From positions 124,001 to 188,000 of IMG/VR virus record IMGVR_UViG_3300009011_000001: DNA of 64,000 bases. The stretch is one strand, 5' to 3'. This stretch comes from a virus. Positions 1 through 64,000 of the stretch are shown piece by piece; position 1 is the stretch's first letter, and every line of letters starts with the position of its first letter. The notes under the pieces were generated by a model. That model ran no database searches. It was not told the DNA's origin and saw only the letters and a list, made by a program, of their open reading frames with translations. The translations under genes and the position numbers were made by a program.

Positions 1-560
1 GCGCCTTCGAGCTTGTTGACTTTTTCTTTCAACTTCTCGGAGAGCTTTTTCAGGTTGGCCGTGGAGTTGCGGACCTTGTCGATCATGCTCATGAAGAAGT
101 CAGCCATTTGGGCGAAGATCTTCTTGATCCATTCCAGAATGCGGTTGACCACGCCTTCTTTCTTGGCTTCGGCTTCGGTCGAGTATTGCGCAGGAGTGGC
201 GCAGGATTCGAACGACGGCAGGACGGTGCAGAAACCGCCTGGGTGGCCCATGATGCGCAACACGCATTCAACGGAGACTTCCAGTTGCTTTGCAGCATCT
301 TCTGGAATGCCGTTCTCGCCGTAGATGGCGATGGTGTTGTCGACCAGATCCGACAGGCTATCGACGCCAGTGTCGCTCTGAACGATGTTATCAGAAGCTT
401 CGGTGATCTGACCGGATACTTCGGCTACTTCAGCAACGTCGCCGTCGACCGCTTCGGTCAATTCAACGATGTCACTTTCAAGGCTCAGCAGAGAAGCCTT
501 GTCTGCGGCGTTGCGTGCATCGGTAGTACGTTGAGCCAACGTGCCCATGATAGTGCTCAT
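1..560 (-). CDS. Inner-head-type virion protein, 5' part (runs off the window start)
   Basis: The gene is open at the window edge; about 186 residues are visible from ATG at 560, which follows an AGGGGA ribosome site. It resembles the two minus-strand proteins at 54.6-57.0 kb. All three have an acidic N-terminal segment, a 'VLPSFE' or 'LAPSFEAAEKDK' block, and then an amphipathic stretch of the type GVV..IL.WIK. Residues 23-29 (SLLSLES) contain an S-X-E site, the type cut by the prohead protease of phiKZ-like phages (family knowledge). I infer a proteolytically matured inner-head protein. The family link is my own motif comparison; the role is an inference. Confidence 0.65.
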   Translation of the reverse strand, partial: MSTIMGTLAQRTTDARNAADKASLLSLESDIVELTEAVDGDVAEVAEVSGQITEASDNIVQSDTGVDSLSDLVDNTIAIYGENGIPEDAAKQLEVSVECVLRIMGHPGGFCTVLPSFESCATPAQYSTEAEAKKEGVVNRILEWIKKIFAQMADFFMSMIDKVRNSTANLKKLSEKLKEKVNKLEG

Positions 561-679
561 TCCATTCCCCTAACTGTTTAATAGATCTTTGGTTGTTCGC
601 CGCAGTAAAAATAGAGTAGTCAATAATAACCCTGATACCCAGTCGTATGACCACCACATAAGATCGAAGGTTACCCTAC

Positions 680-1108
680 ATGATAGACTTTCTGTTGGCC
701 GACTTTATGTTTGATGCGCCTCTAGATAAGTACGTCGACACCGCGATCACTTACCAACTCGAGGACATCAGGTTCGACGTTACTGAGTACGGGAATCTTC
801 AGCCAACGTGCATCCTCTACAACGACAGTACCGATCCGGACCCAACCACATTTGTCCAGTTGCCCAATATCGACGTCTTGTTTAAGAAACGTCTATTGAT
901 TGGCGATATTGTTGACCATGATCTGAACCTGATCACTAGACCTGAGGATGCGTCGCCAGTACCCATCCCTAGGTGTTGCAAGCGTTGCGGGTTTAAGTTG
1001 TCCATTACCCATCAGAGAAAACTGATCATCAAATGTTTATACTGTCAACGGCAGAAGGAACGCCTAAATGAGTTTCCGTTTACTGAGTCCCGTCGGAATC
1101 ATTCCTAA
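680..1108 (+). CDS. Stand-alone OB-fold/zinc-finger protein resembling the C-terminal part of NAD-dependent DNA ligase
   Basis: 142 residues. The centre (about 58-78: FVQLPNIDVLFKKRLLIGD) follows the LigA OB-fold pattern 'VSRATLHN.D.I...DIRIGD'. The end carries a four-cysteine zinc site (CKRCG at about 103-107 and CLYC at about 121-124) where LigA has 'P..CP.CG.....C.N..C'. No nucleotidyltransferase domain is present, so this would be one half of a split ligase or a DNA-binding domain on its own. It has a weak AAGG ribosome site, is the first gene of the plus-strand run, and overlaps the next gene by 41 bases. The ligase relation is a motif-level call, not certain. Confidence 0.5.
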   Translation: MIDFLLADFMFDAPLDKYVDTAITYQLEDIRFDVTEYGNLQPTCILYNDSTDPDPTTFVQLPNIDVLFKKRLLIGDIVDHDLNLITRPEDASPVPIPRCCKRCGFKLSITHQRKLIIKCLYCQRQKERLNEFPFTESRRNHS

Positions 1109-1505
1109 GGGCTCACTCATCGGCATGAGCGTTAACATGATGGGGACTGCAGGTACTGGACTTGCACTCTCTATCAGGGAACATCAACGATCTGTGTTTG
1201 ATCAGTACGTGAAAGCTTGCAGGCGAGGGACTATCAATACCGACACCATTGTCCTCGATGGTCTGCATCAGAAACTTCTATTGATGCCTATTAAAACGGG
1301 CTGTGTAAGTCATCCATCTCTGGAGATCATTGAAACATCTATTAAACGGTTGTGGCTCTACATGACCGAGAACAATATCGATACCGTCTATCTTCCAAAG
1401 CTGGGTTGTTCTGAAGGCCCACGCAGTCTTGATTTTGATGAGGACATCATTCCTTTACTTACGAAATACTTCCTCGATACCGACTTTACGATCTACATCT
1501 ATTAA
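1068..1505 (+). CDS. Macro-domain protein (ADP-ribose-binding type)
   Basis: 145 residues, starting at ATG 1068 behind AGAAGGA and overlapping the upstream gene by 41 bases. The pattern is that of a small macro domain. An early 'SVNMMGTAGTGLALSIREH' matches the family's N..G..G.GLA loop. A late 'TVYLPKLGCSEGPRSLDFDEDIIPLL' matches the 'IA.PKLGCG.GGL.W..V...L' loop. Macro domains bind or hydrolyse ADP-ribose derivatives such as ADP-ribose-1''-phosphate. In a phage this could recycle NAD metabolites, deal with ADP-ribosylation, or counter NAD-based defence; the sequence does not say which. The gene ends at a strong hairpin. Confidence 0.72.
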   Translation: MSFRLLSPVGIIPKGSLIGMSVNMMGTAGTGLALSIREHQRSVFDQYVKACRRGTINTDTIVLDGLHQKLLLMPIKTGCVSHPSLEIIETSIKRLWLYMTENNIDTVYLPKLGCSEGPRSLDFDEDIIPLLTKYFLDTDFTIYIY

Positions 1506-1508
1506 CGA

Positions 1509-1545
1509 CATACAGCCAGCCCATAGGGGCTGGCTGTATGCTGTA
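1509..1545 (+). terminator. GC-rich hairpin with TATGCTG tail
   Basis: The stem CATACAGCCAGCCC pairs perfectly with GGGCTGGCTGTATG and is followed by CTGTATTTAT. The same 14-bp stem recurs at 4154-4185. It sits directly after the macro-domain gene and before a promoter-like motif. Confidence 0.7.
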
Positions 1546-1567
1546 TTTATCACATCTAAAAAATCTT

Positions 1568-1581
1568 CAGTCACACATTGC
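1568..1581 (+). promoter_or_regulatory. Promoter-like element (CAGTCACACATTGC)
   Basis: A member of the repeated CAGTMAYACATTAC family, preceded by an A/T-rich stretch and 54 bases before the next start codon. G replaces A in the last triplet. It lies between a terminator-type hairpin and a new gene run. Confidence 0.6.
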
Positions 1582-1634
1582 ACAACTGAATCAAACCCAC
1601 CCTGTTCTTAGGGTTCCGTTGTAGGAGTATAGAC

Positions 1635-1748
1635 ATGAAAGAAGTTACCTTCTTGGCGATCGGTCTCTGTATCGGTCTGTACATTGGCCGTCTGAAAAAC
1701 GCAGTCAATAAGGAGGTCAAGCAACCTTGCCCATGTCCTAAAACTTAA
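1635..1748 (+). CDS. Small single-pass membrane peptide
   Basis: 37 residues, starting at ATG behind TAGGAGT. Residues 5-19 (TFLAIGLCIGLYIGR) form a hydrophobic helix with a GxxxG-like spacing, and the tail holds a short C-P-C-P segment. No family recognised. It is the first gene after a promoter-like motif and one of four small membrane proteins between 1.6 and 3.1 kb. Confidence 0.55.
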   Translation: MKEVTFLAIGLCIGLYIGRLKNAVNKEVKQPCPCPKT

Positions 1749-1757
1749 GCGCTAAAC

Positions 1758-1780
1758 TGCGGGACGCCATACCGTCCCGC
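1758..1780 (+). repeat. Intercistronic hairpin
   Basis: GCGGGACG pairs with CGTCCCGC around a CCATAC-type loop, just ahead of the GAGGAG ribosome site of the next gene. There is no T tract, so it looks more like an mRNA-stability or attenuation element than a full terminator. Confidence 0.45.
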
Positions 1781-1800
1781 ATATTCAGAGGAGTTCCACC

Positions 1801-2283
1801 ATGTTTACAGTTACTCAGAAATACCTTGTAAAGCTGCGTGCCGAGTTCGCACGACTGGATCCGGCTGTCTTCGATAAAGGCATGTGGCAAATCTGCCGTG
1901 CTCTGAACAAGATGCCTGATCTCGTTACCGCGTCCTGCTGCTCGGGCCATGGCGAGCCTGAAAGCACCGCCACTGGTGATTTCTACATCGTCCTGCATGC
2001 AAGCTCTGAGAAGGGCGAGCGTAGCATCGCCAATCTGTACGAATGGTGGTGCAAGTTCCTGGGTACGCAAGTGCTCACGAACGAAGGGATGATGCCGATC
2101 CACCAAACCACCAAACTCGAAGTCAATCGAATCCACGATCGTTTCGAAGAAGGTGAGATCGTCTATGCGTACACGCTCCGTGCCCGCGTCGACAACGATA
2201 TCAACAATTCCGAGCGTCACATCGTTGCCTTTACGAAGGCGGCCGAACGCCTGGGTTTTCTTGATAATCGAAAGACAGCTTAA
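1801..2283 (+). CDS. Uncharacterised 160-residue protein with a CCSGHG motif
   Basis: It starts at ATG behind GAGGAG. Residues 44-52 read TASCCSGHG; a Cys-Cys-Ser-Gly-His cluster of this kind recurs in unannotated phage proteins and could form a metal or catalytic site. The protein is soluble, with mixed alpha/beta character and a tryptophan-rich middle (YEWWCKF). No family assigned. It sits between small membrane-peptide genes. Confidence 0.6.
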   Translation: MFTVTQKYLVKLRAEFARLDPAVFDKGMWQICRALNKMPDLVTASCCSGHGEPESTATGDFYIVLHASSEKGERSIANLYEWWCKFLGTQVLTNEGMMPIHQTTKLEVNRIHDRFEEGEIVYAYTLRARVDNDINNSERHIVAFTKAAERLGFLDNRKTA

Positions 2284-2339
2284 GTCCATCGGTGGACAGT
2301 GAGCTAATCTAACATCCTTTCAAGTCCTTAGGAGGACAC

Positions 2340-2468
2340 ATGAAACAATTCAAAATGGCTTTTCTTGGTTTGGTGTTGGGCGTTGTTGGTGCCGTTGGTT
2401 ATTCCAATGGCATCTTTGACGAAGCAGGTCAGGCAAAAGCCGCTCACGCGGCCTTCGCTAAATCGTAG
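2340..2468 (+). CDS. Small membrane or exported peptide
   Basis: 42 residues behind a perfect TAGGAGGA ribosome site. A lysine-containing start is followed by a hydrophobic, glycine-rich helix (residues 7-21) and an alanine-rich tail. This fits a signal anchor. Function unknown. Confidence 0.55.
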   Translation: MKQFKMAFLGLVLGVVGAVGYSNGIFDEAGQAKAAHAAFAKS

Positions 2469-2480
2469 TTAAAAAAGCTA

Positions 2481-2494
2481 CAAGTACACATTAC
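2481..2494 (+). promoter_or_regulatory. Promoter-like element (CAAGTACACATTAC)
   Basis: It matches the ACACATTAC core and follows an A-rich stretch (AAAAAAGCTA). It lies 43 bases before the next start codon. Confidence 0.6.
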
Positions 2495-2536
2495 TGACGT
2501 AGATGTGATCCATCTTTTGATCTCTGGAGAAGTACC

Positions 2537-2656
2537 ATGCTTAACATCATCGGTCGTATCGCAACTTCCGTTGTAATCGTTGTCGTGTCCTGCATCATCG
2601 TGGACCAAATCAACAAGCATCACCTGGTCGACAAAGCTGTAGAAAAACTGTCGTAA
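2537..2656 (+). CDS. Small membrane peptide
   Basis: 39 residues. A short N-terminal amphipathic segment is followed by a strongly hydrophobic helix (about residues 10-22, ending VSCIIV) and a charged tail. CTGGAGAAGT precedes the start. It is the first gene after a promoter-like motif. Function unknown. Confidence 0.55.
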   Translation: MLNIIGRIATSVVIVVVSCIIVDQINKHHLVDKAVEKLS

Positions 2657-2716
2657 TGCTTTGCGCTAAAACAGCTAACCTTTCGCAATAGAAAATCTGT
2701 CCTAGGAGGACTTTGA

Positions 2717-3079
2717 ATGTCTACTCTCGATATCGTTCTGTGCTTGTCGAACATCGCAATGCTGGTTTTCATGGGCGTGGTTGCAAAGACCATGCTCAAG
2801 AAGGGCGTGGCACTCAAAGAAGTAATCATGGATCTGTGCGCCGTCTTCACCTTCACCATGGGTGAGGACCACAAGGCCACAGTTGCGTCGGTCGTGTCGG
2901 TCGTACTCGGTATGATCGTCTTCAACTACTTCTGGCCAGTTCCAGTCTACACAGGCATGTGGATTGTGTTCTGGGTAGTCGGCTGGATTCTGCAAGCCTA
3001 CGTTCGCCTTAGCACTGGCACGCCATTCGGCAACATGGGTCTGTGGGGCATCAAAGCCATCGCTTCATTCATGAAGTAA
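2717..3079 (+). CDS. Multi-pass membrane protein
   Basis: 120 residues behind TAGGAGGA. There are three hydrophobic segments, at about 5-24, 57-72 and 78-96, separated by short charged loops. No recognised family. With the preceding peptides it forms an early unit of inner-membrane proteins. Confidence 0.65.
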   Translation: MSTLDIVLCLSNIAMLVFMGVVAKTMLKKGVALKEVIMDLCAVFTFTMGEDHKATVASVVSVVLGMIVFNYFWPVPVYTGMWIVFWVVGWILQAYVRLSTGTPFGNMGLWGIKAIASFMK

Positions 3080-3082
3080 AAT

Positions 3083-3129
3083 GTATGGGGACCTTCGGGT
3101 CCCCGGTACATTCCCATCTTTTTTTTTTG
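3083..3129 (+). terminator. Rho-independent terminator
   Basis: GGGGACC-TTCG-GGTCCCC forms a tight tetraloop hairpin inside a GTAC/GTAC closing pair. After a short spacer a run of about ten T residues follows. Confidence 0.75.
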
Positions 3130-3142
3130 TCGTAAGGACGCC

Positions 3143-4150
3143 ATGATGCCCAGTTCCAGTAAGAGCCAGTATAAGCTGATGCAGTTCGCTGCTATCAATA
3201 AAGAATTTGCAGAAAAGAAGGGCATCAAACAAGAGACGGCAAAAGAGTGGCATGCTGCCGATCAGGCCAAGAAGAAAGAAGATCCGACCTGGTACGACAA
3301 CCTTCCTGAGAAGTTTGAAAAGAAAAAGAAAGATCGTGGCGAATCAATGGAAGGGTTCCAGTCCTGGCTCTTCCATCTGGTTACTGGCGGTACATTCAAG
3401 GACTCCGACCCTGACCATCCCGACTACTACAAAGAAAAAGAACTCAGCGCTATCGAGAAGATGATCAAGGATGAGAAGATCCTTGACAAGATCGAAATGC
3501 GCGAAGGCAAGATCGATGTCAAGAACATCAATAGCCATTTGCTATTGCGCCACTTCAACGAGTCGAATTGGCTGAGCGAGCTGGAGAAGGGCGTCCTTCA
3601 GATCGACAACTACGCCAACAAGTTCTTCGATGCCCGCCTGCGCTACAGCGACGCTATGCGCAAGGTGTACGAGAAGTGCGAAACCATGAAGCCACAGGAT
3701 GCTTTGGACTACGCCCTTAAGGCCGTACCTCCACTGAAGATGAAGTTGGATGCCATCTCCCCTCCGACCTTCCTGCTGGCAATCAACTCCGAGAAGAAGA
3801 CTCACGGCTACAAGTTCACGGAAGCTAACCCCGGCCCAAGTCCTTTCTACATGGAAGCGCTGTCCAAGGGTCAAGTGAAGAAGCTCTTGACGCTGATGCC
3901 TCACCTGTTCCAAATGGACGGGTTTGGTAACTACGAGCTGGAACATCTGTATTGGACTCTGGACGATACTGACGAACACAAGTGGTGGGCGCATCACTAT
4001 CCTGATGATGACCACATCTGGAGCAAGATGCTGAACCTGTTCCCTTACGCTGGTGAGTTTGATGAGTACGATTACGAGACTCCTCTGAACACCATCATCA
4101 CGAAGATCCGTCGTGGCTGCGAAGAGTTGATCAACAAGTCTGTGAAGTGA
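3143..4150 (+). CDS. Uncharacterised 335-residue protein with a basic N-terminal helix region
   Basis: It is highly charged. The first 45 residues (SKSQYKLMQ... AKEWH.AD.AKK) follow a 'SKSQ..LM' pattern seen at the start of many small phage and stress proteins. A lysine-rich stretch follows, then a helical body (about 65-335) with several W and H residues and an acidic DDTDEH patch near 275. There is no signal peptide. It forms a single-gene unit between two hairpins, so it is probably independently expressed. A structural or DNA-associated role is possible but not shown. Confidence 0.65.
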   Translation: MMPSSSKSQYKLMQFAAINKEFAEKKGIKQETAKEWHAADQAKKKEDPTWYDNLPEKFEKKKKDRGESMEGFQSWLFHLVTGGTFKDSDPDHPDYYKEKELSAIEKMIKDEKILDKIEMREGKIDVKNINSHLLLRHFNESNWLSELEKGVLQIDNYANKFFDARLRYSDAMRKVYEKCETMKPQDALDYALKAVPPLKMKLDAISPPTFLLAINSEKKTHGYKFTEANPGPSPFYMEALSKGQVKKLLTLMPHLFQMDGFGNYELEHLYWTLDDTDEHKWWAHHYPDDDHIWSKMLNLFPYAGEFDEYDYETPLNTIITKIRRGCEELINKSVK

Positions 4151-4153
4151 TAT

Positions 4154-4185
4154 CATACAGCCAGCCCGCAAGGGCTGGCTGTATG
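4154..4185 (+). terminator. GC-rich hairpin with TATGCTG tail
   Basis: The stem CATACAGCCAGCCC/GGGCTGGCTGTATG is identical to that at 1509-1540 with a different loop. It is followed by CTGCTTAAGTATTTT. Confidence 0.7.
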
Positions 4186-4200
4186 CTGCTTAAGTATTTT

Positions 4201-4214
4201 GAGTAATACATTAT
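4201..4214 (+). promoter_or_regulatory. Promoter-like element (GAGTAATACATTAT)
   Basis: A member of the ACATTAC-type family with a final T. It lies 45 bases before the Arc-type gene and directly after a hairpin. Confidence 0.55.
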
Positions 4215-4258
4215 TCGCTTGAACGTCTCGTTCCCAACTAAACAAGGATTTGATTTAA

Positions 4259-4666
4259 ATGCGTCCACTTAAACAAGCTATCTACTCTTCCCGTACTGCA
4301 GACAAGTTCGTTATCCGTCTGCCGGATGGCATGCGTGAACGTATCGCCGAAGTTGCCCGTACCCATCACCGTAGCATGAACTCTGAAATCATCGCTCGGT
4401 TGGAACAAAGCCTTATTCAGGAGGAGAAAGAAAAGAACCCAGCAATGATCGTCGGTCCAGGCGATGATGTCCTGATGCCTGCTGTTGATGCGTGGGTCCC
4501 TGTAGCCGGCATGCTCGTCTGCGAGCGTCTGGATACGTCGAAAGTTTACGGCATTAAAGATTTCGATGTGGATAAAGATGGTAAGCTGTATGCCGTCCTC
4601 GGTTCCCTTAAAGGAGAAGAAGCCAAGATGCTGATTGGGCATCTGCAACCGTTCGTTGTAACTTAA
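4259..4666 (+). CDS. Arc-family (ribbon-helix-helix) DNA-binding protein
   Basis: 135 residues. Residues 14-52 ([20 protein letters not shown]...[14 protein letters not shown]) fit the Arc/Mnt-type ribbon-helix-helix: a beta strand with alternating contact residues, then two helices with an S-x-N-x-E-I-I second helix. The remaining 80 residues form an extra domain. It is preceded by its own promoter-like motif and followed by thymidylate kinase, so it may act as an early transcription regulator. The operator is unknown. Confidence 0.75.
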
Positions 4667-4684
4667 TTTTGTAAATTGTTAGTC

Positions 4685-4722
4685 CCTCAGGTGATTGTAT
4701 AACAGCACAAAACCACCTGAGG
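4685..4722 (+). promoter_or_regulatory. Hairpin covering the tmk ribosome-binding site
   Basis: CCTCAGGTG pairs perfectly with CACCTGAGG across a 20-base loop. The 3' arm contains the TGAGG sequence 7 bases before the tmk start at 4730, so the folded mRNA would hide the ribosome site. This suggests translational control; alternatively it is an attenuator. Confidence 0.5.
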
Positions 4723-4729
4723 TTTATCC

Positions 4730-5377
4730 ATGCACAAAGGCTTGTTTGTCTCCCTAGAAGGGGGTGAAGGAACAGGTAAGACAACGCAGCGCGAGAAGGT
4801 AGCCGATCACTTCTCAGCGCTGGGTTTGAACGTTGTCAGAACCCGAGAGCCAGGCGGCACCCCTCTGGCTGAAAGGTTCCGCGACATCCTCCTGTCGGAA
4901 CATGACGAAGAGATGAGCGCCAAATGCGAAACGTTGTTGTTCTATGCTGCTCGCGAACAGCATCTGGCGCAAGTAATTCGTCCGCACCTCAACGAGGGCG
5001 CTTTGGTCATCTGCGATCGTTTTGCAGATACCACCGAAGCCTACCAGATGGCTGGCGGTAAAATGGATCCAGATTTCATCAGCGGTCTGCGCAAGCACAT
5101 CGTCGGTGAAACTGAACCTGATCTCGTCATCGTCCTTGTGATGGATGTCGAGAAAGCTTTCCTGCGCGCAGCCGCACGCGGTACGCTCAATCGCATGGAA
5201 GGTAAAGGTCTGGACTACTACAAGGCTGCCCAAGAGCACTTTGTGAAGCTAGCCCACCAGCCTAACTCCCCCTCCTCTTACGCGATCATCAGTGCCGACC
5301 AACCTATCGAGGCGATCTCTGAGCAGATCATCCAAGAAGTGCAGTTGGCGTGGGATCGTAAACACGGCAAGTTCTAA
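4730..5377 (+). CDS. tmk: Thymidylate kinase (dTMP to dTDP)
   Basis: 215 residues, the usual length. The P-loop EGGEGTGKTT is at 10-19. The 'REPGGT' dTMP-binding motif is at 39-44 and the DRF motif at 96-98, followed by the SxxAYQ-type segment (TTEAYQ). The lid region carries R/A-rich residues near 145-155. It phosphorylates dTMP with ATP. With ThyA (6395) and Dcd (44337) it completes a phage-encoded route to dTTP. The ribosome site lies in a hairpin. Confidence 0.93.
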   Translation: MHKGLFVSLEGGEGTGKTTQREKVADHFSALGLNVVRTREPGGTPLAERFRDILLSEHDEEMSAKCETLLFYAAREQHLAQVIRPHLNEGALVICDRFADTTEAYQMAGGKMDPDFISGLRKHIVGETEPDLVIVLVMDVEKAFLRAAARGTLNRMEGKGLDYYKAAQEHFVKLAHQPNSPSSYAIISADQPIEAISEQIIQEVQLAWDRKHGKF

Positions 5378-5407
5378 AAACACAACGACCATGATTGGAG
5401 CAACCTG

Positions 5408-6109
5408 ATGTCCGAAGTAATCAGTAAACCAGAAGTAACCATCGGTATCGACAAGTCGGAAGTGTTCTACCGCTTGCCTGCTGATGCGGCCGGTATGATC
5501 CATCTCGACGTGCGCAAGTTCTTGGACAGCGTGTCCCGTTTCGCTTCTGTTCAGGAACGCGAGCTGCTGGAAAACGATCGGACCAAGCTTCACCCGATCA
5601 ACTACAACGCTATCGTGCGCGTTACGCCGAAACTGACAGGCGGCAACGACTTTGCGTTCCTGGTCTATCAGCGTCCAGCGAAAGGCAACAGCGAAGCGCG
5701 TCTGTCAGGCAACCACTCCATCGGTATCGGTGGTCACCCTGATCGTGCCGACGTTGTCTACAACGACAACAGTTCGATCAACCTGTACCAGTCGGCCGTG
5801 GCCGGCGCCAAGCGCGAAAACCGAGAAGAAGTCACTCTGTCCGAAGGCACTTCCTCGATCAAGTTCCAGGGCGTGATCTACGATCCGAGCAACGACGTCG
5901 GCCGTTACCATCTCGGCCTGTTCGGCATTTCGTTCGTCGGCCCAGGCTGCACCATTCAGACCAACGAAAACCAAATCCTCAATCCTCACTGGATGGATGC
6001 GGAGAAGTACAACAACGGCGAGTACAACTTTGAGAACTGGTCGAAGATCATTCTCGAATCGCTTAACCAGAGCGATCTGGAAAAGGGTATCGCCGCCGCT
6101 TTGGCATAA
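5408..6109 (+). CDS. Nudix-like protein
   Basis: 233 residues. The segment 'SEARLSGNHSIGIGGHP' (about 95-111) followed by 'RENREE' (136-141) reproduces the start and core of a Nudix box (G-x5-E...RE-x-x-EE), but with an unusually long gap between the two. A later 'GVIYDPSNDVGRYHLGLFGISF' stretch matches the 'ND..N.VG..HLG' signature of a phage/Firmicutes Nudix-like group. Nudix enzymes hydrolyse nucleoside diphosphates linked to another moiety. Placed between Tmk and ThyA it suggests nucleotide-pool work. Substrate unknown; activity is uncertain because the box is stretched. Confidence 0.65.
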   Translation: MSEVISKPEVTIGIDKSEVFYRLPADAAGMIHLDVRKFLDSVSRFASVQERELLENDRTKLHPINYNAIVRVTPKLTGGNDFAFLVYQRPAKGNSEARLSGNHSIGIGGHPDRADVVYNDNSSINLYQSAVAGAKRENREEVTLSEGTSSIKFQGVIYDPSNDVGRYHLGLFGISFVGPGCTIQTNENQILNPHWMDAEKYNNGEYNFENWSKIILESLNQSDLEKGIAAALA

Positions 6110-6116
6110 CGAATAG

Positions 6117-6139
6117 GCACGGGCTTCGGCCCGTGCTTT
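6117..6139 (+). terminator. Hairpin between Nudix-like gene and the next unit
   Basis: GCACGGG-CTTCGG-CCCGTGC followed by TTTC; a short terminator-type stem-loop. Confidence 0.6.
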
Positions 6140-6162
6140 CTGCCCTTTATAAAGGAATCTTC

Positions 6163-6408
6163 ATGGAGCAGACTAAGTTTGTCTCGCTGGTCGAATCTGC
6201 TACAAACATGTTTATCAGTTACACTACGGCGATATTGGCTCAGGTCATTATCTTCCCATTCTACGACGTTCACGTTCAGCTGCATGAGAACATGTCGATG
6301 GCTTTGATCTTCGCCATCATCGGTTTCTTCCGCAACTACGGCGTTCGTCGCCTGTTCAACGCAGCACCATGGGTTAAGTTCAAAGGGGCAAAGAATGCGC
6401 AAAATTGA
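6163..6408 (+). CDS. Small membrane protein of a widespread phage type (DUF7220-like)
   Basis: 81 residues. The start is placed at ATG 6163 because AAAGGA lies upstream. The pattern MEQT..VSLVES.TN.......A.....I.P.......ENM..A.IF.....R.Y..RRLF matches a small two-helix protein common in phages of Proteobacteria. Function unknown. Its last 14 bases overlap the thymidylate synthase start, so the two are translationally coupled. Confidence 0.68.
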   Translation: MEQTKFVSLVESATNMFISYTTAILAQVIIFPFYDVHVQLHENMSMALIFAIIGFFRNYGVRRLFNAAPWVKFKGAKNAQN

Positions 6409-8353
6409 TTCGCAGTACAAAGATCTGTATCGCTTCATTCTTCAGCAAGGTCTGGCCAAGGCTAGCCGCACCGATATCGGCACTACGTCGGCGCTGGGCG
6501 GCTGGATGCGTTTCGATTTGCGTGACGATATCCTCCCGATCACGTCTCTGCGTCTGGTGCGCGAAGAGAAGTTCATCGGGGAGCAACTCTGGTTCGTCTC
6601 CGGCGATCCTTCGATCAAGTTCCTGAAGGACAACAACATCAGCATCTGGGATAGCTGGTTCATCCCAGGAACTGCCGTCTACGAAGACGAACAGCAATGG
6701 CGCCCAATTGTTGATGTGTTGCGGGAAGTATTCCGTTTGAAAATGGGCACTCAAATTTCAAACGATATCGTTTGCCACAAGCTGGCTACCGATACAGGCA
6801 TCTTTGCATTCCACGATCTCTTGTTCTGCATGGGGCTGGAAGATGGAGCTGATCACGTTAATCAGATCCATACCGAAAATGAATGCAACGGCTTCTCGAA
6901 AGAACAGATCGATGCCATTCGTACTCGTGCGACGGCGCTGGGCGTTGATGTGTCCTACTTGCCGAAGAAACCAATCGGCATTATCCAGCGTATTGCGCTG
7001 GCTAACGAAATGGGTCTGGGCGAAGAACTGTTCGAGTATTGCGACGGTCCAATGCCTCGTGAAGAAAAGGACACGATGTACGCGGAAGTAAACGTACAGT
7101 TGTGTCCAGAATTCACCGGCCCGTGGGATCTGTACCAATCCGAACTCGACCACATCGCCGAGTGGCTGACTTCGAAGAACGTTCCTACCGAAGTTCCTGC
7201 GCCACTAAAACCTGTCAGCCTGCAGACTCGTCTGAACCGGATCGACAAGAGCCAGTTCGGTCAGTGGAGCGCGATCAACCAGATCGTCTTCCCGCCTGTA
7301 GAAATGACGGCTGAACCAGCTCCTGAAGTCCGCACCAAAAAAGATGTCTTCGGCGAAGACGTTGTGGTGACGGCAGCGGCTGTGGAGGAAGAACCTCAGC
7401 CGAAACACACGCAGATCGAGATCTACTTCGAAGGTCGTTTCCAGAAAGTCGACATCAGCAAAGAACAGGCTGACGACATCTGGGAAATGATGGACATCAT
7501 GAAGATCCCGGCCTACCGTCTGGTCGACGCCAACATCGGCAAGGGTGGCTACGGCCCTCAGTGGCGTAACTGGCAGGACACTCAGATCGTTGACGGTTCT
7601 GAAGTTGAGCTGTACAAGTCCAAAGGTTACGAGTATGTCACTGAAGTAGACGACCTTGACTTCGGTCATCGTTTCTACGGAAAGGTGGTCATGCACCGCG
7701 ACATCGATCAGTTGGCAAATATGATCGATCTGCTGAAGACCGATCCGGACAACCGCCGCATCATCGTGTCTGCATGGAACCCGGGTCGTACTTGGCAGGC
7801 GGCTCTGCCTCCTTGCCACCTGTACTACCAGTGCGTGACCTACGAGAAAGATCTGCGTGACTACGAGGAAGACTTCGCGAAGCGCGATCTGACCGACAAG
7901 TATCTCGTCGGCCTGACTTCGATTCACGAAGGTGGCGAGCTCGATCCGGAAGATCCTGAAATCGAGAAGAAGTTCTTCGCTGCTGCGAAAGCCTTCGCTA
8001 TCGAGAATGGCATTCCGACTCGTTGGATCAGCATGGGTGTGGTACTGCGCAGCTGGGATACTCCGGCTGGTGGTGTGTTCAACACTCCGCAATACGCGGT
8101 GCTGTTGCGCATGATTGCTCATGTAACCAACATGGATGCTCGTGAACTGTTCATCGTTGGTATCGATGCGCATATTTACGACAACCAAATGGAAGCCATC
8201 GACGAGGTCATTTATACCGACTCTCCAGATGACTGCCCGCGTCTGTTCATCAAACGCGATGTTCAATCGATCGACGACTTCAACATCAGCGACTTCGAGC
8301 TGGTTGGTTATAACCCCGTGCCTAACACGAAGGTCATGCCGATCGCTCGCTAA
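6395..8353 (+). CDS. thyA: Thymidylate synthase with a large internal insertion
   Basis: 652 residues against about 264 in the usual enzyme. The N-terminal part (about 1-90) has the expected RT..GT...GG.MRFDL and ELLWF-type (EQLWFVSGD) segments ending at IWDSW. The catalytic core resumes at about 385 with GPQWR (387-391), then RRI..SAWNP, the active-site PPCH (Cys474), and RSWDTPAGGVFNTPQYA and DAHIYDNQ segments. Roughly 300 residues are inserted between these halves, plus a second smaller insert after the active-site cysteine. The usual NH at the end of the HIY..NH motif is NQ here. It converts dUMP to dTMP using methylene-tetrahydrofolate. Confidence 0.9.
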   Translation: MRKIDSQYKDLYRFILQQGLAKASRTDIGTTSALGGWMRFDLRDDILPITSLRLVREEKFIGEQLWFVSGDPSIKFLKDNNISIWDSWFIPGTAVYEDEQQWRPIVDVLREVFRLKMGTQISNDIVCHKLATDTGIFAFHDLLFCMGLEDGADHVNQIHTENECNGFSKEQIDAIRTRATALGVDVSYLPKKPIGIIQRIALANEMGLGEELFEYCDGPMPREEKDTMYAEVNVQLCPEFTGPWDLYQSELDHIAEWLTSKNVPTEVPAPLKPVSLQTRLNRIDKSQFGQWSAINQIVFPPVEMTAEPAPEVRTKKDVFGEDVVVTAAAVEEEPQPKHTQIEIYFEGRFQKVDISKEQADDIWEMMDIMKIPAYRLVDANIGKGGYGPQWRNWQDTQIVDGSEVELYKSKGYEYVTEVDDLDFGHRFYGKVVMHRDIDQLANMIDLLKTDPDNRRIIVSAWNPGRTWQAALPPCHLYYQCVTYEKDLRDYEEDFAKRDLTDKYLVGLTSIHEGGELDPEDPEIEKKFFAAAKAFAIENGIPTRWISMGVVLRSWDTPAGGVFNTPQYAVLLRMIAHVTNMDARELFIVGIDAHIYDNQMEAIDEVIYTDSPDDCPRLFIKRDVQSIDDFNISDFELVGYNPVPNTKVMPIAR

Positions 8354-8400
8354 CGTTCAGTGCCTCAAGGACGAGGCCCCCTATTTCTGAGAGGAACACA

Positions 8401-8811
8401 ATGAATATCAATCCAACACCACCGGTCTTCATTCGGCCCGATAGCTGCTACATCTGGTGGACCATGCAGGGCGATTGCGAAAGCGCCATGCGCTCGACAG
8501 AGTCTTACGTTAACGGTAAGTCGATGGCCGCCTCCAAAGCACCGGGCGGGAGTACCATTCCGCCATACGTCTTGGAGAATCTCTCCCGCCGCAACGGCCG
8601 TAACGCTCAAGGCACGGTCTGGGGGTTTGGTGCTCTCGTCGACATCAACGAGATCCTCAAAGACAAGTGGAACAACAACGATTCTTTCCACCGTTTACTT
8701 CAGCGGTACGCCGGCGGGGTTTTGTTCCGTAAGGTCGACGCCCCAGCCATTTTCGCCAATGTCGGGTTCGTGACGGACATTGACCTCAAACTGATTATTC
8801 CAAAGGACTGA
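8401..8811 (+). CDS. Uncharacterised 136-residue protein
   Basis: It starts behind GAGAGGAAC. It is soluble, with an aromatic N-terminus (CYIWWTMQGDCE) and a glycine-rich middle (GTVWGFGALVD). No family recognised. It leads a run of small genes after thyA. Confidence 0.55.
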   Translation: MNINPTPPVFIRPDSCYIWWTMQGDCESAMRSTESYVNGKSMAASKAPGGSTIPPYVLENLSRRNGRNAQGTVWGFGALVDINEILKDKWNNNDSFHRLLQRYAGGVLFRKVDAPAIFANVGFVTDIDLKLIIPKD

Positions 8812-8816
8812 GTACG

Positions 8817-9218
8817 ATGAGTTTCAGCAGCATTAAAATACAGTCGGTCAGTTTTGTTCGACATAAACGACTCAAGGGCGGCAGGATTATCGCCAGGTGC
8901 ATTCGGACACTGAGCACTGGCTTCAAAACTACCGTCGAAGGCGTTGGTGCTGTTAAAACGGTCCTCGTTGAATTCGATAGCAAGTTTGTATCTGGTTCGA
9001 TGACGGGCCACCTCAACACGATCACCGGTCAACTGTACATGCGTTGCGAGGACGTAGTGCCCGAAGGCTACCTGAAGAATAAACGCTTCAAGCTGATCGG
9101 GTACATGCCGCAAGTCAACATGACCAACGTTAACCGCCGGGAGAGGTCTCTTGAAATCAAAGCCAAGCGGTCCAAGTCCCCGCAGCAAGGCCCAGTTAAA
9201 AAAGGCTTCGGCCGCTAA
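8817..9218 (+). CDS. Uncharacterised basic 133-residue protein
   Basis: Beta-rich with many K and R residues; the tail is strongly basic (RRERSLEIKAKRSKS...KKGFGR). It follows the previous gene by 5 bases and overlaps the next one. Nucleic-acid binding is plausible from charge only. Confidence 0.55.
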   Translation: MSFSSIKIQSVSFVRHKRLKGGRIIARCIRTLSTGFKTTVEGVGAVKTVLVEFDSKFVSGSMTGHLNTITGQLYMRCEDVVPEGYLKNKRFKLIGYMPQVNMTNVNRRERSLEIKAKRSKSPQQGPVKKGFGR

Positions 9219-9402
9219 GCACAACGCGAAGTACGAGCAAGGCGATGTTGAAGAGAAGCCTTTGAACATCGGAACCATTGGTCACGATGACCCTCCTCGC
9301 TTCCGGTCACGCTTGTATCGAAGAGATCCCGACACGCATCCAATCAGCGAGAGTACGATAGATAGTTCTGCCTTCGATCCGCGTTCACTCATTTATCTTT
9401 AA
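9151..9402 (+). CDS. Uncharacterised small protein with TTG start
   Basis: 83 residues. The start is TTG at 9151 behind GGGAGAGG, inside the 3' end of the preceding gene (68-base overlap). Its N-terminus (KAQLKKASAAKHNAKY) resembles that of the 11992 protein (KQAMKKHAAAMHNARY), suggesting a shared short basic motif. Function unknown. Confidence 0.5.
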   Translation: MKSKPSGPSPRSKAQLKKASAAKHNAKYEQGDVEEKPLNIGTIGHDDPPRFRSRLYRRDPDTHPISESTIDSSAFDPRSLIYL

Positions 9403-9411
9403 GGACGTTTC

Positions 9412-9831
9412 ATGAACCTCAATATCGGAAATACCCACGGCATTGATTTCCTGCCGTTCGACTTTAAAATGATTTACACCATGGCCAAGTACGTTCAGGA
9501 AAACAAACTGGACTACGATAAGTTCGTGGGGTCTTACGACCTGTCTGATGCCGGTGGTCCAGTCATCAGCGTCGTCATGAGAGATGCCGAACTCTGCCCT
9601 AAGCCAAAGGGGGTTCCGGTTGATCAGATCCCTGAAGCCCTCCACATCGACAACGGTTATCAGACCGTCGAGGTGCTGCTTTTTGGCGACGACCTACATG
9701 TAGCCGTCAGTCCGCGCAAGCTCGGCCATCGCTACTTCGACGCAGAAGACGTGCTGCATGGTCTGGCTAACTTCATCCGCGAAACCGAAGACGGTCAGGT
9801 ACCGCCAGTGCGTTATGTCAGCCCGACCTGA
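9412..9831 (+). CDS. Uncharacterised 139-residue protein
   Basis: It starts behind AAGGACG. Acidic and soluble, with a DDLHVAVSPRKLGHRYFD segment near 89-106. No family recognised. Confidence 0.55.
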   Translation: MNLNIGNTHGIDFLPFDFKMIYTMAKYVQENKLDYDKFVGSYDLSDAGGPVISVVMRDAELCPKPKGVPVDQIPEALHIDNGYQTVEVLLFGDDLHVAVSPRKLGHRYFDAEDVLHGLANFIRETEDGQVPPVRYVSPT

Positions 9832-10090
9832 AATCAAGTACCGGCATCTCGAGGGAAGTACGTTCCTAGTTGCTAACCTCAAGAGTTTTAAAGAATGTGC
9901 ATATTCTCACTTTGGTCCCAACTTACATGCCGAAGATTGGGAGCCGATGATGAAACCTAAGAGGTATCCGTCTGTTGTTACGTTCTGGGGTGCCGCCTGC
10001 ACTACTCACGAACCGGACGCTACCTGCACACCGCTTTCAGATTACATCGAATCGCTTAAAAAGAAAGTCGACGCTATATCGAACTTTTAA
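9815..10090 (+). CDS. Uncharacterised 91-residue protein
   Basis: The start is placed at ATG 9815, overlapping the preceding gene by 17 bases. It has a basic C-terminus and two cysteines in the TFWGAACTTHEPDATC region. An earlier in-frame start would give 110 residues with less sense. Function unknown. Confidence 0.5.
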   Translation: MSARPEIKYRHLEGSTFLVANLKSFKECAYSHFGPNLHAEDWEPMMKPKRYPSVVTFWGAACTTHEPDATCTPLSDYIESLKKKVDAISNF

Positions 10091-10117
10091 CGCCCGCCCC
10101 TTATTGAGAGATTGAAC

Positions 10118-10564
10118 ATGCCCTGCTACGACGGAACACCAGTGCCAAGCGAATTGGAAAAGCGCATTAACAAGGCCGCCGCTTTGTTGCAGCTTACCTA
10201 CACCCTTTTCGACGAGCCTGTGTCAGAACACATTTCCAAAGCTGCCGGTAACCCGTACTGCAATGATCGCAGCATCGAGCCGCTGTTGTGCGAGCGCATG
10301 CACGATCTGCAAAACAACCGACCGCACGATTACAAAAATCTGTTCGCACCCGATTACCGTGAAGACAAGATCGACGGCTACACCAACGTCCTCCGTAGTC
10401 AGCTTCATTCGTGGTGGAGAACGCATCTGCGTCTCGACGAAGAGCGCAATGGAAAACCGAGCGATGTAGACCTGCTCCATTCGGCGATGCTCAAACTCAC
10501 CGCAGAAGAAGCAGGTGCCTTAGAACTTCTCCAGTATTGGAAGAAGGTACACGACGAGAAATAG
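10118..10564 (+). CDS. Uncharacterised 148-residue helical protein
   Basis: ATG 10118 is preferred over the in-frame TTG at 10112 because GAGAG has better spacing to it. Mostly helical, acidic, with conserved-looking W pairs (SWWRTH). Function unknown. Confidence 0.55.
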   Translation: MPCYDGTPVPSELEKRINKAAALLQLTYTLFDEPVSEHISKAAGNPYCNDRSIEPLLCERMHDLQNNRPHDYKNLFAPDYREDKIDGYTNVLRSQLHSWWRTHLRLDEERNGKPSDVDLLHSAMLKLTAEEAGALELLQYWKKVHDEK

Positions 10565-10570
10565 GTGGCC

Positions 10571-11023
10571 ATGCCAACAGTTTTGTTTGTTCCTCTTATT
10601 TGCGTCCCTCTCTTGGAGGGGGACTTTTCTTTAATCAGCATTGGAGATCCCGGGCAAGCCAATGAGTTTGCCGAAACCCACCCCGGACTTTTGCGTCTGG
10701 AGTTTCACGATATCCCCGACCCGATCCCGAATGAAGGCTACGTTCACTTCACTTACTTCATGGCGATCAATATCCTGACATGGTTGAAAGAACAGCATGG
10801 CAAAGACATTGTTGTTCATTGCCAAGGCGGCATCAGTCGTTCGGCTGCTGTTGCAAAGTTCATGGTTGGAACACTCGGCTATGAAAAGAAAGAATTCGAT
10901 CGCTGCACGTCTAATGACGAAGGCTACAACTCGCTCGTCTATCATCAATTAAGAATCGCCAACATGGATCTGGACAAAGCGTCAGGTCACATGCTGCGTA
11001 ACATGCGGAAGCTCCATCAGTGA
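10571..11023 (+). CDS. Dual-specificity/tyrosine phosphatase-like protein
   Basis: 150 residues. Residues 83-91 (HCQGGISRS) are the HC-x5-R phosphatase loop (Cys84, Arg90), followed by the usual helix. DIPD (48-51) is placed like the general-acid Asp of this family. It would remove phosphate from protein or another phosphorylated substrate in the host cytoplasm. The in-frame GTG at 10565 is an alternative start. Its stop overlaps the GTG start of the next gene. Confidence 0.72.
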   Translation: MPTVLFVPLICVPLLEGDFSLISIGDPGQANEFAETHPGLLRLEFHDIPDPIPNEGYVHFTYFMAINILTWLKEQHGKDIVVHCQGGISRSAAVAKFMVGTLGYEKKEFDRCTSNDEGYNSLVYHQLRIANMDLDKASGHMLRNMRKLHQ

Positions 11024-11250
11024 CCCTAACCGGACGCATCATCGCCCTCGCCGTAGTTATCATTTTGCCAATCATTTTCTTTGGTTTCGTTTTCCCGACG
11101 TGGACAAGTCAAGGTAAAAAGAATGCAACAATGGTGACTTCCATGGATGCCTGCCTTGAGTCTGAAAAGAACAAGGGTCATGGGCAGGACCATCTCGACT
11201 CCATTTACCGCCTTTGCTGGATGCGTGCTAAAACAGACGCTTCGAAATAA
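11020..11250 (+). CDS. Small N-terminally anchored membrane protein
   Basis: 76 residues with a GTG start overlapping the phosphatase stop (GTGA). Residues 5-24 form one hydrophobic helix; the rest is a polar domain with two cysteines. Probably anchored in the inner membrane. Function unknown. Confidence 0.55.
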   Translation: MTLTGRIIALAVVIILPIIFFGFVFPTWTSQGKKNATMVTSMDACLESEKNKGHGQDHLDSIYRLCWMRAKTDASK

Positions 11251-11264
11251 CCCTGGAGAAACAA

Positions 11265-11708
11265 ATGAACCTCAATGCCGCTTCTTTGTTTGATCAGATC
11301 AAAGCACAGCTCAAAGATCAGCCCGCTTGTGTGCTCACGATCTATCGCTGGTTCTTCGAAAAGGATCAGCACGTCACGGTCGATATTCCGCTTGTCGACA
11401 AGATCCGTCATCTTCAAGGCGACGGCTTCACTTTCACGCTGGTGGAGGTCATGAGTGCAAGCGGTAAGTTGCGCTACCTGCGCACTGACTTGATGATGGC
11501 CTTTCCGAAACCGGTGGTCGTCAAACCTAGCGTTCTCAGCAATAGGTCAGAACTGCAACAGGAAGAACAACCGGTTCTCCCTTTGAGAACCGAGCCTTAC
11601 GTCCTCGGTGGTCGTGTGCCGGAAGCCATGGTCAAGCATCTTCAGAAGAATGCCGGTCTTCCAACCCGCCGCGCCAGCTCTAAAGTCGAGGACGAAGAAG
11701 CAGCATGA
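11265..11708 (+). CDS. Uncharacterised 147-residue protein
   Basis: It starts behind CTGGAG. A folded-looking N-terminal 85 residues are followed by a low-complexity, charged tail (QQEEQPVLPL... KVEDEEAA). The stop overlaps the next start (ATGA). Function unknown. Confidence 0.55.
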   Translation: MNLNAASLFDQIKAQLKDQPACVLTIYRWFFEKDQHVTVDIPLVDKIRHLQGDGFTFTLVEVMSASGKLRYLRTDLMMAFPKPVVVKPSVLSNRSELQQEEQPVLPLRTEPYVLGGRVPEAMVKHLQKNAGLPTRRASSKVEDEEAA

Positions 11709-11995
11709 TCAATTTCCGACAAACCGATCTTCCGATCTCCTACGAGCCCGTCATCGTCGACTTTCACGATATCAGACCGCCGAACGACGGTCCAATCTAC
11801 ACTGCAGTAATGCAGAAAGACGTTTTCACTGAAGCCATGGTCCGGCTCGATTACAAAGTGTACGGGACTTCGACTATCAGCGATAAGCATCTGCAAGTCG
11901 TCTATCTGCGCAAGGACATGTACGAGAAAGCTCAAGAAGACTTTCTCCGTTCCGATCGCAGTTCTATTGGCACATTTCGAGTGACCCCACAATGA
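11705..11995 (+). CDS. Uncharacterised 96-residue protein
   Basis: It overlaps both neighbours by 4 bases, so translation is coupled. Mixed alpha/beta, no motif recognised. Confidence 0.52.
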   Translation: MINFRQTDLPISYEPVIVDFHDIRPPNDGPIYTAVMQKDVFTEAMVRLDYKVYGTSTISDKHLQVVYLRKDMYEKAQEDFLRSDRSSIGTFRVTPQ

Positions 11996-12651
11996 GCAAG
12001 CGCACTAACCCTCACAAACAAGCAATGAAGAAACACGCCGCCGCCATGCACAATGCCCGTTACACGCTGAGCAAGGAGTTTGACGCTCTGGAAGCTGGCC
12101 GTAAGCGCTTCGTGGCCACAACGGCCAATGGCGGCATGGGCGTTGTAACGGAATCATCAAGCGTCTCCACAGGGACTCTGGCGGAGTTCATGGAGAACGG
12201 TAGCCCTGGTGACGTCTACGTTGAACGCGGCATCGAAGTTGTTAAAGACGCCGCCGGCGTGATCGCCGATGACAAACTGGTGATCGGTAACGAAATGAAA
12301 ACTTCGTTGCCACAAGGTTTGCACTTTGCCGGGCACGAACCTCGTGACTATCAATTGCCGGCCATTGCTGCAGCAGAAGCCATGGTGGGCGAACACATCC
12401 CTCGCGGTACCGTGGAAAACTCTGGCGGAATACTGTTTGTCTGTGACAGCATTTCCCCTCTACCGGTGGGTGAAGGCAGCATCGAAGACATTCATGGTGA
12501 ATTCGCGAAGCTGGTGGATGTTGGTCTGCCTTCGACTTTTGCTACGGGCCGATCCAGCGTTTCCGGCTGCTTGCCAGAAGAACTCGGCGTAGGTGCCAAA
12601 CTTCCTCCGGCAGTCATGGAAACCATTGAACGTCGTCTTTCCGAGGAATGA
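11992..12651 (+). CDS. Uncharacterised 219-residue protein
   Basis: A basic, alanine- and histidine-rich N-terminus (to about residue 25) is shared in style with the 9151 protein. The rest is glycine- and serine-rich with many small residues. Coupled to the previous gene by an ATGA overlap. No family recognised. Confidence 0.52.
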   Translation: MSKRTNPHKQAMKKHAAAMHNARYTLSKEFDALEAGRKRFVATTANGGMGVVTESSSVSTGTLAEFMENGSPGDVYVERGIEVVKDAAGVIADDKLVIGNEMKTSLPQGLHFAGHEPRDYQLPAIAAAEAMVGEHIPRGTVENSGGILFVCDSISPLPVGEGSIEDIHGEFAKLVDVGLPSTFATGRSSVSGCLPEELGVGAKLPPAVMETIERRLSEE

Positions 12652-12655
12652 GTCG

Positions 12656-13180
12656 ATGATCGAGAATCACGACAAAAATCAGGTCATCATGTCGGTCGAA
12701 AACTACGAGGCGTTGGTGATTGCCTCCAGTAAGGGCATCGGCATGCTGCCTCGTGAGCTGAATCGAATTAAGCGCCATGTGCGTAAGTTCAATTCGCCTC
12801 AGAAGGAAAAGCGCGCAGCACAGCTGAAAGATGAAGAAACCCGTAAGTGGTGCCTTCGTCAGGAAGCTACAAAGCTCGTAAAGACACATGAAGGCAAGAC
12901 CGTCATCGTTCTGTACAAGTATCCCGACAAGGCTCCTGTTGGCGTTCCAGGAACTCTGAAGGGGTATTCGTCACATGGCGTTGGTTTCGTTGCCGTGCGT
13001 CTCCACAGTCGCGAAATGAAACGCTGTATCCATCTGCTGGCAGAGTTTGTTCTGTCCGTAGAGGAGTACGAATCGATGCAACAAGTCGACATCGCTGAAC
13101 GTCGACGCGAAGCATTTAAACAACTCGCAGAAGAATATCCAAGCGCCTCTTTCGTGCACGAGCTTCGTCCTCAGTCCTAA
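12656..13180 (+). CDS. Uncharacterised 174-residue basic helical protein
   Basis: ATG 12656 lies behind GAGGA, just after the previous stop. The first half is rich in K and R (LNRIKRHVRKFNSPQKEKR). A beta-type middle (KTVIVLYKYPDKAP) and a helical tail follow. Charge suggests nucleic-acid contact; no family assigned. Confidence 0.55.
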   Translation: MIENHDKNQVIMSVENYEALVIASSKGIGMLPRELNRIKRHVRKFNSPQKEKRAAQLKDEETRKWCLRQEATKLVKTHEGKTVIVLYKYPDKAPVGVPGTLKGYSSHGVGFVAVRLHSREMKRCIHLLAEFVLSVEEYESMQQVDIAERRREAFKQLAEEYPSASFVHELRPQS

Positions 13181-13208
13181 TGAGATGAGCCTTGCAGAGG
13201 TAATTAGG

Positions 13209-13469
13209 ATGGAAACCGTGAGAGTGAATCGGCATCGCTTACTGGTGGGTGATCGGTTTGTTCTGCCTGAAGACCGAGATCGATTGCTCTACGAAGTACA
13301 GGGAAGTCATCCCGAGTCAGGTTTGTTGATCAGACGTATTAAGCATAGCTGGTACGGTTACATGCATCGCGAAACTGGGTTAGTCATTGGGAGTGAAAAG
13401 GGGAGCAGTCTAAAGGAACTGATGACGATTCCTTCGGTTGTTTTGATGCGAGAAGTTGATTTGGCATAA
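13209..13469 (+). CDS. Uncharacterised 86-residue protein
   Basis: ATG 13209 has GAGG at good spacing; an in-frame ATG at 13185 is possible and would add 8 residues. Beta-rich, with a hydrophobic core pattern (RLLVGDRFVLPEDRDRLLYEV). It closes the gene run before a strong hairpin. Confidence 0.52.
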   Translation: METVRVNRHRLLVGDRFVLPEDRDRLLYEVQGSHPESGLLIRRIKHSWYGYMHRETGLVIGSEKGSSLKELMTIPSVVLMREVDLA

Positions 13470-13470
13470 G

Positions 13471-13504
13471 GCATAGAGGCAGGGCGTTTGCCCTGCCTCT
13501 ATGC
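13471..13504 (+). terminator. GC-rich hairpin with TATGCTG tail
   Basis: CATAGAGGCAGGG pairs with CCCTGCCTCTATG, followed by CTGTTTCATTTTCTTTT. Confidence 0.72.
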
Positions 13505-13533
13505 TGTTTCATTTTCTTTTACTTACTTATTTA

Positions 13534-13547
13534 CAGCAATACATTAC
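13534..13547 (+). promoter_or_regulatory. Promoter-like element (CAGCAATACATTAC)
   Basis: An ACATTAC-type motif after a T-rich tract, 32 bases before the first gene of the small charged-protein array. Confidence 0.65.
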
Positions 13548-13578
13548 GGTATAGACAAACGTAACCTGAGGAGGTTTC

Positions 13579-13806
13579 ATGTCTAAATATAATTCTCTTA
13601 GAAAGAAATACGACGGTCCTAAAAACGAGGACGAGGATAACGGTAGCGCCACAGATCCGGATGATAGCTTGGAGGAAAGGGATTTCGTCAGTCTAGACAA
13701 TTACTTTCATCCCAGAGCGCAGGCAGCCGATAGAGATGCAGCCCTGATCACGCGCAGTAAACAACGGGATGCTGACGTCGTCTATACTTTTAGCAGGTTC
13801 AGATAA
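13579..13806 (+). CDS. Small charged array protein 1
   Basis: 75 residues behind GAGGAGG. It starts SKYNSLRKKYD and is rich in D, E, N and R, with a D-R-D triplet near 50 and an aromatic end (VYTFSRF). It is the first of a tandem array of weakly alike proteins sharing an early (L/D)RKK and a late D-x-D/aromatic stretch. The last base overlaps the next start. Function unknown; host take-over or anti-defence is possible. Confidence 0.55.
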   Translation: MSKYNSLRKKYDGPKNEDEDNGSATDPDDSLEERDFVSLDNYFHPRAQAADRDAALITRSKQRDADVVYTFSRFR

Positions 13807-14021
13807 TGGCCGATATAGATAGAAAGAAATACGACCCTCTTAAAGTTAGCGATATAGAAAATGGCTCAGGAAGCTATATCCCTGATGCACATCTGTGGTG
13901 TCCGTCGTCCAGGGATCCGGATAATCGAACGACTATCCTAGATCGGGATAGCGACGAGGCAAAAAATGTAAAGCGAGGATATAAGTTCATCGTCCACGCC
14001 AGCCACGTCAGGTGCGATTAG
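13806..14021 (+). CDS. Small charged array protein 2
   Basis: 71 residues, starting on the last base of the previous stop. IDRKKYDPL at the start, LDRDSDE near 45-51 and KFIVHASH at the end follow the array pattern. No family known. Confidence 0.52.
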   Translation: MADIDRKKYDPLKVSDIENGSGSYIPDAHLWCPSSRDPDNRTTILDRDSDEAKNVKRGYKFIVHASHVRCD

Positions 14022-14022
14022 G

Positions 14023-14265
14023 ATGGATGTTCTCAGAAAGAAAATGCGCCTTCCATTGAGAGATGATCGCATAGAGTTAGGTCAGGATGCGAATGGCTGC
14101 TTTGAGCAGATGTGCAAGTGCGCAGGTCATGAGCCCATTCACGATTGGGATGCTGAGCCAGATGAAGACGTACTTTCGTGCGACGATCCTGATCTGAGCC
14201 ACGCCCGTTACGAAAGGATTCATCTCTCAGAGGCCAATAACGCATGGGACTTTACGGTGGAGTAA
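14023..14265 (+). CDS. Small charged array protein 3
   Basis: 80 residues. DVLRKKMRLPLRDD opens the protein and four cysteines cluster around 26-52. The C-terminus AWDFTVE closely matches that of array protein 7 (LWDWTVE), the clearest sign that the array members share ancestry. Confidence 0.55.
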   Translation: MDVLRKKMRLPLRDDRIELGQDANGCFEQMCKCAGHEPIHDWDAEPDEDVLSCDDPDLSHARYERIHLSEANNAWDFTVE

Positions 14266-14268
14266 GCG

Positions 14269-14487
14269 ATGCCAGCCAGAAGTAAAAAGTTTTTGGTTAA
14301 CGAACATACTGCCGGTTTGAGAGGCGGACTCCGCGCTTACAGCGAAGACATTGATAGAAAGGTCGGATCTGCCGAAATTTACACCTACGACTCTGAAGAG
14401 ACGGCGTACATCAGAGACAGGGATGATGGCGCACCCACCCGTTCAAAAATTGATCAATCCCCGAGGGATCGTGATGCACGACATTAG
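14269..14487 (+). CDS. Small charged array protein 4
   Basis: 72 residues, basic start, YIRDRDDG near 48-55 and a RDRD tail. Overlaps the next gene by 14 bases. Function unknown. Confidence 0.5.
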   Translation: MPARSKKFLVNEHTAGLRGGLRAYSEDIDRKVGSAEIYTYDSEETAYIRDRDDGAPTRSKIDQSPRDRDARH

Positions 14488-14728
14488 ACGTAAGTCAATG
14501 CCGGCACGTTACGTGGGCGGATGCGAGGAAGGTCGCCAAACCCTAGACGATGAAGTCTCGATTCAGCGAACCCTGGATGGCGATCCCGAAACAGGTAACC
14601 GGCCGTTCGACGTTGAGCGTTATGACAAGAGTGTTCTCAAAGATGGAGATTTTCGGCGAAACTTTGAACGTGATCGGCAACTGAAACTACCCGACCGGGT
14701 ATGGACAAACAAATGGGCAAGAGAATAA
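14474..14728 (+). CDS. Small charged array protein 5
   Basis: 84 residues. ATG 14474 is chosen because GAGGG lies upstream; it overlaps the previous gene by 14 bases. DIRRKS at the start and FERDRQLKLPDRVW near the end fit the array pattern. Confidence 0.5.
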   Translation: MHDIRRKSMPARYVGGCEEGRQTLDDEVSIQRTLDGDPETGNRPFDVERYDKSVLKDGDFRRNFERDRQLKLPDRVWTNKWARE

Positions 14729-14973
14729 GTGCTGATCGCAAGAAAAACCTTGTCTGGATTGGAGAAGAATTCGTCGCCCACGATAACGGCTTGAAAACTC
14801 CAGGAAACTATGGACGGTGTATCGAGGCTTTTGATGGTGTTCATCGAGAAGGTAACGAACCACGCGATAGAGAGCAGATCGAAAGCGTAAAGCTCGATAA
14901 CGATCGTTATAGAAGACTGGATATTTCGAACATGCACTTTCGAGATCCGTTGGAGGACTACACACGACCCTAG
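14701..14973 (+). CDS. Small charged array protein 6
   Basis: 90 residues, overlapping the previous gene by 28 bases; an in-frame ATG at 14713 is an alternative. SADRKKN near the start and KLDNDRYRRLD...MHF near the end correspond to LDFDKYRA...FIGF in the next-but-one member. Confidence 0.5.
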   Translation: MDKQMGKRISADRKKNLVWIGEEFVAHDNGLKTPGNYGRCIEAFDGVHREGNEPRDREQIESVKLDNDRYRRLDISNMHFRDPLEDYTRP

Positions 14974-14981
14974 GAGGCTGT

Positions 14982-15251
14982 ATGTATTTCGTAGATAGAA
15001 AGAACGACCAACCTTGTCGACCGTTACCGGGCGATTCTCGTGGCACTAGCACTTTGGAAGGACCAGTTCTTTATAAGTGGATAGGCGAAGGAGATAAAGC
15101 CGAAGGCTGCGGTGATGAAGACCCAGATGAAGTTAAGCGCCGGCAGGGCTATCTTCAGGACGGAGATGAGGATAGAGAGTGGCCTCAGAAAACACTGAGA
15201 GCGCAGTGCCGGCAATCAGACCTTAGTCTTTGGGATTGGACAGTAGAATGA
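14982..15251 (+). CDS. Small charged array protein 7
   Basis: 89 residues behind TAGGAGG. It starts YFVDRKND and ends SLWDWTVE, the latter nearly repeating array protein 3. The acidic middle (GDEDPDEVKRR... GDEDRE) is typical of the set. Its stop overlaps the start of the following reading frame (ATGA). Confidence 0.55.
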   Translation: MYFVDRKNDQPCRPLPGDSRGTSTLEGPVLYKWIGEGDKAEGCGDEDPDEVKRRQGYLQDGDEDREWPQKTLRAQCRQSDLSLWDWTVE

Positions 15252-16603
15252 AACACGATCCCCTTAGAAAGAAGGCAGAACGTTGGTTCATGTCTGTGGT
15301 AAATGGCAAAAACCCACGGGAAACATTGCCACCAGAAACATATTTGCATTACTGGATCCCTGACTATGTCGAAAGTGATCCAGAGCTTATTGTCCACGAA
15401 TCTGTACGCGTCCTCGATTTCGACAAATACCGAGCCTGTAATAATCCTTCATTTATCGGCTTCCCTGATGCAACAAATAACCAAGGAGTAAACATGAAAG
15501 GCGATTTCCTTCCTGTACCGCAATCCGAAGCTCTGATTGCAAACATCAATTCGTGGAACGATAAACTGGCGCTGCTGCGCGGCGATAACATCTACGATGT
15601 CTCCCGCCTGTTCTTCTCGTCCAAAGGCTGGAATGCTCACCAGTACAATCTGGTGGCCGACATTCCTTACGGCAGCAGCGTAGCCGAGAACGACCGCAAA
15701 GTGCTGAAGGTTGTTGAAGAAGAGATCCTCAAGCCGAAGGGTCTGCACTTCATTCGTACTTTGATGGGTCGTCTGGTCTGCAACGACACCGAAATCCTCG
15801 GCTCGTTCGTCAACCCAAGCAACAGCGCCACCCAGTCCAAGTACGACATCATCGGCACCGAAAAGCTGGCAAGCTATTTCCGCGATGTCTTCAAAGAACA
15901 CATCGACAACGGCAAGACTGCGTATCTGCGCCGTCTGACTCTGGCTGACCGTAACATCACGTCCACCATCGAGACCATCCCTCCGGTCGAAGGCATCCCG
16001 GACATCATGAAGTTCTACCCGTACTTCGAGCGCAGCCCTGAACAGCTTATCGCTGAGTTCATGGCCTCCACCTCGAACGTACTGCTGCTGATCGGCCCGC
16101 CGGGCACCGGTAAGTCCAACTACATCCTGCAAATGATGAAGGCCCGTGGCTGGGATGACAAGATCCACCTGGCTGACCGTGAAGACGTTCTTCTTAACCC
16201 TGGTCTGTCCGACTATGTGCGCAACTGCGAAGCCGGCTCTGTGGTCATCACGGAAGACTCCGATAAGTTGGTACGTTCCCGTGAGCAGGATAACGAGAAC
16301 ATGTCGGCGCTCCTCAATGCCACGGCAGGTATCGTTAGCCGCGATGTGAAGATCATCATCTCCACCAACCTGGAATCTCTGACCTATGTCGACAAGGCAC
16401 TGACCCGCCCCGGTCGTTGCTTCGATATTCTGAAATTCCAAAGCCTGACGACTCAGCAGGCGCTGGACGTGCGTGAAATGATGGGCCTGGAATACATGGA
16501 CATCGAAGAAAAAGAAGCGACTCTGGCAGAAGCTTTGAAGTACCACGAAATCCACCGTGACCGCGTACCGAAGAAACAAGCATTCGGTTTTGCGAGGGCG
16601 TAA
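15248..16603 (+). CDS. AAA+ ATPase in frame with an eighth array-type N-terminus
   Basis: The frame runs 451 residues from ATG 15248, but a strong AAGGAG site stands before the in-frame ATG 15494 (residue 83), which would give a 369-residue ATPase. Residues 1-82 look like an array member (HDPLRKK at the start, LDFDKYRACN near 56-65). The ATPase has Walker A GPPGTGKS (283-290), Walker B VVITEDSD (332-339, with E-D in place of the usual D-E), sensor ISTN (371-374) and an arginine-finger-type RPGR (387-390). Both a long and a short product are likely. It is related in layout to the ATPases at 18131 and 49433. Substrate unknown. Confidence 0.78.
   Translation: MKHDPLRKKAERWFMSVVNGKNPRETLPPETYLHYWIPDYVESDPELIVHESVRVLDFDKYRACNNPSFIGFPDATNNQGVNMKGDFLPVPQSEALIANINSWNDKLALLRGDNIYDVSRLFFSSKGWNAHQYNLVADIPYGSSVAENDRKVLKVVEEEILKPKGLHFIRTLMGRLVCNDTEILGSFVNPSNSATQSKYDIIGTEKLASYFRDVFKEHIDNGKTAYLRRLTLADRNITSTIETIPPVEGIPDIMKFYPYFERSPEQLIAEFMASTSNVLLLIGPPGTGKSNYILQMMKARGWDDKIHLADREDVLLNPGLSDYVRNCEAGSVVITEDSDKLVRSREQDNENMSALLNATAGIVSRDVKIIISTNLESLTYVDKALTRPGRCFDILKFQSLTTQQALDVREMMGLEYMDIEEKEATLAEALKYHEIHRDRVPKKQAFGFARA
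15483..15496 (+). promoter_or_regulatory. Internal ribosome-binding site and start for the short ATPase
   Basis: AAGGAG lies 7 bases before an in-frame ATG (15494-15496) with no stop codon between it and the upstream array frame. It is better than the site before 15248. Confidence 0.6.
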
Positions 16604-16658
16604 TGCTGTGACCCGTATGTCGTAGTCCTGAGGCTACGGCGCATTCTGTGAGGTGTGT

Positions 16659-16910
16659 ATGAGCGTTGTAGAATTGGAAGACCTGCGTCAAAATCTTCTC
16701 GCCATCCTCAAAGAAAAGATGAGTGACAAGATCTTCGACCATACGCCACATGGCGTATTGGCTGACTATCTAGAGGTTCCGTTGGCTGAGGTTTCGACCT
16801 TGATGACAGGGAACATGCTTAAACTTCAATTGTCGACCATCGTCGCCGTAGCCCATTTCTGCGGTAAACAAGTCCGAACAACACTGATAGAAGAAAAGGA
16901 AGTTGCTTGA
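16659..16910 (+). CDS. Small HTH (XRE/HigA-type) DNA-binding protein
   Basis: 83 residues from ATG 16659 behind GAGGTG. Residues 33-75 (VLADYLEVPLAEVSTLM.GNMLKLQLSTIVAVAHFCG) fit the XRE-type helix-turn-helix 'LA..LGV....VS.L..G....SL..L..IA..LG' used by HigA-like antitoxins and small repressors. No toxin partner is evident; the neighbour downstream is unrelated. Likely a small transcription regulator. Confidence 0.65.
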   Translation: MSVVELEDLRQNLLAILKEKMSDKIFDHTPHGVLADYLEVPLAEVSTLMTGNMLKLQLSTIVAVAHFCGKQVRTTLIEEKEVA

Positions 16911-17362
16911 TGTCGAACTTTATCAATAATCAAACAGGCAAGCCTGTCGAAGAAACCACCGTACTTTTGGAGGTCGGCGTACCTACGAGCATTAGCGGCA
17001 AAACCTACCTTTTAGATGCAAGCTTGCGTGCAGCAGTTCGCGCACTGCAAGGCAAGAAGATCCACATGCAGTTCGGCAGTCCCGGCAGCAACGCCAACGC
17101 TCTGGACCAAAGCCGTACCTGCGGCCTGATCGAGAACGTTCGTCTGATCGAATGCCGTCAGACGAAAGGCACTGGCGTTATCATCGGTGATGTGAAGCCA
17201 TGGGGTCCTTTCGGCGTCCATGTGCGCGATTGCATCAGCGGCGCCGAACCACATCCTTCGTACTACGGCCTGCACGCCATGGTCAGCGCTCCAGTCGGTG
17301 GCGATGGCATGGTGCGGTCTGTTCGAGAAATCGTCAGCTGGTACATGGTCAGTAAGAACTAA
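16910..17362 (+). CDS. Uncharacterised beta-rich 150-residue protein
   Basis: ATG 16910 behind AAAGGAAG, overlapping the HTH gene stop. The 'GLIENVRLIECRQTKGTGVIIGDVKPWGPFG' stretch (about 72-102) recalls the beta-sandwich start of some phage prohead proteases, but no catalytic His/Ser pair is clear and the length is short. I leave the function open. Confidence 0.55.
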   Translation: MSNFINNQTGKPVEETTVLLEVGVPTSISGKTYLLDASLRAAVRALQGKKIHMQFGSPGSNANALDQSRTCGLIENVRLIECRQTKGTGVIIGDVKPWGPFGVHVRDCISGAEPHPSYYGLHAMVSAPVGGDGMVRSVREIVSWYMVSKN

Positions 17363-17368
17363 GTAAAA

Positions 17369-17399
17369 CATACAGGCTGGGACAACCCCAGCCTGTATG
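17369..17399 (+). terminator. GC-rich hairpin with TATGCCG tail
   Basis: CATACAGGCTGGG pairs with CCCAGCCTGTATG, followed by CCGTTTGG. Same design as the other CATA...TATG hairpins. Confidence 0.65.
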
Positions 17400-17456
17400 C
17401 CGTTTGGTGACTTGATACAAAGTACACAAGAAGTATGTCCACCAGCCCTGGGGGCT

Positions 17457-18131
17457 ATGATGATTGATAACGTAGTGAGTATCACGAAGTACAAGAAGGC
17501 CGATGACGAACTTACGTTCATGCATGAGTTTAAGATGCCTCCGGATGCTCTACTCATGGACTTTCCGATGCAGCTCGAGCTGCTGAAAGATCGCTGTTGG
17601 GGCTTGTGTAACAGCGGCAATCCCTCTGGCATCCACATCCATCGGTTACTTGGCCTGACTGAGAAGATGTTCGCAAACATCTGTTTTTCGTTAGACGAGC
17701 CTTTGTTCATGCGGATCTATAAAGATCCGAAAAACGAACTTGTCTTCATGGTTCGTGTGCTTTCAAATTACCTGTTTGAAATAGGTAATGCTGTCAAAAA
17801 AGGAAGCCCCGAACCCAAGCCTCTCTTCGATGCCAAGATCTATTTCTTCGAAATGACGTGCGATCATCCAGAAATGTTCATCGAACCTCCGGCGGTTATG
17901 GCCGGCGAGATTGTTGAGCACTGGCACCTCCCGGCTAGTTTCTACGGCCGGGCATCAGAGCAGTTAACTGATCGCATCGTCAAGAACATGAATACGGTCA
18001 CCACAACGAACTGCGGCTTTGCAAAGATTGTAGATAACACGTACGTGGCAGTGATTCCTCACAGTGAGAAGTATTGCATTCTGATGACGCTTTGCCTGAA
18101 AGATAACCTTCCGACTAATGGAGTAGAGTAA
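17457..18131 (+). CDS. Uncharacterised 224-residue protein
   Basis: The start is placed at the double ATG (17457/17460) behind CTGGGGG. Mixed alpha/beta, with several cysteines and M residues. Its stop overlaps the start of the AAA+ gene, so it is a likely partner of that ATPase. No family recognised. Confidence 0.58.
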   Translation: MMIDNVVSITKYKKADDELTFMHEFKMPPDALLMDFPMQLELLKDRCWGLCNSGNPSGIHIHRLLGLTEKMFANICFSLDEPLFMRIYKDPKNELVFMVRVLSNYLFEIGNAVKKGSPEPKPLFDAKIYFFEMTCDHPEMFIEPPAVMAGEIVEHWHLPASFYGRASEQLTDRIVKNMNTVTTTNCGFAKIVDNTYVAVIPHSEKYCILMTLCLKDNLPTNGVE

Positions 18132-19264
18132 TGCCTTTAATCGTTACAGACGAAGATACGAACTTCCTTGTCCAGAATATCAATCTGGCTCGGAAAGTAG
18201 ACAAGCTGCCGGCGATGGTTTATACGCCGGTAATGACCGACGAAGGTCCTCGTCTGATCAAAGGTCGTGAAAGCTTCGAAGTACCTGAAAACCCTCTGGG
18301 CGACCACAACGTCATCCGTGACCTGATCATCAGCGATTACAACAGCGTCAAGTCGCCGGTCGGTGTGATCTTGGTGGGCCTCAAGGGCTCCGGCAAGACC
18401 ATGTTGTCTGAAGACCTGTGCAACAAGATCCTGGAAACCGGTCGCCCTGTACTGAACGTCACCAGCCCTCTGCCGGGCGGTATCCTCTCCACCATGATCG
18501 ACCTGCTCGGGCCATGCGCCGTGCTGTTCGACGAATTCGGTAAAGTCTACGACGACTCCGAGAAACGTAACACTGTGCTGACTCTGTTCAGCGACTCCGA
18601 AAAGCGCAACATCCTCTTTATCGTTACGGCCAACAGCGAGCGCGAATTCGTCGACGCCATGCTGAACCGCCCTGGTCGCTTCAAGTACCGCGTGAACTAC
18701 GACGGTATTAAAGAAAAGACCGTGATGGACACCATCAGCCACAAGGACCATTCCCCTGAGCTGCTCGAGTATCTGCGCCTATATTCGACCTATCACGCGA
18801 TCAGTTACGACATGCTGCTTCTGATGAAGAAGCTGTTGAAGAAGTGCAAGACTCCGCAGGACTTCATCGACAAGATCGAGTTCTACAACCTGCCGGCCAA
18901 GGTCAACGTTCGTTACGGCGTGAAGTCCGTGACCTATGGCGGGAGCACCAGCGAATATAAAGGCTGGATCGATATCCAGGAAGACGGGTCCCTGCAGCTG
19001 GAACTTACCAATGTCGCCAATGGCGAAGTGGTACATAGCCAGAAACTGGTCTGGGCCGATGTAGAAAAGGTCAAGCGCGGCAACTTCTGGCAGCTCAAGT
19101 TCGACGACTCTTTCAAGATCGAGGTGGAACGAGATGTCAGCGAGCACACATTTCGGCCGAAAGAAAGGGATCATGGTACTCCCAAGTATCAAGGGTTCCG
19201 CCACCCGGAAGACGACCTGGAATTCCGTCAAAACGATTACAAGGAACCTGTGAAACGGTTCTAG
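18131..19264 (+). CDS. AAA+ ATPase, paralogue of the 49433 protein
   Basis: 377 residues. Walker A GLKGSGKT (83-90), Walker B VLFDEF (131-136), sensor I around IVTANS (164-169) and NRPGRF (179-184) as an arginine-finger segment. The N-terminal 80 residues and the C-terminal 180 residues (beta-rich, from about 250) are outside the ATPase core. Order, spacing and a matching 'LFSDS.. K..LF.VT.N' stretch make it a paralogue of the ATPase at 49433. Such proteins remodel protein or DNA complexes; the target is unknown. Confidence 0.82.
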   Translation: MPLIVTDEDTNFLVQNINLARKVDKLPAMVYTPVMTDEGPRLIKGRESFEVPENPLGDHNVIRDLIISDYNSVKSPVGVILVGLKGSGKTMLSEDLCNKILETGRPVLNVTSPLPGGILSTMIDLLGPCAVLFDEFGKVYDDSEKRNTVLTLFSDSEKRNILFIVTANSEREFVDAMLNRPGRFKYRVNYDGIKEKTVMDTISHKDHSPELLEYLRLYSTYHAISYDMLLLMKKLLKKCKTPQDFIDKIEFYNLPAKVNVRYGVKSVTYGGSTSEYKGWIDIQEDGSLQLELTNVANGEVVHSQKLVWADVEKVKRGNFWQLKFDDSFKIEVERDVSEHTFRPKERDHGTPKYQGFRHPEDDLEFRQNDYKEPVKRF

Positions 19265-19276
19265 TCAAAAAACGGG

Positions 19277-19290
19277 CAGTAACACATTAC
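19277..19290 (+). promoter_or_regulatory. Promoter-like element inside a hairpin (CAGTAACACATTAC)
   Basis: The motif lies within GGGCAGT...ACTGCCC, a 7-bp inverted repeat, and 38 bases before the next start codon. The hairpin may also end the upstream ATPase transcript. Confidence 0.62.
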
Positions 19291-19327
19291 TGCCCTGATC
19301 TCAACCATCACTCTACCAGGAGTAAGC

Positions 19328-19636
19328 ATGACTACCGTCGTTATTGAAAAACCTACTGATCTGCTGCAATTCGTCGACAACATCAAGCACGACTTCTTCG
19401 ATGAAGGCATGGAAACCGGTCTGAAAACCCGCGTTACCTTCTTCACCGAAAGCGGTCCTGATACCGTCGCCGTCGTCAAATTGAACAAGCCAGTGTCGGA
19501 TCACGTTCACCACATGAACGCCAACCTCGGCCTGGCTCTCGACGAAGCGATCAACGAGATCCGCCGCCAGGAAGGTCTGCAATTCGAAAACACCAGCATC
19601 GTGCTTTCCGAAGAGCTGAACAACCAGGACGAGTAA
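19328..19636 (+). CDS. Uncharacterised acidic 102-residue protein
   Basis: It starts behind CCAGGAG. Soluble, acidic, predicted alternating beta and helix with an ALDEAINEIRRQEG helix. It forms a single-gene unit between a promoter-like motif and a strong hairpin, so it is probably highly expressed early. Function unknown. Confidence 0.6.
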   Translation: MTTVVIEKPTDLLQFVDNIKHDFFDEGMETGLKTRVTFFTESGPDTVAVVKLNKPVSDHVHHMNANLGLALDEAINEIRRQEGLQFENTSIVLSEELNNQDE

Positions 19637-19645
19637 ACTCGCACC

Positions 19646-19671
19646 GACCAGTGGGCGACGGCCCACTGGTC
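19646..19671 (+). terminator. Hairpin with TTTATGCTG tail
   Basis: GACCAGTGGGC pairs with GCCCACTGGTC across a GACG loop, then TTTATGCTG. Confidence 0.7.
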
Positions 19672-19719
19672 TTTATGCTGCGTAGTACTCGACACTTCTT
19701 CCCACAGGAGAAAGGCAAT

Positions 19720-20157
19720 ATGCGCATCACCCAGCTGTTACAGTCGAGTGCCGTGGTTAGTCTTTCAACCATTCTTGCCATGGGACACTTCCGGCTGCGC
19801 GAAGTCTGTGCAGAACAAGTACGGACAATTGCTCGGTACAGGAAGGAATTAGCTCGCATGGCCGCCGCCCACAAGGAGACGATGAGCGCGCTAAGGTTGG
19901 AGAACGATCAGTTACGTGACTCGGCTGCGGACACTCACAATCGGCTGGAAGCTGACTTCGAACATCGTATCGAGGTTCTCTTTCTGCGGATGGCGAGCGA
20001 TCGCGGAATACGTTTTCACGAAGATGCCACACTTGATGACATGGAAGAGCAGCTCCTTAAAGCTGATCGCCGTTGTGGTCAACGAGTCACCATCGGAAGC
20101 GGGCATCGTGCCAAAAACCAGCAACCTCGCCACAGACAAGACCACCAAAAGAATTAG
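19720..20157 (+). CDS. Membrane-anchored coiled-coil protein
   Basis: 145 residues from ATG 19720 behind ACAGGAGAAAGG. Residues 4-25 form a hydrophobic anchor; residues 30-100 are a heptad-like charged helix (ARYRKELARMAAAHKETMSALRLENDQL). The tail is basic and polar. The layout resembles inner-membrane spanins or other anchored coiled coils, but a clearer spanin pair lies at 47.2 kb. Confidence 0.55.
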   Translation: MRITQLLQSSAVVSLSTILAMGHFRLREVCAEQVRTIARYRKELARMAAAHKETMSALRLENDQLRDSAADTHNRLEADFEHRIEVLFLRMASDRGIRFHEDATLDDMEEQLLKADRRCGQRVTIGSGHRAKNQQPRHRQDHQKN

Positions 20158-20168
20158 GAGTACCAACC

Positions 20169-20534
20169 ATGACTTTTATTCGTACCGCTGTAAACTTTGC
20201 TGCTTCGGCAGCCCTCTTTGGTGCCGGCTATCTGGTCGGTAAACGCCAAGGCGGAATGGATGTACAGGTCGGCCAACTGCTGGACCATCACAGCCTGCAG
20301 ATGACGGCCTACCGTAAGCTACACACCCAATTCGAAGAAGCGCTCGACGCCCCGGAAGAAATCCTCGAAATCGTTAAGGGCGATATCGAGAAGATCCGCG
20401 AAAGCTTCAAGCAGTATCTGGACAGCATCGACTTCACCGGTAGCACCAAGCGGTTGCATGACACGACCAGCACCAAGGTGAAGAAGCTCGTCCTCCACAT
20501 CACCGATCTTAAGAAAGGCAAGACCAACACATGA
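20169..20534 (+). CDS. Membrane-anchored helical protein
   Basis: 121 residues behind TTAGGAG. One hydrophobic segment (about 5-20: AVNFAASAALFGAGYLVG) is followed by a long charged helical region. Overlaps the next gene by 4 bases. Together with its neighbours it forms an envelope-directed unit. Confidence 0.58.
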   Translation: MTFIRTAVNFAASAALFGAGYLVGKRQGGMDVQVGQLLDHHSLQMTAYRKLHTQFEEALDAPEEILEIVKGDIEKIRESFKQYLDSIDFTGSTKRLHDTTSTKVKKLVLHITDLKKGKTNT

Positions 20535-20863
20535 AACGCCTGATTGCGCTGTTCCTGATCCTGGCTCCACTGGCCTCGCACGCTGCTCTCACTGTACAGA
20601 ACCACAAGGTGACGTACGATGACTGCCAGCGTAGCGCGTCCATCATTCAAGGCGCCATTGAGGCGCGCGACGAAGTCGATTTCGATACCGTCGTTCAAAC
20701 GTTACAGCGCGATGAATACAAAAAGATCGATGGCTTCACGGCCATGTTGCCGATGACGAAGGATTACCTGAAACAGGTGTTCTTCAATAACCTCGTCAAC
20801 ACCACGGCGTTTCAAACAGAGTGTCAAACTCTGGTAGGTAAAGAACCGCCGCGCTCTATCTGA
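20531..20863 (+). CDS. Exported protein with signal peptide
   Basis: 110 residues. MKRLIALFLILAPLASHA is a typical signal peptide with an A-x-A-like cleavage site near residue 18; the mature part has two cysteines that could form a disulphide. It would act in the periplasm. No family recognised. Confidence 0.65.
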   Translation: MKRLIALFLILAPLASHAALTVQNHKVTYDDCQRSASIIQGAIEARDEVDFDTVVQTLQRDEYKKIDGFTAMLPMTKDYLKQVFFNNLVNTTAFQTECQTLVGKEPPRSI

Positions 20864-20869
20864 CCTACT

Positions 20870-20893
20870 CCGTAGAGGCTTCGGCCTCTACGG
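20870..20893 (+). terminator. Rho-independent terminator
   Basis: CCGTAGAGGC-TTCG-GCCTCTACGG followed by GTCTTTCCTTTCTTATTTTT. Confidence 0.75.
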
Positions 20894-20923
20894 GTCTTTC
20901 CTTTCTTATTTTTTAGGTGACAT

Positions 20924-21406
20924 ATGCCAATCTACAAAGTAGCAATCGTTGAGCAGCAAGAAGGGGTTCCCTACCTCTTTACCTGCATTCGTTACGATTC
21001 GTCGGTCTCGTTGTTCTTTGAGGTCGAAGGTGACACTCTTGTCCAGGCCATCAACAAGGACCTGGAATACCGTCCGTTCTACGAACGCGTTGAGTTCGGC
21101 ATCCTCCCGATCGATAACACGGATCGCATGCACGTTATCGACTTCGACCCTATCGGCGCCGAGCAGATCAAGTCGTCTCTGTGCGAAGTGGTTCTTCTGC
21201 CAGTCAAAGAGCTGGGCGACGATCACTTCATCATGTTCTGCAACAACATGAAAGTGCTCTACAAGAACCTGCGTGGTTCGGTCTCTCAGCAGCCCATCAA
21301 CCTCGCTCAGGCGTGTGACGTCAAACTCCACCCTACGCGTGGCTTCATGGCCTTTGATGGCTTTGGTGCGATTGCAGGGACTTTGGCTAGCGCCGAACTT
21401 CTCTGA
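20924..21406 (+). CDS. Uncharacterised 160-residue protein
   Basis: It starts behind TTAGGTGAC. Soluble, alpha/beta, with two cysteines near 66 and 105. A single-gene unit after a terminator. No family recognised. Confidence 0.58.
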   Translation: MPIYKVAIVEQQEGVPYLFTCIRYDSSVSLFFEVEGDTLVQAINKDLEYRPFYERVEFGILPIDNTDRMHVIDFDPIGAEQIKSSLCEVVLLPVKELGDDHFIMFCNNMKVLYKNLRGSVSQQPINLAQACDVKLHPTRGFMAFDGFGAIAGTLASAELL

Positions 21407-21461
21407 TCGTTTATTTTTAGCAAGGACGCTAAAGTACTGAGCACTATGGGTAGCGCTAAAT

Positions 21462-22058
21462 ATGAAAAAGAAAAAGATTTATTTCGGTAAGCTCCGTCGT
21501 CAGGACGGGCACCTGGTTCAGCAGCTGTGGATCAATAACCGCCTTTCTGTTGCTCGGGTTCTGTCCAAAAAGTTTGGCGTAACGGTAAAGGAAGCGTTTG
21601 CTTTCGCTACCTGCATATTCAGCGAAAACGTACCGGATGGTTTCAAGTTCGGTATGTTGCCTGAATCCGATCACGACAATGTACGGCAGTTGATTAAAGA
21701 TCGTGTCGTGCCAAGGCTGCTTACTGTTGCTCACCTTAAGGTTCTGACGGCAAGTTCGTTCGGTTACGCCGTCATGCATTACAAGAAGCCAGATGGAAAC
21801 ATGACTTCTGCTGGCTGTCTCTTTACAGTTCCGATCGAAGATAAGAGTCAGCGCATCAAGAAACACAACTTCATTGTTCCGGAAGCCCAGACGATTGAAT
21901 ATGGCTGGAACGGGGAGAATGAAACCATCGAACGGGAAAGTTTCAGCCGTACATTGCATCGCGCTGGTAAACGAGAAGGTTCGTTCCTCTGGTGGCAAAG
22001 CAGCTGGAAAGCTTTAAAGGCCGCAACACAACTCACCCTGCAAGGAGAAAACGTATAA
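21462..22058 (+). CDS. Uncharacterised basic 198-residue protein
   Basis: Lysine-rich start (KKKKIYFGKLRRQ), then a helical segment with a VARVLSKKFGVTVKEAFAFAT stretch. A weak ribosome site precedes ATG 21462. It directly abuts the lipoprotein gene (stop and start adjacent), placing it in the same transcript. Function unknown. Confidence 0.55.
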   Translation: MKKKKIYFGKLRRQDGHLVQQLWINNRLSVARVLSKKFGVTVKEAFAFATCIFSENVPDGFKFGMLPESDHDNVRQLIKDRVVPRLLTVAHLKVLTASSFGYAVMHYKKPDGNMTSAGCLFTVPIEDKSQRIKKHNFIVPEAQTIEYGWNGENETIERESFSRTLHRAGKREGSFLWWQSSWKALKAATQLTLQGENV

Positions 22059-22685
22059 ATGAAAAAGACACTCATCGTCGGCGCTGTAGTCGCATCTACA
22101 GCTTTGTTGGCCCTGACCGGCTGTGAACAAGAACCAACCGATGCCGAGATCCAGGCGGCTATCGATGAAGAAGCCAAAGCTCAGACCATGTCCGACATGG
22201 CTTCTGAAGACGTCGAGCTGAAGCAAAAGTTGCTCGAACTGCAGAAGGTCGACCCAGCCGTCAAAGACGCTTACTACTCGGTCGACGAGAACGGCGTGAA
22301 GCATCTGCACGTTGTCAAAGAAGACCCGTCCAAGAAAGACGAGAACGGTGCTTCCGGCATGTCCGAAAGCGTGTGGCCATTGGTGGCCGGTCTCGCTGGT
22401 GGCGCTCTACTGATGAACATGATGAACAGTGGTGGTTCCAGCGCCTACGCCAACCGCTATCCTCCGAGTAGCTACCAGTCTGGCTTCACTCGTGAGGAAG
22501 AGAAGAAGCGTCGTGGCACTTACACCTCCAGCTACGTCAACACCGCCATGATGAACAACCGCAGCTCCATTGCGAGCAACCCGGCACGTTTGTCCAGCGT
22601 GCGCACCAATCTGTCGACCCGTACCTCCGGGGCACTGTCCAGCAGCTCTTCTGCCCGTGCTTCCTCCCACTCCTCTTCGAGCTAA
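22059..22685 (+). CDS. YgiB-like lipoprotein with serine-rich tail
   Basis: 208 residues. A lipoprotein signal peptide ends in LTGC (Cys22). A helical charged part follows, then a glycine/methionine-rich segment (VAGLAGGALLMNMMNSGG, about 112-128) and a Ser/Arg/Thr-rich tail ending in a serine run. This layout, and the ATP-grasp gene 3 bases downstream, recall the bacterial ygiB (DUF1190)-ygiC pair. The role of YgiB-type lipoproteins is unknown; the phage copy would sit in the envelope. Confidence 0.62.
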   Translation: MKKTLIVGAVVASTALLALTGCEQEPTDAEIQAAIDEEAKAQTMSDMASEDVELKQKLLELQKVDPAVKDAYYSVDENGVKHLHVVKEDPSKKDENGASGMSESVWPLVAGLAGGALLMNMMNSGGSSAYANRYPPSSYQSGFTREEEKKRRGTYTSSYVNTAMMNNRSSIASNPARLSSVRTNLSTRTSGALSSSSSARASSHSSSS

Positions 22686-22688
22686 TCC

Positions 22689-23993
22689 ATGAAAGTCACT
22701 TACCACAAAGTCGAATTCCCGATCGATCAACTTCTCGAACAAAACCTGCCCTGGTCTCGTAATTTCTACACCGATCAGAACGAACTCAAGTCCGACGTCA
22801 CCGACCTGTTCGAGTTCTTCATCAAGAACAAAGACAATCTGCCGTTCTACAACCTGACTGAGCGTGAAGGCGTCCACATCCAACAGGTGGCGAACGCGTC
22901 GTACGAAGTCATGCTGCAAGCCGTGCGGTATGCGTTCGACCACCCTGACCTGATTCGTCAGTACTTCGATTGCAAGATGCTGAACAGCCCGGCTGGCGAT
23001 GCGTTCATCGCGTACGCCAAGTGGACGCTCGGTCAGATCAACATGCGCGGTCAGTCGCTGTACTCTCGCTTCGACATGGCGTTCGATCCGGTCAGTGGTA
23101 CCGTAAAAGGTATCTACGAGCTGAATGCCGATACGCCAACCATGTTGTTCGAATCGACTACGCTGCAGGACGAGTTGGTTCGCCAGATCACGGGCGAAGA
23201 CAATCAGTTCAATAACTGGTTCGAAAACATCGCGGCCACTCTGAAAGAAACTCTGAAGGGTGTGTATAAAGGCAACAAGTTCGGCGTCGTTTTCGATAGC
23301 AACTATATCGAAGACACCACTACCTGCGAGATCATCAGCGATCTGCTGGAAGAGCCGACTGCCTGCATGATGGTCGACATCAAGCACCTGGACTACGAAG
23401 ATCTGCAACCTTCCCGTCCATGGATCGCTTACGAACACACGCTCGATGGCATGTTCATCCTGTCGCCGTGGGAAGAGATGGTCGTCAACTTCCCGAAAGC
23501 CTGGCTGCATTGGGAATCGTGGTGCAACAACGTCGTGGTTATGGAACCGGCCTGGAAATGGTTCATGTCCAACAAAGGCATTTTGGCCCTGGTCAGCGAT
23601 CTGCTTGAAAAGGGCCTCATCGGCCACGGCTTCGAAGCACCTCTGTTACCATTCCTGCACACCAGCCTCAGCCAACACCGCTTCGAAGGTCAGTTCTACG
23701 TCTCTAAGCCGAAGGTCGGCCGGATGTCGAACAACATCACGTTGTACGGCGACGATGGTTACGCGGTGGTTTCCACTGGCGGCGACTACCTCGACGAGAC
23801 CAAGGTCTTCCAGGAATACTGCCCAGCCGGTTCTCTGCGTGAAGGCACTAACTTCATCGTCAGCGTCTGGATGGAAGGTGGAAGTCCGGTCACCAAGATC
23901 GCCAAAGCGACGAACATCGCTATCCGCGAATTCGATACGCATGTGTCGAATGTGCAGAATGAGCGATTCGTTCCTCACGTCGTTGTGGAATGA
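22689..23993 (+). CDS. Glutathionylspermidine-synthase-like ATP-grasp enzyme (YgiC type)
   Basis: 434 residues, full length for YgiC-type proteins. SRFDMAFD (126-133) and ELNADTPTMLFES (144-156) are the family's substrate and ATP-grasp entry motifs. A later 'WKWFMSNKGILALV' (about 289-302) matches the 'P.WK...SNK..L..L' motif, and an ATP-grasp-type end follows. The family ligates peptides such as glutathione to amines; YgiC itself has no settled substrate. The amidase domain of bifunctional Gsp synthase is absent. The long minus-strand frame across it is a shadow. Confidence 0.82.
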   Translation: MKVTYHKVEFPIDQLLEQNLPWSRNFYTDQNELKSDVTDLFEFFIKNKDNLPFYNLTEREGVHIQQVANASYEVMLQAVRYAFDHPDLIRQYFDCKMLNSPAGDAFIAYAKWTLGQINMRGQSLYSRFDMAFDPVSGTVKGIYELNADTPTMLFESTTLQDELVRQITGEDNQFNNWFENIAATLKETLKGVYKGNKFGVVFDSNYIEDTTTCEIISDLLEEPTACMMVDIKHLDYEDLQPSRPWIAYEHTLDGMFILSPWEEMVVNFPKAWLHWESWCNNVVVMEPAWKWFMSNKGILALVSDLLEKGLIGHGFEAPLLPFLHTSLSQHRFEGQFYVSKPKVGRMSNNITLYGDDGYAVVSTGGDYLDETKVFQEYCPAGSLREGTNFIVSVWMEGGSPVTKIAKATNIAIREFDTHVSNVQNERFVPHVVVE

Positions 23994-24166
23994 TTAAGCT
24001 AACGAAGGGGGTGAGGGAACTCATCCTCCTCTTATCCGTTGGTGCGATGGCTGGCGAAGCCGACAACACTATTAAAGCAACCACACGGGACTACCGCCCT
24101 ACCAAATACGCTAAGCGTGTCAGAAAAGGTAGAAATGGAAAGCCACTAAGGAGTTGGGAAAAGTGA
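23990..24166 (+). CDS. Small basic protein
   Basis: 58 residues, start overlapping the ATP-grasp stop by 4 bases (ATGA). A short hydrophobic stretch (ELILLLSVGAMAG) precedes a lysine/arginine-rich tail (TKYAKRVRKGRNGK). It overlaps the following GTG start. Coupled on both sides, so probably a genuine small gene. Function unknown. Confidence 0.5.
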   Translation: MIKLTKGVRELILLLSVGAMAGEADNTIKATTRDYRPTKYAKRVRKGRNGKPLRSWEK

Positions 24167-24642
24167 CAAATGCTTTTGATTTGAAATCGTTCTTGGCTGG
24201 GTTTCTGAAGAATCGCCAACAGAAAGGTCCAGAAGAGTCTGTGAAGTATCGGCTCCGAAACCTCGCTGGTGGTCCAGAAGCATTGGAAGGCTACGAGTGG
24301 GTCGTGAATGAAGTAACGATTCCCTGCGTGTCTCAGAATCACGCTGAACGTACAGTTGAGCGTATGCGCCTGGATACTACTCGCGTCGTCGGCACTTCGG
24401 TTATTGAAACAGTTTCTGGTCCGATTGTTCGAGCGTATTTGCTGAATCGTGCGCTCTGCATTCATCAGTTAGATAACATTCCGGTTCGTAAACTGAGTCC
24501 GATTGGCGACACCATGCTGTTTGGCATTGTCAATCCCTCCAAGGCAGTGGTTCGGTACGTTCTCGATGGCGGAACTTCTGAGATCAACATGAACCCCGCT
24601 TTTGAAGCGCCAGTGAACAAACGCACGGCAATACATTACTAG
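24163..24642 (+). CDS. Uncharacterised 159-residue protein
   Basis: GTG 24163 has AAGGAG at proper spacing, whereas the in-frame TTG 24154 directly abuts it. Basic first third, beta-rich later part. The promoter-like motif for the next unit lies inside its last codons. Confidence 0.52.
   Translation: MTNAFDLKSFLAGFLKNRQQKGPEESVKYRLRNLAGGPEALEGYEWVVNEVTIPCVSQNHAERTVERMRLDTTRVVGTSVIETVSGPIVRAYLLNRALCIHQLDNIPVRKLSPIGDTMLFGIVNPSKAVVRYVLDGGTSEINMNPAFEAPVNKRTAIHY
24626..24639 (+). promoter_or_regulatory. Promoter-like element within a gene end (CGGCAATACATTAC)
   Basis: The motif overlaps the last codons of the preceding gene (it encodes A-I-H-Y before the stop) and lies 35 bases before the P-loop gene. 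No hairpin precedes it, so it would add transcription rather than start an isolated unit. Confidence 0.55.
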
Positions 24643-24673
24643 GCTGTATAACAACACAAAGGAGCGTAGTGGG

Positions 24674-25012
24674 ATGACCATCCAGTCTGTGTCTGTAAAG
24701 AAACGTTTACCGCCCGATGAAGAATTGGAGATGGAGATTGAAATCCGTGGCCAGGACGGTGCAGGTAAGACGTTGATTGCCGCCATGCTCCAAGAGACTT
24801 TGGAATTCGCCGGCTTCAAGAACGTCACCATCGTTTCTGCCGTTGGGGATGCCGCAAAGACTCGGCGGCGCCTGAATCGCATTGACCTGCGTGATCAGCG
24901 GTGCCTTAAAACACACATCCGAATTCTGGATGAAGATAAACCCATTGTGAAGGAGGGAGCAGAAAGCCAGTCGAACGGTAGCCTCACTAAACTTCTGAAC
25001 ATATTCCGATAG
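24674..25012 (+). CDS. Short P-loop NTPase-like protein
   Basis: 112 residues. Residues 24-37 (IRGQDGAGKTLIAAML) are a beta strand, P-loop (GQDGAGKT) and helix, as in small nucleotide kinases. The rest is too short for a complete kinase. Similar short P-loop proteins are common in phages and of unknown role. Acidic stretch DEELEMEIE before the P-loop. Confidence 0.62.
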   Translation: MTIQSVSVKKRLPPDEELEMEIEIRGQDGAGKTLIAAMLQETLEFAGFKNVTIVSAVGDAAKTRRRLNRIDLRDQRCLKTHIRILDEDKPIVKEGAESQSNGSLTKLLNIFR

Positions 25013-25027
25013 CCGCAAGGATTCAAC

Positions 25028-25987
25028 GTGAATACTGAAATCATCAACTACATCGCCCAGCGTAAACCGCGCGGGGTAACGACACCTTACGATTCGACTT
25101 CCGCCACGATTGAAACGATCGTCAAGGGGTCTCGCTTCTTTCCGGCATTTAAAGCCTTCGCCGCAGTCCATAGCGTCCTCAAAGATTTTGTTTCTGCTGC
25201 TGAGCTGAACTGGCAGTTAAAGACCAACATCGAAGTCGACTGCACGAAAGAAGAAGGCCTGACGTTTTCCATCAAGACCTGCATGGATGAAGAAGAGCCG
25301 CTGAATGTTTCGACGTTCATGCAGCTGAAGGCATTCGAACATCCAGAGCCTGTGGTGTCGCGCCCTATCTCCGGTCCTGAACTTGGACCACTGCATCTTC
25401 AGATCGGTCGGCACTATAAGGAACACAACTACCCGCCTGCCAGCATCTTTTGGTCGCTGTCGTCGTGGTTCCAGAGCGCCGGTTGGTTGTGCGACGATTT
25501 CCTTTTCGATGGCGTGAAACACAAAGTTCGTTTCATGTTCATCGAACCGGTTACTCGCAAGCAGACATTTGAAGCAGTCATTGACTTCAGCGTCATGATT
25601 TCAGATTGCGAGATCGCCAACCGTCCAGAGCCTGAGCCGGAACCCGTTCCGGAACCAGAGCCTGAGTACAAGATGGAGAACGTCTACATCCTCCCTCACG
25701 CTCGCGACACTTACGGCCGGCCGTTGATAGACAGTGGTATTTATCGCTTTCTGACCGATGGTGAAACGATCCGTTGGGAAAACGTTACCAGTGAATCTTT
25801 CCCAGGGCTTGGAACCACTTACGTCCGCATGGGCAAGTTCATGCTTCATGACAAGTTCCTCAAGCGCACGTTCGATTTGTTCGACGAATACAAAGACGCC
25901 GGTCTGGACTTTGTTTCGATGGCTCGTTTCTGCCACCAGCAGGTCGATCCAAACGAAATCTTCCGTGAGCAGTACTCGCAACCGTAA
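25028..25987 (+). CDS. Uncharacterised two-domain protein with a PEPEPEP linker
   Basis: 319 residues. An N-terminal domain (1-195) and C-terminal domain (about 215-319) are joined by a proline-glutamate repeat (about 199-213). Proline-glutamate linkers often space domains in exported or structural proteins, but no signal peptide is present. Function unknown. Confidence 0.6.
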   Translation: MNTEIINYIAQRKPRGVTTPYDSTSATIETIVKGSRFFPAFKAFAAVHSVLKDFVSAAELNWQLKTNIEVDCTKEEGLTFSIKTCMDEEEPLNVSTFMQLKAFEHPEPVVSRPISGPELGPLHLQIGRHYKEHNYPPASIFWSLSSWFQSAGWLCDDFLFDGVKHKVRFMFIEPVTRKQTFEAVIDFSVMISDCEIANRPEPEPEPVPEPEPEYKMENVYILPHARDTYGRPLIDSGIYRFLTDGETIRWENVTSESFPGLGTTYVRMGKFMLHDKFLKRTFDLFDEYKDAGLDFVSMARFCHQQVDPNEIFREQYSQP

Positions 25988-26023
25988 TTGTTGTATCCCA
26001 CAAAACCTTTGGAGTTAGTCGCA

Positions 26024-26581
26024 ATGACAACCCTAGCTACTATTGAACAACCAGAAGCCCACAACCACACGCTAGATGATGTTCTTGAACATCACGCCGA
26101 TCAGCAGGATCCGGGTATTCGCGCCCGGTCTGCTGTAGCCAGCCGTGCAGCAGCCGCTGCCAAAGTGGCAAAGCGAATCCTGTACAGAACGATTGCTTTC
26201 ATTCTCTTCATCTCCGTCGTCGTTATTGGTGCCGGTGGCTATTACGTTTACGCCACCAGCACCAAAGGTTACGTCACCGATCATCGAAGCTGTGAACTCG
26301 ATGTAGGCGGTTACACCGTTACAGGGGAACGCACCTACAGTTATCCTTACACGGATTTCTTGATGTGGCGAAATATCGACAAGACCACCGTTACGGAAAA
26401 GACCCTTATTGATGTCAAGGGTACGGCCATGACAGTGGTGGGTATCACGGGCGAAGACTCTGTCGTCACGTCCATCGGAGAAGGCGAGCGAGGTACGGCG
26501 GTCATTAAAGCTGCCGACACGTACGTCTTCATGATCAACAAGAAGGTCGCTTCAAAGTCTTACAAAACTTTCTGCAAGTAA
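26024..26581 (+). CDS. Single-pass membrane protein with an external domain
   Basis: 185 residues from ATG 26024 behind TTTGGAG. A 48-residue cytoplasmic start is followed by a hydrophobic helix (about 52-77: IAFILFISVVVIGAGGYYVYA) and a 105-residue beta-rich periplasmic part. The upstream in-frame start at 25988 has no ribosome site. Function unknown. Confidence 0.6.
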   Translation: MTTLATIEQPEAHNHTLDDVLEHHADQQDPGIRARSAVASRAAAAAKVAKRILYRTIAFILFISVVVIGAGGYYVYATSTKGYVTDHRSCELDVGGYTVTGERTYSYPYTDFLMWRNIDKTTVTEKTLIDVKGTAMTVVGITGEDSVVTSIGEGERGTAVIKAADTYVFMINKKVASKSYKTFCK

Positions 26582-26593
26582 AGGGGAATGTAA

Positions 26594-26956
26594 ATGTCAA
26601 GTGCCCAAAAGTCTTTGCTGGCCGACACCCATCACGAAATCCTCGCCACACTCAAACGCCTTGAGGAAGCTGGCGACATCGCAGAAGAGGCGGTTCATTT
26701 CTTCCGCGAAAAGGTTCGGCAGAATGGCAGTAACATTCTCAGCCTTTACATCCTGGACGTGACGCGTCCGAAGATGGAAGACGGAGAGTACCGTGTAAAG
26801 GTCCACAAAGAACTGACCCTCATGAAGGATTTCAGTCAGCTCGTCGCAACTCCTTTGCTCAACCACCCTCCGCGCAACTTGACTCAAGACGAGGTCAAGC
26901 TTCTGTTTGATGAACTCCGAGATACGGGGGAACAGAAAGATGAGCAACATTCCTAA
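26594..26956 (+). CDS. Uncharacterised 120-residue helical protein
   Basis: It starts behind AGGGGAATG. Helical, charged, no membrane segment. Overlaps the next gene by 17 bases. Confidence 0.55.
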   Translation: MSSAQKSLLADTHHEILATLKRLEEAGDIAEEAVHFFREKVRQNGSNILSLYILDVTRPKMEDGEYRVKVHKELTLMKDFSQLVATPLLNHPPRNLTQDEVKLLFDELRDTGEQKDEQHS

Positions 26957-27296
26957 AGGTACCGTTACGGCGATCACGGTTGCCAATGGTCGCGAAGATG
27001 TTCTTGCGAAGCTTGAGAAGTATCGCATGAACGACTTGCTGACCAGGTCCGAGATGGCGGTGTTCATTGCGAAGATGGACGCCAACACCGGCAGCGTTAT
27101 TCAGCTCCACCACGGGACTATCCAGTACCCGGGCGATTTATTGAAGGATGGTCTCATTCTCATGAATGAAGGCCAGATCCTTCATCAAGTAAACATCGGC
27201 GACTTCTTCCGTAAGAATGATCGTCCAAACACCACTCCGGATAAACCAACCTGGTCCGACGGGATCAACTGGGATCGAAAGTTCAATGACCGTTAA
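26940..27296 (+). CDS. Uncharacterised 118-residue protein
   Basis: ATG 26940 behind GGGGGAAC. Contains a glycine-rich beta part and a basic C-terminus with several tryptophans. Overlaps both neighbours. Confidence 0.52.
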   Translation: MSNIPKGTVTAITVANGREDVLAKLEKYRMNDLLTRSEMAVFIAKMDANTGSVIQLHHGTIQYPGDLLKDGLILMNEGQILHQVNIGDFFRKNDRPNTTPDKPTWSDGINWDRKFNDR

Positions 27297-27591
27297 GCAT
27301 CTTTCTGTAAGCAAGCAACTCAAGCTGTTCAACAAAGAAATCCTGCGCAAGCATATCGAACTCAAAGGCAAGGGCATCAACGTCTTTGAGATCAGCGAGG
27401 AAGACCTGTTGAACCGCATCGCCGATCTGCTGATCAACGCGACCAACGAACCGGACTGGATGGTGACTCTGGCTCTGTACAGCTTCGCTTCTCGCCACAG
27501 CGAGTTTGCGCCGGCTCAGTTCATTGCCGAGAACATCAAGGATCCTGAGATCAACATCGACTTGCCAAACGACGACCAATTGGTCCATTGA
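27286..27591 (+). CDS. Uncharacterised 101-residue protein
   Basis: ATG 27286 overlaps the end of the previous gene. A basic helix (KQLKLFNKEILRKHIELKGKG) precedes an acidic helical body. It closes the unit before a strong terminator. Confidence 0.52.
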   Translation: MTVKHLSVSKQLKLFNKEILRKHIELKGKGINVFEISEEDLLNRIADLLINATNEPDWMVTLALYSFASRHSEFAPAQFIAENIKDPEINIDLPNDDQLVH

Positions 27592-27599
27592 CGGCATAA

Positions 27600-27632
27600 A
27601 GCTCCCCAGCGCATCAGGGGAGCTTTTTTTTG
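27600..27632 (+). terminator. Rho-independent terminator
   Basis: AGCTCCCC pairs with GGGGAGCT around an 8-9 base loop and is followed by eight T residues. Confidence 0.85.
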
Positions 27633-27649
27633 TCTAGGTTATCGGATCT

Positions 27650-27663
27650 CAGTCACACATTAC
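27650..27663 (+). promoter_or_regulatory. Promoter-like element (CAGTCACACATTAC)
   Basis: Full consensus, identical to the copy at 51712. It follows a terminator and lies 38 bases before the next start codon. Confidence 0.7.
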
Positions 27664-27700
27664 CCGCTTAGTATCACTTGACCAATTAGGTAGAATAACG

Positions 27701-28291
27701 ATGCACAAGGCCGCCGCCGCAATGGAACGTCTGGCATTTATTTTTGCAATTCACGAAGACCGTAAAGAGCTCAAGAAAGTCATTACGCGTTTTCGTAAGT
27801 ATTGTTCAAACGCTGTACGCGATGACATCATCAAGACCATTCTTGATGCCCCTAATTACAAAGAGGAGTTCGAACGACTCGACGAACTGTACAGCAAGTT
27901 CAAGCCTTTAGCTACACAGTTTGAAGAAGAAGGGTATCCTGCAATGGTCGTGGTCAATGAAGAGGAGGCTTATCCGATTCAGATCAATATGCGCGATGCT
28001 AAGTCCCGCATGGCCATCTATGAAAACCTGACAGAAGAAGCCGCCAAGGAACAGATCCGCCAAGATCGATTCTGGGCGCTCGGTAACGAATACGAAATGC
28101 AACTCGCTGCAGGGCATTCGGTCATGAACCAGCTGAGTCTCGATAAGCTTTACTTCAAAGTTCAGCTGTTTGAGTCGAAAGGTTTCTCCGGCACGATCGC
28201 TGATCTTGGCGTTGCGCGCATACATGATCGCGTCCTACATAAGCCGGAACAGTCTGCTTATATCAACAGTATTGCAGGGGGAAGGACTTAG
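27701..28291 (+). CDS. Uncharacterised helical 196-residue protein
   Basis: First gene of its unit. Residues 1-75 are helical and basic; 75-196 acidic, with a YPIQINMRDAKSRMAIYENLTEE segment. No family recognised. Confidence 0.58.
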   Translation: MHKAAAAMERLAFIFAIHEDRKELKKVITRFRKYCSNAVRDDIIKTILDAPNYKEEFERLDELYSKFKPLATQFEEEGYPAMVVVNEEEAYPIQINMRDAKSRMAIYENLTEEAAKEQIRQDRFWALGNEYEMQLAAGHSVMNQLSLDKLYFKVQLFESKGFSGTIADLGVARIHDRVLHKPEQSAYINSIAGGRT

Positions 28292-28293
28292 CC

Positions 28294-28911
28294 ATGTCGA
28301 TCATCAAACTAGACAAGCTTTATTCGGTAGTGTCCATCACCCATCGTGCAACTGGCTGTTATCACCTGGTGGTTACGTCGGTGCCGCCTGAAGAATACAC
28401 GCACGATCATCTGGTCGGTTACATGAACGACTACGCTAAGCGGAACCACAAGATCAGCAACTACGCCATGCGTGAGTTTGCTATTGCGCTTAGTCCGCTG
28501 AGCGCAGAAGACTTTGATCGTCGTGTCCTGCACAAGAACATCCACTACAGCGAAGCCAAGGCTAAAGCTCTGATCGAAACCATGCAGATAGGTGTCGATA
28601 AGTTGCTGACGGCTAACCTGGTAAAGCCTGTTCTGTGGGAGCTGAATGTTCTAGCCAAGCTCCGGCTACAAACTGGCAAACCAAGCCCGTATGTGCAAGT
28701 GGCAGAAGACACCGGTCCTCTAACTCCTCAGCAAAACGAAGAGTTGGAGAAACTTCTTCTTCGTCGGCACACTTACGGGGTGATTGGCACTCAACCAAAA
28801 GGGCGCGCCTACGAACAGTTGCAAAAGCTTGGTCGGGGGCATCGCAACAACATTAACGAACGCACGATTACGATGATAGACAACACCTACAAAACAAGGG
28901 GTTCTGAGTAA
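28294..28911 (+). CDS. Uncharacterised 205-residue protein
   Basis: It starts 2 bases after the previous stop. Histidine- and tyrosine-rich N-terminal half, strongly basic C-terminal half (KLLLRRHTYGVIG... LGRGHRNNINER). The stop overlaps the next start. Function unknown. Confidence 0.58.
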   Translation: MSIIKLDKLYSVVSITHRATGCYHLVVTSVPPEEYTHDHLVGYMNDYAKRNHKISNYAMREFAIALSPLSAEDFDRRVLHKNIHYSEAKAKALIETMQIGVDKLLTANLVKPVLWELNVLAKLRLQTGKPSPYVQVAEDTGPLTPQQNEELEKLLLRRHTYGVIGTQPKGRAYEQLQKLGRGHRNNINERTITMIDNTYKTRGSE

Positions 28912-29300
28912 TGCCAGAAGTGACTATCAATGGTGTTCGCTACATTCCAGCGCCACCTACCTGTGAGAACCCCGCTCTTCTTGATTTCGAGTGGGACTTT
29001 CGCGATGTAGGCAAAGTCCGCATCCGGGATTTTCTCCGGCAGTTGCTCACTACTCTCTGGGATGAAGGCGAACGCTTTGATGCCAAGTGGCCGTGGGGAA
29101 ATAGCGGCTGGCAATGGGACTTCTACGAAGCTCTCATTGCCGCCAAGGCCATTGAGGGCGATATCGATGTCAACGCATTCGGCTGGGAACGTGGAGACGG
29201 CAACGCCGAAAAGGCTAAAGCAATCACTATCGGTCTGATCACAGAGATGTGCAAACCGCATCCAATCGTTCATGCCGACTGGGTAGCGGCACCAAATTAA
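28911..29300 (+). CDS. Uncharacterised tryptophan-rich 129-residue protein
   Basis: Contains FEWDFRDVG, KWPWGNSGWQWDFYEAL and AFGWERGDG segments. The last part is helical. No catalytic motif seen. Coupled to the previous gene. Confidence 0.57.
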   Translation: MPEVTINGVRYIPAPPTCENPALLDFEWDFRDVGKVRIRDFLRQLLTTLWDEGERFDAKWPWGNSGWQWDFYEALIAAKAIEGDIDVNAFGWERGDGNAEKAKAITIGLITEMCKPHPIVHADWVAAPN

Positions 29301-29313
29301 AACAGGAGTTATC

Positions 29314-29928
29314 ATGGGAGGATATTCCCTCGACACGCAGGTTAATCCTGACGACTTTTCTGACCCGCAGATAAAGATGCAGGTTGCCTTCCGTTCCGGC
29401 TATAAAGGAAAGGTTCGGCGCAGCTACGATCTGTTCCTCGATACAGATGGCACGCGCAGTAAGTTCATTGCGTATCGTGCTGTCTTCGGCGGAATGGTCG
29501 TCTGCCACACAATCGAAAGCGAATACGAGCCTGGCAAGAACTGCCGGATGATTCTCTGGTATTTCAGACGCGGTAAGTCTACACCGATCCCTCTTGATGT
29601 ATGGGCAGGTGATGCCAAGGCCCGTTTCCCGGAAGGTTGTCGTGATCCGGGCATGATTGAGATGCAGCCAAACCTCATGCAGCGTCGTTACATGACGACA
29701 GGCGTGTGGCAGGAACCTCGGGTGCCTCGACCTTATTCAAAACCTGCTGGACTCAGAAACGGCTTAGAGCCGGGAGTTATCTTTGTCGACAAGGGAATCT
29801 ATCGCGATAGCGATACTGGCGAACTCTATGCTGAAGTTACGGGTAAGGAAATTGCCAAGAAGTTTGATGAAAACCATCTGGTAGTCCCGAACGTCCTCGG
29901 CGGCTTTAAAATCCTTCGAAAACAATAA
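29314..29928 (+). CDS. Uncharacterised 204-residue protein
   Basis: It starts behind ACAGGAG. Basic, beta-rich, with many aromatic residues. No recognised motif. Followed by the TAXI-type gene. Confidence 0.57.
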   Translation: MGGYSLDTQVNPDDFSDPQIKMQVAFRSGYKGKVRRSYDLFLDTDGTRSKFIAYRAVFGGMVVCHTIESEYEPGKNCRMILWYFRRGKSTPIPLDVWAGDAKARFPEGCRDPGMIEMQPNLMQRRYMTTGVWQEPRVPRPYSKPAGLRNGLEPGVIFVDKGIYRDSDTGELYAEVTGKEIAKKFDENHLVVPNVLGGFKILRKQ

Positions 29929-29958
29929 ACGCTGTACCACCACTAGGAAGAAGTAATA

Positions 29959-30855
29959 ATGAAGAAAATGGTCTACGCTGTACTGGCATTGATGGCGTTG
30001 TCTTTCAACGTCTTTGCTAACGAACCCAAAACACTCAACTTCTGCACCGGAGCGGCCGAAGGCTATTACAGCCAGATCGGTCAAGTTGTCGGCACTGAAA
30101 TCCAATCGAACTCCAAAGGTTTGGTTGTGGTCAAGTTCGTCAACACCAAAGGCTCCGTCGATTCCGCTACTCGTCTGAAAGCCGGCGAGTGCGATATCGC
30201 GATCCTGCAAAACGATGCGGTGACGTCTCGTCCGATGCCTACTGACATCTCCACCACCGATGCTCACCAGGAAGCGATCTTCTGGATCCACAGCAAGAAC
30301 AGCAAGGTCAAAGACTTTGATGATCTCTCTGACAGCGACTACAAGAACCTGGGCGTTGCCATCGTTGACGGCTCCGGCGCTGAAGTGACCCTGCGTAACT
30401 TCGGCAACATCGATAAAGACTTCAAAGACCTGAACATCGTCGGCTTCAAGAACTGGCGCTGGGCTGCCAAGGCTGCTGCTGAAGGCAAGGTCCGTAAAGG
30501 CGGTATCGACATCCCTATCGCTGGTCTGATCTACGTCGGTCGTCAAGGCAAGATCTCTACCGAAATTACCGGTGAGTTCAAAGAAGAGCTGCGCATCGGC
30601 GAGATCGATGTTAGTGCCTTCAAGAAAGTCAAAGACCTGAACGGCAACCCACTGTACACGACCTGTGAAGTTGTTCAGGCCAACGGCATCGAAACCTCCA
30701 CCACGCTGAAGCCGGACACCTACTGCCTGCGCGCTCAGTTCGTGTACAACAACGCATTCTTCGAAGGCATGGACGAAAACGACGCTGAGCTTCTTCAGAC
30801 CGTAGTCGACAAGGCCATCGTGCGTAACGTGCGTCAGCAACAAGCAGCGAAGTGA
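29959..30855 (+). CDS. TAXI-type periplasmic solute-binding protein
   Basis: 298 residues. A signal peptide is cleaved near residue 20 (FNVFA-NEP). The mature start 'TLNFCTGAAEGYYSQIGQVVG' and 'VNTKGSVDSATRLKAGECDIAILQNDA' match the TAXI family of TRAP-transporter receptors (TGs..G.YY.iG...; TgGSv.N...L..GeaD.a..Q.D). Bacterial homologues bind small acids such as glutamate or 2-oxoacids for membrane partners. No transporter genes are present here, so the phage protein may scavenge, sequester or sense a ligand, or have been recruited for another binding job. Four cysteines may form disulphides. Confidence 0.78.
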   Translation: MKKMVYAVLALMALSFNVFANEPKTLNFCTGAAEGYYSQIGQVVGTEIQSNSKGLVVVKFVNTKGSVDSATRLKAGECDIAILQNDAVTSRPMPTDISTTDAHQEAIFWIHSKNSKVKDFDDLSDSDYKNLGVAIVDGSGAEVTLRNFGNIDKDFKDLNIVGFKNWRWAAKAAAEGKVRKGGIDIPIAGLIYVGRQGKISTEITGEFKEELRIGEIDVSAFKKVKDLNGNPLYTTCEVVQANGIETSTTLKPDTYCLRAQFVYNNAFFEGMDENDAELLQTVVDKAIVRNVRQQQAAK

Positions 30856-30862
30856 GCAACAC

Positions 30863-30889
30863 CTCCCCCGTTCTACAACAGGGGAGTTT
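30863..30889 (+). terminator. Terminator-type hairpin
   Basis: CTCCCC pairs with GGGGAG around a 12-base loop, followed by TTTA. Weaker than the others. Confidence 0.5.
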
Positions 30890-30950
30890 AATCGCCATCT
30901 AGATGGCACAACCGTAAGACATTGCTACCAACGTAGCGAGGAGACTTCCT

Positions 30951-31337
30951 GTGGAAGTAGATCAAATGCTGTCCCTGCGTCAACACCAAGCCCTGACCTG
31001 CCTGAGCTATCTCCAGCACTGCGCAGTACAGAAGCAGACCATCACGTATGAATCGCTGGCCATTATCCTCGGCATGCCGTCTAAGGGCAACGCCATGGTG
31101 ACCGCCATTTCCAGAACGCTCTATGACGTGTTCAACTTTTGCGAGAAGGCGCAACTTCCGCATTTGACTGTTCTCGTTGTGCGCAAGTCTGGTAAGGACG
31201 TGGGTCTGCCGGGGTCTGGTTTCTGGAAGGTTTACCTGAAAGATGAGAGCCCGAGCCTTGAGTACCGGGTTGAAGAAACGGAGAAGTTGACGGGCGAGAT
31301 CTATCGCTTGTTCGACAACTTCGCGAAGGGGCAGTAA
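30951..31337 (+). CDS. Uncharacterised 128-residue protein with winged-helix-like start
   Basis: GTG start behind GAGGAG. The pattern 'TITYESLAIILGMPSKGNAMVTAISRTLYDVFNFCEKAQLPHLTVLVVRKSGKDVGLPGSGFW' fits an unnamed domain found in phage and restriction-linked proteins (ITY.ELA..LG...; LP.LT.LVV....G.PG.GF). It may bind nucleic acid. No catalytic motif is visible. Confidence 0.55.
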   Translation: MEVDQMLSLRQHQALTCLSYLQHCAVQKQTITYESLAIILGMPSKGNAMVTAISRTLYDVFNFCEKAQLPHLTVLVVRKSGKDVGLPGSGFWKVYLKDESPSLEYRVEETEKLTGEIYRLFDNFAKGQ

Positions 31338-31344
31338 GCAACAA

Positions 31345-31377
31345 CATAGAGCTGGGGGCGATGCCCCCAGCTCTATG
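31345..31377 (+). terminator. GC-rich hairpin with TATGC tail
   Basis: CATAGAGCTGGGGGC pairs with GCCCCCAGCTCTATG, followed by CTTTATTTTTT. Confidence 0.75.
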
Positions 31378-31406
31378 CTTTATTTTTTACAAAAGTGAGT
31401 TTGTTT

Positions 31407-31808
31407 ATGAATAACTTTACAAATGGCGAAAACACCACCCTCGACGTTTTTCGAAAGCATTTGAATCACACCAACAGAACCAGTCAGGCTCAGCATGTGA
31501 TAATTAAGGAAACGCCGGAAAGCAATGGCACATCCATCAACATCTGTGTTCCTTTGAAGATGCCTGAGCACTTCTTCAAGAAAGATCCCGACAATGCTCA
31601 TGGTGACATTTATTTCTCACGGGATGATGGAATAAACGAAATGTCTGAAATGTTGCATGAAGATATTTCGCTGGCCTGTCTGTCGGAAATGGTGAAGATG
31701 GTTGAAGACCTGACCTCTTCAGAAGTCTTGTTTATTCGATGCACTCATTCGCCTACAGCTTTGTTTCTTTCAACCCCACAGATTCTGATTTTAATGGTGC
31801 ACGAATAA
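31407..31808 (+). CDS. Uncharacterised 133-residue protein, AT-richer than neighbours
   Basis: ATG 31407; an in-frame GTG at 31395 is possible. The gene is visibly richer in A/T than its neighbours, which may mean recent acquisition. Polar, acidic, with a hydrophobic C-terminal end (ALFLSTPQILILMV). Stop and next start overlap (TAATG). Confidence 0.52.
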   Translation: MNNFTNGENTTLDVFRKHLNHTNRTSQAQHVIIKETPESNGTSINICVPLKMPEHFFKKDPDNAHGDIYFSRDDGINEMSEMLHEDISLACLSEMVKMVEDLTSSEVLFIRCTHSPTALFLSTPQILILMVHE

Positions 31809-32071
31809 TGAGAACAGTGATCAACTGGCCTGATGCCTACGACACAATGTCCGGCATGGATCGATTCTGCGGCGGTCCCGAGCACGAAGACAGAACGGCC
31901 ATGGCGTTTTACTACGAGGCCAAACCAATTGTAGAAAAGGCCGTCGAGAATCTTGAAGCGCAGATCGACAAACTGCAGCTTCAGGTTAACGAACTAAAAG
32001 CCGCCAAACCTAAACTCCGCTACCATTCTGACCTTGGGATTTGGTACGTTGTTCCGAAGGAGTCGAAATGA
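31808..32071 (+). CDS. Uncharacterised 87-residue coiled-coil protein
   Basis: ATG 31808 overlaps the previous stop. Residues 35-67 are heptad-like (IVEKAVENLEAQIDKLQLQVNEL). The DRFCGGPEHEDRTAMAFYYEAKP start resembles many short phage coiled-coil proteins. Function unknown. Confidence 0.55.
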   Translation: MRTVINWPDAYDTMSGMDRFCGGPEHEDRTAMAFYYEAKPIVEKAVENLEAQIDKLQLQVNELKAAKPKLRYHSDLGIWYVVPKESK

Positions 32072-32238
32072 CAAAACGCATTTACGTTGTGCCTGCGGTT
32101 GGCCGCGCTGTACCAGATCCTGTTCAAGGCGACTTGCTTCCAAAGAAAGGTCGTGAGGTTGACGACAGCGACTGGTGGCAGCGCCGCAAGGCAGATAAAG
32201 ATGTCACCATCAAACCAGTCAAGAAGGCGGCGGAATAA
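32068..32238 (+). CDS. DUF2635-like small protein
   Basis: 56 residues behind GAAGGAG. 'YVVPAVGRAVPDPVQGDLLPKKGREVDDSDWWQRRKADKDV' matches DUF2635 ('KPA.GR.V.DP..G..LP..G..V..S.YW.RR..D.DV'). In Mu-like phages this family lies next to the tail-sheath gene. Here no tail gene is adjacent, so its usual context is missing. Confidence 0.65.
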   Translation: MTKRIYVVPAVGRAVPDPVQGDLLPKKGREVDDSDWWQRRKADKDVTIKPVKKAAE

Positions 32239-32729
32239 TGCAAGATCCTGTCAATCCGGAATATGTAGATTTCGAATCTGTAAAGATGGCCGTACAGACC
32301 GATGAGTTTCGAGGCTATCTGATCGATTGGGCATTGGCTATGGCACACCCAAAGATCAAAGTCTTCAACATGCATGACGGTAGTTATCCGGGCAACTACA
32401 ACAAGTTGCAATACGCAATGGATAACCCGACCGTCATCGTCGATCTAGAATGGAAAATCTGGTTCGAGGAGGCCGAGAAGAGCTGCCAATATAACCCGCA
32501 TGAAAACTGGGAATTCCTTGGCCCGTTCCTCACTGCCGAGAAGCCGTGTATCCGTTACGACTTTGAAAGCAAGGTCTATTCGGTCTATTTCGATAACAAC
32601 GTCGACGGAAGCTATTTGGTCTGTCACGAGAAACTCGAAACAGCCATTGCTAAGGCGTTCATCCTCTTCAAGTTTGGCTCCACAATGATGGTCCCATACC
32701 CACTCGCTAAACGGTATCTGCAGCAATGA
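32238..32729 (+). CDS. Uncharacterised 163-residue protein
   Basis: It starts on the last base of the previous stop. Tryptophan- and tyrosine-rich, with 'NWEFLGPFLTAEKPCIRYDFESKVYSVYFDNN'. Its stop overlaps the oxygenase-like gene. Function unknown. Confidence 0.57.
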   Translation: MQDPVNPEYVDFESVKMAVQTDEFRGYLIDWALAMAHPKIKVFNMHDGSYPGNYNKLQYAMDNPTVIVDLEWKIWFEEAEKSCQYNPHENWEFLGPFLTAEKPCIRYDFESKVYSVYFDNNVDGSYLVCHEKLETAIAKAFILFKFGSTMMVPYPLAKRYLQQ

Positions 32730-33391
32730 AAACTCAAAACCAAACTGTTGCTCCTTATTACGGCATTCCGCCTGACGTGATCGTCGAAGATCTGGCTATC
32801 GATCTGGTCAAAGACAAGGTCGAAATGTGTTTCTATCAGTACCTGCCTATCAAGATGGCCGGTGCTCTGGAAAGCTTCCACATCCCGAAGAACCTGGACT
32901 GGATCCGTCCGTTCATCCAGCATCTGGAATTCGATCCTCATCGCGACTACATCTACGTCAGCGCAAAACACCTGTTCGTGACCCCAGACAACATGGGTAA
33001 TCGTCCGGGCTGGCACAGCGATGGATTCGGCAGCGACGATGTGAACTACATCTGGGTCGATCGATTCCCAACTGAGTTTGCTCTGCAGCGTTTCCACCTG
33101 ACTACGGAAGACCACGCAGAGTCTCTCAAGCAGATTGCTGAGCAAGTGCGCGAAGACGCAATTTGCGTGTACAGCTCGAACTGTTTGCTGCGTCTCGATC
33201 GCTGGAACATCCATCGCCCTCCGGTCATGGGCACTGGCTTCCGTACGTTCTTGAAGTTCTCCATCTCCAAGAACAAGTACAACCTGCAGGGCAACTCGCA
33301 CAACTACCTGATCGATTACGATTGGGAAATGGTACCTCGTGCAGAAGCCCGCAATCACCCAACTGCCGATGTAACCGGCAAAGTAGGTTAG
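32726..33391 (+). CDS. Fe(II)/2-oxoglutarate oxygenase-like protein
   Basis: 221 residues. H97-x-D99 (in GWHSDGFG), H163 (NIHRPP) and R173 (FRTFLKFS) are spaced as the 2-His-1-Asp iron triad and the 2-oxoglutarate-binding arginine of the double-stranded beta-helix oxygenases. Such phage enzymes hydroxylate nucleobases, proteins or small molecules. The substrate cannot be told from sequence. Overlaps the upstream gene by 4 bases. Confidence 0.65.
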   Translation: MKTQNQTVAPYYGIPPDVIVEDLAIDLVKDKVEMCFYQYLPIKMAGALESFHIPKNLDWIRPFIQHLEFDPHRDYIYVSAKHLFVTPDNMGNRPGWHSDGFGSDDVNYIWVDRFPTEFALQRFHLTTEDHAESLKQIAEQVREDAICVYSSNCLLRLDRWNIHRPPVMGTGFRTFLKFSISKNKYNLQGNSHNYLIDYDWEMVPRAEARNHPTADVTGKVG

Positions 33392-33400
33392 GAGGGATTC

Positions 33401-33622
33401 ATGTCGCCTGAAGCTAAAGAAGCGGTTGAAGGTTTTCGTGCAACGGTAAAGCGAATCAGGGAATCTCTCCAGTCGTTGTTTGAGAAGATTCGCGACGGCA
33501 TGGACCACCGCGATCACAGCGTTTTGCACAAACACCGCAATGACGTCAACCGTAACGGCATGCCTGTAAACCGCCGGAAAGGCGTCGGTCACTATCGTCG
33601 ACCACAAGGAAAGAAGAAGTAA
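33401..33622 (+). CDS. Small very basic protein
   Basis: 73 residues behind AGGAGG. Histidine-, arginine- and lysine-rich C-terminal half (HRDHSVLHKHRNDVNRNG... RRPQGKKK). Likely binds nucleic acid by charge. Stop overlaps the next start. Confidence 0.55.
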   Translation: MSPEAKEAVEGFRATVKRIRESLQSLFEKIRDGMDHRDHSVLHKHRNDVNRNGMPVNRRKGVGHYRRPQGKKK

Positions 33623-34086
33623 TGAATATTTCCAACGGTCTTCCAGTCAGCCTGCAGGCAGAATTCGAAGATCCCGAACAGTGCAACACGATTCCGATTG
33701 TTGAACACGCTCGCTGGCTGAAAGGCCAAGACGCTGAACACGTCAACGGCTATGCGCACAAAACGCCGTACACCCGTGTCAATCTGGCCGGGGTGTTTCA
33801 ACACCTGTCACCGGTGGTGGAGTTGTTTGAAGAAGCGACCGAACAAGCTGTGCTGAAGGCTCTCTCGGCTCGTCTGCAGATTGATTTCGTCCAAGGCGAT
33901 GTACGGATCCACTTTACGCAAGACGGTATGCCAAAGCCCGGTGAGAGCTATGATGCTTACATCTTTGCTCTGCCTTATTCTGCCGTGTATCAGGGTTGCG
34001 CAACTCTGCGTATCTACAATCCTGGCAAATACATCCAGGCAGAGATCGTTCGTGATGAAACTGGGAAACTGCTTCCGAAGGCGTAA
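33622..34086 (+). CDS. Uncharacterised 154-residue protein
   Basis: Soluble, acidic, alpha/beta. It ends right at an inverted repeat (34082-34095) that begins the structured non-coding region. Confidence 0.56.
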   Translation: MNISNGLPVSLQAEFEDPEQCNTIPIVEHARWLKGQDAEHVNGYAHKTPYTRVNLAGVFQHLSPVVELFEEATEQAVLKALSARLQIDFVQGDVRIHFTQDGMPKPGESYDAYIFALPYSAVYQGCATLRIYNPGKYIQAEIVRDETGKLLPKA

Positions 34087-34089
34087 TTA

Positions 34090-34440
34090 ATTACGGGAAG
34101 TCGAACTCCTATACAAACAACCACTGCTGAAGGAACTGCAATGCGCGTAGCAGTCCTCGGGGCGTTAATGAGGATAACGTATCCCGATTGACTGGGCGAA
34201 GGACCAATGTCCGTGGCCACTAAAACTTAAAGCTTCAACCGAGTCGGGATAACCGCTCTTTGAATTGCACAAGCAAAAGCTTGTGTGAACTGCAGCGTGC
34301 GCATACACGCCGTAGCGCAACATCCGCCCCGACGCAAATTCCATTGAACAGGCGAGTTCTGGTTTATCGGTACCGATAAATTGCAGTTCCACACTGGAGG
34401 AAATGGACAGGGGCGGTATTTCTTTCTTTTTATGCTGTTC
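34090..34440 (+). ncRNA. Structured non-coding region, about 350 bases
   Basis: No plausible reading frame with a ribosome site. Many complementary segments are visible: 34132-34140 with 34382-34390 (9 bp, long range), 34180-34187 with 34244-34251 (8 bp), 34268-34274 with 34279-34285 (7 bp, AAAA loop), 34295-34299 with 34306-34310, the 18-base palindrome 34363-34380, and CCGCCCC 34324-34330 with GGGGCGG 34410-34416, followed by a T-rich tract and TATGCTG. This is the look of a folded RNA with its own terminator. It matches no RNA family I know (not tmRNA, RNase P or a known riboswitch). Confidence 0.55.
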
Positions 34441-34473
34441 TATTTCTTTTAATCAACCGCAAGGAAGTTACAG

Positions 34474-35001
34474 ATGGATACCGCTGCTCTTAAAAAGCTC
34501 CCCATTCCTAAGCCAGGAAAGACCTCTCCAGAAACCTACGGGTTCCTGTTCGGGGTTATGAAGACCCTTGAAAACTCTCCTCATGATCACGACTTCAGCG
34601 TTCACGGGAAAACTGAAGTGGTGAACTTCAGGATCAACCGCAATCGCAGCCAGATGGGGATGTTGAGCTTTCGACCTACTCAGCCCGGCCCCGCATTGGA
34701 AAATCCTGTAACGGTGTCCGATGAGTTCATCGCAGGTTTCGGTAAACAGATCGACGACAAACGCGTGGAACTGTCCGATGGTTCCGAAAAGGCTTTCTCG
34801 ATCATCCTGGCCTGTCTGAAGGGTCGCATGATCGTCACTCGCACTACTTGTGATGTGGTCCAGATGTGGAGCGGGCGAGGGGTCAAGGTCAAGCTGAATG
34901 GCATTTTGATCGATGGCCAATCGACACCAGTCGGCTTCATCGATTTCGACTTTACTCTGGCTCCGCGGGTGCAACGCTGGAATTTTCCACGCAGGCTCTA
35001 G
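34474..35001 (+). CDS. Uncharacterised 175-residue protein
   Basis: It starts behind GCAAGGAAG. Basic, beta-rich in the C-terminal half. First gene after the structured region. Confidence 0.56.
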   Translation: MDTAALKKLPIPKPGKTSPETYGFLFGVMKTLENSPHDHDFSVHGKTEVVNFRINRNRSQMGMLSFRPTQPGPALENPVTVSDEFIAGFGKQIDDKRVELSDGSEKAFSIILACLKGRMIVTRTTCDVVQMWSGRGVKVKLNGILIDGQSTPVGFIDFDFTLAPRVQRWNFPRRL

Positions 35002-35011
35002 GTAAATAGCA

Positions 35012-35194
35012 ATGGCCCAAATACCACTACCGCGAGATGCGTTCGCCTATACCGACATCGATGGTAAAGAAAGAACGTGCTACGTCGTAAGTAGTTCTGA
35101 CCGGCGGCGAGCCCCGTGGCGGCGTATGAAGAAACACATCGCGGAAACCGCTGCCCTGAAGCTGAAAGAGGAATCGCAGGATGTCAAAGCTTAA
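35012..35194 (+). CDS. Small basic protein
   Basis: 60 residues with an RRRAPWRRMKKH stretch at about 31-42. Overlaps the next gene by 14 bases. Function unknown. Confidence 0.5.
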   Translation: MAQIPLPRDAFAYTDIDGKERTCYVVSSSDRRRAPWRRMKKHIAETAALKLKEESQDVKA

Positions 35195-35669
35195 ACGACT
35201 TCACGAAAAATACGAAGAAGTTAAACTCTGGCTGAGTGAGCGCGACCGTAAGATCGAGCAGCTCGAAGACGAAAAGTCTAAAGATCAGAAAACAACTGCC
35301 TATTTGCAAGAAGAGATCAAGAAGCTCAGCGCTAACGTGCAGGTGCTTCAGGGTCGTCTGATTAAATACGAAGGCACCCCGGCGAATCGTCGTGGCGACA
35401 CTGGCGAAAGCGACGACTTTGCTCACTATCTGGATCGTGAGCGTTCTGACCTGCCTTTAGGCGATTACACGGATGATGAGCTGGCCAATGCTATCTTCAT
35501 GAACTACGATGTCTTTCCTTCTGTCGAGGAACTGCTTTCAGGCAAAGCCAAGATGCCAATCGCCTACATGACTGCCGGTAAAGAGCGCATTCGCTGGCTG
35601 TCCCGCAAACTGGCTGAAGCGCTTGCCGCTGATTTGGCCAACTCACCAAAAGGTACCCTGGAGGTATAA
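35181..35669 (+). CDS. Coiled-coil protein, 162 residues
   Basis: Residues 1-65 form a long charged coiled coil (EKYEEVKLWLSERDRKIEQLEDEKSKD...). An acidic middle and a helical end follow. The stop overlaps the next start. Function unknown. Confidence 0.58.
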   Translation: MSKLKRLHEKYEEVKLWLSERDRKIEQLEDEKSKDQKTTAYLQEEIKKLSANVQVLQGRLIKYEGTPANRRGDTGESDDFAHYLDRERSDLPLGDYTDDELANAIFMNYDVFPSVEELLSGKAKMPIAYMTAGKERIRWLSRKLAEALAADLANSPKGTLEV

Positions 35670-35944
35670 TGTCTAACAAATACACTTTGATCGATGCAAC
35701 TATCGGTGTTAAATGTTTCGGCACCGGACGGATCGATGTGAAAGAAGTCCTATCCGACATGGGTGTTGCGGTGACTCCGAAGTCTGAAGAACACCCTGGC
35801 TTCAATGTCTACCAGAAACGCCTCTACGAAGACAACCCGGATTTCGACTTCGAAGAAAACAACGGCGTGATCGACTACACTCAAGTCGGCGAGCCTAAAG
35901 ACCAGATGGTCACTATCGTGATCGAGGTGGAGAACGATGCCTAG
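35669..35944 (+). CDS. Uncharacterised acidic 91-residue protein
   Basis: It starts on the last base of the previous stop, behind CTGGAGG. Acidic and probably a small alpha/beta fold. Overlaps the next gene by 8 bases. Confidence 0.55.
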   Translation: MSNKYTLIDATIGVKCFGTGRIDVKEVLSDMGVAVTPKSEEHPGFNVYQKRLYEDNPDFDFEENNGVIDYTQVGEPKDQMVTIVIEVENDA

Positions 35945-36203
35945 AGTGAAGCTGGACGGAGCTACTGCTCTGACCTTGGAGCTGAAAACTCCTACCGAAC
36001 AAGCAACGGTGGTCTTGACCGCCCTTGCTCCAGACAACGTTATAGGTCTGATCAACCTGCAATACGAAAAGACCGGCAACAGTCCTTACGATCTTGCTCA
36101 ATGGCTGGTCGGTAAGAACTGGGCGGTTCTTGCTGTGTCCCATCCCGTAGCTTTGAAGCGCGAAATCAAGAACCTTCAAATCACCACTCAACGCCCTGAT
36201 TAA
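35937..36203 (+). CDS. Uncharacterised 88-residue protein
   Basis: Overlaps the previous gene by 8 bases. Beta strands followed by helices; no motif. Confidence 0.54.
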   Translation: MPRVKLDGATALTLELKTPTEQATVVLTALAPDNVIGLINLQYEKTGNSPYDLAQWLVGKNWAVLAVSHPVALKREIKNLQITTQRPD

Positions 36204-36214
36204 GGAGCTGTGAA

Positions 36215-36454
36215 ATGAAACTGTCCGACATGGCAGCACTGGAAGTACCGAAAGGTGCCACTCACTTTGTTCTCGATAACGACGGCTTCAGTGCCGCCTG
36301 GTATAAACGCGAAGGCGTAGAACTGTACGGCATGCCGATGGACGTTTCTCGTGCCGGCGATGGCTGGGCAAAAACGCCAGGGTGCACTCGCGCCCTGCGT
36401 GATCTGAAAACCGATATTGAACTTAAATTTGAACGCGAAAGATTGGGGAAATAA
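36215..36454 (+). CDS. Uncharacterised 79-residue protein
   Basis: It starts behind AAGGAGC. 'VPKGATHFVLDNDGFSAAWYKREGVELYG' follows a 'P.GATH......WYK..G' pattern seen in several small phage proteins of unknown role. Confidence 0.56.
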   Translation: MKLSDMAALEVPKGATHFVLDNDGFSAAWYKREGVELYGMPMDVSRAGDGWAKTPGCTRALRDLKTDIELKFERERLGK

Positions 36455-36457
36455 TTA

Positions 36458-36922
36458 ATGTTCCAGATTATGCTTGCTGGCATGGTTGCTTTTGATGGCA
36501 GCTACTTCGACAATATCGGTCGCGCTCTTGCGTTCGGGTTGCTGTTGTTCTTCACTTATCTGACCCTGTGGATTCTGGCCGCCCTGTGGAACTTCGCCTG
36601 GGCGTGGATCGACGATGCTCCACGTAAGCGTTACAACTGCTTCAGTGGCTTCATCGCGCGCCTGACTGGCTACGAATGGCGTGGTGGTACCTGGGCATGG
36701 CACTCGAAGCGGTTCGGTGAGTCGGACATGATTCACATATTTCCGATGATCTTCGTCTTCGCCCTGCCAATGGTTTTGGTAACCCTTTTCACGTTCTACA
36801 GCTTCTTCCTCACCTGTGCCGTCTGTGTTGGCGCAGCATTTGGCACTCGCTTCGTTCGCCGCATGAAGAAAGCTTTCGATAAGCACGTCGGCGACAAACA
36901 CGCTCACCAGAAGGACGACTAA
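36458..36922 (+). CDS. Multi-pass membrane protein
   Basis: 154 residues with hydrophobic segments at about 22-45, 91-108 and possibly 112-130, separated by a basic, aromatic loop. The C-terminus is charged. Inner-membrane protein of unknown role. Confidence 0.6.
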   Translation: MFQIMLAGMVAFDGSYFDNIGRALAFGLLLFFTYLTLWILAALWNFAWAWIDDAPRKRYNCFSGFIARLTGYEWRGGTWAWHSKRFGESDMIHIFPMIFVFALPMVLVTLFTFYSFFLTCAVCVGAAFGTRFVRRMKKAFDKHVGDKHAHQKDD

Positions 36923-36923
36923 A

Positions 36924-37565
36924 ATGGACGCGCCAGACAATAAAGAAGAGCAACCTGTCTTGCGCGATATCCTTGCCATGCACGAGCAGGTCTTAAACGA
37001 CCTGCTCCTTGAGCTGCCTCATGAATCCAAGCTCATCGCTTTGCAGGTATTGAACAAGCATCAACAGAAAATCGCCAACAAGTACTTTGACATTGACAAA
37101 CCCACTGACCCGGCCATCACCGAGTTGTTTGAAACCTGGCTCAGAATTGGCCTCAACGCCGAGAAAGATGAAGAGGCTCGAACTACTGCTCGCCGCAATG
37201 TGATTCGCAGTCTCTTTAAAGCCCACGGTTTCACTGTCAAGCCTGGTGAGACGGATCTGAAGGAATACGTCTTCCGTGCAGCCGAGTCGCTAATTCGTCG
37301 GATCGATGTGTTCTATCGGAAGATGGGTATCGTCGCCATCACGAAGACTGGCGATTTCGACCACAACACCGTCGAGCATTATCAGGCGATGGAAGATCGC
37401 TCCAAGTGGTCGACCAAACAATGGATCGAACATTTGGGTGGTCGGCAGGACGAACAGATGAACATCGTGTTCGGCAGCCCGTATGCGGTGGCCAAGCTTC
37501 TGGAACTGTACTGCGAAGAAATGGTTCGCGGTACCATCATTAAAACTATACCGAAAGAAGAATAG
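36924..37565 (+). CDS. Uncharacterised helical 213-residue protein
   Basis: Start immediately follows the previous stop. Mostly helical, with a WIEHLGG...MNIVFGSPYAVAKLLELY end. No motif recognised. Confidence 0.57.
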   Translation: MDAPDNKEEQPVLRDILAMHEQVLNDLLLELPHESKLIALQVLNKHQQKIANKYFDIDKPTDPAITELFETWLRIGLNAEKDEEARTTARRNVIRSLFKAHGFTVKPGETDLKEYVFRAAESLIRRIDVFYRKMGIVAITKTGDFDHNTVEHYQAMEDRSKWSTKQWIEHLGGRQDEQMNIVFGSPYAVAKLLELYCEEMVRGTIIKTIPKEE

Positions 37566-37574
37566 GGGGTTGTC

Positions 37575-38237
37575 ATGGAACTTACGTTTTATTGCGAACC
37601 GGACAGTAATGAATGGCGTGTTCTCGAACCGGGTAAAGAGTTCGCTACTTTCCGCGCCAAGTTCACCGATAACTACGCCGGCAATGGGATTCGCGTCCAA
37701 ACGTCTATCGGCGGTGACGGCGCCGGCGCCAAAATGTGGGGCGAGCTCAAGGTCCTTGTTTATGGCAACGGTCAAATAAACGGTCAGCGCGATGTGGCAA
37801 AAATCGTTTGCTCAGAAAATCGGTCGTTTGAAATGCCTTTGTCGCATTTCTATATCGACGATGAATACCTACTCGGAAACGGCCTGTTGTCTGATTCTGT
37901 TTCCTTTGCTCTTCCGGCCTCTAACGCCAAAGGCCTAGGAAATATTTCATCTGTCTTTTTCAAATATTGGCAGATCAAGATTCTTGGCCCACTTATTGAA
38001 AGCGATAAGAGGTCGGCGGCTTACGCATCGGGGCTGATTTTTAGAAAACGTAATGGGGACGATTTCTTCTTGGCCTGTAACCGACTTCGCGAGCCAGCGC
38101 AGGTCAAATGGGTGAGCGAGATCCCAGAACCGATATTCAGCAATGAATACGGCGATGTCTACGTCTACGACGATATATCGCGTCAAGACAAACTGACCAT
38201 CTCTACGGACGATTTCTTTAAAGCGTCTGTTCAGTAA
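37575..38237 (+). CDS. Uncharacterised beta-rich 220-residue protein, AT-richer
   Basis: It starts behind AGGGGGTTGTC. Many beta strands and a glycine-rich part (TSIGGDGAGAKMWGELKVLVYGNG). The later half is AT-rich compared with neighbours. Function unknown. Confidence 0.57.
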   Translation: MELTFYCEPDSNEWRVLEPGKEFATFRAKFTDNYAGNGIRVQTSIGGDGAGAKMWGELKVLVYGNGQINGQRDVAKIVCSENRSFEMPLSHFYIDDEYLLGNGLLSDSVSFALPASNAKGLGNISSVFFKYWQIKILGPLIESDKRSAAYASGLIFRKRNGDDFFLACNRLREPAQVKWVSEIPEPIFSNEYGDVYVYDDISRQDKLTISTDDFFKASVQ

Positions 38238-38246
38238 GGGGCGTGT

Positions 38247-38438
38247 ATGAAAGTTCCAATTGGTCCTGACATGGAGGAGGCGCTTCTCAACACGGTGAAG
38301 GTAAAACTTCAGCAGTTGAAGTGTGTTGCTCCAGGTGGTATCTACGGCAGTTGGCTGAATTCGTTGGTTGCAGATGTCAACAAAGCCTTCGATAAAATTG
38401 CCGATAAAGCGGCCAGCGATAACGCCGGTTGTCTCTAG
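38247..38438 (+). CDS. Small protein before the tRNA cluster
   Basis: 63 residues behind AAGGGGCG. Helical with two cysteines. Last coding gene before the tRNA region. Confidence 0.52.
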   Translation: MKVPIGPDMEEALLNTVKVKLQQLKCVAPGGIYGSWLNSLVADVNKAFDKIADKAASDNAGCL

Positions 38439-38481
38439 ATGGTAAAAAGTTACAATGCGTATTAGCTATATGTAGGAAGAG

Positions 38482-38576
38482 CACTGCCCGGCGGGCAGCA
38501 AGGCTATTCTACACGACGCAACCCGCCGGTGATGCCGGTGCCTTTGAGCGAAATGGCGCTCTGGCGGGTTGCGTCA
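38482..38576 (+). ncRNA. Hairpin-rich leader of the tRNA cluster
   Basis: CTGCCC-GGC-GGGCAG forms a first hairpin. GACGCAACCCGCC then pairs perfectly (13 bp) with GGCGGGTTGCGTC across about 35 bases that contain a smaller GAGCG/CGCTC hairpin. It ends 4 bases before tRNA-Tyr. It may be a processing signal or a separate small RNA. Confidence 0.5.
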
Positions 38577-38579
38577 CCT

Positions 38580-38667
<88 letters not shown>

Positions 38668-38751
38668 CGAATTATCGGCCGCGACTTTATAGTTGCTGGG
38701 AAACCTTATCCGAGTATAAACGGATCGGCCGGCCTTGCTTTAAAAGTTTGT

Positions 38752-38828
38752 TGGGGTATAGCTCAGTCCGGTAGAGCAGCGGGTTTTGATCCCGCTTGTC
38801 ATAGGTTCGAATCCTGTTGCCCCTGCCA
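38752..38828 (+). tRNA. tRNA-Gln (anticodon TTG)
   Basis: D arm GCTC...GAGC, anticodon arm GCGGG-TTTTGAT-CCCGC (TTG), T arm ATAGG-TTCGAAT-CCTGT, G discriminator, encoded CCA. The first pair is T-T, in keeping with the weak 1-72 pair of tRNA-Gln. Confidence 0.9.
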
Positions 38829-38833
38829 TGTTC

Positions 38834-38975
38834 GGAGAAGCGTTCGGTTACGGAGTGGTTGAACGTTGATATATCGGGTAACTACCGATTGGATACATGA
38901 GCTAGAGTGGAAGTCGCCTGCCATGGGGCCATGACTATTCATCCGCGAGTTCGAATCTCGCCTGTCCGCTTCTCC
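38834..38975 (+). ncRNA. tRNA-like element with outer 9-bp stem, not a normal tRNA
   Basis: GGAGAAGCG at the start pairs with CGCTTCTCC at the end. Inside lies a perfect T arm (GCGAG-TTCGAAT-CTCGC, 38945-38961), a D-arm-like stretch near 38842-38863 and several hairpins. At 142 bases, without a clear anticodon loop or encoded CCA, it fits no standard tRNA. A 77-base inner piece (38891-38967) could be a degraded tRNA. Possibly a tRNA-derived RNA. Confidence 0.45.
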
Positions 38976-38987
38976 TTACCTTGTAAT

Positions 38988-39063
38988 TCCGCGATAGCTC
39001 AGTTGGTAGAGCAAACGGCTGTTAACCGTTTGGTCCCTGGTTCGAGTCCAGGTCGTGGAGCCA
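38988..39063 (+). tRNA. tRNA-Asn (anticodon GTT)
   Basis: Acceptor TCCGCGA/TCGTGGA, D arm GCTC...GAGC, anticodon arm AACGG-CTGTTAA-CCGTT (GTT), T arm CCTGG-TTCGAGT-CCAGG, G discriminator, encoded CCA. Confidence 0.95.
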
Positions 39064-39067
39064 ATTT

Positions 39068-39180
39068 GCTGCGGTCCCTTTGAGGGGCAGATACCGTGGA
39101 TTGTCATGACAGCTTACACCGTCCGGCGGAGTCTTGACTAATAGAGTGATGGGTTAAAACCCTGAGCGATGCCGGAGACT
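39068..39180 (+). ncRNA. Hairpin-rich spacer in the tRNA cluster
   Basis: CTGC...CCCTTTGAGGG..GCAG, TGTCATGACA, and CCGGC (39123-39127) with GCCGG (39171-39175) enclosing a GGGT-TAAA-ACCC hairpin. No tRNA can be folded and no reading frame is present. A decayed tRNA or an unrecognised RNA. Confidence 0.35.
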
Positions 39181-39194
39181 ATTTCTTGCTTTAC

Positions 39195-39284
39195 GGTGAA
39201 TTGGTCGAGTGGCCTATGGCGGCGGCTTGCTAAGCCGTTGACCCTTAACCGGGTCCGAGAGTTCGAATCTCTCATTCACCTCCA
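39195..39284 (+). tRNA. tRNA-Ser (anticodon GCT)
   Basis: Acceptor GGTGAAT/ATTCACC, anticodon arm CGGC-TTGCTAA-GCCG (GCT), class-II variable arm, T arm GAGAG-TTCGAAT-CTCTC, encoded CCA. Confidence 0.93.
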
Positions 39285-39291
39285 GTTAGTC

Positions 39292-39378
39292 CCCTGGGTA
39301 GCTCAGTCGGTTAGAGCAGCTCTCTGAGGTCGCTCCTCAGGAAGAAGGTCGTGGGTTCAAGTCCCGCCCTCGGGGCCA
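39292..39378 (+). tRNA. tRNA-like gene with extended anticodon arm, identity unclear
   Basis: Acceptor CCCTGGG/CCTCGGG (one mismatch), D arm GCTC...GAGC, variable AGGTC, T arm GTGGG-TTCAAGT-CCCGC, encoded CCA. The anticodon arm is about 10 bases too long. CTGAG-GTCGCTC-CTCAG inside it would give loop bases CGC after T33, but a 6-bp stem with a 5-base loop is equally good. Either an unusual tRNA or a decayed one. Confidence 0.6.
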
Positions 39379-39398
39379 TTACAAGTTAGGAGAACGCA

Positions 39399-39650
39399 AT
39401 GCGTCGTCGGCGGGTCATCAAGGCTGTTGTTGCTCCGAAGTTTGATTATCAAAAACATTCTTCGTCGAGAGAAGATGAAGCTCTGCAAACGGCTCGGTAT
39501 GAATGGTTCGCTAAACGCTCTCCTGAGCTTGCAGAGATTGTACGTCGCGTAGTTCGTCCTGATGGTACGCTTGTGATTAACGAGCTTGTTGCTACTGAAC
39601 AAGATCTTGATAAGCACGATGTGCCAAAGACCTTTCATGAATTGGTCTAA
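39399..39650 (+). CDS. Small charged protein in the tRNA cluster
   Basis: 83 residues behind TTAGGAGAA, 20 bases after the last tRNA-like gene. It starts with RRRR and has a mixed-charge helical body. It is probably expressed from the tRNA transcript. Function unknown. Confidence 0.58.
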   Translation: MRRRRVIKAVVAPKFDYQKHSSSREDEALQTARYEWFAKRSPELAEIVRRVVRPDGTLVINELVATEQDLDKHDVPKTFHELV

Positions 39651-39654
39651 TTCA

Positions 39655-39895
39655 ACGTGTAATGTCGGTGACCCATCGTCGCGCATCCATGCCGAAGACT
39701 AGGAAGTGGCTAAGTGTGGTAACCGGCACCTAGAGTTGTACCTGCTTTAAGCCATCGTCGGACGGGATTGTAACTCCCAACCTCAATTTCCCATACGGCC
39801 GAAAAAGCCGGAGTTGGTTAGTGTAGATGGGCCGTAAATCGGTAGCAGGTGGCTAAACAAACATACTGGCCTGCTTCGGCAGGCCTTTATGCTGT
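39655..39895 (+). ncRNA. Second structured non-coding region with its own terminator
   Basis: About 240 bases without a reading frame. ACCTGCT 39740-39746 pairs with AGCAGGT 39844-39850; ACGGCC 39795-39800 with GGCCGT 39830-39835, or a local CGGC/GCCG hairpin; GGGA 39774-39777 with TCCC 39785-39788. It ends in GGCCTGC-TTCG-GCAGGCC-TTTATGCTG (39868-39891). It looks like a stable RNA made with, or next to, the tRNAs. Confidence 0.45.
39868..39891 (+). terminator. Hairpin with TTTATGCTG tail
   Basis: GGCCTGC-TTCG-GCAGGCC followed by TTTATGCTG. It ends the tRNA/RNA region. Confidence 0.75.
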
Positions 39896-39904
39896 AAATA
39901 TTCT

Positions 39905-39918
39905 CATTGATACATTAC
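39905..39918 (+). promoter_or_regulatory. Promoter-like element (CATTGATACATTAC)
   Basis: Perfect ACATTAC core after a terminator, 42 bases before the next start codon. Confidence 0.62.
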
Positions 39919-39959
39919 CTTAATGATACAGGCAGTGTGCTCACCTAGAGGTGTCTATA

Positions 39960-40688
39960 ATGAAAATCGGTAGCTATGAATTCGCTGAGTTGACTCGCAA
40001 CAATGTACGCAACCTTCCAGAAGGTAGTGGTCTTATTCTCATGCAGGATAAGGTAACTGGCCTTTACGATGTAGCGGCAGCTAACAACCTGCGTCGTCGT
40101 GCTGAAGCAGCTTTGCATGGCGATGTGACCCCTAACATCCAGCGGCTCCACCCTGTCTCGCCGGAGACTAACGTCAAGTTCCTGTACACGCATCTTGGCT
40201 ACACTGTGCGTCCAGTGATGCATCGCTGCAGAGTGAAGACTCTGCTGCACGGCAAGATGATTCAACGCAGTACTCGCGGCACCCATGGACAAGGCTATAC
40301 GGTCAATCTGTTTACCTATCCTGAAAGTAGTGAATACGTTATCTCCATCCAGACCGTGGCTTCTACGGAAGATCCACTGACTCGTCTCTACCGCCACCTG
40401 AACGGGAAAATTCGACAGACCCACGAAACCAGCAATCCAATCATTCGCAATTTCTGCAAGAAACGCGGTCCGTTTGACGCAAAGAACTCATTCATTCTGG
40501 AGCAACATCAGACCAACATCGAAACACTCAAGGAAGCTAAGGCAATTGCTGCGGCACTTGCTTTGAAGTTAGGAACCGAATATTTACTGACCGCTAACGT
40601 GGTCGCAAAGTCCCAGTGGAAACATCCAGGCTGGGGTAAGGAAAAGACAGCATGTTCATCTACGTTTTTGGCTTCTCGTTGTGGGTAA
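39960..40688 (+). CDS. Uncharacterised 242-residue protein
   Basis: ATG 39960 behind AGAGGTG; an in-frame GTG at 39951 is less likely. Basic, with RRRAEAALHGD near 37-47 and a basic C-terminus. The last 36 bases overlap the next gene. No family recognised. Confidence 0.57.
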   Translation: MKIGSYEFAELTRNNVRNLPEGSGLILMQDKVTGLYDVAAANNLRRRAEAALHGDVTPNIQRLHPVSPETNVKFLYTHLGYTVRPVMHRCRVKTLLHGKMIQRSTRGTHGQGYTVNLFTYPESSEYVISIQTVASTEDPLTRLYRHLNGKIRQTHETSNPIIRNFCKKRGPFDAKNSFILEQHQTNIETLKEAKAIAAALALKLGTEYLLTANVVAKSQWKHPGWGKEKTACSSTFLASRCG

Positions 40689-40921
40689 TTGGGACCATCA
40701 GTCTTTTCGCTCACGAAGTGTGGTTGTGGAAGTGGCACCCTGAAGAATGGAAGAATCGGAAGAACGGCATCACCACTATGCCAGATTGGCAAGTCTGGTT
40801 GTGCATGCTCTTCTGGCCTATCGTTCTTGTAGGCGCACTGGCTCTTTCGGCCGGTACCTACATTTCTACAAATGCAACCGTATGGTTTGCATCCCGGAAG
40901 GCCCGTAAGAAAAAGAATTAG
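40652..40921 (+). CDS. Two-pass membrane protein
   Basis: 89 residues; hydrophobic segments at 1-20 and 44-70 flank a basic, tryptophan-rich loop, and the tail is basic (RKARKKKN). It overlaps the previous gene by 36 bases. Confidence 0.6.
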   Translation: MFIYVFGFSLWVIGTISLFAHEVWLWKWHPEEWKNRKNGITTMPDWQVWLCMLFWPIVLVGALALSAGTYISTNATVWFASRKARKKKN

Positions 40922-40929
40922 TGCATAAG

Positions 40930-40961
40930 GCCCGTGGATTATCCCACGGGCTTTTTTTTTG
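40930..40961 (+). terminator. Rho-independent terminator
   Basis: GCCCGTGG-ATTATC-CCACGGGC followed by at least nine T residues. Confidence 0.85.
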
Positions 40962-40988
40962 TTATGGATTGAATAGGTAACGCCTTTA

Positions 40989-41002
40989 TAATCGTACATT
41001 AC
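40989..41002 (+). promoter_or_regulatory. Promoter-like element (TAATCGTACATTAC)
   Basis: ACATTAC core after TTTATAATCG, 43 bases before the next gene. The 5' half departs from consensus. Confidence 0.55.
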
Positions 41003-41044
41003 TAAGATGATGTCGTAATTACACTGTACCCAAGGAGCTGCACC

Positions 41045-41425
41045 ATGGCTAACTGCACTTGCAAAATAACATCAACGAGCACCGTCGTAGTCAACAACGG
41101 CAAGGCCTATCAGGATGCTTTTGAACGCCCAGACATGCGACTCTACATCCCTGTAGATCGTGAGGGTAAACTTACCGAATTGAGCCGGGCTATCAGCCTC
41201 CAATGCTGGATCACTGGCGAACGTAATCCTCAGATCCCTGAGGCGATGACGATGTCTGCTGAAGGCATCACGGCATCTTTGATCCGCAACCAACACGGTG
41301 ATGAGTTCGGGACTCTGTCTCGCTCGGTAGCCTACGGGTCGATTGCCAAGATGGAACTGTGGTTGCGTACACTACACCGCCACGAGAAAGGCGACATCAC
41401 TAACTTCACTGTTGGCTACCGTTAA
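41045..41425 (+). CDS. Uncharacterised 126-residue protein
   Basis: It starts behind CAAGGAGC. First gene of its unit. Beta-rich with a conserved-looking CTCKITSTSTVVVNNGKAY start. Function unknown. Confidence 0.57.
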   Translation: MANCTCKITSTSTVVVNNGKAYQDAFERPDMRLYIPVDREGKLTELSRAISLQCWITGERNPQIPEAMTMSAEGITASLIRNQHGDEFGTLSRSVAYGSIAKMELWLRTLHRHEKGDITNFTVGYR

Positions 41426-41440
41426 TCCAGGAGGACACCA

Positions 41441-42163
41441 ATGTCTATTTCGACTCAGTTTGAAGATATCCTGTTTCTGCGCAAGATCGAACAACTCGGC
41501 CTGAAGCCGATGTGGGACTATATCCTGCGCACTAACCGGGGGAACGGAAATGGGTATCACAATACAAAACACATGTTCGACGCAGGCAAGAATGGATGGA
41601 AAATCTGGAACGTCGAAGTCGGCGATGAGTCCTACGCCTGCGATACTCCAGAATACCGTCTTGTCGATGTCATCACCGCCCTCCTCTGGCATGACTACGA
41701 TCACAGCGGAGGACACCAGCCGGATGTGGAGAATATCGAAGACGCCTGTAATGCGTTCGATCACTGGTGCAGCTTAGACGAGTTCCAGGACATCGTTAAG
41801 CGCCACAACTACTCCGGCGCCAATGCCAACTGCGTTAAACGCCTGATTCGCATCACCGAATTCCCGTTCATCCACGAACCCCGCTACATCGCAGAAAAGA
41901 TCGTTCGCGATTCCGATTTGCTCTACAGCTTTAAAGACGAAGCCGGCCCTATCCTTCACGGCCTGTATAGCGAACTGTCAGCCGCAGGTAAACTGCCAGA
42001 AGACATGAAGTTTGCACAGATCGTAGAAGGGCAAACCAAATTCCACAACGAGGTTCAGCTGTTCACTCAGACCGGCGTGATCCTTCACACCCTGCTGGTA
42101 GCCGAAGTGATTCGTGAGCAAACGGCTTACGCTCGCAAAGTTACTCAGCTGGAGAAAACATGA
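41441..42163 (+). CDS. HD-domain phosphohydrolase
   Basis: 240 residues. H40 and H44 (YHNTKH), H84-D85 and D87-H88 (LLWHDYDHSGG) and a late Asp (VRDSDLL, about 155) form the HD metal-binding set. The YHN..H / HD.DH..G pattern is the 3'5'-cyclic phosphodiesterase-like arrangement. Possible roles are hydrolysis of cyclic-nucleotide signals or nucleotides. A cyclic-nucleotide target would make it a counter-defence protein, but that is inference. Confidence 0.72.
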   Translation: MSISTQFEDILFLRKIEQLGLKPMWDYILRTNRGNGNGYHNTKHMFDAGKNGWKIWNVEVGDESYACDTPEYRLVDVITALLWHDYDHSGGHQPDVENIEDACNAFDHWCSLDEFQDIVKRHNYSGANANCVKRLIRITEFPFIHEPRYIAEKIVRDSDLLYSFKDEAGPILHGLYSELSAAGKLPEDMKFAQIVEGQTKFHNEVQLFTQTGVILHTLLVAEVIREQTAYARKVTQLEKT

Positions 42164-42555
42164 TTGAAGAAACAGCGGACGTTTTGAAGCAACGTCTTGA
42201 TGCAATGGTCGAAGGACTTGATCCAAAAGAGTGCGAAAAGCTGTTGGTCGATATGGCAGAGTACGTCCTCATGGCCCGCTATGGTTTTGTTCTGGATGAC
42301 CAGATGAAAGAACTGAACCCAGGTACCTTTGACCGCTCTACAACGATCCAGACGATCAATGGCGGTAAGGCAGTACTCGTATCGCCAAAAGGTTACGAAG
42401 TCATCTCAGAAGAGAACGTGGGCAGTAATGGCTGCTATCGCGTTACTCTGCGTGAGCGCAAGCGTAGTTCATTCGAAGGATCGCCACGGGCAGGTAATGT
42501 TCCTCATCTGGAACGTGGCGGTTTCATCAAACGTTATTTGGGCCGGCAACGGTAA
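42160..42555 (+). CDS. Uncharacterised 131-residue protein
   Basis: Overlaps the HD gene by 4 bases (ATGA). Acidic helical start, basic end (RRKRSSFEGSP-type region). Possible partner of the HD protein by coupling. Confidence 0.56.
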   Translation: MIEETADVLKQRLDAMVEGLDPKECEKLLVDMAEYVLMARYGFVLDDQMKELNPGTFDRSTTIQTINGGKAVLVSPKGYEVISEENVGSNGCYRVTLRERKRSSFEGSPRAGNVPHLERGGFIKRYLGRQR

Positions 42556-42580
42556 CCCACTTATTTAGGAGCAGCTATAA

Positions 42581-43621
42581 ATGAAGAACCGCACTTTCGT
42601 TGTGGCCATCGATCCGAACATGGATAACTTCAGCGTACTCGGCCTGCGCCATACGCTGAAGAATGGCAACGATGTCGTCGTCCACAACGACCCGGCCATG
42701 AACATGCAGGGCGCTGAGACGGTGTTCAACTTTGACGTCTACATCAGTGGGAAGCGAGGCTTTGACCCCATTCTGGTTTCGGCACCTAGACACCGTCTGA
42801 TTGTAGTTCCTCGCCACACCAAGTCCGTTCAGGCTGCCTTGCTTCAAAAAGCTGTAGCCGATTTCGATGGCACTCCGCAGCATGGCTTCCGGCACGTACC
42901 TACCTGGATCAACGGCTGGGGCGGACGCAACTATCCCTGCTCCACTGACCGCATGGTCGTAAAGCCCGGCGATGGCGCACGGGGCATTGGTCAGTTCACG
43001 GTCAGCACTCAGAACGTGAACATGGACTACTTCCTCAAGCAGCTGAACAAGTTAGTTGAGGGCGAGCACACCCAAGAGAAGCTCGACGAATTCCTCTCTC
43101 AGTTCAACGGTAACGTTAAATACCACACTGGGTCTGAGAACTTCCCTCTGGAAGGACTGGGCGCCCTGAAAGAAGATGAAATCGTCGTTCAAGAAGTCAT
43201 CGAGAACATCGTGAAAGAATATCGGGTAATCACCGATAAGAATTCGCGTCCAGCCTATTGGCAAGAGCGCCGCCGTCCAGTTGGTCAGAACTTTCCTCAG
43301 GCGACCGGCGGTGGTGCGATCATCGACCATAACGCGCTCATCATGCTCGTCGACATCCCAAGCTGCATCAATGTGGCGCTGCTCGAACACCTCTGTCGTA
43401 ACGTGATTGGTCCATTGAGTTCGATCGACCTGTTCGTTACTGGCGATGGTAGCTGGGGTATCTTCGAGTACTGCAACCAGTTCGGTATATCTGGCGTTCC
43501 TCAGGACGTCGCGTTCAACCTGCACGCTGAATTCATGCAGGACATCGTCGACATCTATATCGAAGGTGAAGAACGCCGGAAGCTCGTCGCCGACGAAGCG
43601 GGGATGAGTTCCGATGCTTGA
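42581..43621 (+). CDS. ATP-grasp-like protein
   Basis: 346 residues. VVKPGDGARGIGQ (126-138) fits the ATP-grasp glycine-rich lid, EIVVQEVIE (about 201-209) the strand with the adenine contact, and 'SIDLFVTGDGSWGIFEYCNQ' (about 285-304) the metal-binding 'D....DG.W...E.N' end. ATP-grasp enzymes join a carboxylate to an amine or thiol through an acyl-phosphate. It is not closely like the 22689 protein. Substrate unknown. Overlaps the next gene by 8 bases. Confidence 0.65.
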   Translation: MKNRTFVVAIDPNMDNFSVLGLRHTLKNGNDVVVHNDPAMNMQGAETVFNFDVYISGKRGFDPILVSAPRHRLIVVPRHTKSVQAALLQKAVADFDGTPQHGFRHVPTWINGWGGRNYPCSTDRMVVKPGDGARGIGQFTVSTQNVNMDYFLKQLNKLVEGEHTQEKLDEFLSQFNGNVKYHTGSENFPLEGLGALKEDEIVVQEVIENIVKEYRVITDKNSRPAYWQERRRPVGQNFPQATGGGAIIDHNALIMLVDIPSCINVALLEHLCRNVIGPLSSIDLFVTGDGSWGIFEYCNQFGISGVPQDVAFNLHAEFMQDIVDIYIEGEERRKLVADEAGMSSDA

Positions 43622-43931
43622 ATTTCTGTCAGAAGAAGCCCACGCAGCCTTTGTGCTGGTCTTTTTAATCTGGTGCTACGTCTGGTGGATTCGTTATCAG
43701 GCAAACCGGCGGCTCGAATTCACCGAGATGACTGACTGGTGCATTGCACTTAAGTATTGCATCGAAACCGACACCTTTTACTGCTTTCCGAAAGGTGTGC
43801 GTGAAGAAGGCATCTACCGGCGGCTCAAGCTGATGGAGAAGTATGGCATTGACGCCGATGTGCATTACGATAAAGAAACCCTGTACGTTCGCAAAAAGGA
43901 CGGCACTAACTGGGCCTGTGAAGTCTACTAA
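43614..43931 (+). CDS. N-anchored membrane protein
   Basis: 105 residues with a hydrophobic segment at about 8-26, then a soluble charged domain. Overlaps the ATP-grasp gene by 8 bases. Similar in layout to the next protein. Confidence 0.57.
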   Translation: MLEFLSEEAHAAFVLVFLIWCYVWWIRYQANRRLEFTEMTDWCIALKYCIETDTFYCFPKGVREEGIYRRLKLMEKYGIDADVHYDKETLYVRKKDGTNWACEVY

Positions 43932-43944
43932 GGAAAAGAAGTAA

Positions 43945-44265
43945 TTGAACAATTTCGATTCGCTGGGAAAAACCTTTACATGGATCGTAGTCGGTTTGAT
44001 TGCGATCGGCGTATATCTGTTCTTCGACAAACGACGTACAGATAGCTACAACAAATTTGTGATTGAAGGCTGGTGCGATTGCATCCTGCGCGGCATGTAT
44101 CTGAATGATGACGGCATGCCCGAGTTCATCCAGAAGCGTAACGTCAAGTATGCGTCGCAGTATTTCGAATCGTTGGGAGCAAAGACGCTCATCGACGTGT
44201 CCGAGAACAGCCTGGTTGTTTCTCATCGTGGTCGTCAGCACAAGCTGTCGATCACGGACGTGTAA
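43945..44265 (+). CDS. N-anchored membrane protein with TTG start
   Basis: 106 residues; TTG at 43945 behind AAGGAAAAG. One helix (about 9-27), then a soluble domain. Layout and the spacing of 'W.. C......Y' residues recall the preceding protein, suggesting an old duplication. Confidence 0.52.
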   Translation: MNNFDSLGKTFTWIVVGLIAIGVYLFFDKRRTDSYNKFVIEGWCDCILRGMYLNDDGMPEFIQKRNVKYASQYFESLGAKTLIDVSENSLVVSHRGRQHKLSITDV

Positions 44266-44283
44266 TAGTACTTTACTACGAAA

Positions 44284-44317
44284 GGGAGGGCTTTATGAGC
44301 CCTCCCTCTTCTATGCT
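44284..44317 (+). terminator. Hairpin with CTATGC tail
   Basis: GGGAGGGC-TTTATGA-GCCCTCCC followed by TCTTCTATGC. Confidence 0.7.
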
Positions 44318-44336
44318 ATCTAACAAGGATTCTGAC

Positions 44337-45125
44337 ATGGGACTGTTGTCTGACCGCCAAATTAAAGAACGTTGCATGCAGCCAACCCATTACCTGAAAA
44401 ATGCTGAAGGTGAAGGTTGGTCTCCAGTTATTCCAGGCGTTACCCATTCGGTCGAAACGATCACCAATTGGGAAGTCCGTTCGTACTCTCGGTTGATTAA
44501 AGCTACTCCTACTGTTCTTGAGAACATGAAGTGGAAGCCAATGATCTCGCCGTTCGTTCCTGAGGCGATTCGTTATAAAGATGTCGATACAAATTACCCA
44601 ATCGCTAGCGCCCTTGATGTCAAAGCGGTGAAGATCATTTCGTATGGCCTGTCGTCATTCGGATATGACATCCGAATGAAGAAGACTGGTCTGAAGATCT
44701 TCACGAACATCAACTCTGCCATCATCGACCCGATGCGCATGTCGCCTGAGGCCTACAAGGAACCACAGGTGTTGTTTGATGAAGAGTTTAAGCTTCACTA
44801 CTTCATCTTGCCGCCGAAGTCTGTGGCGCTCGGCCACACGGTAGAGTACTTTGCCATTCCCCGCGATGTCCTCGTCATGTGCCTGGGCAAGAGCACGTAT
44901 GCCCGTGTCGCCATGATGCCGATCGTTACTCCACTTGAACCTGAGTGGGAAGGCGAACTGGTTCTGGAGATTGCAAACTTGGTTGAACTACCAATGCGCA
45001 TTTATCTGGAAACCGGCATTGCTCAGCTTCTGTTCCTGCAGGGCAACGAGGCGTGCGAAGTGAGCTACAACGACCGTGGCGGTAAGTATCAAGGTCAGAC
45101 GGGGACTCAAGATGCAATTCTTTAA
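44337..45125 (+). CDS. dcd: dCTP deaminase
   Basis: 262 residues from ATG 44337 behind AAGGATT. GLLSDRQI (2-9), ISYGLSSFGYDIR (101-113), GKSTYAR (184-190), TPLEPEWEG (198-206) and a KYQGQTG end are the family motifs. About 85 extra residues sit between the first two. It converts dCTP to dUTP, which after loss of pyrophosphate feeds ThyA and Tmk. No dUTPase was seen in this window. Overlaps the next gene by 14 bases. Confidence 0.92.
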   Translation: MGLLSDRQIKERCMQPTHYLKNAEGEGWSPVIPGVTHSVETITNWEVRSYSRLIKATPTVLENMKWKPMISPFVPEAIRYKDVDTNYPIASALDVKAVKIISYGLSSFGYDIRMKKTGLKIFTNINSAIIDPMRMSPEAYKEPQVLFDEEFKLHYFILPPKSVALGHTVEYFAIPRDVLVMCLGKSTYARVAMMPIVTPLEPEWEGELVLEIANLVELPMRIYLETGIAQLLFLQGNEACEVSYNDRGGKYQGQTGTQDAIL

Positions 45126-45273
45126 GCTCGGGGTTATTCTAATCGTCATTTACCTGTGCGGCGCGTTTGTCTCCGGCGGGTTTAATCCTGAGTCATGGAA
45201 TGCGTTCTGGAAACTGGTCCTTGTGGCCTGCGGTGTTGTTGCTGCGGTGTTCACACTGGAGAGACATTTGTAA
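45112..45273 (+). CDS. Small membrane protein, tandem copy 1
   Basis: 53 residues, start inside the end of dcd. Hydrophobic, with 'IYLCGAFVSGGFNPESWNAFWK', which repeats in the next gene. Two short helices around a polar turn. Function unknown. Confidence 0.6.
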   Translation: MQFFKLGVILIVIYLCGAFVSGGFNPESWNAFWKLVLVACGVVAAVFTLERHL

Positions 45274-45437
45274 TGGATCCTGATGCTTACCTGAAGATTC
45301 TGCTCACAACAGCAACCTGTTATTTAGGTGGGGCTTTCGTAGCCGGCACCTTTAACACGGGTCGCTGGAACCCTTACTGGAAAGCCGCCCTCGTTGTACT
45401 GTGGGTTCTTTGCTGCTTCAGTGTGATCCGTGCCTAA
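45273..45437 (+). CDS. Small membrane protein, tandem copy 2
   Basis: 54 residues, starting on the last base of copy 1 (TAATG). 'CYLGGAFVAGTFNTGRWNPYWK' matches copy 1 in sequence and position. A tandem duplication. Confidence 0.6.
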   Translation: MDPDAYLKILLTTATCYLGGAFVAGTFNTGRWNPYWKAALVVLWVLCCFSVIRA

Positions 45438-45477
45438 TGTTCCTGTAATATGAAATAAATTGAGCGAGGTGGTTAAC

Positions 45478-46098
45478 ATGGATTTGTTCCGGTGGTTTGA
45501 CCGTAAAAAGAAATCCGCTAAAGATCTGACTGCTGAGTTACCTCCGGCCGTTAGATTCATTAAACCACCCGTCGTTATGACTATTGCAGAATGGGACCGG
45601 ATCAACGATGAAACCCCCACCCAGTTCTTGCAGTATGGGTGGAGGCGCGGTGAGGAGAATGAGTTCACTCGGCCTTGGGATCAGCAGCTCAAATTTGCGT
45701 ACCAGCATGGGCAGCAGTACAAGATCCATTCGATGTCAGTGATGCTGCCCAACGGCTTAGGTCTGAGGGCAGCCAGCTTTATCTCTCCGCAGATTGAAAA
45801 CATGGGTCTGAACACCATGCTGATTCTTTATCTGTCTGCGGAAGTAGCTTTTAAAGAAATGCCAAAGATCGATCCGGTCACTGGTGGCGCCACCCCTGAA
45901 TTGAGCGATACTCTTCGCTATATCGCTTTAAGGATGGAGTCCCGCATCATGACTGTAATCACCGACAGTCTGTCCGGACAAGTGTTGGTTGTTCTGAGAT
46001 CGTGGGCAAAGAATTACACCATCTATAATAACGAAGAGCGTTGGACCGTCAGCGCTCAAACAGACACGACCATCAAAAAGGAGTCTGATAAGCCATGA
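45478..46098 (+). CDS. Uncharacterised 206-residue protein
   Basis: ATG 45478 behind GAGGTGG. Basic start (RWFDRKKK), then alpha/beta with a W-rich middle. Overlaps the next gene by 4 bases. No family recognised. Confidence 0.57.
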   Translation: MDLFRWFDRKKKSAKDLTAELPPAVRFIKPPVVMTIAEWDRINDETPTQFLQYGWRRGEENEFTRPWDQQLKFAYQHGQQYKIHSMSVMLPNGLGLRAASFISPQIENMGLNTMLILYLSAEVAFKEMPKIDPVTGGATPELSDTLRYIALRMESRIMTVITDSLSGQVLVVLRSWAKNYTIYNNEERWTVSAQTDTTIKKESDKP

Positions 46099-46508
46099 GC
46101 AAGAATGTTACTGTAGAAGCAATTCTGGAAGCGCTTTCGAGCGCACGGGATAAAAGCGAGGCTCGACAGCTTCGTATCAATCCAGAAGCAGGCAGTCTGG
46201 AGAAATCTCTGGACTTCGTGGCAGCCATCCCTGCTACTCTTCCACGTCACTTTTACGACATGGACACGGCACCGCCGATGGGATTGACCACCACTGATCG
46301 AGAATCGTTCGGCAGTCGCTTTCCGCACTTCTTTGCAAAGATGCTGGGTGACGGCGGCGTGCAGAAAGTTCTCGGGGCTATCGAGGAAGCACATCCGCAT
46401 CCTCCGAAGTACATGTACAGCGCTGTTACGTTGTACGCGTGCACGAAGGATCTTGTGGTCATGTTGACCGAGGCAGTGGTTGTTCCAGCGACAGGGGATA
46501 TGTCATGA
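46095..46508 (+). CDS. Uncharacterised 137-residue protein
   Basis: Coupled on both sides (4-base overlaps). Histidine-rich centre (EEAHPHPPKYM). Function unknown. Confidence 0.55.
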   Translation: MSKNVTVEAILEALSSARDKSEARQLRINPEAGSLEKSLDFVAAIPATLPRHFYDMDTAPPMGLTTTDRESFGSRFPHFFAKMLGDGGVQKVLGAIEEAHPHPPKYMYSAVTLYACTKDLVVMLTEAVVVPATGDMS

Positions 46509-47179
46509 GCGCACCCAACAAGAAGTATCTGATCAAGCTGCCTATCGATAGCGCCTCTCAACAGCCAGCTGCAATCATGGCGGGCTACGGCGAGATCGTC
46601 AAAGAGCTGAAGAAGTATTCGACTACCGATGTGGTCAAATACAGCATGCCGGGGGCGACCGATGATGTTTTGCGGCGTCTGGTAAACATCGCCAAGGCAC
46701 CTAAAGCGGATCTGATCGCCAAAGGTGTTGACGTGGAAGACCTGCCGGATCTGGCAGACGTGCTGGCAACCAACCTGCCATGGATTGGTCATGCTACGCA
46801 CAACGATGCCTCACGCCAGTTCCGTTCCAAGAACGCATTGGCCGTAGCGGTTGAAGTCCTGCGTGAGTTCGACGGTTACATCTACCGTTTGTCTGCCGAT
46901 ATTGGCTGCCCTCCCGAAAGCCGTGGCCCTGCTCTGTTCGAACTGCAGAACCCTTCGCGCATGGATCGTTTTTACAAGATCCACGTCAACTTCGAACTGA
47001 CCGACAAGCTGTCTTCTGACATCTTGCTGAAGTCGCCGATCGTGCCGCAAAGCCTGATCGACTACCTGACCAAACTCGGTTACGAACAACATGGCCGTTT
47101 CTTTAGCCATCCTGACTTCGGTCATGCAAGCATTCACGTATCGCTGTTCGGCAAGATTGCTGACGCCGAGGTGAAGTAA
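46505..47179 (+). CDS. Uncharacterised 224-residue protein
   Basis: ATG 46505 overlaps the previous stop by 4 bases. Alpha/beta with a histidine-containing C-terminal part (SHPDFGHASIHVSLFG). No family recognised. Confidence 0.57.
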   Translation: MSAPNKKYLIKLPIDSASQQPAAIMAGYGEIVKELKKYSTTDVVKYSMPGATDDVLRRLVNIAKAPKADLIAKGVDVEDLPDLADVLATNLPWIGHATHNDASRQFRSKNALAVAVEVLREFDGYIYRLSADIGCPPESRGPALFELQNPSRMDRFYKIHVNFELTDKLSSDILLKSPIVPQSLIDYLTKLGYEQHGRFFSHPDFGHASIHVSLFGKIADAEVK

Positions 47180-47180
47180 C

Positions 47181-47657
47181 ATGAACTTCTCGATCATCCC
47201 CAAGTGGGTTTGGGTTGTTGTCGCCCTTGCTGTTCTCGGGGGTGTCGCAGGTTCTGGTATTTACGCCGTCCACAGCTACAACACGATGGCTACAAAACTT
47301 TCCACGGAGACTAGTGAAAAGAACACCGCGATTGAAGCAAACAAAACTTTGCAAGGCGAAATCGAACGTCTGAAACAAGACGCTATCGACAAGCAAGCCG
47401 TAAATGAAAGTATTGCCGCAGAGAAGGCCAAGACGCAAGAAGAGCTGAAAGGCTTATCGAGCAACTTGGATGTCGCTATCTTTGAACGCGATGAGGCGCG
47501 CCGTAAGGCTCAAGAACTCGCAGGCACTACCAATGTGTGTAAAGCTGACGATGCGTTCTCAGTGGTGCCTACAGAGCCTGACATCAGGTTGGATTATGCA
47601 TGGCAGGTCTACTGCAAAACTAATCCGAACGTCAGTGTCTGCAAGGTGGCGAAATGA
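47181..47657 (+). CDS. Inner-membrane spanin-like protein
   Basis: 158 residues: a hydrophobic anchor (about 8-30), then a long charged coiled coil (35-110) and a C-terminal globular end with several cysteines. Directly followed by a small lipoprotein overlapping by 4 bases. This is the i-spanin/o-spanin (Rz/Rz1) arrangement, which fuses inner and outer membranes at lysis. Assigned from layout, not sequence identity. Confidence 0.65.
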   Translation: MNFSIIPKWVWVVVALAVLGGVAGSGIYAVHSYNTMATKLSTETSEKNTAIEANKTLQGEIERLKQDAIDKQAVNESIAAEKAKTQEELKGLSSNLDVAIFERDEARRKAQELAGTTNVCKADDAFSVVPTEPDIRLDYAWQVYCKTNPNVSVCKVAK

Positions 47658-47974
47658 ACTATTTGATGCTCTGTGTCTTTGCAATGATGGCGGGCTGTGC
47701 TGCCGAACCGGTGGTCGTTACCAAGACGACTACTCAGTACGCAACCATGGATGACAGTTGGCTTGCTGACTGTGTTATCACTCCGCCTCCATCGCCCGTG
47801 CCCTATCGGACGGCTGATCTCCAACACCGACTCGACATGTGGGCTAAGTCCTACGCCGATCTGGTGAAAGAGACAGTTGATTGCAACACTCGTCTTGTAG
47901 GTGCACGAAGCTACAACGCCAAGAAGAAGCTTGAGACCACCACGGTCACCTGCAGCAATGGCGTCTGCAAATAG
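47654..47974 (+). CDS. Outer-membrane spanin-like lipoprotein
   Basis: 106 residues; short signal peptide with a lipobox ending in Cys15 (MMAGC), proline-rich part near 44-51 and 'LDMWAKSYADLVKETVDCNTRL', a pattern typical of Rz1/o-spanins. Overlaps the coiled-coil gene by 4 bases. Unusually, no endolysin or holin is adjacent. Confidence 0.65.
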   Translation: MNYLMLCVFAMMAGCAAEPVVVTKTTTQYATMDDSWLADCVITPPPSPVPYRTADLQHRLDMWAKSYADLVKETVDCNTRLVGARSYNAKKKLETTTVTCSNGVCK

Positions 47975-48006
47975 CATACACCCCGGCCAAAGGGCCGGGG
48001 TGTATG
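47975..48006 (+). terminator. GC-rich hairpin with TATG tail
   Basis: CATACACCCCGGCC pairs with GGCCGGGGTGTATG, followed by TCATCTTAAT. Confidence 0.7.
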
Positions 48007-48033
48007 TCATCTTAATCTCAACTGGAGTTTGTC

Positions 48034-48342
48034 ATGTCTCAAGAAATGCAACTGAAAGATTTCTTCATCTCCGAAGGCTCGATGCGTGTCTTCGCAGCTA
48101 ACCACACCGACGGCGCTATCCGCACCAAGATGCTGGGCATCAACAACAAGTGCTACCACGACAAAGATGAGGCCGACATCTGGTTCGGCGACGTAAAGAA
48201 CGAGATCTCTCGTGCTCGTGGCCTGTGCGGAGAAGTCGAGGTCCAGTCGGCGTTGGAAAAGGTCAGCAGCATCTATGGCCGCATGATCGGTGTCATCAAT
48301 ACCAACAACGGCTCTGAGCGCGAAGAAGATGAAAGCCAATAA
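48034..48342 (+). CDS. Small protein, tandem copy 1
   Basis: 102 residues behind CTGGAG. 'FAANHTDGAIRTKMLGINNKCYHDKDEADIW' is repeated in the next gene. Helical, soluble. Overlaps it by 14 bases. Function unknown. Confidence 0.6.
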   Translation: MSQEMQLKDFFISEGSMRVFAANHTDGAIRTKMLGINNKCYHDKDEADIWFGDVKNEISRARGLCGEVEVQSALEKVSSIYGRMIGVINTNNGSEREEDESQ

Positions 48343-48586
48343 AGATGTTGAGTTATACTTTACATCTAAGGCGGCAAGTTTGATTTTTGCCGCTTTACAT
48401 ACCGATGGCGCAACACGCTGCAAACTTCTCGGCATGGTTGATAAGTGCTACCACGATCGCGACGCAGCCGAACTCTGGCGTATCGAAACTATCAACGAGA
48501 TCAACCTCGGAACTGATTTCGATAAAGAAACACGACAGCTTGCGATCGATGCAGTAAACAAGATGTATAAAGGCTGGTGGAAGTAA
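48329..48586 (+). CDS. Small protein, tandem copy 2
   Basis: 85 residues. 'FAALHTDGATRCKLLGMVDKCYHDRDAAELW' aligns without gaps to copy 1 over about 60 residues. A tandem duplication followed by divergence. Confidence 0.6.
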   Translation: MKANKDVELYFTSKAASLIFAALHTDGATRCKLLGMVDKCYHDRDAAELWRIETINEINLGTDFDKETRQLAIDAVNKMYKGWWK

Positions 48587-48623
48587 CTTACATCCCTGAC
48601 GAGGATGACAGCTAAAAAGATTT

Positions 48624-48637
48624 GAGTCACACATAAC
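48624..48637 (+). promoter_or_regulatory. Promoter-like element (GAGTCACACATAAC)
   Basis: One base off the ACATTAC core. Preceded by AAAAAGATTT and 34 bases before the next gene. Confidence 0.55.
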
Positions 48638-48670
48638 TCACATGAATCAAACCGCAACATTGGGGGCGTC

Positions 48671-49060
48671 ATGGAGTATTTGATCGAAACAATAATCGAC
48701 GGCGTCCATAGTTCTGAGAATAATGCGCTCGCTTGTGCATTGCAGACTGTTGTTTGTGGACGCTATAATCAAAGACTCTGGGCCATACGCACATGGCCCT
48801 TAGACTGCGGGAAATGGAAGTTGGCGTTTTATCACGTCCCTTCTACTGCTCCTGCAGCACACCTCGCTGCTTTCAAAGCCCTACACGAAAGTGGCGAGTT
48901 GGATCACGGACTCGGAGACGAGCAAAGCTGGTGCGTTGGCGTTGGCGAGACCGTGACGCGTTACCGGGACATGGTTCAGATGAAGGTCATGCGAATGTGT
49001 GATGATCGAATCAAGCCTGCCCAAATTCCGCTTTATACACCGCTTACATATACGTCCTAA
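48671..49060 (+). CDS. Uncharacterised 129-residue protein
   Basis: First gene after a promoter-like motif. Alpha/beta, histidine-containing. No family recognised. Confidence 0.57.
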   Translation: MEYLIETIIDGVHSSENNALACALQTVVCGRYNQRLWAIRTWPLDCGKWKLAFYHVPSTAPAAHLAAFKALHESGELDHGLGDEQSWCVGVGETVTRYRDMVQMKVMRMCDDRIKPAQIPLYTPLTYTS

Positions 49061-49071
49061 GGAGGACACAG

Positions 49072-49359
49072 ATGTATTCCAATACCGCCCGCGCTTACGA
49101 TGACCAGTTCGTTCAAACTACCGTAGACTTTGGCAATGAAATGGCCAAGCTCCGCGCGTACCGCGACGAACTCAGTTCTAAATACAGTGCTCTGCAATTG
49201 CGGAAAATGGAGTTGTTGTTGAGCAACTCCAGCACGAAAGTCATCGAAGCTGAAATGGAAGAAGTGGCGCGCGTCAAAGCAACCATCGCCGGCGAGATCG
49301 ATAGCCTGATGGCTGTTCAAAACGATTACCTGAAAAGCTGTATGCATGCCCGTGCATAA
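49072..49359 (+). CDS. Coiled-coil protein, 95 residues
   Basis: Behind TAAGGAGGA. Nearly all helical, charged, with heptads from about 20 to 80. Function unknown. Confidence 0.57.
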   Translation: MYSNTARAYDDQFVQTTVDFGNEMAKLRAYRDELSSKYSALQLRKMELLLSNSSTKVIEAEMEEVARVKATIAGEIDSLMAVQNDYLKSCMHARA

Positions 49360-49374
49360 ACAATAAACCTGAAT

Positions 49375-49400
49375 GCGCATCCAGCGGGAGCTGGGTGTGC
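49375..49400 (+). terminator. Terminator-type hairpin
   Basis: GCGCATCCAGC pairs with GCTGGGTGTGC (with G-T pairs) around GGGA, followed by TTCGATGATTTTC. Confidence 0.55.
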
Positions 49401-49432
49401 TTCGATGATTTTCATTTGCCCAAGGAATAGTT

Positions 49433-50941
49433 ATGCCAACCGTACTGAGCTCACGAGATTACGGAATTGTTTTCAAGAACGTTGATGACGGTGTCCGCCT
49501 CGACCACGTTCCGCCATACGTCTACACCCTGGGCCTGATCGGTAACCCGATGGATGGCCATGAGCTGTTGCTCAAGAAGGACCGCAAGAACTTCAACGTA
49601 CCGCCCAAGCTGTACGGCGATAACCACGACTACCTCAGCATGATCTACGACGACTGGCGCGAAACTGAAGGCGCCATCGGTGCAATGCTCTACGGTAAGA
49701 AGGGTTGTGGTAAAACCGTCCTGTCTGAAATGATCGGTAACAAGATCCTTCAGAATGACGTGCCGGTCTTCCTGATCAACACGAAGATCCCGGCGCACAT
49801 GATCAAGATGACTCTGGCCGCTTGCCCGAACGGCGCAATGGTTCTCTTCGACGAGTTCGAAAAGATCTACGAAGAAGACGATCAGAAAGAACTGCTGATC
49901 CTGTTCAGCGATAGCGATCTGAAGAAGGTTCTCTTCGTCATGACCGTTAACGACGCTGGTGAGATCAACGACTTCCTGATCAACCGTCCTGGTCGTGTGA
50001 AGTTCTGGATCCATTACGAAGGCATCGACGATCGCGTCGTTTCTGAACTGATGGAAGAGATGAAGGTGCCGAAGGTTCTTCGCTCCGGCATTCGTGAGTG
50101 GGCGCGTGATCTCGGCGAGGAAGTTAGCTTCGATATCATGAAGTTCGTCTGCAAAGAAGCTCTGAAGTGCACGTCTTACGCACAGCTCGTTAAACGCATT
50201 CGTGTGCTTAACGTTCCGGCGATGCGGCACCATGACTACGAGCTGTGGGAAGTCTCCGTCAACGAGCAGGCGTACTGGAACGAGAACGTCAAGTTTGAAA
50301 TGGTTGGCGAGCGTTCTTTCTCCATCGGTATCAAGTGTCAGGAAACTGGCATCGATCTGTACGAGGAGTTCGATCTTCAGTGTGGCGGCGATGGGCGGTT
50401 CGATCGTGCAGTGAATCTGCCCGGTGGTATTCGCCTTGACATCCACAAAACAACCAGACAGTACTGGTCAACGGAGGATAGCGCCGTCCGGCGGCTTGGC
50501 TCTAAGCCTGTGCCAGTGGAGGTCGCCCAGGAGCCCCTGGGAAAGAATCAACCGCTACACCAGAACCTGGGTCAAAGCCAACCAAAGGAGTCGTCTGCCA
50601 CATCGTCGACGAATCACGAGGGGATCAACACGGAGGCTTGGTTGATATCGGACAAGGACGCCTCACGGATATTGGCCGAGGATAAAAACACTCAGACGGT
50701 ATCCAGGATGACGAGGTTTGGCAGCCGTGGAGCACCGGGTAGTTTCGATAAGCAAGTTAGCATCGATGGTCCTAATCCAAAGGACTTCGATGGCGATGCC
50801 GTTGACCTGTCGAGTGCGCTTGATATCAGTAAGCTTTATCGGCCATTGACGGTTAGCTATACAAGCATGTCCATGCTCAGTAGCAAACACGCCAAAACAC
50901 CAAAAGATCCAAAAGGTGGGGCACGTAAAGAAAAAGAGTAA
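49433..50941 (+). CDS. AAA+ ATPase with long disordered tail
   Basis: 502 residues. Walker A GKKGCGKT (88-95), Walker B MVLFDEF (136-142), sensor (VMTVND, 169-174) and NRPGR (184-188). It parallels the 18131 ATPase in spacing and in 'LFDEF.K.Y' and 'LFSDS..K..LF' stretches, but carries an extra C-terminal tail of about 150 residues rich in S, Q, P and K, which looks unstructured. Such a tail may recruit partners. The target is unknown. Confidence 0.82.
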   Translation: MPTVLSSRDYGIVFKNVDDGVRLDHVPPYVYTLGLIGNPMDGHELLLKKDRKNFNVPPKLYGDNHDYLSMIYDDWRETEGAIGAMLYGKKGCGKTVLSEMIGNKILQNDVPVFLINTKIPAHMIKMTLAACPNGAMVLFDEFEKIYEEDDQKELLILFSDSDLKKVLFVMTVNDAGEINDFLINRPGRVKFWIHYEGIDDRVVSELMEEMKVPKVLRSGIREWARDLGEEVSFDIMKFVCKEALKCTSYAQLVKRIRVLNVPAMRHHDYELWEVSVNEQAYWNENVKFEMVGERSFSIGIKCQETGIDLYEEFDLQCGGDGRFDRAVNLPGGIRLDIHKTTRQYWSTEDSAVRRLGSKPVPVEVAQEPLGKNQPLHQNLGQSQPKESSATSSTNHEGINTEAWLISDKDASRILAEDKNTQTVSRMTRFGSRGAPGSFDKQVSIDGPNPKDFDGDAVDLSSALDISKLYRPLTVSYTSMSMLSSKHAKTPKDPKGGARKEKE

Positions 50942-50949
50942 CGCAGTGC

Positions 50950-50980
50950 GCCGAGGTCCTTCGGGACCTCGGCTTTATGC
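50950..50980 (+). terminator. Hairpin with TTTATGCCG tail
   Basis: GCCGAGGTCC-TTCG-GGACCTCGGC followed by TTTATGCCGTTTTTATTT. Confidence 0.78.
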
Positions 50981-51000
50981 CGTTTTTATTTGGAGCGATT

Positions 51001-51633
51001 ATGAAATACCACAACCTGAAGAACAAGGCCGAAATGGATGCCCTCCCAAAAGGCACCCTGAAAGATTTCGACGTCATCATTCTTACCGATACTCGCGATG
51101 TCTACTCCATCCCGCACAAAGGCACTGAGCCTGTATTTGCGTTCAACATCAAGCCGCGCGATGTAGCGTTTCCTGTTGTTGAGCACGCGCCTGCGGCACA
51201 GCTGACCGTACCAGCCGTGGGCGATAAGCCCCTGATGCGAGTCCGGTTCCATTCGGACTTCTCGGACAGCCGTCCAGTTACGTGGCCGTTAAAACACCCT
51301 TACTGGTGTACCGGCAGCTACACCTACCATGATAAGAACGGTGATCCGGGCGACGGCTGCACTATCGTTGCTTATCTCGAATCCAAAGACGAGGTGTTGA
51401 AAGGCTGGCCAGAAGCTCGCGATATCGAAGTGTTTGAAGAAGACTTAGATTTCTACACCTTCACCGCACGCTTCGGCGTTAGCGAAATGGTGCTTTCGTA
51501 TTACGATTTGCCTAAGTTTAAGGCAAGTCATCCAGGTGAGCAGTTCAAGGAAGCGGTGGAGTCGTTCAAAGCCATCTATCCCGAATGCAGTACTGCTGCT
51601 GCGGAGTTCATTCCGGGCAGTCTCCGTAACTAG
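51001..51633 (+). CDS. Uncharacterised 210-residue protein
   Basis: ATG 51001 behind TTGGAGC. Beta-rich, with several H, W and D residues (FHSDFSDSRPVTWPLKHPYWC) that are not in a recognisable catalytic order. A single-gene unit. Confidence 0.58.
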   Translation: MKYHNLKNKAEMDALPKGTLKDFDVIILTDTRDVYSIPHKGTEPVFAFNIKPRDVAFPVVEHAPAAQLTVPAVGDKPLMRVRFHSDFSDSRPVTWPLKHPYWCTGSYTYHDKNGDPGDGCTIVAYLESKDEVLKGWPEARDIEVFEEDLDFYTFTARFGVSEMVLSYYDLPKFKASHPGEQFKEAVESFKAIYPECSTAAAEFIPGSLRN

Positions 51634-51644
51634 TTACTAAACAC

Positions 51645-51690
51645 CTCACCATCCTTCGGGGTGGTGAGTCTACCTTCTTTTTTTTTGTTA
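51645..51690 (+). terminator. Rho-independent terminator
   Basis: CTCACCATCC pairs with GG(G)GTGGTGAG around TTC, then TCTACC and a run of nine or more T residues. Confidence 0.75.
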
Positions 51691-51711
51691 GTATTCCAAC
51701 AGAGATTTGAG

Positions 51712-51725
51712 CAGTCACACATTAC
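51712..51725 (+). promoter_or_regulatory. Promoter-like element (CAGTCACACATTAC)
   Basis: Full consensus, identical to the copy at 27650, 32 bases before the XRE gene. Confidence 0.7.
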
Positions 51726-51756
51726 CTCATTGTCTAACCAAACCAGTGAGGTAATT

Positions 51757-52311
51757 ATGATAACACCAGTTAGCGAACTCCTTGCCAGAGCCCGTAAGGA
51801 TAAAGGCTACACGCAAGACTACGTGGCCAACGCTATCGGTTGCCGGAGAGCAACTATCAGTGACCTTGAGCGTGGCGCTATACCGTTGAGTAGTTTTGAA
51901 AAGCTTGGTGAGCTTAAAGCTCTTCTTGACTTTGCTCCAATTGAATCGTTAACGGCTTGGGAAGTTCCAAACTTGCCAACTCCGAATGAAGCGCAGTACC
52001 TGATGGACAGCAACTTGCTTCGGGCGTTGTTCCAAGCAATGTCAGATCCTGTTGAACTTTACAAGGCATCTGAGCGGTTTAAAGATGTCGGCGAAGACCT
52101 AGGCTTTAAAGAGGGTGGCTATATTTTCGACATGCCTTGGCAGATCGAACACATCTATCCGCCAGTAATCGAGAGTGTGCGAGTTAGTCTGGAGAAATCT
52201 GGCTGGGATCTTGTTACTTGGCAATCTCTGGATGAGCATCAAAAGCCCACTCTCCATTGGGACAAGATTGTAATCAGATTGATCATTCGTCCTAAGGAGG
52301 ACAAACCGTGA
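51757..52311 (+). CDS. XRE-family helix-turn-helix regulator
   Basis: 184 residues from ATG 51757 behind GTGAGGTA. Residues 7-60 (LLARARKDKGYTQDYVANAIGCRRATISDLERGAIPLSS) are a standard XRE/Cro-type HTH. The C-terminal 110 residues form another domain without a protease motif. It would bind DNA as an early regulator. Overlaps the next gene by 4 bases. Confidence 0.8.
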   Translation: MITPVSELLARARKDKGYTQDYVANAIGCRRATISDLERGAIPLSSFEKLGELKALLDFAPIESLTAWEVPNLPTPNEAQYLMDSNLLRALFQAMSDPVELYKASERFKDVGEDLGFKEGGYIFDMPWQIEHIYPPVIESVRVSLEKSGWDLVTWQSLDEHQKPTLHWDKIVIRLIIRPKEDKP

Positions 52312-52502
52312 AGTCTAAAGAACAACAACTCATTGAAAAAGCCTTGCGGCTAAAGTGTGAGAATATGGACTGGCTCTATCAGTACACCGAAAACATGCAG
52401 GAATATCAAGCAGGCGTTGATGCGTTTGCTGAGATACGTCAACTGGCAGATGCCCTAGGTCCAGAGGGAGATGCAATAATTGCTGAATACCGAAAAGAGT
52501 AA
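52308..52502 (+). CDS. Small helical protein with GTG start
   Basis: 64 residues; GTG behind AAGGAGG. Fully helical, acidic. Coupled to the XRE gene. Confidence 0.55.
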   Translation: MKSKEQQLIEKALRLKCENMDWLYQYTENMQEYQAGVDAFAEIRQLADALGPEGDAIIAEYRKE

Positions 52503-52733
52503 TTTTCAACGAACTCTGAACATGTAATGGAGCGTGGGGGAACCTAGGAGCGAAGCGACGACGGAGGGGGCTAATAAATAGCGAGGATGACAACAGGAAT
52601 CCTCTTCTTTATTGCAATGAAACGTAGATGGATGTAATTCATCGAAGTGGAATTTAATCTCTCCAAATGGCGAAGCTATTTGGCTCTGATGTTGCTCTAT
52701 TACACGTTAGGGGAAAATGACCAGGAAGCAAGC
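52503..52733 (+). other. Gene-poor interval
   Basis: No convincing gene. A GAGGAT/ATCCTC hairpin followed by TTCTTT (52582-52610) may end the XRE unit. A G-rich stretch (GGAGCGTGGGGG) precedes it. An in-frame extension of the next gene from 52647 would start without a good ribosome site. Confidence 0.4.
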
Positions 52734-53027
52734 ATGTCCACATCGTTAAAGATAAAAGCTGAATGGGTAGGTAAAGGTTTCTTCTACCTAGATCATACTC
52801 CAACAGGTAAGGTCTACACAGGTACAGCATCAAACATGTTCGAAGCCATCTCTGAGCTTAAAGGTCAGTTAGACTTCGGTACGTGTAAGAACAAGGCGTT
52901 AGTAAAGCTCTGCGAAAAAGAGCCTACGTTTACTGCTCATGTTCTGGCGTGTAGTTCTATTGGCGATGCCCGCAAAGCCGAGAAAGAATTCCGCTCAAAG
53001 AAACCAGCCCATTTACTTCTCAATTAA
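52734..53027 (+). CDS. Degenerate GIY-YIG-like protein
   Basis: 97 residues from ATG 52734 behind CCAGGAAG. 'GFFYLDHTPTGKVYTGTASNMFEAISELKGQLDFGTCKNKALVKL' follows the GIY-YIG nuclease layout (GIY..T...GK.YIG...N...........L..G...N..L). The catalytic Arg expected about ten residues after YIG is missing, as is the second Tyr of the motif, so activity is doubtful. The fold may be kept for DNA binding. Confidence 0.45.
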   Translation: MSTSLKIKAEWVGKGFFYLDHTPTGKVYTGTASNMFEAISELKGQLDFGTCKNKALVKLCEKEPTFTAHVLACSSIGDARKAEKEFRSKKPAHLLLN

Positions 53028-53039
53028 GGGAAACGGATT

Positions 53040-53426
53040 ATGGACACCGCTGCCAATCACCTAAAGATTGTTGTACTTAGAAACTTGCGTTACTCGGTGC
53101 CTGCTGTCCTCTTATCGATTCTCGGAGACCATGCCCGCATAGAGGAGGCGGTTGACACGTACCTGAAGGATCTTGAAAAATATATCAAGACAGAAGATCA
53201 CCTCATGATGTGGAATCTGGCCTCGAAATACGTCATACACAAAATAAAGTTTCAACTTCTTGAAACCGTCGCCGGTAATAGATCGCCTGTACCCGCCGCC
53301 ATTACTGACCGATTCAAGGAGATACTCAGCGACTACAAAGATAGTGACGAGTTAGCCGCGCATTACGAAAACAAATTTTCATCCATCGCCGATATGAGGA
53401 CCCGTTATGCCCACCGCCCTACCTAA
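53040..53426 (+). CDS. Uncharacterised helical 128-residue protein
   Basis: Behind AAGGGAAACGG. Helical and charged. Overlaps the next gene by 20 bases. Confidence 0.55.
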   Translation: MDTAANHLKIVVLRNLRYSVPAVLLSILGDHARIEEAVDTYLKDLEKYIKTEDHLMMWNLASKYVIHKIKFQLLETVAGNRSPVPAAITDRFKEILSDYKDSDELAAHYENKFSSIADMRTRYAHRPT

Positions 53427-53880
53427 ATCCCCACCCGCTCCATCGACTACGAAAGATTACACCTGGTCAGCTCCGATACCTTCCCAGGCTCAGATTGAAC
53501 GTTTCAAAAAGTTCAAAGACTCAGGTGGTGAAGTGCCTGTAATCAAAGGCATCGTGATGGGCGGTCATTATACCGACCTCATGAAAAGTTTCTTCGGGAT
53601 GTGGGAACTCGCTGGACTTCCTACAGGCAATGGTAACTTCCCAATTTGTGCGCCTGAGTTTGGATTCACTCCCGAAGAACAGACGCAACTGGAAAAAGAT
53701 TTCGATAAGGTAACCATGAGGACTGGTGAAGAATTTTCTTTTGTTAGAAGCAAGTTGGGTTCCGAATACGATATCGTGTCTGTGATTTATGGCGTGCCAC
53801 GCACTCGGCGTGAATATGCGGACTACAGAGCCAACATGAACGCAAAGGATGGCGGCGATGATCAGAAGCCTTTGGAATAA
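53407..53880 (+). CDS. Uncharacterised 157-residue protein
   Basis: Behind TGAGGACCC. Proline-rich start, then an alpha/beta part with a PICAPEFGFTPEEQ segment. Overlaps its neighbours. Confidence 0.55.
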   Translation: MPTALPKSPPAPSTTKDYTWSAPIPSQAQIERFKKFKDSGGEVPVIKGIVMGGHYTDLMKSFFGMWELAGLPTGNGNFPICAPEFGFTPEEQTQLEKDFDKVTMRTGEEFSFVRSKLGSEYDIVSVIYGVPRTRREYADYRANMNAKDGGDDQKPLE

Positions 53881-54376
53881 GTGGAAGTATAGCCGGCAAA
53901 AAGACAGCATCGATATTCTTTTGATGTATATCGTGTCGTCAGGAACAGCCGGCATTAAACTCCCATTTGAAGATAATTTGGGGAATGTCGTAGAACTACC
54001 CGTCATTGGTTACAACGCGGATAATGTCTACATCGATATCGATCATCATTTAGCCTTCTTCCCAAAGGACCGCATGCGACTCAGCGACCTGGAGTTGGAC
54101 AAACGCATCATGGCGATAGAGCCCGCTCTAATCCCACCGAAGTCGAAAAAGCTGTACAAACATTTAAACTCCTTCAAGGAATTGGAGGGTCAGGCTGTTC
54201 GCCTACGACACACGATCACCGGTCAGATCCACAAGTACGAAAACTTCTGCTTGGACTGCAGCTCTCTGATGCAGAGCGATAGTCGGGTCTACCATCTGCC
54301 AATCATGATTGCTGTTGGTTGGATCAGTAAGGTGATGTACCTCGAACATTTGGAAGTTCACAAAACAGTCAAGTGA
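53858..54376 (+). CDS. Uncharacterised 172-residue protein
   Basis: ATG 53858 has AAGGA at proper spacing; 53849 is also in frame. Basic start, beta-rich middle (DNVYIDIDHHLAFFP). Overlaps the previous gene by 23 bases. Confidence 0.54.
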   Translation: MIRSLWNKWKYSRQKDSIDILLMYIVSSGTAGIKLPFEDNLGNVVELPVIGYNADNVYIDIDHHLAFFPKDRMRLSDLELDKRIMAIEPALIPPKSKKLYKHLNSFKELEGQAVRLRHTITGQIHKYENFCLDCSSLMQSDSRVYHLPIMIAVGWISKVMYLEHLEVHKTVK

Positions 54377-54383
54377 GGCATTC

Positions 54384-54590
54384 ATGTATAACAAGGTTCT
54401 GACGGGGTACGATAACCGTCACCAGTCCAAGCCAACGATAACGATCGGTAAGGCCCGCCTCGATCCGCCGTTGGAGAAAAGCCCACTTGGGCCAGATCAC
54501 GATATCGTGATGGAGATGTGGGGAGAGAAAACTACCCGCAAGGAATACATGTTCTTTAAACAATGGGCTGAAAGCCTAGCGAAAGCATAA
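54384..54590 (+). CDS. Small protein, last gene of the plus run
   Basis: 68 residues. Basic, proline-containing. Followed by a symmetric hairpin facing the minus-strand block. Confidence 0.54.
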   Translation: MYNKVLTGYDNRHQSKPTITIGKARLDPPLEKSPLGPDHDIVMEMWGEKTTRKEYMFFKQWAESLAKA

Positions 54591-54594
54591 ACGA

Positions 54595-54627
54595 CATACA
54601 GCCCGGCCGTAGTGGCCGGGCTGTATG
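54595..54627 (+). terminator. Hairpin between convergent genes
   Basis: CATACAGCCCGGCC pairs with GGCCGGGCTGTATG, followed by CTGTCTTCTTTCTTTTTG on the plus strand. It lies between converging units and, being symmetric, could stop transcription from both sides. Confidence 0.72.
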
Positions 54628-54645
54628 CTGTCTTCTTTCTTTTTG

Positions 54646-55878
54646 TTACTTAGCCATGCTACTCAGTAGCGTGTGGATCGCATCAGCATTGCTGCGCATG
54701 CTGTTTGCAAAACTACCCAGAGCTTGGCAGTATTTCAGGTCAGCAGCTGCTTCTGCACGCAACTCAGCGATACGCGCACTGTCGGCGTCTTTGCCTTTTT
54801 CGCGGTTTATGTCACGAGCCATATCGGCCTGGGAACGAGCGGCCATCTGTTCGAGTGATTTACACTCATTGTACAGGGTCTTCGCTTCGGTGTGGGCCTG
54901 TTCGATCAACTTGTCCAACTCGTTAACGCCGGCAGCGTATTCGGTGGTGTAGTCGGCATCAGGGTACTTGGCCTTCCATTCCTTAAAGGCCTTGTTGAAT
55001 GGATCACCTTCCATGAAGGTGCCAACGTCTTTTGGCATTACGCCCTTACCGCTGGCGTCCTGTCCGGCGATGAGCTTACCGGCAACGCCGCCGTTCAGAG
55101 AAACGATGTATTCGCGAACCTTGGCAACGTCAAGACGGCCATTGGAAACCATCCAGCCTGGCACGCGGACAGAACGCTTCTTACCTTCTTCCTGCGGTGC
55201 TTCTTTCTTCGGCGCAGGTTTGGCAGGCTCTGCTGGCTTTTCAGCAGGTTTCTCTGCAGGCTTTGCCGCTGGAGCAGCAGCAGGCTTCGCAGGAGTGTTG
55301 GCCGGAGCAGCGGCAACGGGTTTTGGTTCGTTGGCAGCAGGTTTGGCGTGACCACCCACCTCGGTAATCTTGGCTTCTTTCAGCTTGCCGATATCGGCCT
55401 TGGCAGCGGCATGGCGCTCATCCAGCTTCTTCTCACCCAGCCCCAGTTTGGCGCCCCAGCGTTTGAACATGGCAACCAGTGCGTCGTAACGCTCCTTCAC
55501 CCATTTGATCAGAGCTTCAACCACGCCCTTCACTTTCTGACCAATCGACTTCTTGTCTTTCTCAGCTGCTTCAAAAGAAGGAGCCAAAACGGAGACAGGA
55601 ATGTGAGCACCAGAAACGTGCATGATCTGCGCCATTGCGAACTGATAGTTCTCCATCGACTCAGGGGTCAGTTCTTGGCCCTCGAAGCGCTGAGCCAAAG
55701 CTTCCAGCGACTGAGTCACCGCAATGGTGCGGCCCATGTCGTCGATGTGGGAGTTGACGAGTTCGAGATAATCGTCAGCATCGGCACTTGGATCCGGTTC
55801 GTATTCCACCGGTAGTTCTGGTTGAGCAACTTCTCCAGATTCCATTGCCAAGGAAAGCAGGGTTCTTTCGAGATTCAT
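54646..55878 (-). CDS. Inner-head-type virion protein with Ala/Pro/Lys linker
   Basis: 410 residues; ATG at 55878 behind AAGGAACG. The leader MNLERTLLSLAMESGE is almost the same as in the next gene and contains A-M-E13, an S/A-X-E-type cleavage site. 'VLAPSFEAAEKDKKSIGQKVKGVVEALIKWVKE' (about 98-130) is shared. A Pro/Ala/Lys-rich linker (about 180-235) follows, then a 'RVPGWMVSNGRLDVAKVREYIVSLNGGVAGKLIAGQDASGKGV' block and a helical end. By analogy with phiKZ-like phages I infer a protein packed inside the capsid and matured by proteolysis. Confidence 0.7.
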   Translation of the reverse strand: MNLERTLLSLAMESGEVAQPELPVEYEPDPSADADDYLELVNSHIDDMGRTIAVTQSLEALAQRFEGQELTPESMENYQFAMAQIMHVSGAHIPVSVLAPSFEAAEKDKKSIGQKVKGVVEALIKWVKERYDALVAMFKRWGAKLGLGEKKLDERHAAAKADIGKLKEAKITEVGGHAKPAANEPKPVAAAPANTPAKPAAAPAAKPAEKPAEKPAEPAKPAPKKEAPQEEGKKRSVRVPGWMVSNGRLDVAKVREYIVSLNGGVAGKLIAGQDASGKGVMPKDVGTFMEGDPFNKAFKEWKAKYPDADYTTEYAAGVNELDKLIEQAHTEAKTLYNECKSLEQMAARSQADMARDINREKGKDADSARIAELRAEAAADLKYCQALGSFANSMRSNADAIHTLLSSMAK

Positions 55879-55893
55879 CTTTCGTTCCTTTTC

Positions 55894-57045
55894 TTACGCA
55901 GCCTTGAGTTTAAAGAGAGCACCAAGGATGCCGTGTTGTTCACAGATCCAAGCGTGGCATTTGGTTTCGAGTTTGGAGATCTCTGCATCGATGCGCATGG
56001 CTGCTACAAAAGCATTGCGATACGCAGCAACCTTCTTGTGATCTTTCGATCCAGCCACGTTGTTCTCAAGCTTACGCCGAGCTGTAGACATGGCTTCTTG
56101 TCGAGCCACAGACCACTTGTTCAGAGTCTTGAGCGTACGTGCCAAGAAGGCACTGACCAGCTGAACACGAGACAACTCCATCGTGTAATCGCTGACCTTA
56201 TTCTTATCCTTGATGGCTTCTTCAAGGCCTTTACGGAAAGCACTGTCGTAACGATCCTCTTTGAGGAAGTCGAACAGATACTTGGCAGACTCTTCAGGAT
56301 CTGCTTGATCAACTTTCTCGATCAGGTCAACGCCCTTGCTATCCTTGCCGTTCAGAAGATGGCCAACTTCGCCCTTCAGGTTGAAGAGACTATCGACCAG
56401 ACGAATGAACACATCGGCGTTGAAAGCGCCTTCATGAATCATCCAGGCAGGAAGAGGATTGCGGTGGAACTGACCCTGCTTATCACCAACGCGAACCGTC
56501 AGAGTGGCGACGTTACCGCTCAGCTCATAACGCTTTTCGGTACTTGGCTCATCGACGGCGACAGCCTTGGCAATGAGTTCCGCCTCAGCTTCCAACTTGT
56601 CAGTCTTGCCTTTTCTGAAGAGGTTGACCTTCTTGAAGAAAGCAACCAGCGAATCCCACTTTTCTTTGATCCATTTAAGGATCGAGGCAACCACGCTCTT
56701 GGCCTTTTGGCCAATCGATTCCTTGTCCTTCTCGGCAGCTTCAAACGAAGGCGCCAGAGTCAGTACGGGGATGTGGACACCGCTGACTGCCAACATGGTT
56801 GACAGAGTCGCGTGATACTGCTCCATGGAAGCCTGCGTCACTTCCGCACCCTGTACTTGTTCAGCCAAGGATTCGAATGACTGCACAAATGCGTAGGCGC
56901 GTTCAATCTCGCCAATGCGGGCTTCCGTTGCGTAGACCAGCTCTTCAGACAGCACTTCGAACAAAGGCAAGTCTTCGTAAGTTGGTTCAACGGTGACTGC
57001 GCCACTTTCCATTGCCACAGACAGCAACGTTCTGCTCAAATTCAT
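55894..57045 (-). CDS. Inner-head-type virion protein, paralogue of the 54646 gene
   Basis: 383 residues; ATG at 57045 behind AAGGATC. MNLSRTLLSVAMESGA leader with A-M-E13 cleavage-type site; 'LAPSFEAAEKDKESIGQKAKSVVASILKWIKEKWDSLVAFFKK' nearly repeats the neighbour. 'NPLPAWMIHEGAFNADVFIRLVDSLFNLKGEVGHLLNGKDSKGV' matches the neighbour's second conserved block. It lacks the Pro/Ala linker. Together with the 1-560 gene it forms a virion protein family. Confidence 0.7.
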   Translation of the reverse strand: MNLSRTLLSVAMESGAVTVEPTYEDLPLFEVLSEELVYATEARIGEIERAYAFVQSFESLAEQVQGAEVTQASMEQYHATLSTMLAVSGVHIPVLTLAPSFEAAEKDKESIGQKAKSVVASILKWIKEKWDSLVAFFKKVNLFRKGKTDKLEAEAELIAKAVAVDEPSTEKRYELSGNVATLTVRVGDKQGQFHRNPLPAWMIHEGAFNADVFIRLVDSLFNLKGEVGHLLNGKDSKGVDLIEKVDQADPEESAKYLFDFLKEDRYDSAFRKGLEEAIKDKNKVSDYTMELSRVQLVSAFLARTLKTLNKWSVARQEAMSTARRKLENNVAGSKDHKKVAAYRNAFVAAMRIDAEISKLETKCHAWICEQHGILGALFKLKAA

Positions 57046-57095
57046 GATAGATCCTTATCGGTAAAGACGCCGACCTGAAGGCCGGCGTCAGTCGA

Positions 57096-60000
57096 TTACT
57101 TGACGCTGCGGTCCATCCAGTGCAGCAGTGCGATGATGATGTCACTGTACCAACGGTTGTAGTACGGGAAGCCGTATTCCAGCTCCTCAGAAACACGCTG
57201 ATGGTACCAGTGTTCGGCGTAGTCCATGTAGAGCGGCTCATCGAAGTCTTGCAGAAGACTCCACACATCCTCGGCTTCGAAATCGAGCCATCCGAAGTGA
57301 AGCGCGCCTTTCTGCCCTTTGATGTTCTGGAAGCACTGATCGATGATTGCAACAGCCTTACCAATCTGCTCAGCGTTCAATGCCGGGATCTTGGTAACGC
57401 CTTCGACTTTGTGTTCCTTGCCTGGCCGCACTTCCATGCCGTAAGCGTTGTTCGACTTCACGATGGCAGGATTCCAACCGCCCATGAAGACGTACTTCTT
57501 GCCGATAGCTTGCTGAGCCGGATGGTGCTTGCCAATCAGATCAAACTCTTTATTGGCATCGGCACAAAGCTTCTCGACTTCGTCATGGTTCCCGGCATGG
57601 ATAGCCTTGGTCAAAGGACCTTCGTACTTCGTGAAAGTCGCTTGGACTTTATCGTCCGTCTGCTTCAGCAGAGCGCTGTAACTGCCCGCTTGCTGAATGA
57701 AACCGGCGATGCCTTTTTCGATATCGCTGAAAGCAGTCGAGGCGTTGAACTTACCTTCGTAAGACAAAGGTTGAACAATGCCTGCAGCAGCCACTTCCGT
57801 GTTAAACTGCTGTTTCTTCACCCAGGTCGGGTTACCGAAGAACTGTTTCAGATACTCATCCACTTTCTTCTGTTCAGCGATCGGATAATCGTCTCGCGGA
57901 ATAGCTTCTTTGTGGATGTCTTTCTGACTTGGTCCCTGGAACCACTTCTTGATGTCGGTAATGATATCGCCCAGACTCTCGAATGACTCGCCGGCTACCT
58001 GTTTGATGTTGATCGTGTAGCCACGCAATGCAGCATGCACATCAACGGTTTCACAACGCAGGATGTTGTCGTGGATCGTACCTTGAGTCTTGTACTCACC
58101 TTTCAGGCCGTTAACAGGATTGAAGTTCTCAACCCAGCCATCTTCGGCTTCAGGTCGCAGCGTGTAGATGTAGACCGACAGCTTTTCGATATCAGCTTTG
58201 GTGATGGTTTGGTCGCACACCTCGATATCCAGACGGCGGGTTTTCGCATCGTACTTGTAGCGCGATAGATCCCACTTCTTCTCGATTGCCGAGCTAATGC
58301 CCAGCATGATCGCTTCGTCTTTCTTATCGGCAGCATACAGCCAGGTGTTGTCTTCGGTCTTATCCCACTTAACCAGAACACCGCTGTGTTTAAAGCCTGG
58401 CTTAAGTTCGTTCTGCTTGTAGGCAGACGAGTGGAACAGATACGGAGGCAGGTTGGTCATTGGCTCAACAAACTCCTGCTTCACGCTTACCGGAGCAGCA
58501 GGACCACCCAACCACTGATTGTCGAACGACTCTTCTGCGTACTCGATCAGCTCGTTGAGCAACAGGTTCTTGGATTCCAGCTGCATGCTGTCCAAGTCCA
58601 CGTTAGCCACGCCGAGAATCGATGCAGTCATTTCAGCCGACCACTGCATGATGTCGTTGCTGCGGGTGGAGATGTTTGGCTTGTCGCCGGTGTCGAGCAA
58701 CAGATCGACCACGTCCACTGCAGTGTCCTGACCAAGGCGAGCAGCACGGGCGATGGTCTGAGTACGGATAGCGTCACGGAACGGCTGGTTGATCATGAGG
58801 ATGCGACTGGCCACTGTCAAAGGCACCGCCGTCGACAGAGACGGGTAGGTAGCCAGCAACGGGTTGATGTCGTCATTCTCGTAGAAGTCTTTGACGATCT
58901 TCGAAAGGTCCTTGTTGGTAGCGCCATAGACGCGAGCCGTTTGGTAACCCTTCTGATCGATCAAAGAAGCCGCACGTTCCAGCACCTCAACGAAGCTGGT
59001 GAAGATCAGGGTCTTCTTAACGGCACCGTCAATCAGCATGGAGAAGTCGATGTTCTCAACCATCTCCAAGTGGCACTTCGAACGAGAGCCGCCGAGGATA
59101 GTGCCAAGGCATTCACCCATGATCGTCAGGTTGACGTACTTGACCACAGATTTGGCTTTACGGAAATCTTCCTTCATTGTGTTTGGCAATGTTGGAATAA
59201 TGACCTTACGCTCAAAGCTGTTTGCAAGCTGTGCTTCGGCCTTCATGAGCTTTGGGTCAAACCCTTTGCTGATCAAAGCCACAGCAGCCTTATAGGCGGC
59301 GTAGTCAGCCTTGTTGAAGTGAGCATGCTGTTCAAAGTACGTCAGCGCACGTTCGTAGTCAGCCTTGAACTCAGCCTTGTGTTTCTCGTAGAACGCTTCG
59401 CGCTCCATGATGAACTTGCGCATCTTCTCGCCGATAGCTTCGAGCGTGTACTCGTGGGCATTCGGCATTTTAACCAGAACGGTCTGAGTGTGGATTGGGA
59501 TGTCCACTACGTCTTGTTTAGGGACGTGATACTTCAGGTGGCCGATACGGTTACGCAGGATATCGTTCGCACGTTTGGCGTCACGACCGTAGATCTTACG
59601 GAAGCGTTCTTCGGCCTCGTCGTTGAACATTGGGTCGATGCATTTAAGGAACGGAATGCACTCAACGCCAAGCGCTTGAATCGGAGTACCCGATGCCCAG
59701 AGATTCATCATCATCTGCGGCATGCCAGCCAGGTCAATAAAGGCCTGAGTACGGTCAGAAGCAATGCGGTTGAAGTTGTGCGATTCGTCCAGGCCCAAGT
59801 AAGAGCCTTCGAAATCACGAGGGTGCGCTTTAACGAAGTCCAGCATTTGTTGCAGCTGTTCGTAATGCACGACGTAGTAGTACGCATCGGTGGTCAGAGG
59901 CTTGCCATCGGTGGAAACCCAGTACGGTTTCTTCATGAGCATGATGTGCGCAATGGTATCTTGCCACACGCGCTCAGCCGAGTTCTTCGGTACGATGACG

Positions 60001-60521
60001 ATGCATTTCTTCGCACCCAAACAGTGGGCGAGGATCAGCTGAGTAACGGTCTTGCCTGTACCGGCACCGGCATCGAGCATGTAGCCACGCAGACGATAAG
60101 CAGGAACCAACTTACCGACGTGGCGCACAAACTCACGCTGGAAAGGCTTGAGCGGGAACGGAACAAGGTGGTCAAGATCCTTCTCGTTGGTGATGGACTT
60201 GACTTCACGTTCTACGTCACCAACCCAGGTCTTTTCCTTGAGTTCGTGAATGATCTTTGCAAGCACACGACGGGAACTGCGGGTCTGTGGATCATCAAGC
60301 AGTTTCTCGCAAATGTACTTGAAGTCCAATGCGAAGAAGTGAAGGAACCGAAGCTTACCGCTCTGGATAACCGAGAACATCTGGTTACCGACCTGATTGC
60401 TACCCCAGATACGATACATGTCCTTCAACAGGATGAATGTCTCAATACCCTCCACGGTGATGTACTTGGGGGTGGAGGAAACGTCCACAATCCCAAGCGT
60501 CTTTTTAATAGATGAAAACAT
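57096..60521 (-). CDS. SNF2-like (SF2) helicase with a large C-terminal domain
   Basis: 1141 residues; ATG at 60521 behind AGGAG. Helicase motifs: Q-like 'LKPFQREFV', Walker A DAGAGTGKT (150-158), DESH (245-248), ASGTP (276-280), 'LIFTSF' (about 505) and QTIARAARLGQ (588-598), the SNF2-type order. Residues from about 650 carry no helicase motif. They include 'GESFESLGDIITDIKKWFQGPSQ', resembling the amphipathic block of the inner-head proteins, and an 'NPTWVKKQ' stretch. Its place in the inner-head gene block suggests a virion-associated helicase used at genome entry or packaging. The helicase call is firm; the virion role is inference. Confidence 0.8.
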   Translation of the reverse strand: MFSSIKKTLGIVDVSSTPKYITVEGIETFILLKDMYRIWGSNQVGNQMFSVIQSGKLRFLHFFALDFKYICEKLLDDPQTRSSRRVLAKIIHELKEKTWVGDVEREVKSITNEKDLDHLVPFPLKPFQREFVRHVGKLVPAYRLRGYMLDAGAGTGKTVTQLILAHCLGAKKCIVIVPKNSAERVWQDTIAHIMLMKKPYWVSTDGKPLTTDAYYYVVHYEQLQQMLDFVKAHPRDFEGSYLGLDESHNFNRIASDRTQAFIDLAGMPQMMMNLWASGTPIQALGVECIPFLKCIDPMFNDEAEERFRKIYGRDAKRANDILRNRIGHLKYHVPKQDVVDIPIHTQTVLVKMPNAHEYTLEAIGEKMRKFIMEREAFYEKHKAEFKADYERALTYFEQHAHFNKADYAAYKAAVALISKGFDPKLMKAEAQLANSFERKVIIPTLPNTMKEDFRKAKSVVKYVNLTIMGECLGTILGGSRSKCHLEMVENIDFSMLIDGAVKKTLIFTSFVEVLERAASLIDQKGYQTARVYGATNKDLSKIVKDFYENDDINPLLATYPSLSTAVPLTVASRILMINQPFRDAIRTQTIARAARLGQDTAVDVVDLLLDTGDKPNISTRSNDIMQWSAEMTASILGVANVDLDSMQLESKNLLLNELIEYAEESFDNQWLGGPAAPVSVKQEFVEPMTNLPPYLFHSSAYKQNELKPGFKHSGVLVKWDKTEDNTWLYAADKKDEAIMLGISSAIEKKWDLSRYKYDAKTRRLDIEVCDQTITKADIEKLSVYIYTLRPEAEDGWVENFNPVNGLKGEYKTQGTIHDNILRCETVDVHAALRGYTINIKQVAGESFESLGDIITDIKKWFQGPSQKDIHKEAIPRDDYPIAEQKKVDEYLKQFFGNPTWVKKQQFNTEVAAAGIVQPLSYEGKFNASTAFSDIEKGIAGFIQQAGSYSALLKQTDDKVQATFTKYEGPLTKAIHAGNHDEVEKLCADANKEFDLIGKHHPAQQAIGKKYVFMGGWNPAIVKSNNAYGMEVRPGKEHKVEGVTKIPALNAEQIGKAVAIIDQCFQNIKGQKGALHFGWLDFEAEDVWSLLQDFDEPLYMDYAEHWYHQRVSEELEYGFPYYNRWYSDIIIALLHWMDRSVK

Positions 60522-60572
60522 ACGGGCTCCTAGTCTGCAGTGCTGCGGTCGGTACTTAAAGTCATAAAATCA

Positions 60573-60938
60573 CTATTTGTCATCTTCGGGGATATCGACC
60601 ATCGACATCGTCTGTCCTTTAAGGTGGTGGGTGCAGTCACCAAGGAAGATGAGGTTTCCATCCCGGATGAAGAAATGGCAGGTATAAGGCCGGGGTTCGA
60701 TCTTCCCTCCTGTCATCAGAATGTCGCGTTCTTCATCGGTGATTCTTGCAGTTCCGTTGATTAACAGACTAGGCGAAAACGTAGGTTCTTTGACGCACAT
60801 GTTCCAGCCCCAAGAGGCCTGCTTGTTATCCGGATGTTCCAGATACACGTTGTGCATCAGTTTGCAGCCAGGGCAATAGAACGACAATGTGTAGCTGTTT
60901 ATTTGAAGCAAGATAGGCGACAGTTCTTTTATACTCAT
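60573..60938 (-). CDS. DUF6527-like cysteine/histidine protein
   Basis: 121 residues; ATG at 60938. 'FYCPGCKLMHNVYL', 'ASWGWN', 'EPTFSPSLL', 'CHFFIRDGNLIFLGDCTHHLKGQT' match the DUF6527 pattern (FYCPGC...H; W.W.G; PTFSPS; CH.FI..G.I.FL.DC.H.L.G). Likely a metal site built from C, H and D. The family occurs in many phages without known function. It is divergent with the acetyltransferase gene. Confidence 0.72.
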   Translation of the reverse strand: MSIKELSPILLQINSYTLSFYCPGCKLMHNVYLEHPDNKQASWGWNMCVKEPTFSPSLLINGTARITDEERDILMTGGKIEPRPYTCHFFIRDGNLIFLGDCTHHLKGQTMSMVDIPEDDK

Positions 60939-60967
60939 GATTGCTATGTCCCAGAGAGGAGATCGTA

Positions 60968-61396
60968 ATGGATAACAAGGCTGAAGCAAAAAGGCTGATT
61001 GAACTTGCACTAAAAGACCCACGGCTTGGACGACCAGCTCTGACGGCAGATATCAACCAACTGGAATGGATCTACCTCGAAGGCAAACCAGTCGGCTTCT
61101 TCACCCCTAAGCTTGAACCAGATGGACGATACAGAACCGGCACCATCTTTATTGAACCATCTCACCGTGGTAAAGGATTAGCTACAGATGTAGTAAAGAA
61201 GTATTTTGACGACGGTGATAAACCGGGCCGTGCTTGGATTGAACCCAGTAATCTGGCTAGCCAAACTATCTTCAAACGAGCAGGCTTTTATAAGTCTGGT
61301 CGCGTCACTAACTCGAAAGCAACATCACGAATGTTTGAAGAATGGGTGAACAAACCTATCCCTCCTCTTGTGAGTCGACCAGTGTTAGGTTGGTGA
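60968..61396 (+). CDS. GNAT acetyltransferase
   Basis: 142 residues from ATG 60968 behind GAGAGGAG. 'GTIFIEPSHRGKGLATDVVKKYF' is the beta4-alpha3 region with an R-G-K-G-L-A acetyl-CoA pyrophosphate loop, and 'AWIEPSNLASQTIFKRAGFYKSG' is the usual N-x-x-(A/S)...F...GF end. It would transfer an acetyl group from acetyl-CoA to an amine. The target (host protein, small molecule or tRNA) is unknown. Confidence 0.8.
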   Translation: MDNKAEAKRLIELALKDPRLGRPALTADINQLEWIYLEGKPVGFFTPKLEPDGRYRTGTIFIEPSHRGKGLATDVVKKYFDDGDKPGRAWIEPSNLASQTIFKRAGFYKSGRVTNSKATSRMFEEWVNKPIPPLVSRPVLGW

Positions 61397-61419
61397 TAAG
61401 TTACATTATATGTGTAGAC

Positions 61420-61645
61420 AGATCACGCCCATCCATCCTGCTCCTGGATGGGCTACTTGTGGTCAGGACATTCCCCCTGACCGATGGTCATTGCCATTCC
61501 TGGTCGTGTGGCAGTGACTGCTAAGTATCACTTAGCCTACAGGGCAATCGTCGTGGGAGTGGATTGCTCTGTAGGGTGTGTGGTGTGTGGCGATGGTGGT
61601 GAGCGGAAAGCATAGGGCGGAGCGCAAGCTCCGCCTTTATGCCGT
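61420..61645 (+). ncRNA. Array of six hairpins: structured RNA with its own terminator
   Basis: No reading frame. Hairpins: 61427-61453 (9 bp), 61460-61482 (7 bp), 61487-61518 (10 bp), 61521-61535 (5 bp), 61536-61575 (14 bp with one G-T pair) and the terminator 61610-61642. Loops of 9-12 bases are exposed. The regular spacing and near-perfect stems suggest selection on RNA structure. It may be a sponge or decoy RNA. Confidence 0.6.
61610..61642 (+). terminator. GC-rich hairpin with TTTATGCCG tail
   Basis: GGCGGAGC-GCAA-GCTCCGCC, with GCATA/TATGC outer pairs, then CGTTATAG. Confidence 0.7.
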
Positions 61646-61668
61646 TATAGTTCGATTTAAAAAACTCT

Positions 61669-61681
61669 CAGTAATACATAC
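61669..61681 (+). promoter_or_regulatory. Promoter-like element (CAGTAATACATAC)
   Basis: One T shorter than consensus. It lies after a hairpin and an A-rich stretch (TTTAAAAAACTCT), 44 bases before the next gene. Confidence 0.55.
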
Positions 61682-61724
61682 TGGAACTGACTACACACCA
61701 CCCTGTCCTTTGGAGGACTTAGTA

Positions 61725-62063
61725 ATGCAAAAAGCAGATCTCTTGCTCGTCGTGGTTTATGTTGGCTTTATTCTCTATCGCCAGCATCGTCAGTTCAGCA
61801 CCCTGCTGTCGCAATCGGTGGGCGGTTGGGCAGGACTCAAGTTCGCCGCTTCAATGCTTTCGGCGTTGTTCTACACGAGCATGGCTAACAACTCGCACTA
61901 CAGGAACGGGTTCTTAGCATCGTTTATCACCACGCCGATTGTGCTCTACTCCATCGGGTTCCATTACACCCTTGGGGCTAACCTCTTTTTCGCTGCTGAG
62001 TCGACGGCGTTTTTCGTAGCCGGCTGGCATCTTGTCCGCAAACACCAGATGAACACTTTCTGA
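61725..62063 (+). CDS. Multi-pass membrane protein
   Basis: 112 residues from ATG 61725 behind TTGGAGGAC. Hydrophobic segments near 4-16, 38-53, 63-77 and 80-100. First of three consecutive small membrane proteins. Function unknown. Confidence 0.6.
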   Translation: MQKADLLLVVVYVGFILYRQHRQFSTLLSQSVGGWAGLKFAASMLSALFYTSMANNSHYRNGFLASFITTPIVLYSIGFHYTLGANLFFAAESTAFFVAGWHLVRKHQMNTF

Positions 62064-62073
62064 GGATTTCACT

Positions 62074-62436
62074 ATGTTAGTTTTCGTTCGTAATCCGTGG
62101 GTCCAAGGCATTGCCACCGCATCGGGCATTGCCGCAACGTTGGCTGTGGCTAGCTACTTCATTCTGAAGAGCGAGAAGAAAATTGCATCTGAGCCATCGC
62201 CGGTTTCTGAAGCAGACCGCAAGCAACGCGCTGAACTCGAGGGGAACATCAAACATCTCCTCCACCTCATGTCTAAGCAACGTGAGAAGCGTCCGATGTT
62301 CCTCACCAGTGAGCAGGCTCTCAGGGTCCGCTACCTGACCAACAAGATTTCGTATAGCTACGTCAACATACCGATGCTGGAAGAAATCCAGATCGAAATC
62401 AAAAACATTTACGACAGTGCTGAAAAACGCACTTAA
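62074..62436 (+). CDS. N-anchored helical protein
   Basis: 120 residues behind TGAGGATT. A hydrophobic helix (about 11-30), then a long charged helical domain (ELEGNIKHLLHLMSKQ). Function unknown. Confidence 0.57.
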   Translation: MLVFVRNPWVQGIATASGIAATLAVASYFILKSEKKIASEPSPVSEADRKQRAELEGNIKHLLHLMSKQREKRPMFLTSEQALRVRYLTNKISYSYVNIPMLEEIQIEIKNIYDSAEKRT

Positions 62437-62446
62437 AGGAATTGCC

Positions 62447-62779
62447 ATGTCAGTAGAAGCTGCTATCCGCATTGCGTGTGGTACTGTCTGCGTTGCCGCA
62501 GGTCTGTACGGTACTTACAAGTTCTGCAAGTTCTTCAACAGCGTTTCACGCAAACTCCAGATTGTTCAACGGATCCAGACCAACGTTGAACAGCTGCACG
62601 TCGGCGACGCTGCTCTTGAAGGAGACCAGCTTCGTCAATTCATGATGGAGTTGGAATCGGTAAAGGATGTCCTGGAGCAGATCCAATTGGACTTCAGTTC
62701 CATTACCGAGAACGATCTTCTCAATGCCCTGAACACGTCCACCAAAATGTTCGTAACCTACGGTATCGCTAAGGAGTGA
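62447..62779 (+). CDS. N-anchored helical protein
   Basis: 110 residues from ATG 62447 behind AAAGGAA. A short hydrophobic helix (5-25), then a helical soluble part, much like the preceding protein in layout. Ends just before the next start. Confidence 0.57.
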   Translation: MSVEAAIRIACGTVCVAAGLYGTYKFCKFFNSVSRKLQIVQRIQTNVEQLHVGDAALEGDQLRQFMMELESVKDVLEQIQLDFSSITENDLLNALNTSTKMFVTYGIAKE

Positions 62780-62781
62780 GC

Positions 62782-63183
62782 ATGAGCAGTGTTAATGCAA
62801 GCGATCTTGAACAGCTGGCTATCATCGAAGCATTGATTGATAGCCAGGCTTCCCGTAACCAACCCAGCGGTGGAAACATCACCGCTGCTCGCTTTACTTG
62901 GGCCGGCGTCTTCGTAAATCCCTCGAAGAAAGAGTACGCGTTCAAGATCTACACGAAACCTGAAGACGATCCACGTCCTGGGTGGTTGTACACGATCAAC
63001 GAACACCGTCTCTCTGACGGCAAGGTCTTATCGACCGAAGTATCTGTAGGTGGTCTGTTGCCCTTGGTTAAGGACAACGAGGTCATCGACATGATAAAAG
63101 CATTCAACGTAGACAGAAAAGGGTCGGTGTTGGTATCCGACCTTTGGGATCTGGAAACCGGTAAACACTACCCGATGGTTTAG
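62782..63183 (+). CDS. Uncharacterised 133-residue protein
   Basis: ATG 62782 behind AAGGAG is preferred over the in-frame GTG 62776. Beta-rich, soluble. No family recognised. Followed by a terminator. Confidence 0.57.
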   Translation: MSSVNASDLEQLAIIEALIDSQASRNQPSGGNITAARFTWAGVFVNPSKKEYAFKIYTKPEDDPRPGWLYTINEHRLSDGKVLSTEVSVGGLLPLVKDNEVIDMIKAFNVDRKGSVLVSDLWDLETGKHYPMV

Positions 63184-63198
63184 CAGCCATTGGTAACT

Positions 63199-63235
63199 GC
63201 TGTGGGGAAACCCACAGCGGCACTCCTTTTTATTT
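63199..63235 (+). terminator. Rho-independent terminator
   Basis: GCTGTGGG-GAAA-CCCACAGC followed after a short spacer by CCTTTTTATTTTC. Confidence 0.72.
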
Positions 63236-63279
63236 TCTACAAATACACCCTTTCTTATAAGTTCCTGGAGCGCACTTAA

Positions 63280-64000
63280 ATGAAGTACCTTCACCCGGAA
63301 GATGCGGAAAGAATCGAGATCCTGAAAAACAAAAGCGATCGGGAGCTGGTTCCTGCAGAGTTGTTGATTAAACGTGTGATCAATTTCGACCACACTTACG
63401 AATACAGTGATGACATCAATGTCTATCACACCTGGTCTGCCAAAGAAAAAGAACTGCGCCAAGACCTGCTGGAAAGTGACTTGATCAATGCGGAGGTGAA
63501 AGCCCTCGCACTCAAGGCACTCAAGAATACAGTCAGTCACGAACCACTGCAGCAGTTGGTCGACCGGTATCCGAACATCAAGTACGAGCACTACGGTCCA
63601 ACTGGCTTCACCAAACTTCTCGAAGAAAAAGGTGATGAATACACCGAGCGCGCAATTGAGACGCTACGAGAACTTGGAAGTCTGATTGATGAATTACCTC
63701 CGGCATTATATCCGGGTTGGTTCATCATGACTCCGGCGACGCCGCACCAGAAGATCATGCGCGACTACGCAAGAAGTGACACCGGCCGCGATTCGTGGTA
63801 CGGGTACGCATTACCGAAACCGCTCCACGATCGCATCTGGAACTTCTTCGACAAATGCATGTTCCAGAAAGAAGGTTGGAAAACCATTGTTGAAACCTAC
63901 GAGTTGGCGAGAGCCAAATCTGCAGGCGTAAACTATGGTCTCCAGTACAACGTATCTGATGACGCACCGGCTAAATACACCGGTACTCCAGCAGCTTGGT
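63280..64000 (+). CDS. Uncharacterised protein, 3' end outside the window
   Basis: At least 240 residues from ATG 63280 behind CTGGAGC. Soluble, acidic, with tyrosine/tryptophan-rich stretches (YPGWFIMTP, RDSWYGYALPKPLHDRIWNFF). No motif recognised. The frame is open at the window end. Confidence 0.6.
   Translation, partial: MKYLHPEDAERIEILKNKSDRELVPAELLIKRVINFDHTYEYSDDINVYHTWSAKEKELRQDLLESDLINAEVKALALKALKNTVSHEPLQQLVDRYPNIKYEHYGPTGFTKLLEEKGDEYTERAIETLRELGSLIDELPPALYPGWFIMTPATPHQKIMRDYARSDTGRDSWYGYALPKPLHDRIWNFFDKCMFQKEGWKTIVETYELARAKSAGVNYGLQYNVSDDAPAKYTGTPAAW

What the first reader, a model, noticed from the sequence alone, without database searches (positions are those of the whole stretch)
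1568..61681. Twelve copies of one promoter-like motif at a fixed distance before gene starts
A 14-base element of consensus CAGTMAYACATTAC occurs at 1568, 2481, 4201, 13534, 19277, 24626, 27650, 39905, 40989, 48624, 51712 and 61669. Every copy is on the plus strand, most follow a hairpin, and each lies 32-54 bases before a start codon. There is no -35/-10 pair of host type. The TATATTAC-like core of phiKZ-group early promoters, read by the virion RNA polymerase, is similar in its last six bases (family knowledge). I infer that these are early promoters with a sequence specific to this phage.
Basis: partly seen in the sequence, partly recalled or inferred. Interest (0 to 1): 0.72.

Follow-up and report, generated by a model that had tools for sequence, protein, structure and literature searches.

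The report
Early promoters of a phiKZ-like jumbo phage
The repeated motif is this giant nucleus-forming phage's set of early-gene start signals, almost certainly read by the RNA polymerase carried inside the virus particle; it is a new sequence version of promoters already known from phage phiKZ and its relatives.

Summary
All 12 copies are where stated, on the plus strand and 32-54 nt before a start codon. The 14-mer alone is weak in the window (19 matches at up to 3 mismatches, 11.5 expected). The full element is not: over the 248,574-base record a 38-column matrix finds 27 sites, all on the plus strand and all in the 9% that is non-coding. In a leave-one-out test, 26 of 27 outscore every other position on both strands.

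The element has two blocks: A-n-T-n-AAA near -34 to -28, and the core CAGTCACACATTAC at -20 to -7; then N5, T and G at the inferred +1. Early promoters that I rebuilt from phiKZ have the same blocks and spacings, with TATATTAC in place of YACATTAC. The record encodes homologues of both phiKZ polymerases. The promoters precede the nuclear-shell (chimallin) gene and the non-virion polymerase operons, as in phiKZ. Sites are conserved in relatives.

So "early promoter for the virion polymerase" is very likely right. It is a new member of a known kind: such motifs are published for several phiKZ-like phages, and phage EL already shows TACATTAT. No transcript start was mapped. Side observation: a family-wide terminator-like hairpin with a TATGYY tail.

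The parts
1554..1588 (+). Early promoter: upstream A/T block, core 1568-1581 CAGTCACACATTGC, inferred +1 G at 1588; 47 nt before ATG 1635
2467..2501 (+). Early promoter, core 2481-2494 CAAGTACACATTAC, inferred +1 (A) at 2501; 36 nt before ATG 2537; kept in relative G014
4187..4221 (+). Early promoter, core 4201-4214 GAGTAATACATTAT, +1 G 4221; before Arc-like regulator ORF 4259-4666; kept in G014
13520..13554 (+). Early promoter, core 13534-13547 CAGCAATACATTAC, +1 G 13554; before ORF 13579-13806
19263..19297 (+). Early promoter, core 19277-19290 CAGTAACACATTAC, +1 G 19297; before ORF 19328-19636; kept at same distance in G014
24612..24646 (+). Early promoter, core 24626-24639 CGGCAATACATTAC, +1 G 24646; before ORF 24674-25012
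27636..27670 (+). Early promoter, core 27650-27663 CAGTCACACATTAC, +1 (A) 27670; before ORF 27701-28291
39891..39925 (+). Early promoter, core 39905-39918 CATTGATACATTAC, +1 G 39925; before ATG 39960
40975..41009 (+). Early promoter, core 40989-41002 TAATCGTACATTAC, +1 G 41009; before ORF 41045-41425; kept in G014
48610..48644 (+). Early promoter, core 48624-48637 GAGTCACACATAAC, +1 G 48644; before ORF 48671-49060; kept in G014
51698..51732 (+). Early promoter, core 51712-51725 CAGTCACACATTAC, +1 G 51732; before ATG 51757; kept in G001
61655..61689 (+). Early promoter, core 61669-61682 CAGTAATACATACT, +1 G 61689; before ATG 61725
1509..1543 (+). Terminator-like GC hairpin with TATGCTG tail, end of the upstream operon
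4154..4188 (+). Terminator-like GC hairpin with TATGCTG tail
13470..13506 (+). Terminator-like GC hairpin with TATGCTG tail
27601..27631 (+). Hairpin with T tract upstream of the 27650 promoter
   Evidence: read from sequence
39868..39894 (+). Terminator-like GC hairpin with TATGCTG tail
40927..40962 (+). Hairpin with T tract upstream of the 40989 promoter
61614..61644 (+). Terminator-like GC hairpin with TATGCCG tail

Best explanation
The copies are early promoters of a phiKZ-like, nucleus-forming jumbo phage (Chimalliviridae-type), read by the multisubunit RNA polymerase carried in the virion. Shown: a stereotyped 35-bp element (A-n-T-n-AAA block about 34 to 28 bp upstream, core CAGTCACACATTAC at -20 to -7, then N5-T-G) stands at 27 intergenic places, always on the plus strand, mostly 25-47 nt before a start codon. 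Inferred: the injected polymerase binds both blocks, melts the core, and starts RNA at the G. This makes the first mRNAs, including those for the nuclear shell protein and the non-virion polymerase that later takes over; hairpins upstream end the preceding operon.
For: 27 sites, all plus strand and intergenic; none on the minus strand at equal score. 26 of 27 held-out sites outscore every other position in the record. phiKZ early promoters rebuilt de novo (33 sites, all plus) have the same blocks at the same spacing: A, n, T, n, AAA / A / ATATTAC / N5 / T / G. Published AR9 early layout is motif-(6N)-G+1, and conserved starts lie 6 nt downstream in phiKZ and phiR1-37 (PMC5312081). Both polymerase sets are encoded. 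Promoters precede chimallin (phrog_4795, E 7e-36), the gp68 homologue, the gp71-74 operon and the gp123 operon, as in phiKZ. Relatives keep the site upstream of 14 of 23 orthologues of motif genes against 6 of 201 controls, often at the same distance. Promoter presence agrees between orthologues in this phage and DT01 (Fisher P 8e-6). A generic two-block pattern hits 11 of 12 phiKZ-like genomes, on one strand only in each, reversed control zero in all.
Against: No transcript data; the start site and timing are by homology. Three of the 27 sites have A, not G, at +1. With phiKZ itself the formal orthologue test had only two motif genes with hits (P 0.03). For 9 of 23 orthologues the relative lacks a recognisable site. 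The core is less AT-rich than the published description of such motifs.
Confidence: 0.94

Rival explanations
1. The element is a middle or late promoter read by the phage's non-virion RNA polymerase.
For: The record encodes that polymerase, and some genes with the element could be expressed throughout infection.
Against: phiKZ late promoters have only TATG at the start site and middle promoters an AAAATTACC-like motif near -24 (PMC4666361, PMC7598289). phiKZ non-virion polymerase gave robust transcription only from the late promoter, not from the early one, in vitro (PMC4666361). The element stands before the non-virion polymerase genes themselves, and none of the virion genes identified by homology is first in line behind it.
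Confidence: 0.03
2. Host RNA polymerase reads the element, with a host or phage sigma factor or activator.
For: Two blocks about 35 and 10 bp upstream of a start look superficially like a bacterial promoter; related phages phiRSL2 and phiRSF1 need host polymerase for growth (PMC5468394).
Against: No sigma-70 pair at any site, and such pairs are under-represented. The same grammar occurs in phages of Pseudomonas, Burkholderia, Xanthomonas, Erwinia and Proteus.
Confidence: 0.02
3. The element is not a promoter but an RNA or DNA signal (mRNA 5'-end processing, replication or packaging site) that happens to lie before genes.
For: Fixed strand and position before start codons would also fit a 5'-leader element.
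Against: Identity of layout with mapped early promoters of AR9 and phiKZ; conserved T-G pair where their start sites lie; hairpins ending just upstream of several copies.
Confidence: 0.01

Closest known systems
phiKZ early promoters (TATATTAC; 28 reported, PMC13282480)
   Same: Two-block layout, spacing, ATTAC-N5-TG end, one strand only, position before the chimallin, gp68, gp71-74 and gp123 operons
   Different: Core YACATTAC with a CAGT lead instead of TATATTAC with a TTTAAGATC-type lead; genome about 51% G+C against 37%
Predicted early promoter of Pseudomonas phage EL, WTTTYAAACCTACATTATY (PMC7058600 Table 2)
   Same: TACATTAY core with C at the same place
   Different: Different spacer; not compared here on the EL genome
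Predicted promoters of 201phi2-1, OBP and N1M2 (PMC7058600 Table 2)
   Same: A-rich upstream block and ATATTAY core followed closely by TG
   Different: ATAT instead of ACAT in the core
Pseudomonas phage pPa_SNUABM_DT01 (nearest isolate found; motif derived here)
   Same: ATTCGAA block, CARCGATACATKAT, N5, TG; same operons
   Different: Core ends KAT, not TAC; about 35% identity in a non-virion polymerase protein
AR9 early promoter AAATATATATTAT-(6N)-G (PMC5312081)
   Same: Core to start-site spacing and G start
   Different: Very AT-rich, uracil-DNA phage, no nucleus

Membership tests
Early (virion-polymerase) promoters of phiKZ-like jumbo phages | Conserved motif overrepresented before presumed early operons, not in genes | tested here: met
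   27 sites, all intergenic, zero on minus strand at equal score
Early (virion-polymerase) promoters of phiKZ-like jumbo phages | Conserved start nucleotide 6 nt downstream of the core (motif-6N-G) | tested here: met
   G 7 nt after core end in 23 of 25 strong sites, preceded by T in 18 of 25; layout in PMC5312081
Early (virion-polymerase) promoters of phiKZ-like jumbo phages | AT-rich core of about 10 nt centred near -10 | tested here: inconclusive
   Position fits, but YACATTAC is only moderately AT-rich; EL has a similar C (PMC7058600)
Early (virion-polymerase) promoters of phiKZ-like jumbo phages | Genome encodes virion and non-virion multisubunit polymerases | tested here: met
   Homologues of gp80, 149, 178, 180 and of gp55, 68, 71, 73, 74, 123; gp176 homologue not tested
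Early (virion-polymerase) promoters of phiKZ-like jumbo phages | Drives nuclear shell and non-virion polymerase genes | tested here: met
   Sites at record 68618, 78884, 83912 and 214366 stand before them; expression itself not tested
Early (virion-polymerase) promoters of phiKZ-like jumbo phages | Transcripts start here minutes after infection, rifampicin- and translation-independent | not testable with these tools
   Metagenomic record, no RNA data
Host sigma-70 promoters | TTGACA / TATAAT pair with 16-18 nt spacing at the sites | tested here: not met
   No pair overlies a motif site (the last 4 kb of the window was not scanned)

The most novel reading that the evidence does not exclude
Nucleus-forming jumbo phages share a family-wide punctuation code. 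One part is a two-block early promoter whose -34/-28 block is a specific contact for the sigma-less virion polymerase, with core variants (TATAT, YACAT) that track lineages. The other is an unreported terminator, a GC hairpin with a TATGYY tail in place of a U tract, whose TATG is the same tetranucleotide the phiKZ non-virion polymerase needs for late initiation.
Probability: 0.3. Interest if true: 0.6.

Novelty: new member of a known kind. Interest (0 to 1): 0.36.

Why it matters
It gives a map of 27 early promoters, and so of the early operons, for an uncultured nucleus-forming phage and its relatives. It also shows that the recognition grammar of the virion polymerase (two blocks, fixed spacing, G start) is kept across the family while the core letters drift. 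That gives natural variants with which to ask how an RNA polymerase without a known sigma subunit finds promoters, which is an open question for this enzyme.

Tried and rejected
The 14-mer alone at up to 3 mismatches in the window: too close to chance to rest on, replaced by a full matrix over the record. Megablast of the first 25 kb of the window against phage records: no match. Search of the chimallin-position protein against PDB sequences: no match, but PHROG and a profile against phiKZ gp54 identify it. A motif scan over IMG/VR gave 12 contigs, several of which look like chance matches; only contigs syntenic with this record (G001, G002, G003, G011, G014) were used. The idea that late phiKZ promoter P119L sits on a hairpin with TATG: no obvious hairpin seen there. 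The 4 minus-strand and some low-scoring plus-strand hits in DT01 look like false positives of the iterated matrix. Gene calls are from a home-made caller and missed at least one gene (ORF at window 48671); distances were checked against ORFs.

Full report
What the window is. The window is bases 124001-188000 of a 248,574-base virus record. The record's first 30 bases recur 123 bases before its end, so it is probably a complete circularised assembly. Its SNF2/DEAD helicase and RNA polymerase proteins are closest to phiKZ-like jumbo phages, at about 30-43% identity; the nearest isolate for the polymerase protein is Pseudomonas phage pPa_SNUABM_DT01. tblastn with phiKZ proteins finds homologues of PhuZ, TerL, the major capsid protein, the virion polymerase subunits gp80, gp149, gp178 and gp180, and the non-virion polymerase subunits gp55, gp68, gp71, gp73, gp74 and gp123. 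The gene just before the gp55 homologue is the nuclear shell protein, chimallin (phrog_4795, E = 7e-36; profile match to phiKZ gp54, E = 1e-26 in a one-sequence search).

The observation. All 12 copies are exact, on the plus strand, and 32-54 nt before a start codon. The 14-mer alone, at the mismatch level needed to include all 12, is close to chance in the window. The flanks settle it. An iterated 38-column matrix scanned on both strands of the whole record converges on 25 sites, with two weaker ones added. All 27 are on the plus strand and all lie in the 9.1% called non-coding; the minus strand has nothing at comparable score. Leave-one-out: 26 of 27 held-out sites outrank every other position on both strands. 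Genes are 226 plus and 63 minus in my calls, so gene orientation alone does not explain 27 to 0. The median distance from inferred start to start codon is 35.5 nt, with 20 of 26 at 25-47 nt.

What it is. Seeding the same procedure in phiKZ with TATATTAC gives 33 sites, all plus strand (28 early promoters are reported in PMC13282480). Their consensus is A-T-T-n-A-A-A, a TTTnARA stretch, TATATTAC, N5, T, G. Laid on the present element with cores in register, the A, T and AAA of the upstream block, the A about 6 nt before the core, the ATTAC and the T-G all fall on the same positions. Published work states that each jumbo phage of this group has its own conserved motif before presumed early operons, that the start lies 6 nt below the core in phiKZ, phiR1-37 and AR9, and that early transcription in phiKZ and AR9 does not need protein synthesis (PMC7598289, PMC5312081). 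Published predictions for 201phi2-1, OBP, N1M2 and EL have the same look, and EL already has TACATTAT (PMC7058600). This is why I call it a new member of a known kind and not a new variant.

Gene logic. Promoters stand 212 nt before chimallin, which is followed by the gp55 homologue; 29 nt before the gp68 homologue; 31 nt before the gp71-73/gp74 operon; and 88 nt before a gene that precedes the gp123 homologue. The corresponding phiKZ operons carry phiKZ early promoters. The polymerase that takes over later is thus placed under the early one in both phages. None of the virion genes identified by homology (TerL, capsid, sheath, protease, virion polymerase) is the first gene behind a site. That last point was read off the tables and not tested formally.

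Conservation. In syntenic IMG/VR relatives, 14 of 23 orthologues of motif genes keep a site (5 bits or more) within 300 nt upstream, against 6 of 201 control genes. At least two of those six control hits are the same sites seen from a neighbouring gene. Distances are often identical or nearly so (212/214, 76/76, 31/31, 35/35). DT01 (56% G+C) has its own set of about 29 plus-strand sites with ATTCGAA, CARCGATACATKAT, N5, TG, and promoter presence agrees between orthologues (Fisher P = 8e-6). A generic two-block pattern made from phiKZ and this phage hits 11 of 12 phiKZ-like records. In each, all hits are on one strand, and the reversed pattern hits none. Nine of those 11 records were not used to make the pattern.

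Hairpins. About 8 of 12 copies follow a hairpin. The hairpins look like terminators of the preceding operon. Many have an unusual tail: 39 GC hairpins in the record run directly into TATGC[TC]G, 38 of them intergenic, most 22-66 nt after a same-strand gene end. The same holds in phiKZ, DT01, FLC9 and Ea35-70: 27-46 hairpins per genome or 200 kb with TATGYY, against 1-4 at random places, and more than carry a T5 tract. I found no report of this in the papers I could search, but most subscription papers are not held, so it may be known.

What is shown and what is inferred. Shown: the element, its extent, strand, placement, conservation and identity of layout with phiKZ-type early promoters.

Noticed in passing
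window 1509-1543, 4154-4188, 13470-13506, 19646-19680, 39868-39894, 54595-54630, 61614-61644; record-wide: GC hairpins with a TATGC[TC]G tail instead of a T tract stand after gene ends (39 in the record, 38 intergenic); TATGYY tails are also enriched at hairpins in phiKZ, DT01, FLC9 and Ea35-70. Probably a family-wide terminator, possibly undescribed; TATG is also the phiKZ late-promoter element.
   Followed up: partly
record 57527 (locus L012 position 17527); G011 position 52526: One promoter lies so that its transcript would run antisense through a 290-codon minus-strand ORF before reaching PhuZ; the site is kept in relative G011, while in DT01 the promoter is 30 nt before PhuZ.
   Followed up: partly
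record 9862 (locus L010 position 9862); G011 position 11415: A weak copy (10.7 bits) inside a gene is also present upstream of the orthologue in G011 (16.2 bits): perhaps an internal early promoter.
   Followed up: no
window 1-60000: Sigma-70-like promoter pairs are rarer than in shuffled sequence (19 found, about 47 expected), as if selected against.
   Followed up: no
window 4259-4666: The gene behind the promoter at 4201 is an Arc-like transcriptional regulator (phrog_38161, E 8e-26), a candidate early regulator.
   Followed up: no
window 22689-23993 and 6395-8353: Glutathionylspermidine synthase-like gene (phrog_6215) and a long thymidylate synthase gene.
   Followed up: no

Follow-up and report, generated by a model that had tools for sequence, protein, structure and literature searches.

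Evidence for a conserved structured RNA in phiKZ-like jumbo phages

The DNA analysed here, the window, comprises 64,000 nucleotides (bases 124001-188000) of the 248,574-base virus record IMGVR_UViG_3300009011_000001 (G000). It encodes a SNF2/DEAD-like helicase (57096-60521) that is closest to proteins of phiKZ-like jumbo phages, at about 34-42% identity, and its relatives include those of Burkholderia phage FLC9, Klebsiella phage Eowyn and Erwinia phage RAY. Two proteins encoded at 54646-57045 have the N-terminus MNL(E/S)RTLLS(L/V)AMESG, a start typical of phiKZ-like virion proteins. The region studied sits between two genes of the same strand, 33622-34086 and 34474-35001, and a tRNA cluster (38580-39375) follows 4-5 kb 3' of it. 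The fifth tRNA of this cluster (39292-39375) was missed by ARAGORN and matched Rfam with 38.7 bits. Further upstream, the gene at 29959-30855 carries an NMT1-like domain of the periplasmic-binding type and shows 47-62% identity across four related phages. Two plus-strand genes are separated by a very strong, perfect terminator-like hairpin (31340-31390, AGCTGGGGGCGATGCCCCCAGCT) with CTATGC and a T tract on its 3' side.

A preliminary description of positions 34090-34440 had proposed a folded RNA outside the known families, and our results support this proposal. With Rfam 15 at gathering thresholds nothing in the window matched except tRNAs, and even at E = 10 zero families matched this RNA; a search with the homologous RNAs described below gave nothing relevant either. 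This test covers GOLLD, ROOL, group I and II introns, riboswitches, tmRNA, RNase P and ribozymes. Neither of two further ideas, a core of a group I intron and a motif resembling the hammerhead (CTGATGA), finds support in Rfam. The codon bias of the genome, present in both flanking genes, is absent from all six frames between 34080 and 34440, each of which scores negative, and no conserved frame with such bias runs through the body of the RNA. The earlier statement that the region has no reading frames is correct for codon-biased frames, but it overlooked a frame of 16 codons with a Shine-Dalgarno sequence (34141-34191), to which we return.

In the window sequence by itself, the 263-nt core (34130-34392) reaches -100 kcal/mol against -75.6 +/- 4.9 in shuffles (z -5.0; 0 of 200 shuffles as good), whereas the entire 351-nt stretch has a z of only -2.6. 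A few other stretches of the window, and occasionally background windows of the genome, reach a value comparable to that of the core. The minus strand folds about equally well, and folding alone does not distinguish the strands. Since the homologous RNAs range from z +0.8 to -4.2 and are as a rule no better than shuffles, single-sequence stability counts as weak evidence here.

The proteins of the two flanking genes found no relatives in IMG/VR or INPHARED in the first searches. Related phages were therefore reached via the helicase, whose alignment led to 79 loci fetched from IMG/VR. A model built from the window only (R1) gave weak matches, one of them in G009 (IMGVR_UViG_3300046665_000434). 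Inspection by eye revealed that G009 and the window share the blocks GGGATAACCG, CCGCCCCGANGNAAATTCCA and GACAGGGGCGG in the same order. Searches with such blocks and then with profile HMMs led to G003 (3300048924_000191), G008 (3300041411_000129), G013 (3300006051_000001), G002 (3300023083_000001) and G007 (3300026430_000073), and a pattern for the P2 stem added L154 (3300038441_000923) and L157 (3300042136_000012). The homologous RNA is thus present in eight related jumbo-phage contigs, or nine phages with the window, and most of these loci are recognisably syntenic. Homologs of the window gene at 29959 lie near the RNA in G007, G008, G009 and G013. A homolog of gene 35012, which in the window stands one gene further on, directly follows the RNA in G008 and G013, and a homolog of gene 36458 is located 3' of it in G009. 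The first downstream gene differs between G000, G002, G007, G008/G013 and G009; it lies at 34474 in the window, 1728 in L101, 17266 in L109 and 9126 in L132, and it was also compared in L115 and L121.

A search of the phage's own genome for a second copy returned none, so that the RNA is single-copy there. About 70 other phiKZ-like records, among them six isolates, yielded no detectable homolog, and neither did G011 and G012, whose helicases are 58% identical. The weak matches in other phiKZ-like records that were checked proved to be coding (W06) or just the box TTTATGCCGC. A bipartite pattern scan of 13 loci matched G009 alone. Two contigs of bacterial and archaeal genomes (L158, L159) and one viral contig (L156) failed to match the model. 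A search of the isolate collection yielded no member; all members are metagenomic contigs.

The conserved parts of the RNA, all on the plus strand, are the hairpin P0/P1, the segments P2, P3, P4 and P5, a terminal helix PT, a T-rich tract and the box TTTATGCYG. P1 (34163-34167/34175-34179) has five base pairs and the 7-nt loop ATGAGGA, and stands on a variable stem, P0 (34157-34161/34183-34187). Its arms read CGTTA/TAACG in the window and CAGGG/CCCTG, CAGGT/ACCTG, CACGC/GCATG or CCGAG/CTCGG elsewhere. Six members have P2 as a stem interrupted by internal loops (GACT..AGTC, ACRC..GYGT), while the window, G002 and G009 have something else in its place; the corresponding region of the window gave no match to the stem of the main group. 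In P3 (GAG-T-CGG-GATAA-CCG-CTC, 34241-34258) the inner part CGG GATRA CCG is invariant in all nine sequences, and the outer pairs covary (GAG/CTC, GAT/GTC, GGT/GCC). P4 (CACAAGC-AAAA-GCTTGTG, 34268-34285) varies in sequence and keeps its pairing: the family contains six distinct arm pairs, 35 of 36 pairs are standard and every one of the six columns shows two-sided change. P5 (34290-34293/34312-34315 and 34295-34299/34306-34310) likewise changes in sequence while staying paired; in the homologs it has a base of the CTG/CAG type and an inner hairpin that varies, and its covariation support is weaker.

PT pairs CCGCCCC (34324-34330) with GGGGCGG (34410-34416) and encloses a variable domain of 79 nt in the window and 68-108 nt across the family. 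Its arms also occur as CCACCCC/GGGGTGG, CCCCTATA/TATAGGGG, CACCTCCTA/TAGGAGGTG and CACCTCCGG/CCGGAGGTG. The terminal hairpin with T tract of the preliminary description is real as a terminal element, but its conserved form is this long-range helix and not a local hairpin.

An independent test used a covariance model (R2) built from G003, G008, G013 and G007 alone, without the window. R2 matches the window at 34156-34438, end to end over model positions 1-367, with 24.2 bits; the E value was 8e-6 in 382 kb and 3.4e-6 in another run, the calibration being rough, as it is for the match to G002 (E 2.5e-10). R2 does not reach G009, which we include because of its shared blocks, promoter-like element, short frame and synteny. 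For the covariation check proposed originally, eight sequences were aligned with the model: two-sided changes affect 25 of the 45 pairs (8.7 +/- 2.0 after shuffling), 90.8% of the cells pair (78.1% shuffled) and the covariation score is 0.299 (0.114 +/- 0.015 shuffled); 0 of 500 shuffles reach any of the three values. Controls with slid partners collapse to 32-41% paired. As this alignment had been fitted to the structure, the test was repeated on plain MAFFT alignments of P0-P1 and P3-P4 with nine sequences, and again none of 500 shuffles equals the observed paired fraction or covariation score; misalignment of the window in parts of these alignments lowers the values obtained. With hand-chosen arms, the actual pairing is the best among all permutations in P0, P1 and P4. 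All these controls treat the sequences as independent of one another. Eight related phages preserve the paired shape at the corresponding genome position, and so we regard the family as real, and we are highly confident that a conserved structured RNA lies at this locus.

This conserved fold is not the one drawn originally, which relied on other base pairs. The helix then taken to close the structure, I1 (34132-34142/34380-34390; 11 bp with arms 237 nt apart), and a second one, I4 (34157-34164/34325-34332; 8 bp), are present in the window and dominate its single-sequence ensemble (base-pair probabilities 0.88 and 0.81), but the same pairing search in the homologs revealed a counterpart of neither and mostly chance-level pairing. 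Both are private to this phage. Likewise, the reported 18-base palindrome TTTATCGGTACCGATAAA exists (34363-34380) without a counterpart in the homologs. I1 and I4 compete with P0/P1 and PT, and the conserved fold lies just 2 kcal/mol above the fold containing them. The additional stability of this member is probably due in large part to I1 and I4, which may be either chance or a phage-specific switch.

Both ends of the RNA are marked by conserved elements. Upstream, at 34083-34114 of the plus strand, we find GTAAN4TTAC-N15-TATAC (GTAATTAATTAC at 34083-34094 and TATAC at 34110-34114). In the other seven loci aligned the element reads GTAAN4TTAC (GTAGN4TTAC in G002), then, after a spacing of 15-16 nt, TATGY in place of the TATAC of the window. 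We take it as a putative promoter. A scan of this genome for TTAC...TATG gave no other non-coding match; a role as general promoter of the phage is unsupported, the element being nearly unique to this locus. The palindrome GTAAnTAnTTAC upstream of the RNA has two further copies, at 51626-51637 and at genome position 77912, one of which adjoins a terminator-like hairpin.

Downstream, the T-rich tract and box (TTTATGCTG, 34417-34437) form the probable 3' end. In the 248,574-base genome T[CT]TATGC[CT]G is found at 28 sites, and at 21 of these it comes immediately after a 40-nt stretch with a folding energy of -11 kcal/mol or lower, as against 14% of random positions; PT with the box therefore looks like a terminator of this phage. 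TATGCYG is kept in all homologs save G009. Copies in the window are located, for example, at 13498, 19672, 34429, 39886, 50974 and 61636. The motif closes strong hairpins on their 3' side at many gene ends, and the hairpin often itself contains CATAGA..TCTATG.

The short frame at the 5' end (MRVAVLGALMRITYPD, 34130-34191, plus strand) comprises AAGGA at 34130-34134, an ATG at 34141 and a TGA at 34189-34191. Each of the nine loci has, behind an AAGG, a frame that reads into P0/P1 in one common phase and has its stop within the RNA, so the transcript might not be purely non-coding and the frame is possibly translated. Its length is 16 codons in the window and 86-113 codons in the other eight. 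The small proteins that end in the RNA form four groups that lack overall similarity; within the group of G007, L157 and L154 they are 74-80% identical. A scan of those of G009 and G007 against Pfam and PHROG matched nothing. Genes for small proteins were located just 5' of the RNA at 1170-1433 in L101, 16677-16937 in L109, 8528-8791 in L132 and about 9760-10058 in L115. The P2 sequence GACTCCCTGACRCC is identical in G003 and G013, where it serves as codons, and in G007, where it bears the stop.

We consider it somewhat probable that the locus encodes a new family of structured phage RNAs, each a separate transcript of about 280-380 nt that acts in trans. Transcription would start near 34120-34125 from the promoter-like element, and PT with the T-rich tract and box would terminate it near 34437. 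The RNA would fold as a row of hairpins, P0/P1, P3, P4 and P5, followed by the PT domain, and would be stable and act in trans during infection, most likely as an RNA-protein particle. This explanation is favoured because of the covariation, seen on the model alignment and on plain MAFFT sub-regions, because R2, built without the window, matches it end to end, and because of the fixed promoter-like spacing, the box statistics and the non-coding body. As the following gene differs between phages, the RNA is not tied to a single downstream gene, and this speaks for an RNA with a role of its own. The explanation is weakened by the short frame in nine of nine loci, the unremarkable folding of the homologs, the purely metagenomic membership and the unmatched P2 of the window.

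The presence of the short frame in all nine loci is the main reason for keeping two further readings. According to the first, which we regard as unlikely, the region is a cis-acting leader, either an attenuator or riboswitch-like, in which signal-dependent read-through would control the downstream genes. PT and the T-rich tract would be the terminator, an alternative pairing such as I4 in the window (TCGGGGCG/CGCCCCGA) would block PT, and ribosomes translating 34141-34191 would promote termination by melting P0/P1, I1 and I4. It fits this reading that I4 and PT use the same CGCCCC in folds only 2 kcal/mol apart, that the frame covers segments pairing in the alternative fold and that the terminator-like end directly precedes the gene at 34474. 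However, conserved, mutually exclusive terminator and anti-terminator pairings were not found: the best matches to the PT arm in the other eight members are 4-7 bp long and lie in unrelated places. A consistent class of downstream genes is missing as well, and PT begins about 130 nt past the stop of the short frame, its 3' arm about 220 nt past.

In the second, equally unlikely reading the transcript has a dual function: it is the mRNA of a small protein, the short frame being a translated gene whose tail overlaps P0/P1, and the structured RNA forms its 3' portion. The position and phase of AAGG and frame in all nine loci would be explained in this way, the similarity within the G007 group is consistent with it, and an abundant 100-nt RNA of phiKZ is assumed to derive from a 3' UTR (PMC8545117). 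Against it stand the conservation of the RNA alongside proteins of four dissimilar groups, of which two examples match neither Pfam nor PHROG, the indifference of P2 to its coding status and the mere 16 codons in the window. A combination is conceivable, with rather low probability, in which a new class of RNA machine of giant phages, with its own promoter and a phage-type terminator, has its folding or release controlled by translation of the frame whose tail forms the 5' hairpin. Intergenic DNA that is decaying or complementary merely by chance would agree with the private long-range helices and palindrome and with the modest z-scores of the homologs, but it is very unlikely because covariation far exceeds shuffled and slid controls and because the window is matched by a model derived from other phages.

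As far as Rfam 15 and the literature searched show, the family is new, while its kind, the large structured phage RNA, is already known from GOLLD and ROOL. GOLLD is a large RNA of phages and prophages, of unknown function and often near tRNA genes, and the same applies to ROOL, which is often found near tRNA islands (PMC12286853). The present RNA is likewise phage-encoded and has tRNA genes 4-5 kb downstream. It differs in lacking an Rfam match at E 10 and in size: GOLLD often exceeds 800 nt, and the ROOL example studied is about 660 nt long and contains several pseudoknots, whereas here the distance from promoter-like element to box is about 320 nt and the model has 367 positions, below the 600-800 nt or more of these families. 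A homo-oligomeric RNA cage is a further mark of GOLLD and ROOL. In phiKZ itself two candidate non-coding RNAs were described, in the 3' UTR of PHIKZ298 (about 100 nt) and the 5' UTR of p40 (about 180 nt), which also adjoin terminator-like stem-loops (PMC8545117). As described there, they are much shorter and have two stem-loops each, whereas the present RNA has a longer multi-helix fold conserved in nine phages. Leader attenuators and riboswitches with intrinsic terminators share with our RNA a folded region, a terminator-like helix and a T tract before a gene, but differ in the two points given above, variable downstream genes and no conserved anti-terminator pairing found.

Structured non-coding RNAs known from phiKZ-like giant phages are few, and the literature we found describes only the two short phiKZ candidates (PMC8545117). 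From the alignment and model one can derive concrete probes and helix mutations and search for additional members. The TTTATGCYG box beside hairpins may define a terminator signature of this phage group. The persistence of a multi-helix RNA in nine phages amid changing neighbouring genes argues for a function on which selection acts during infection.
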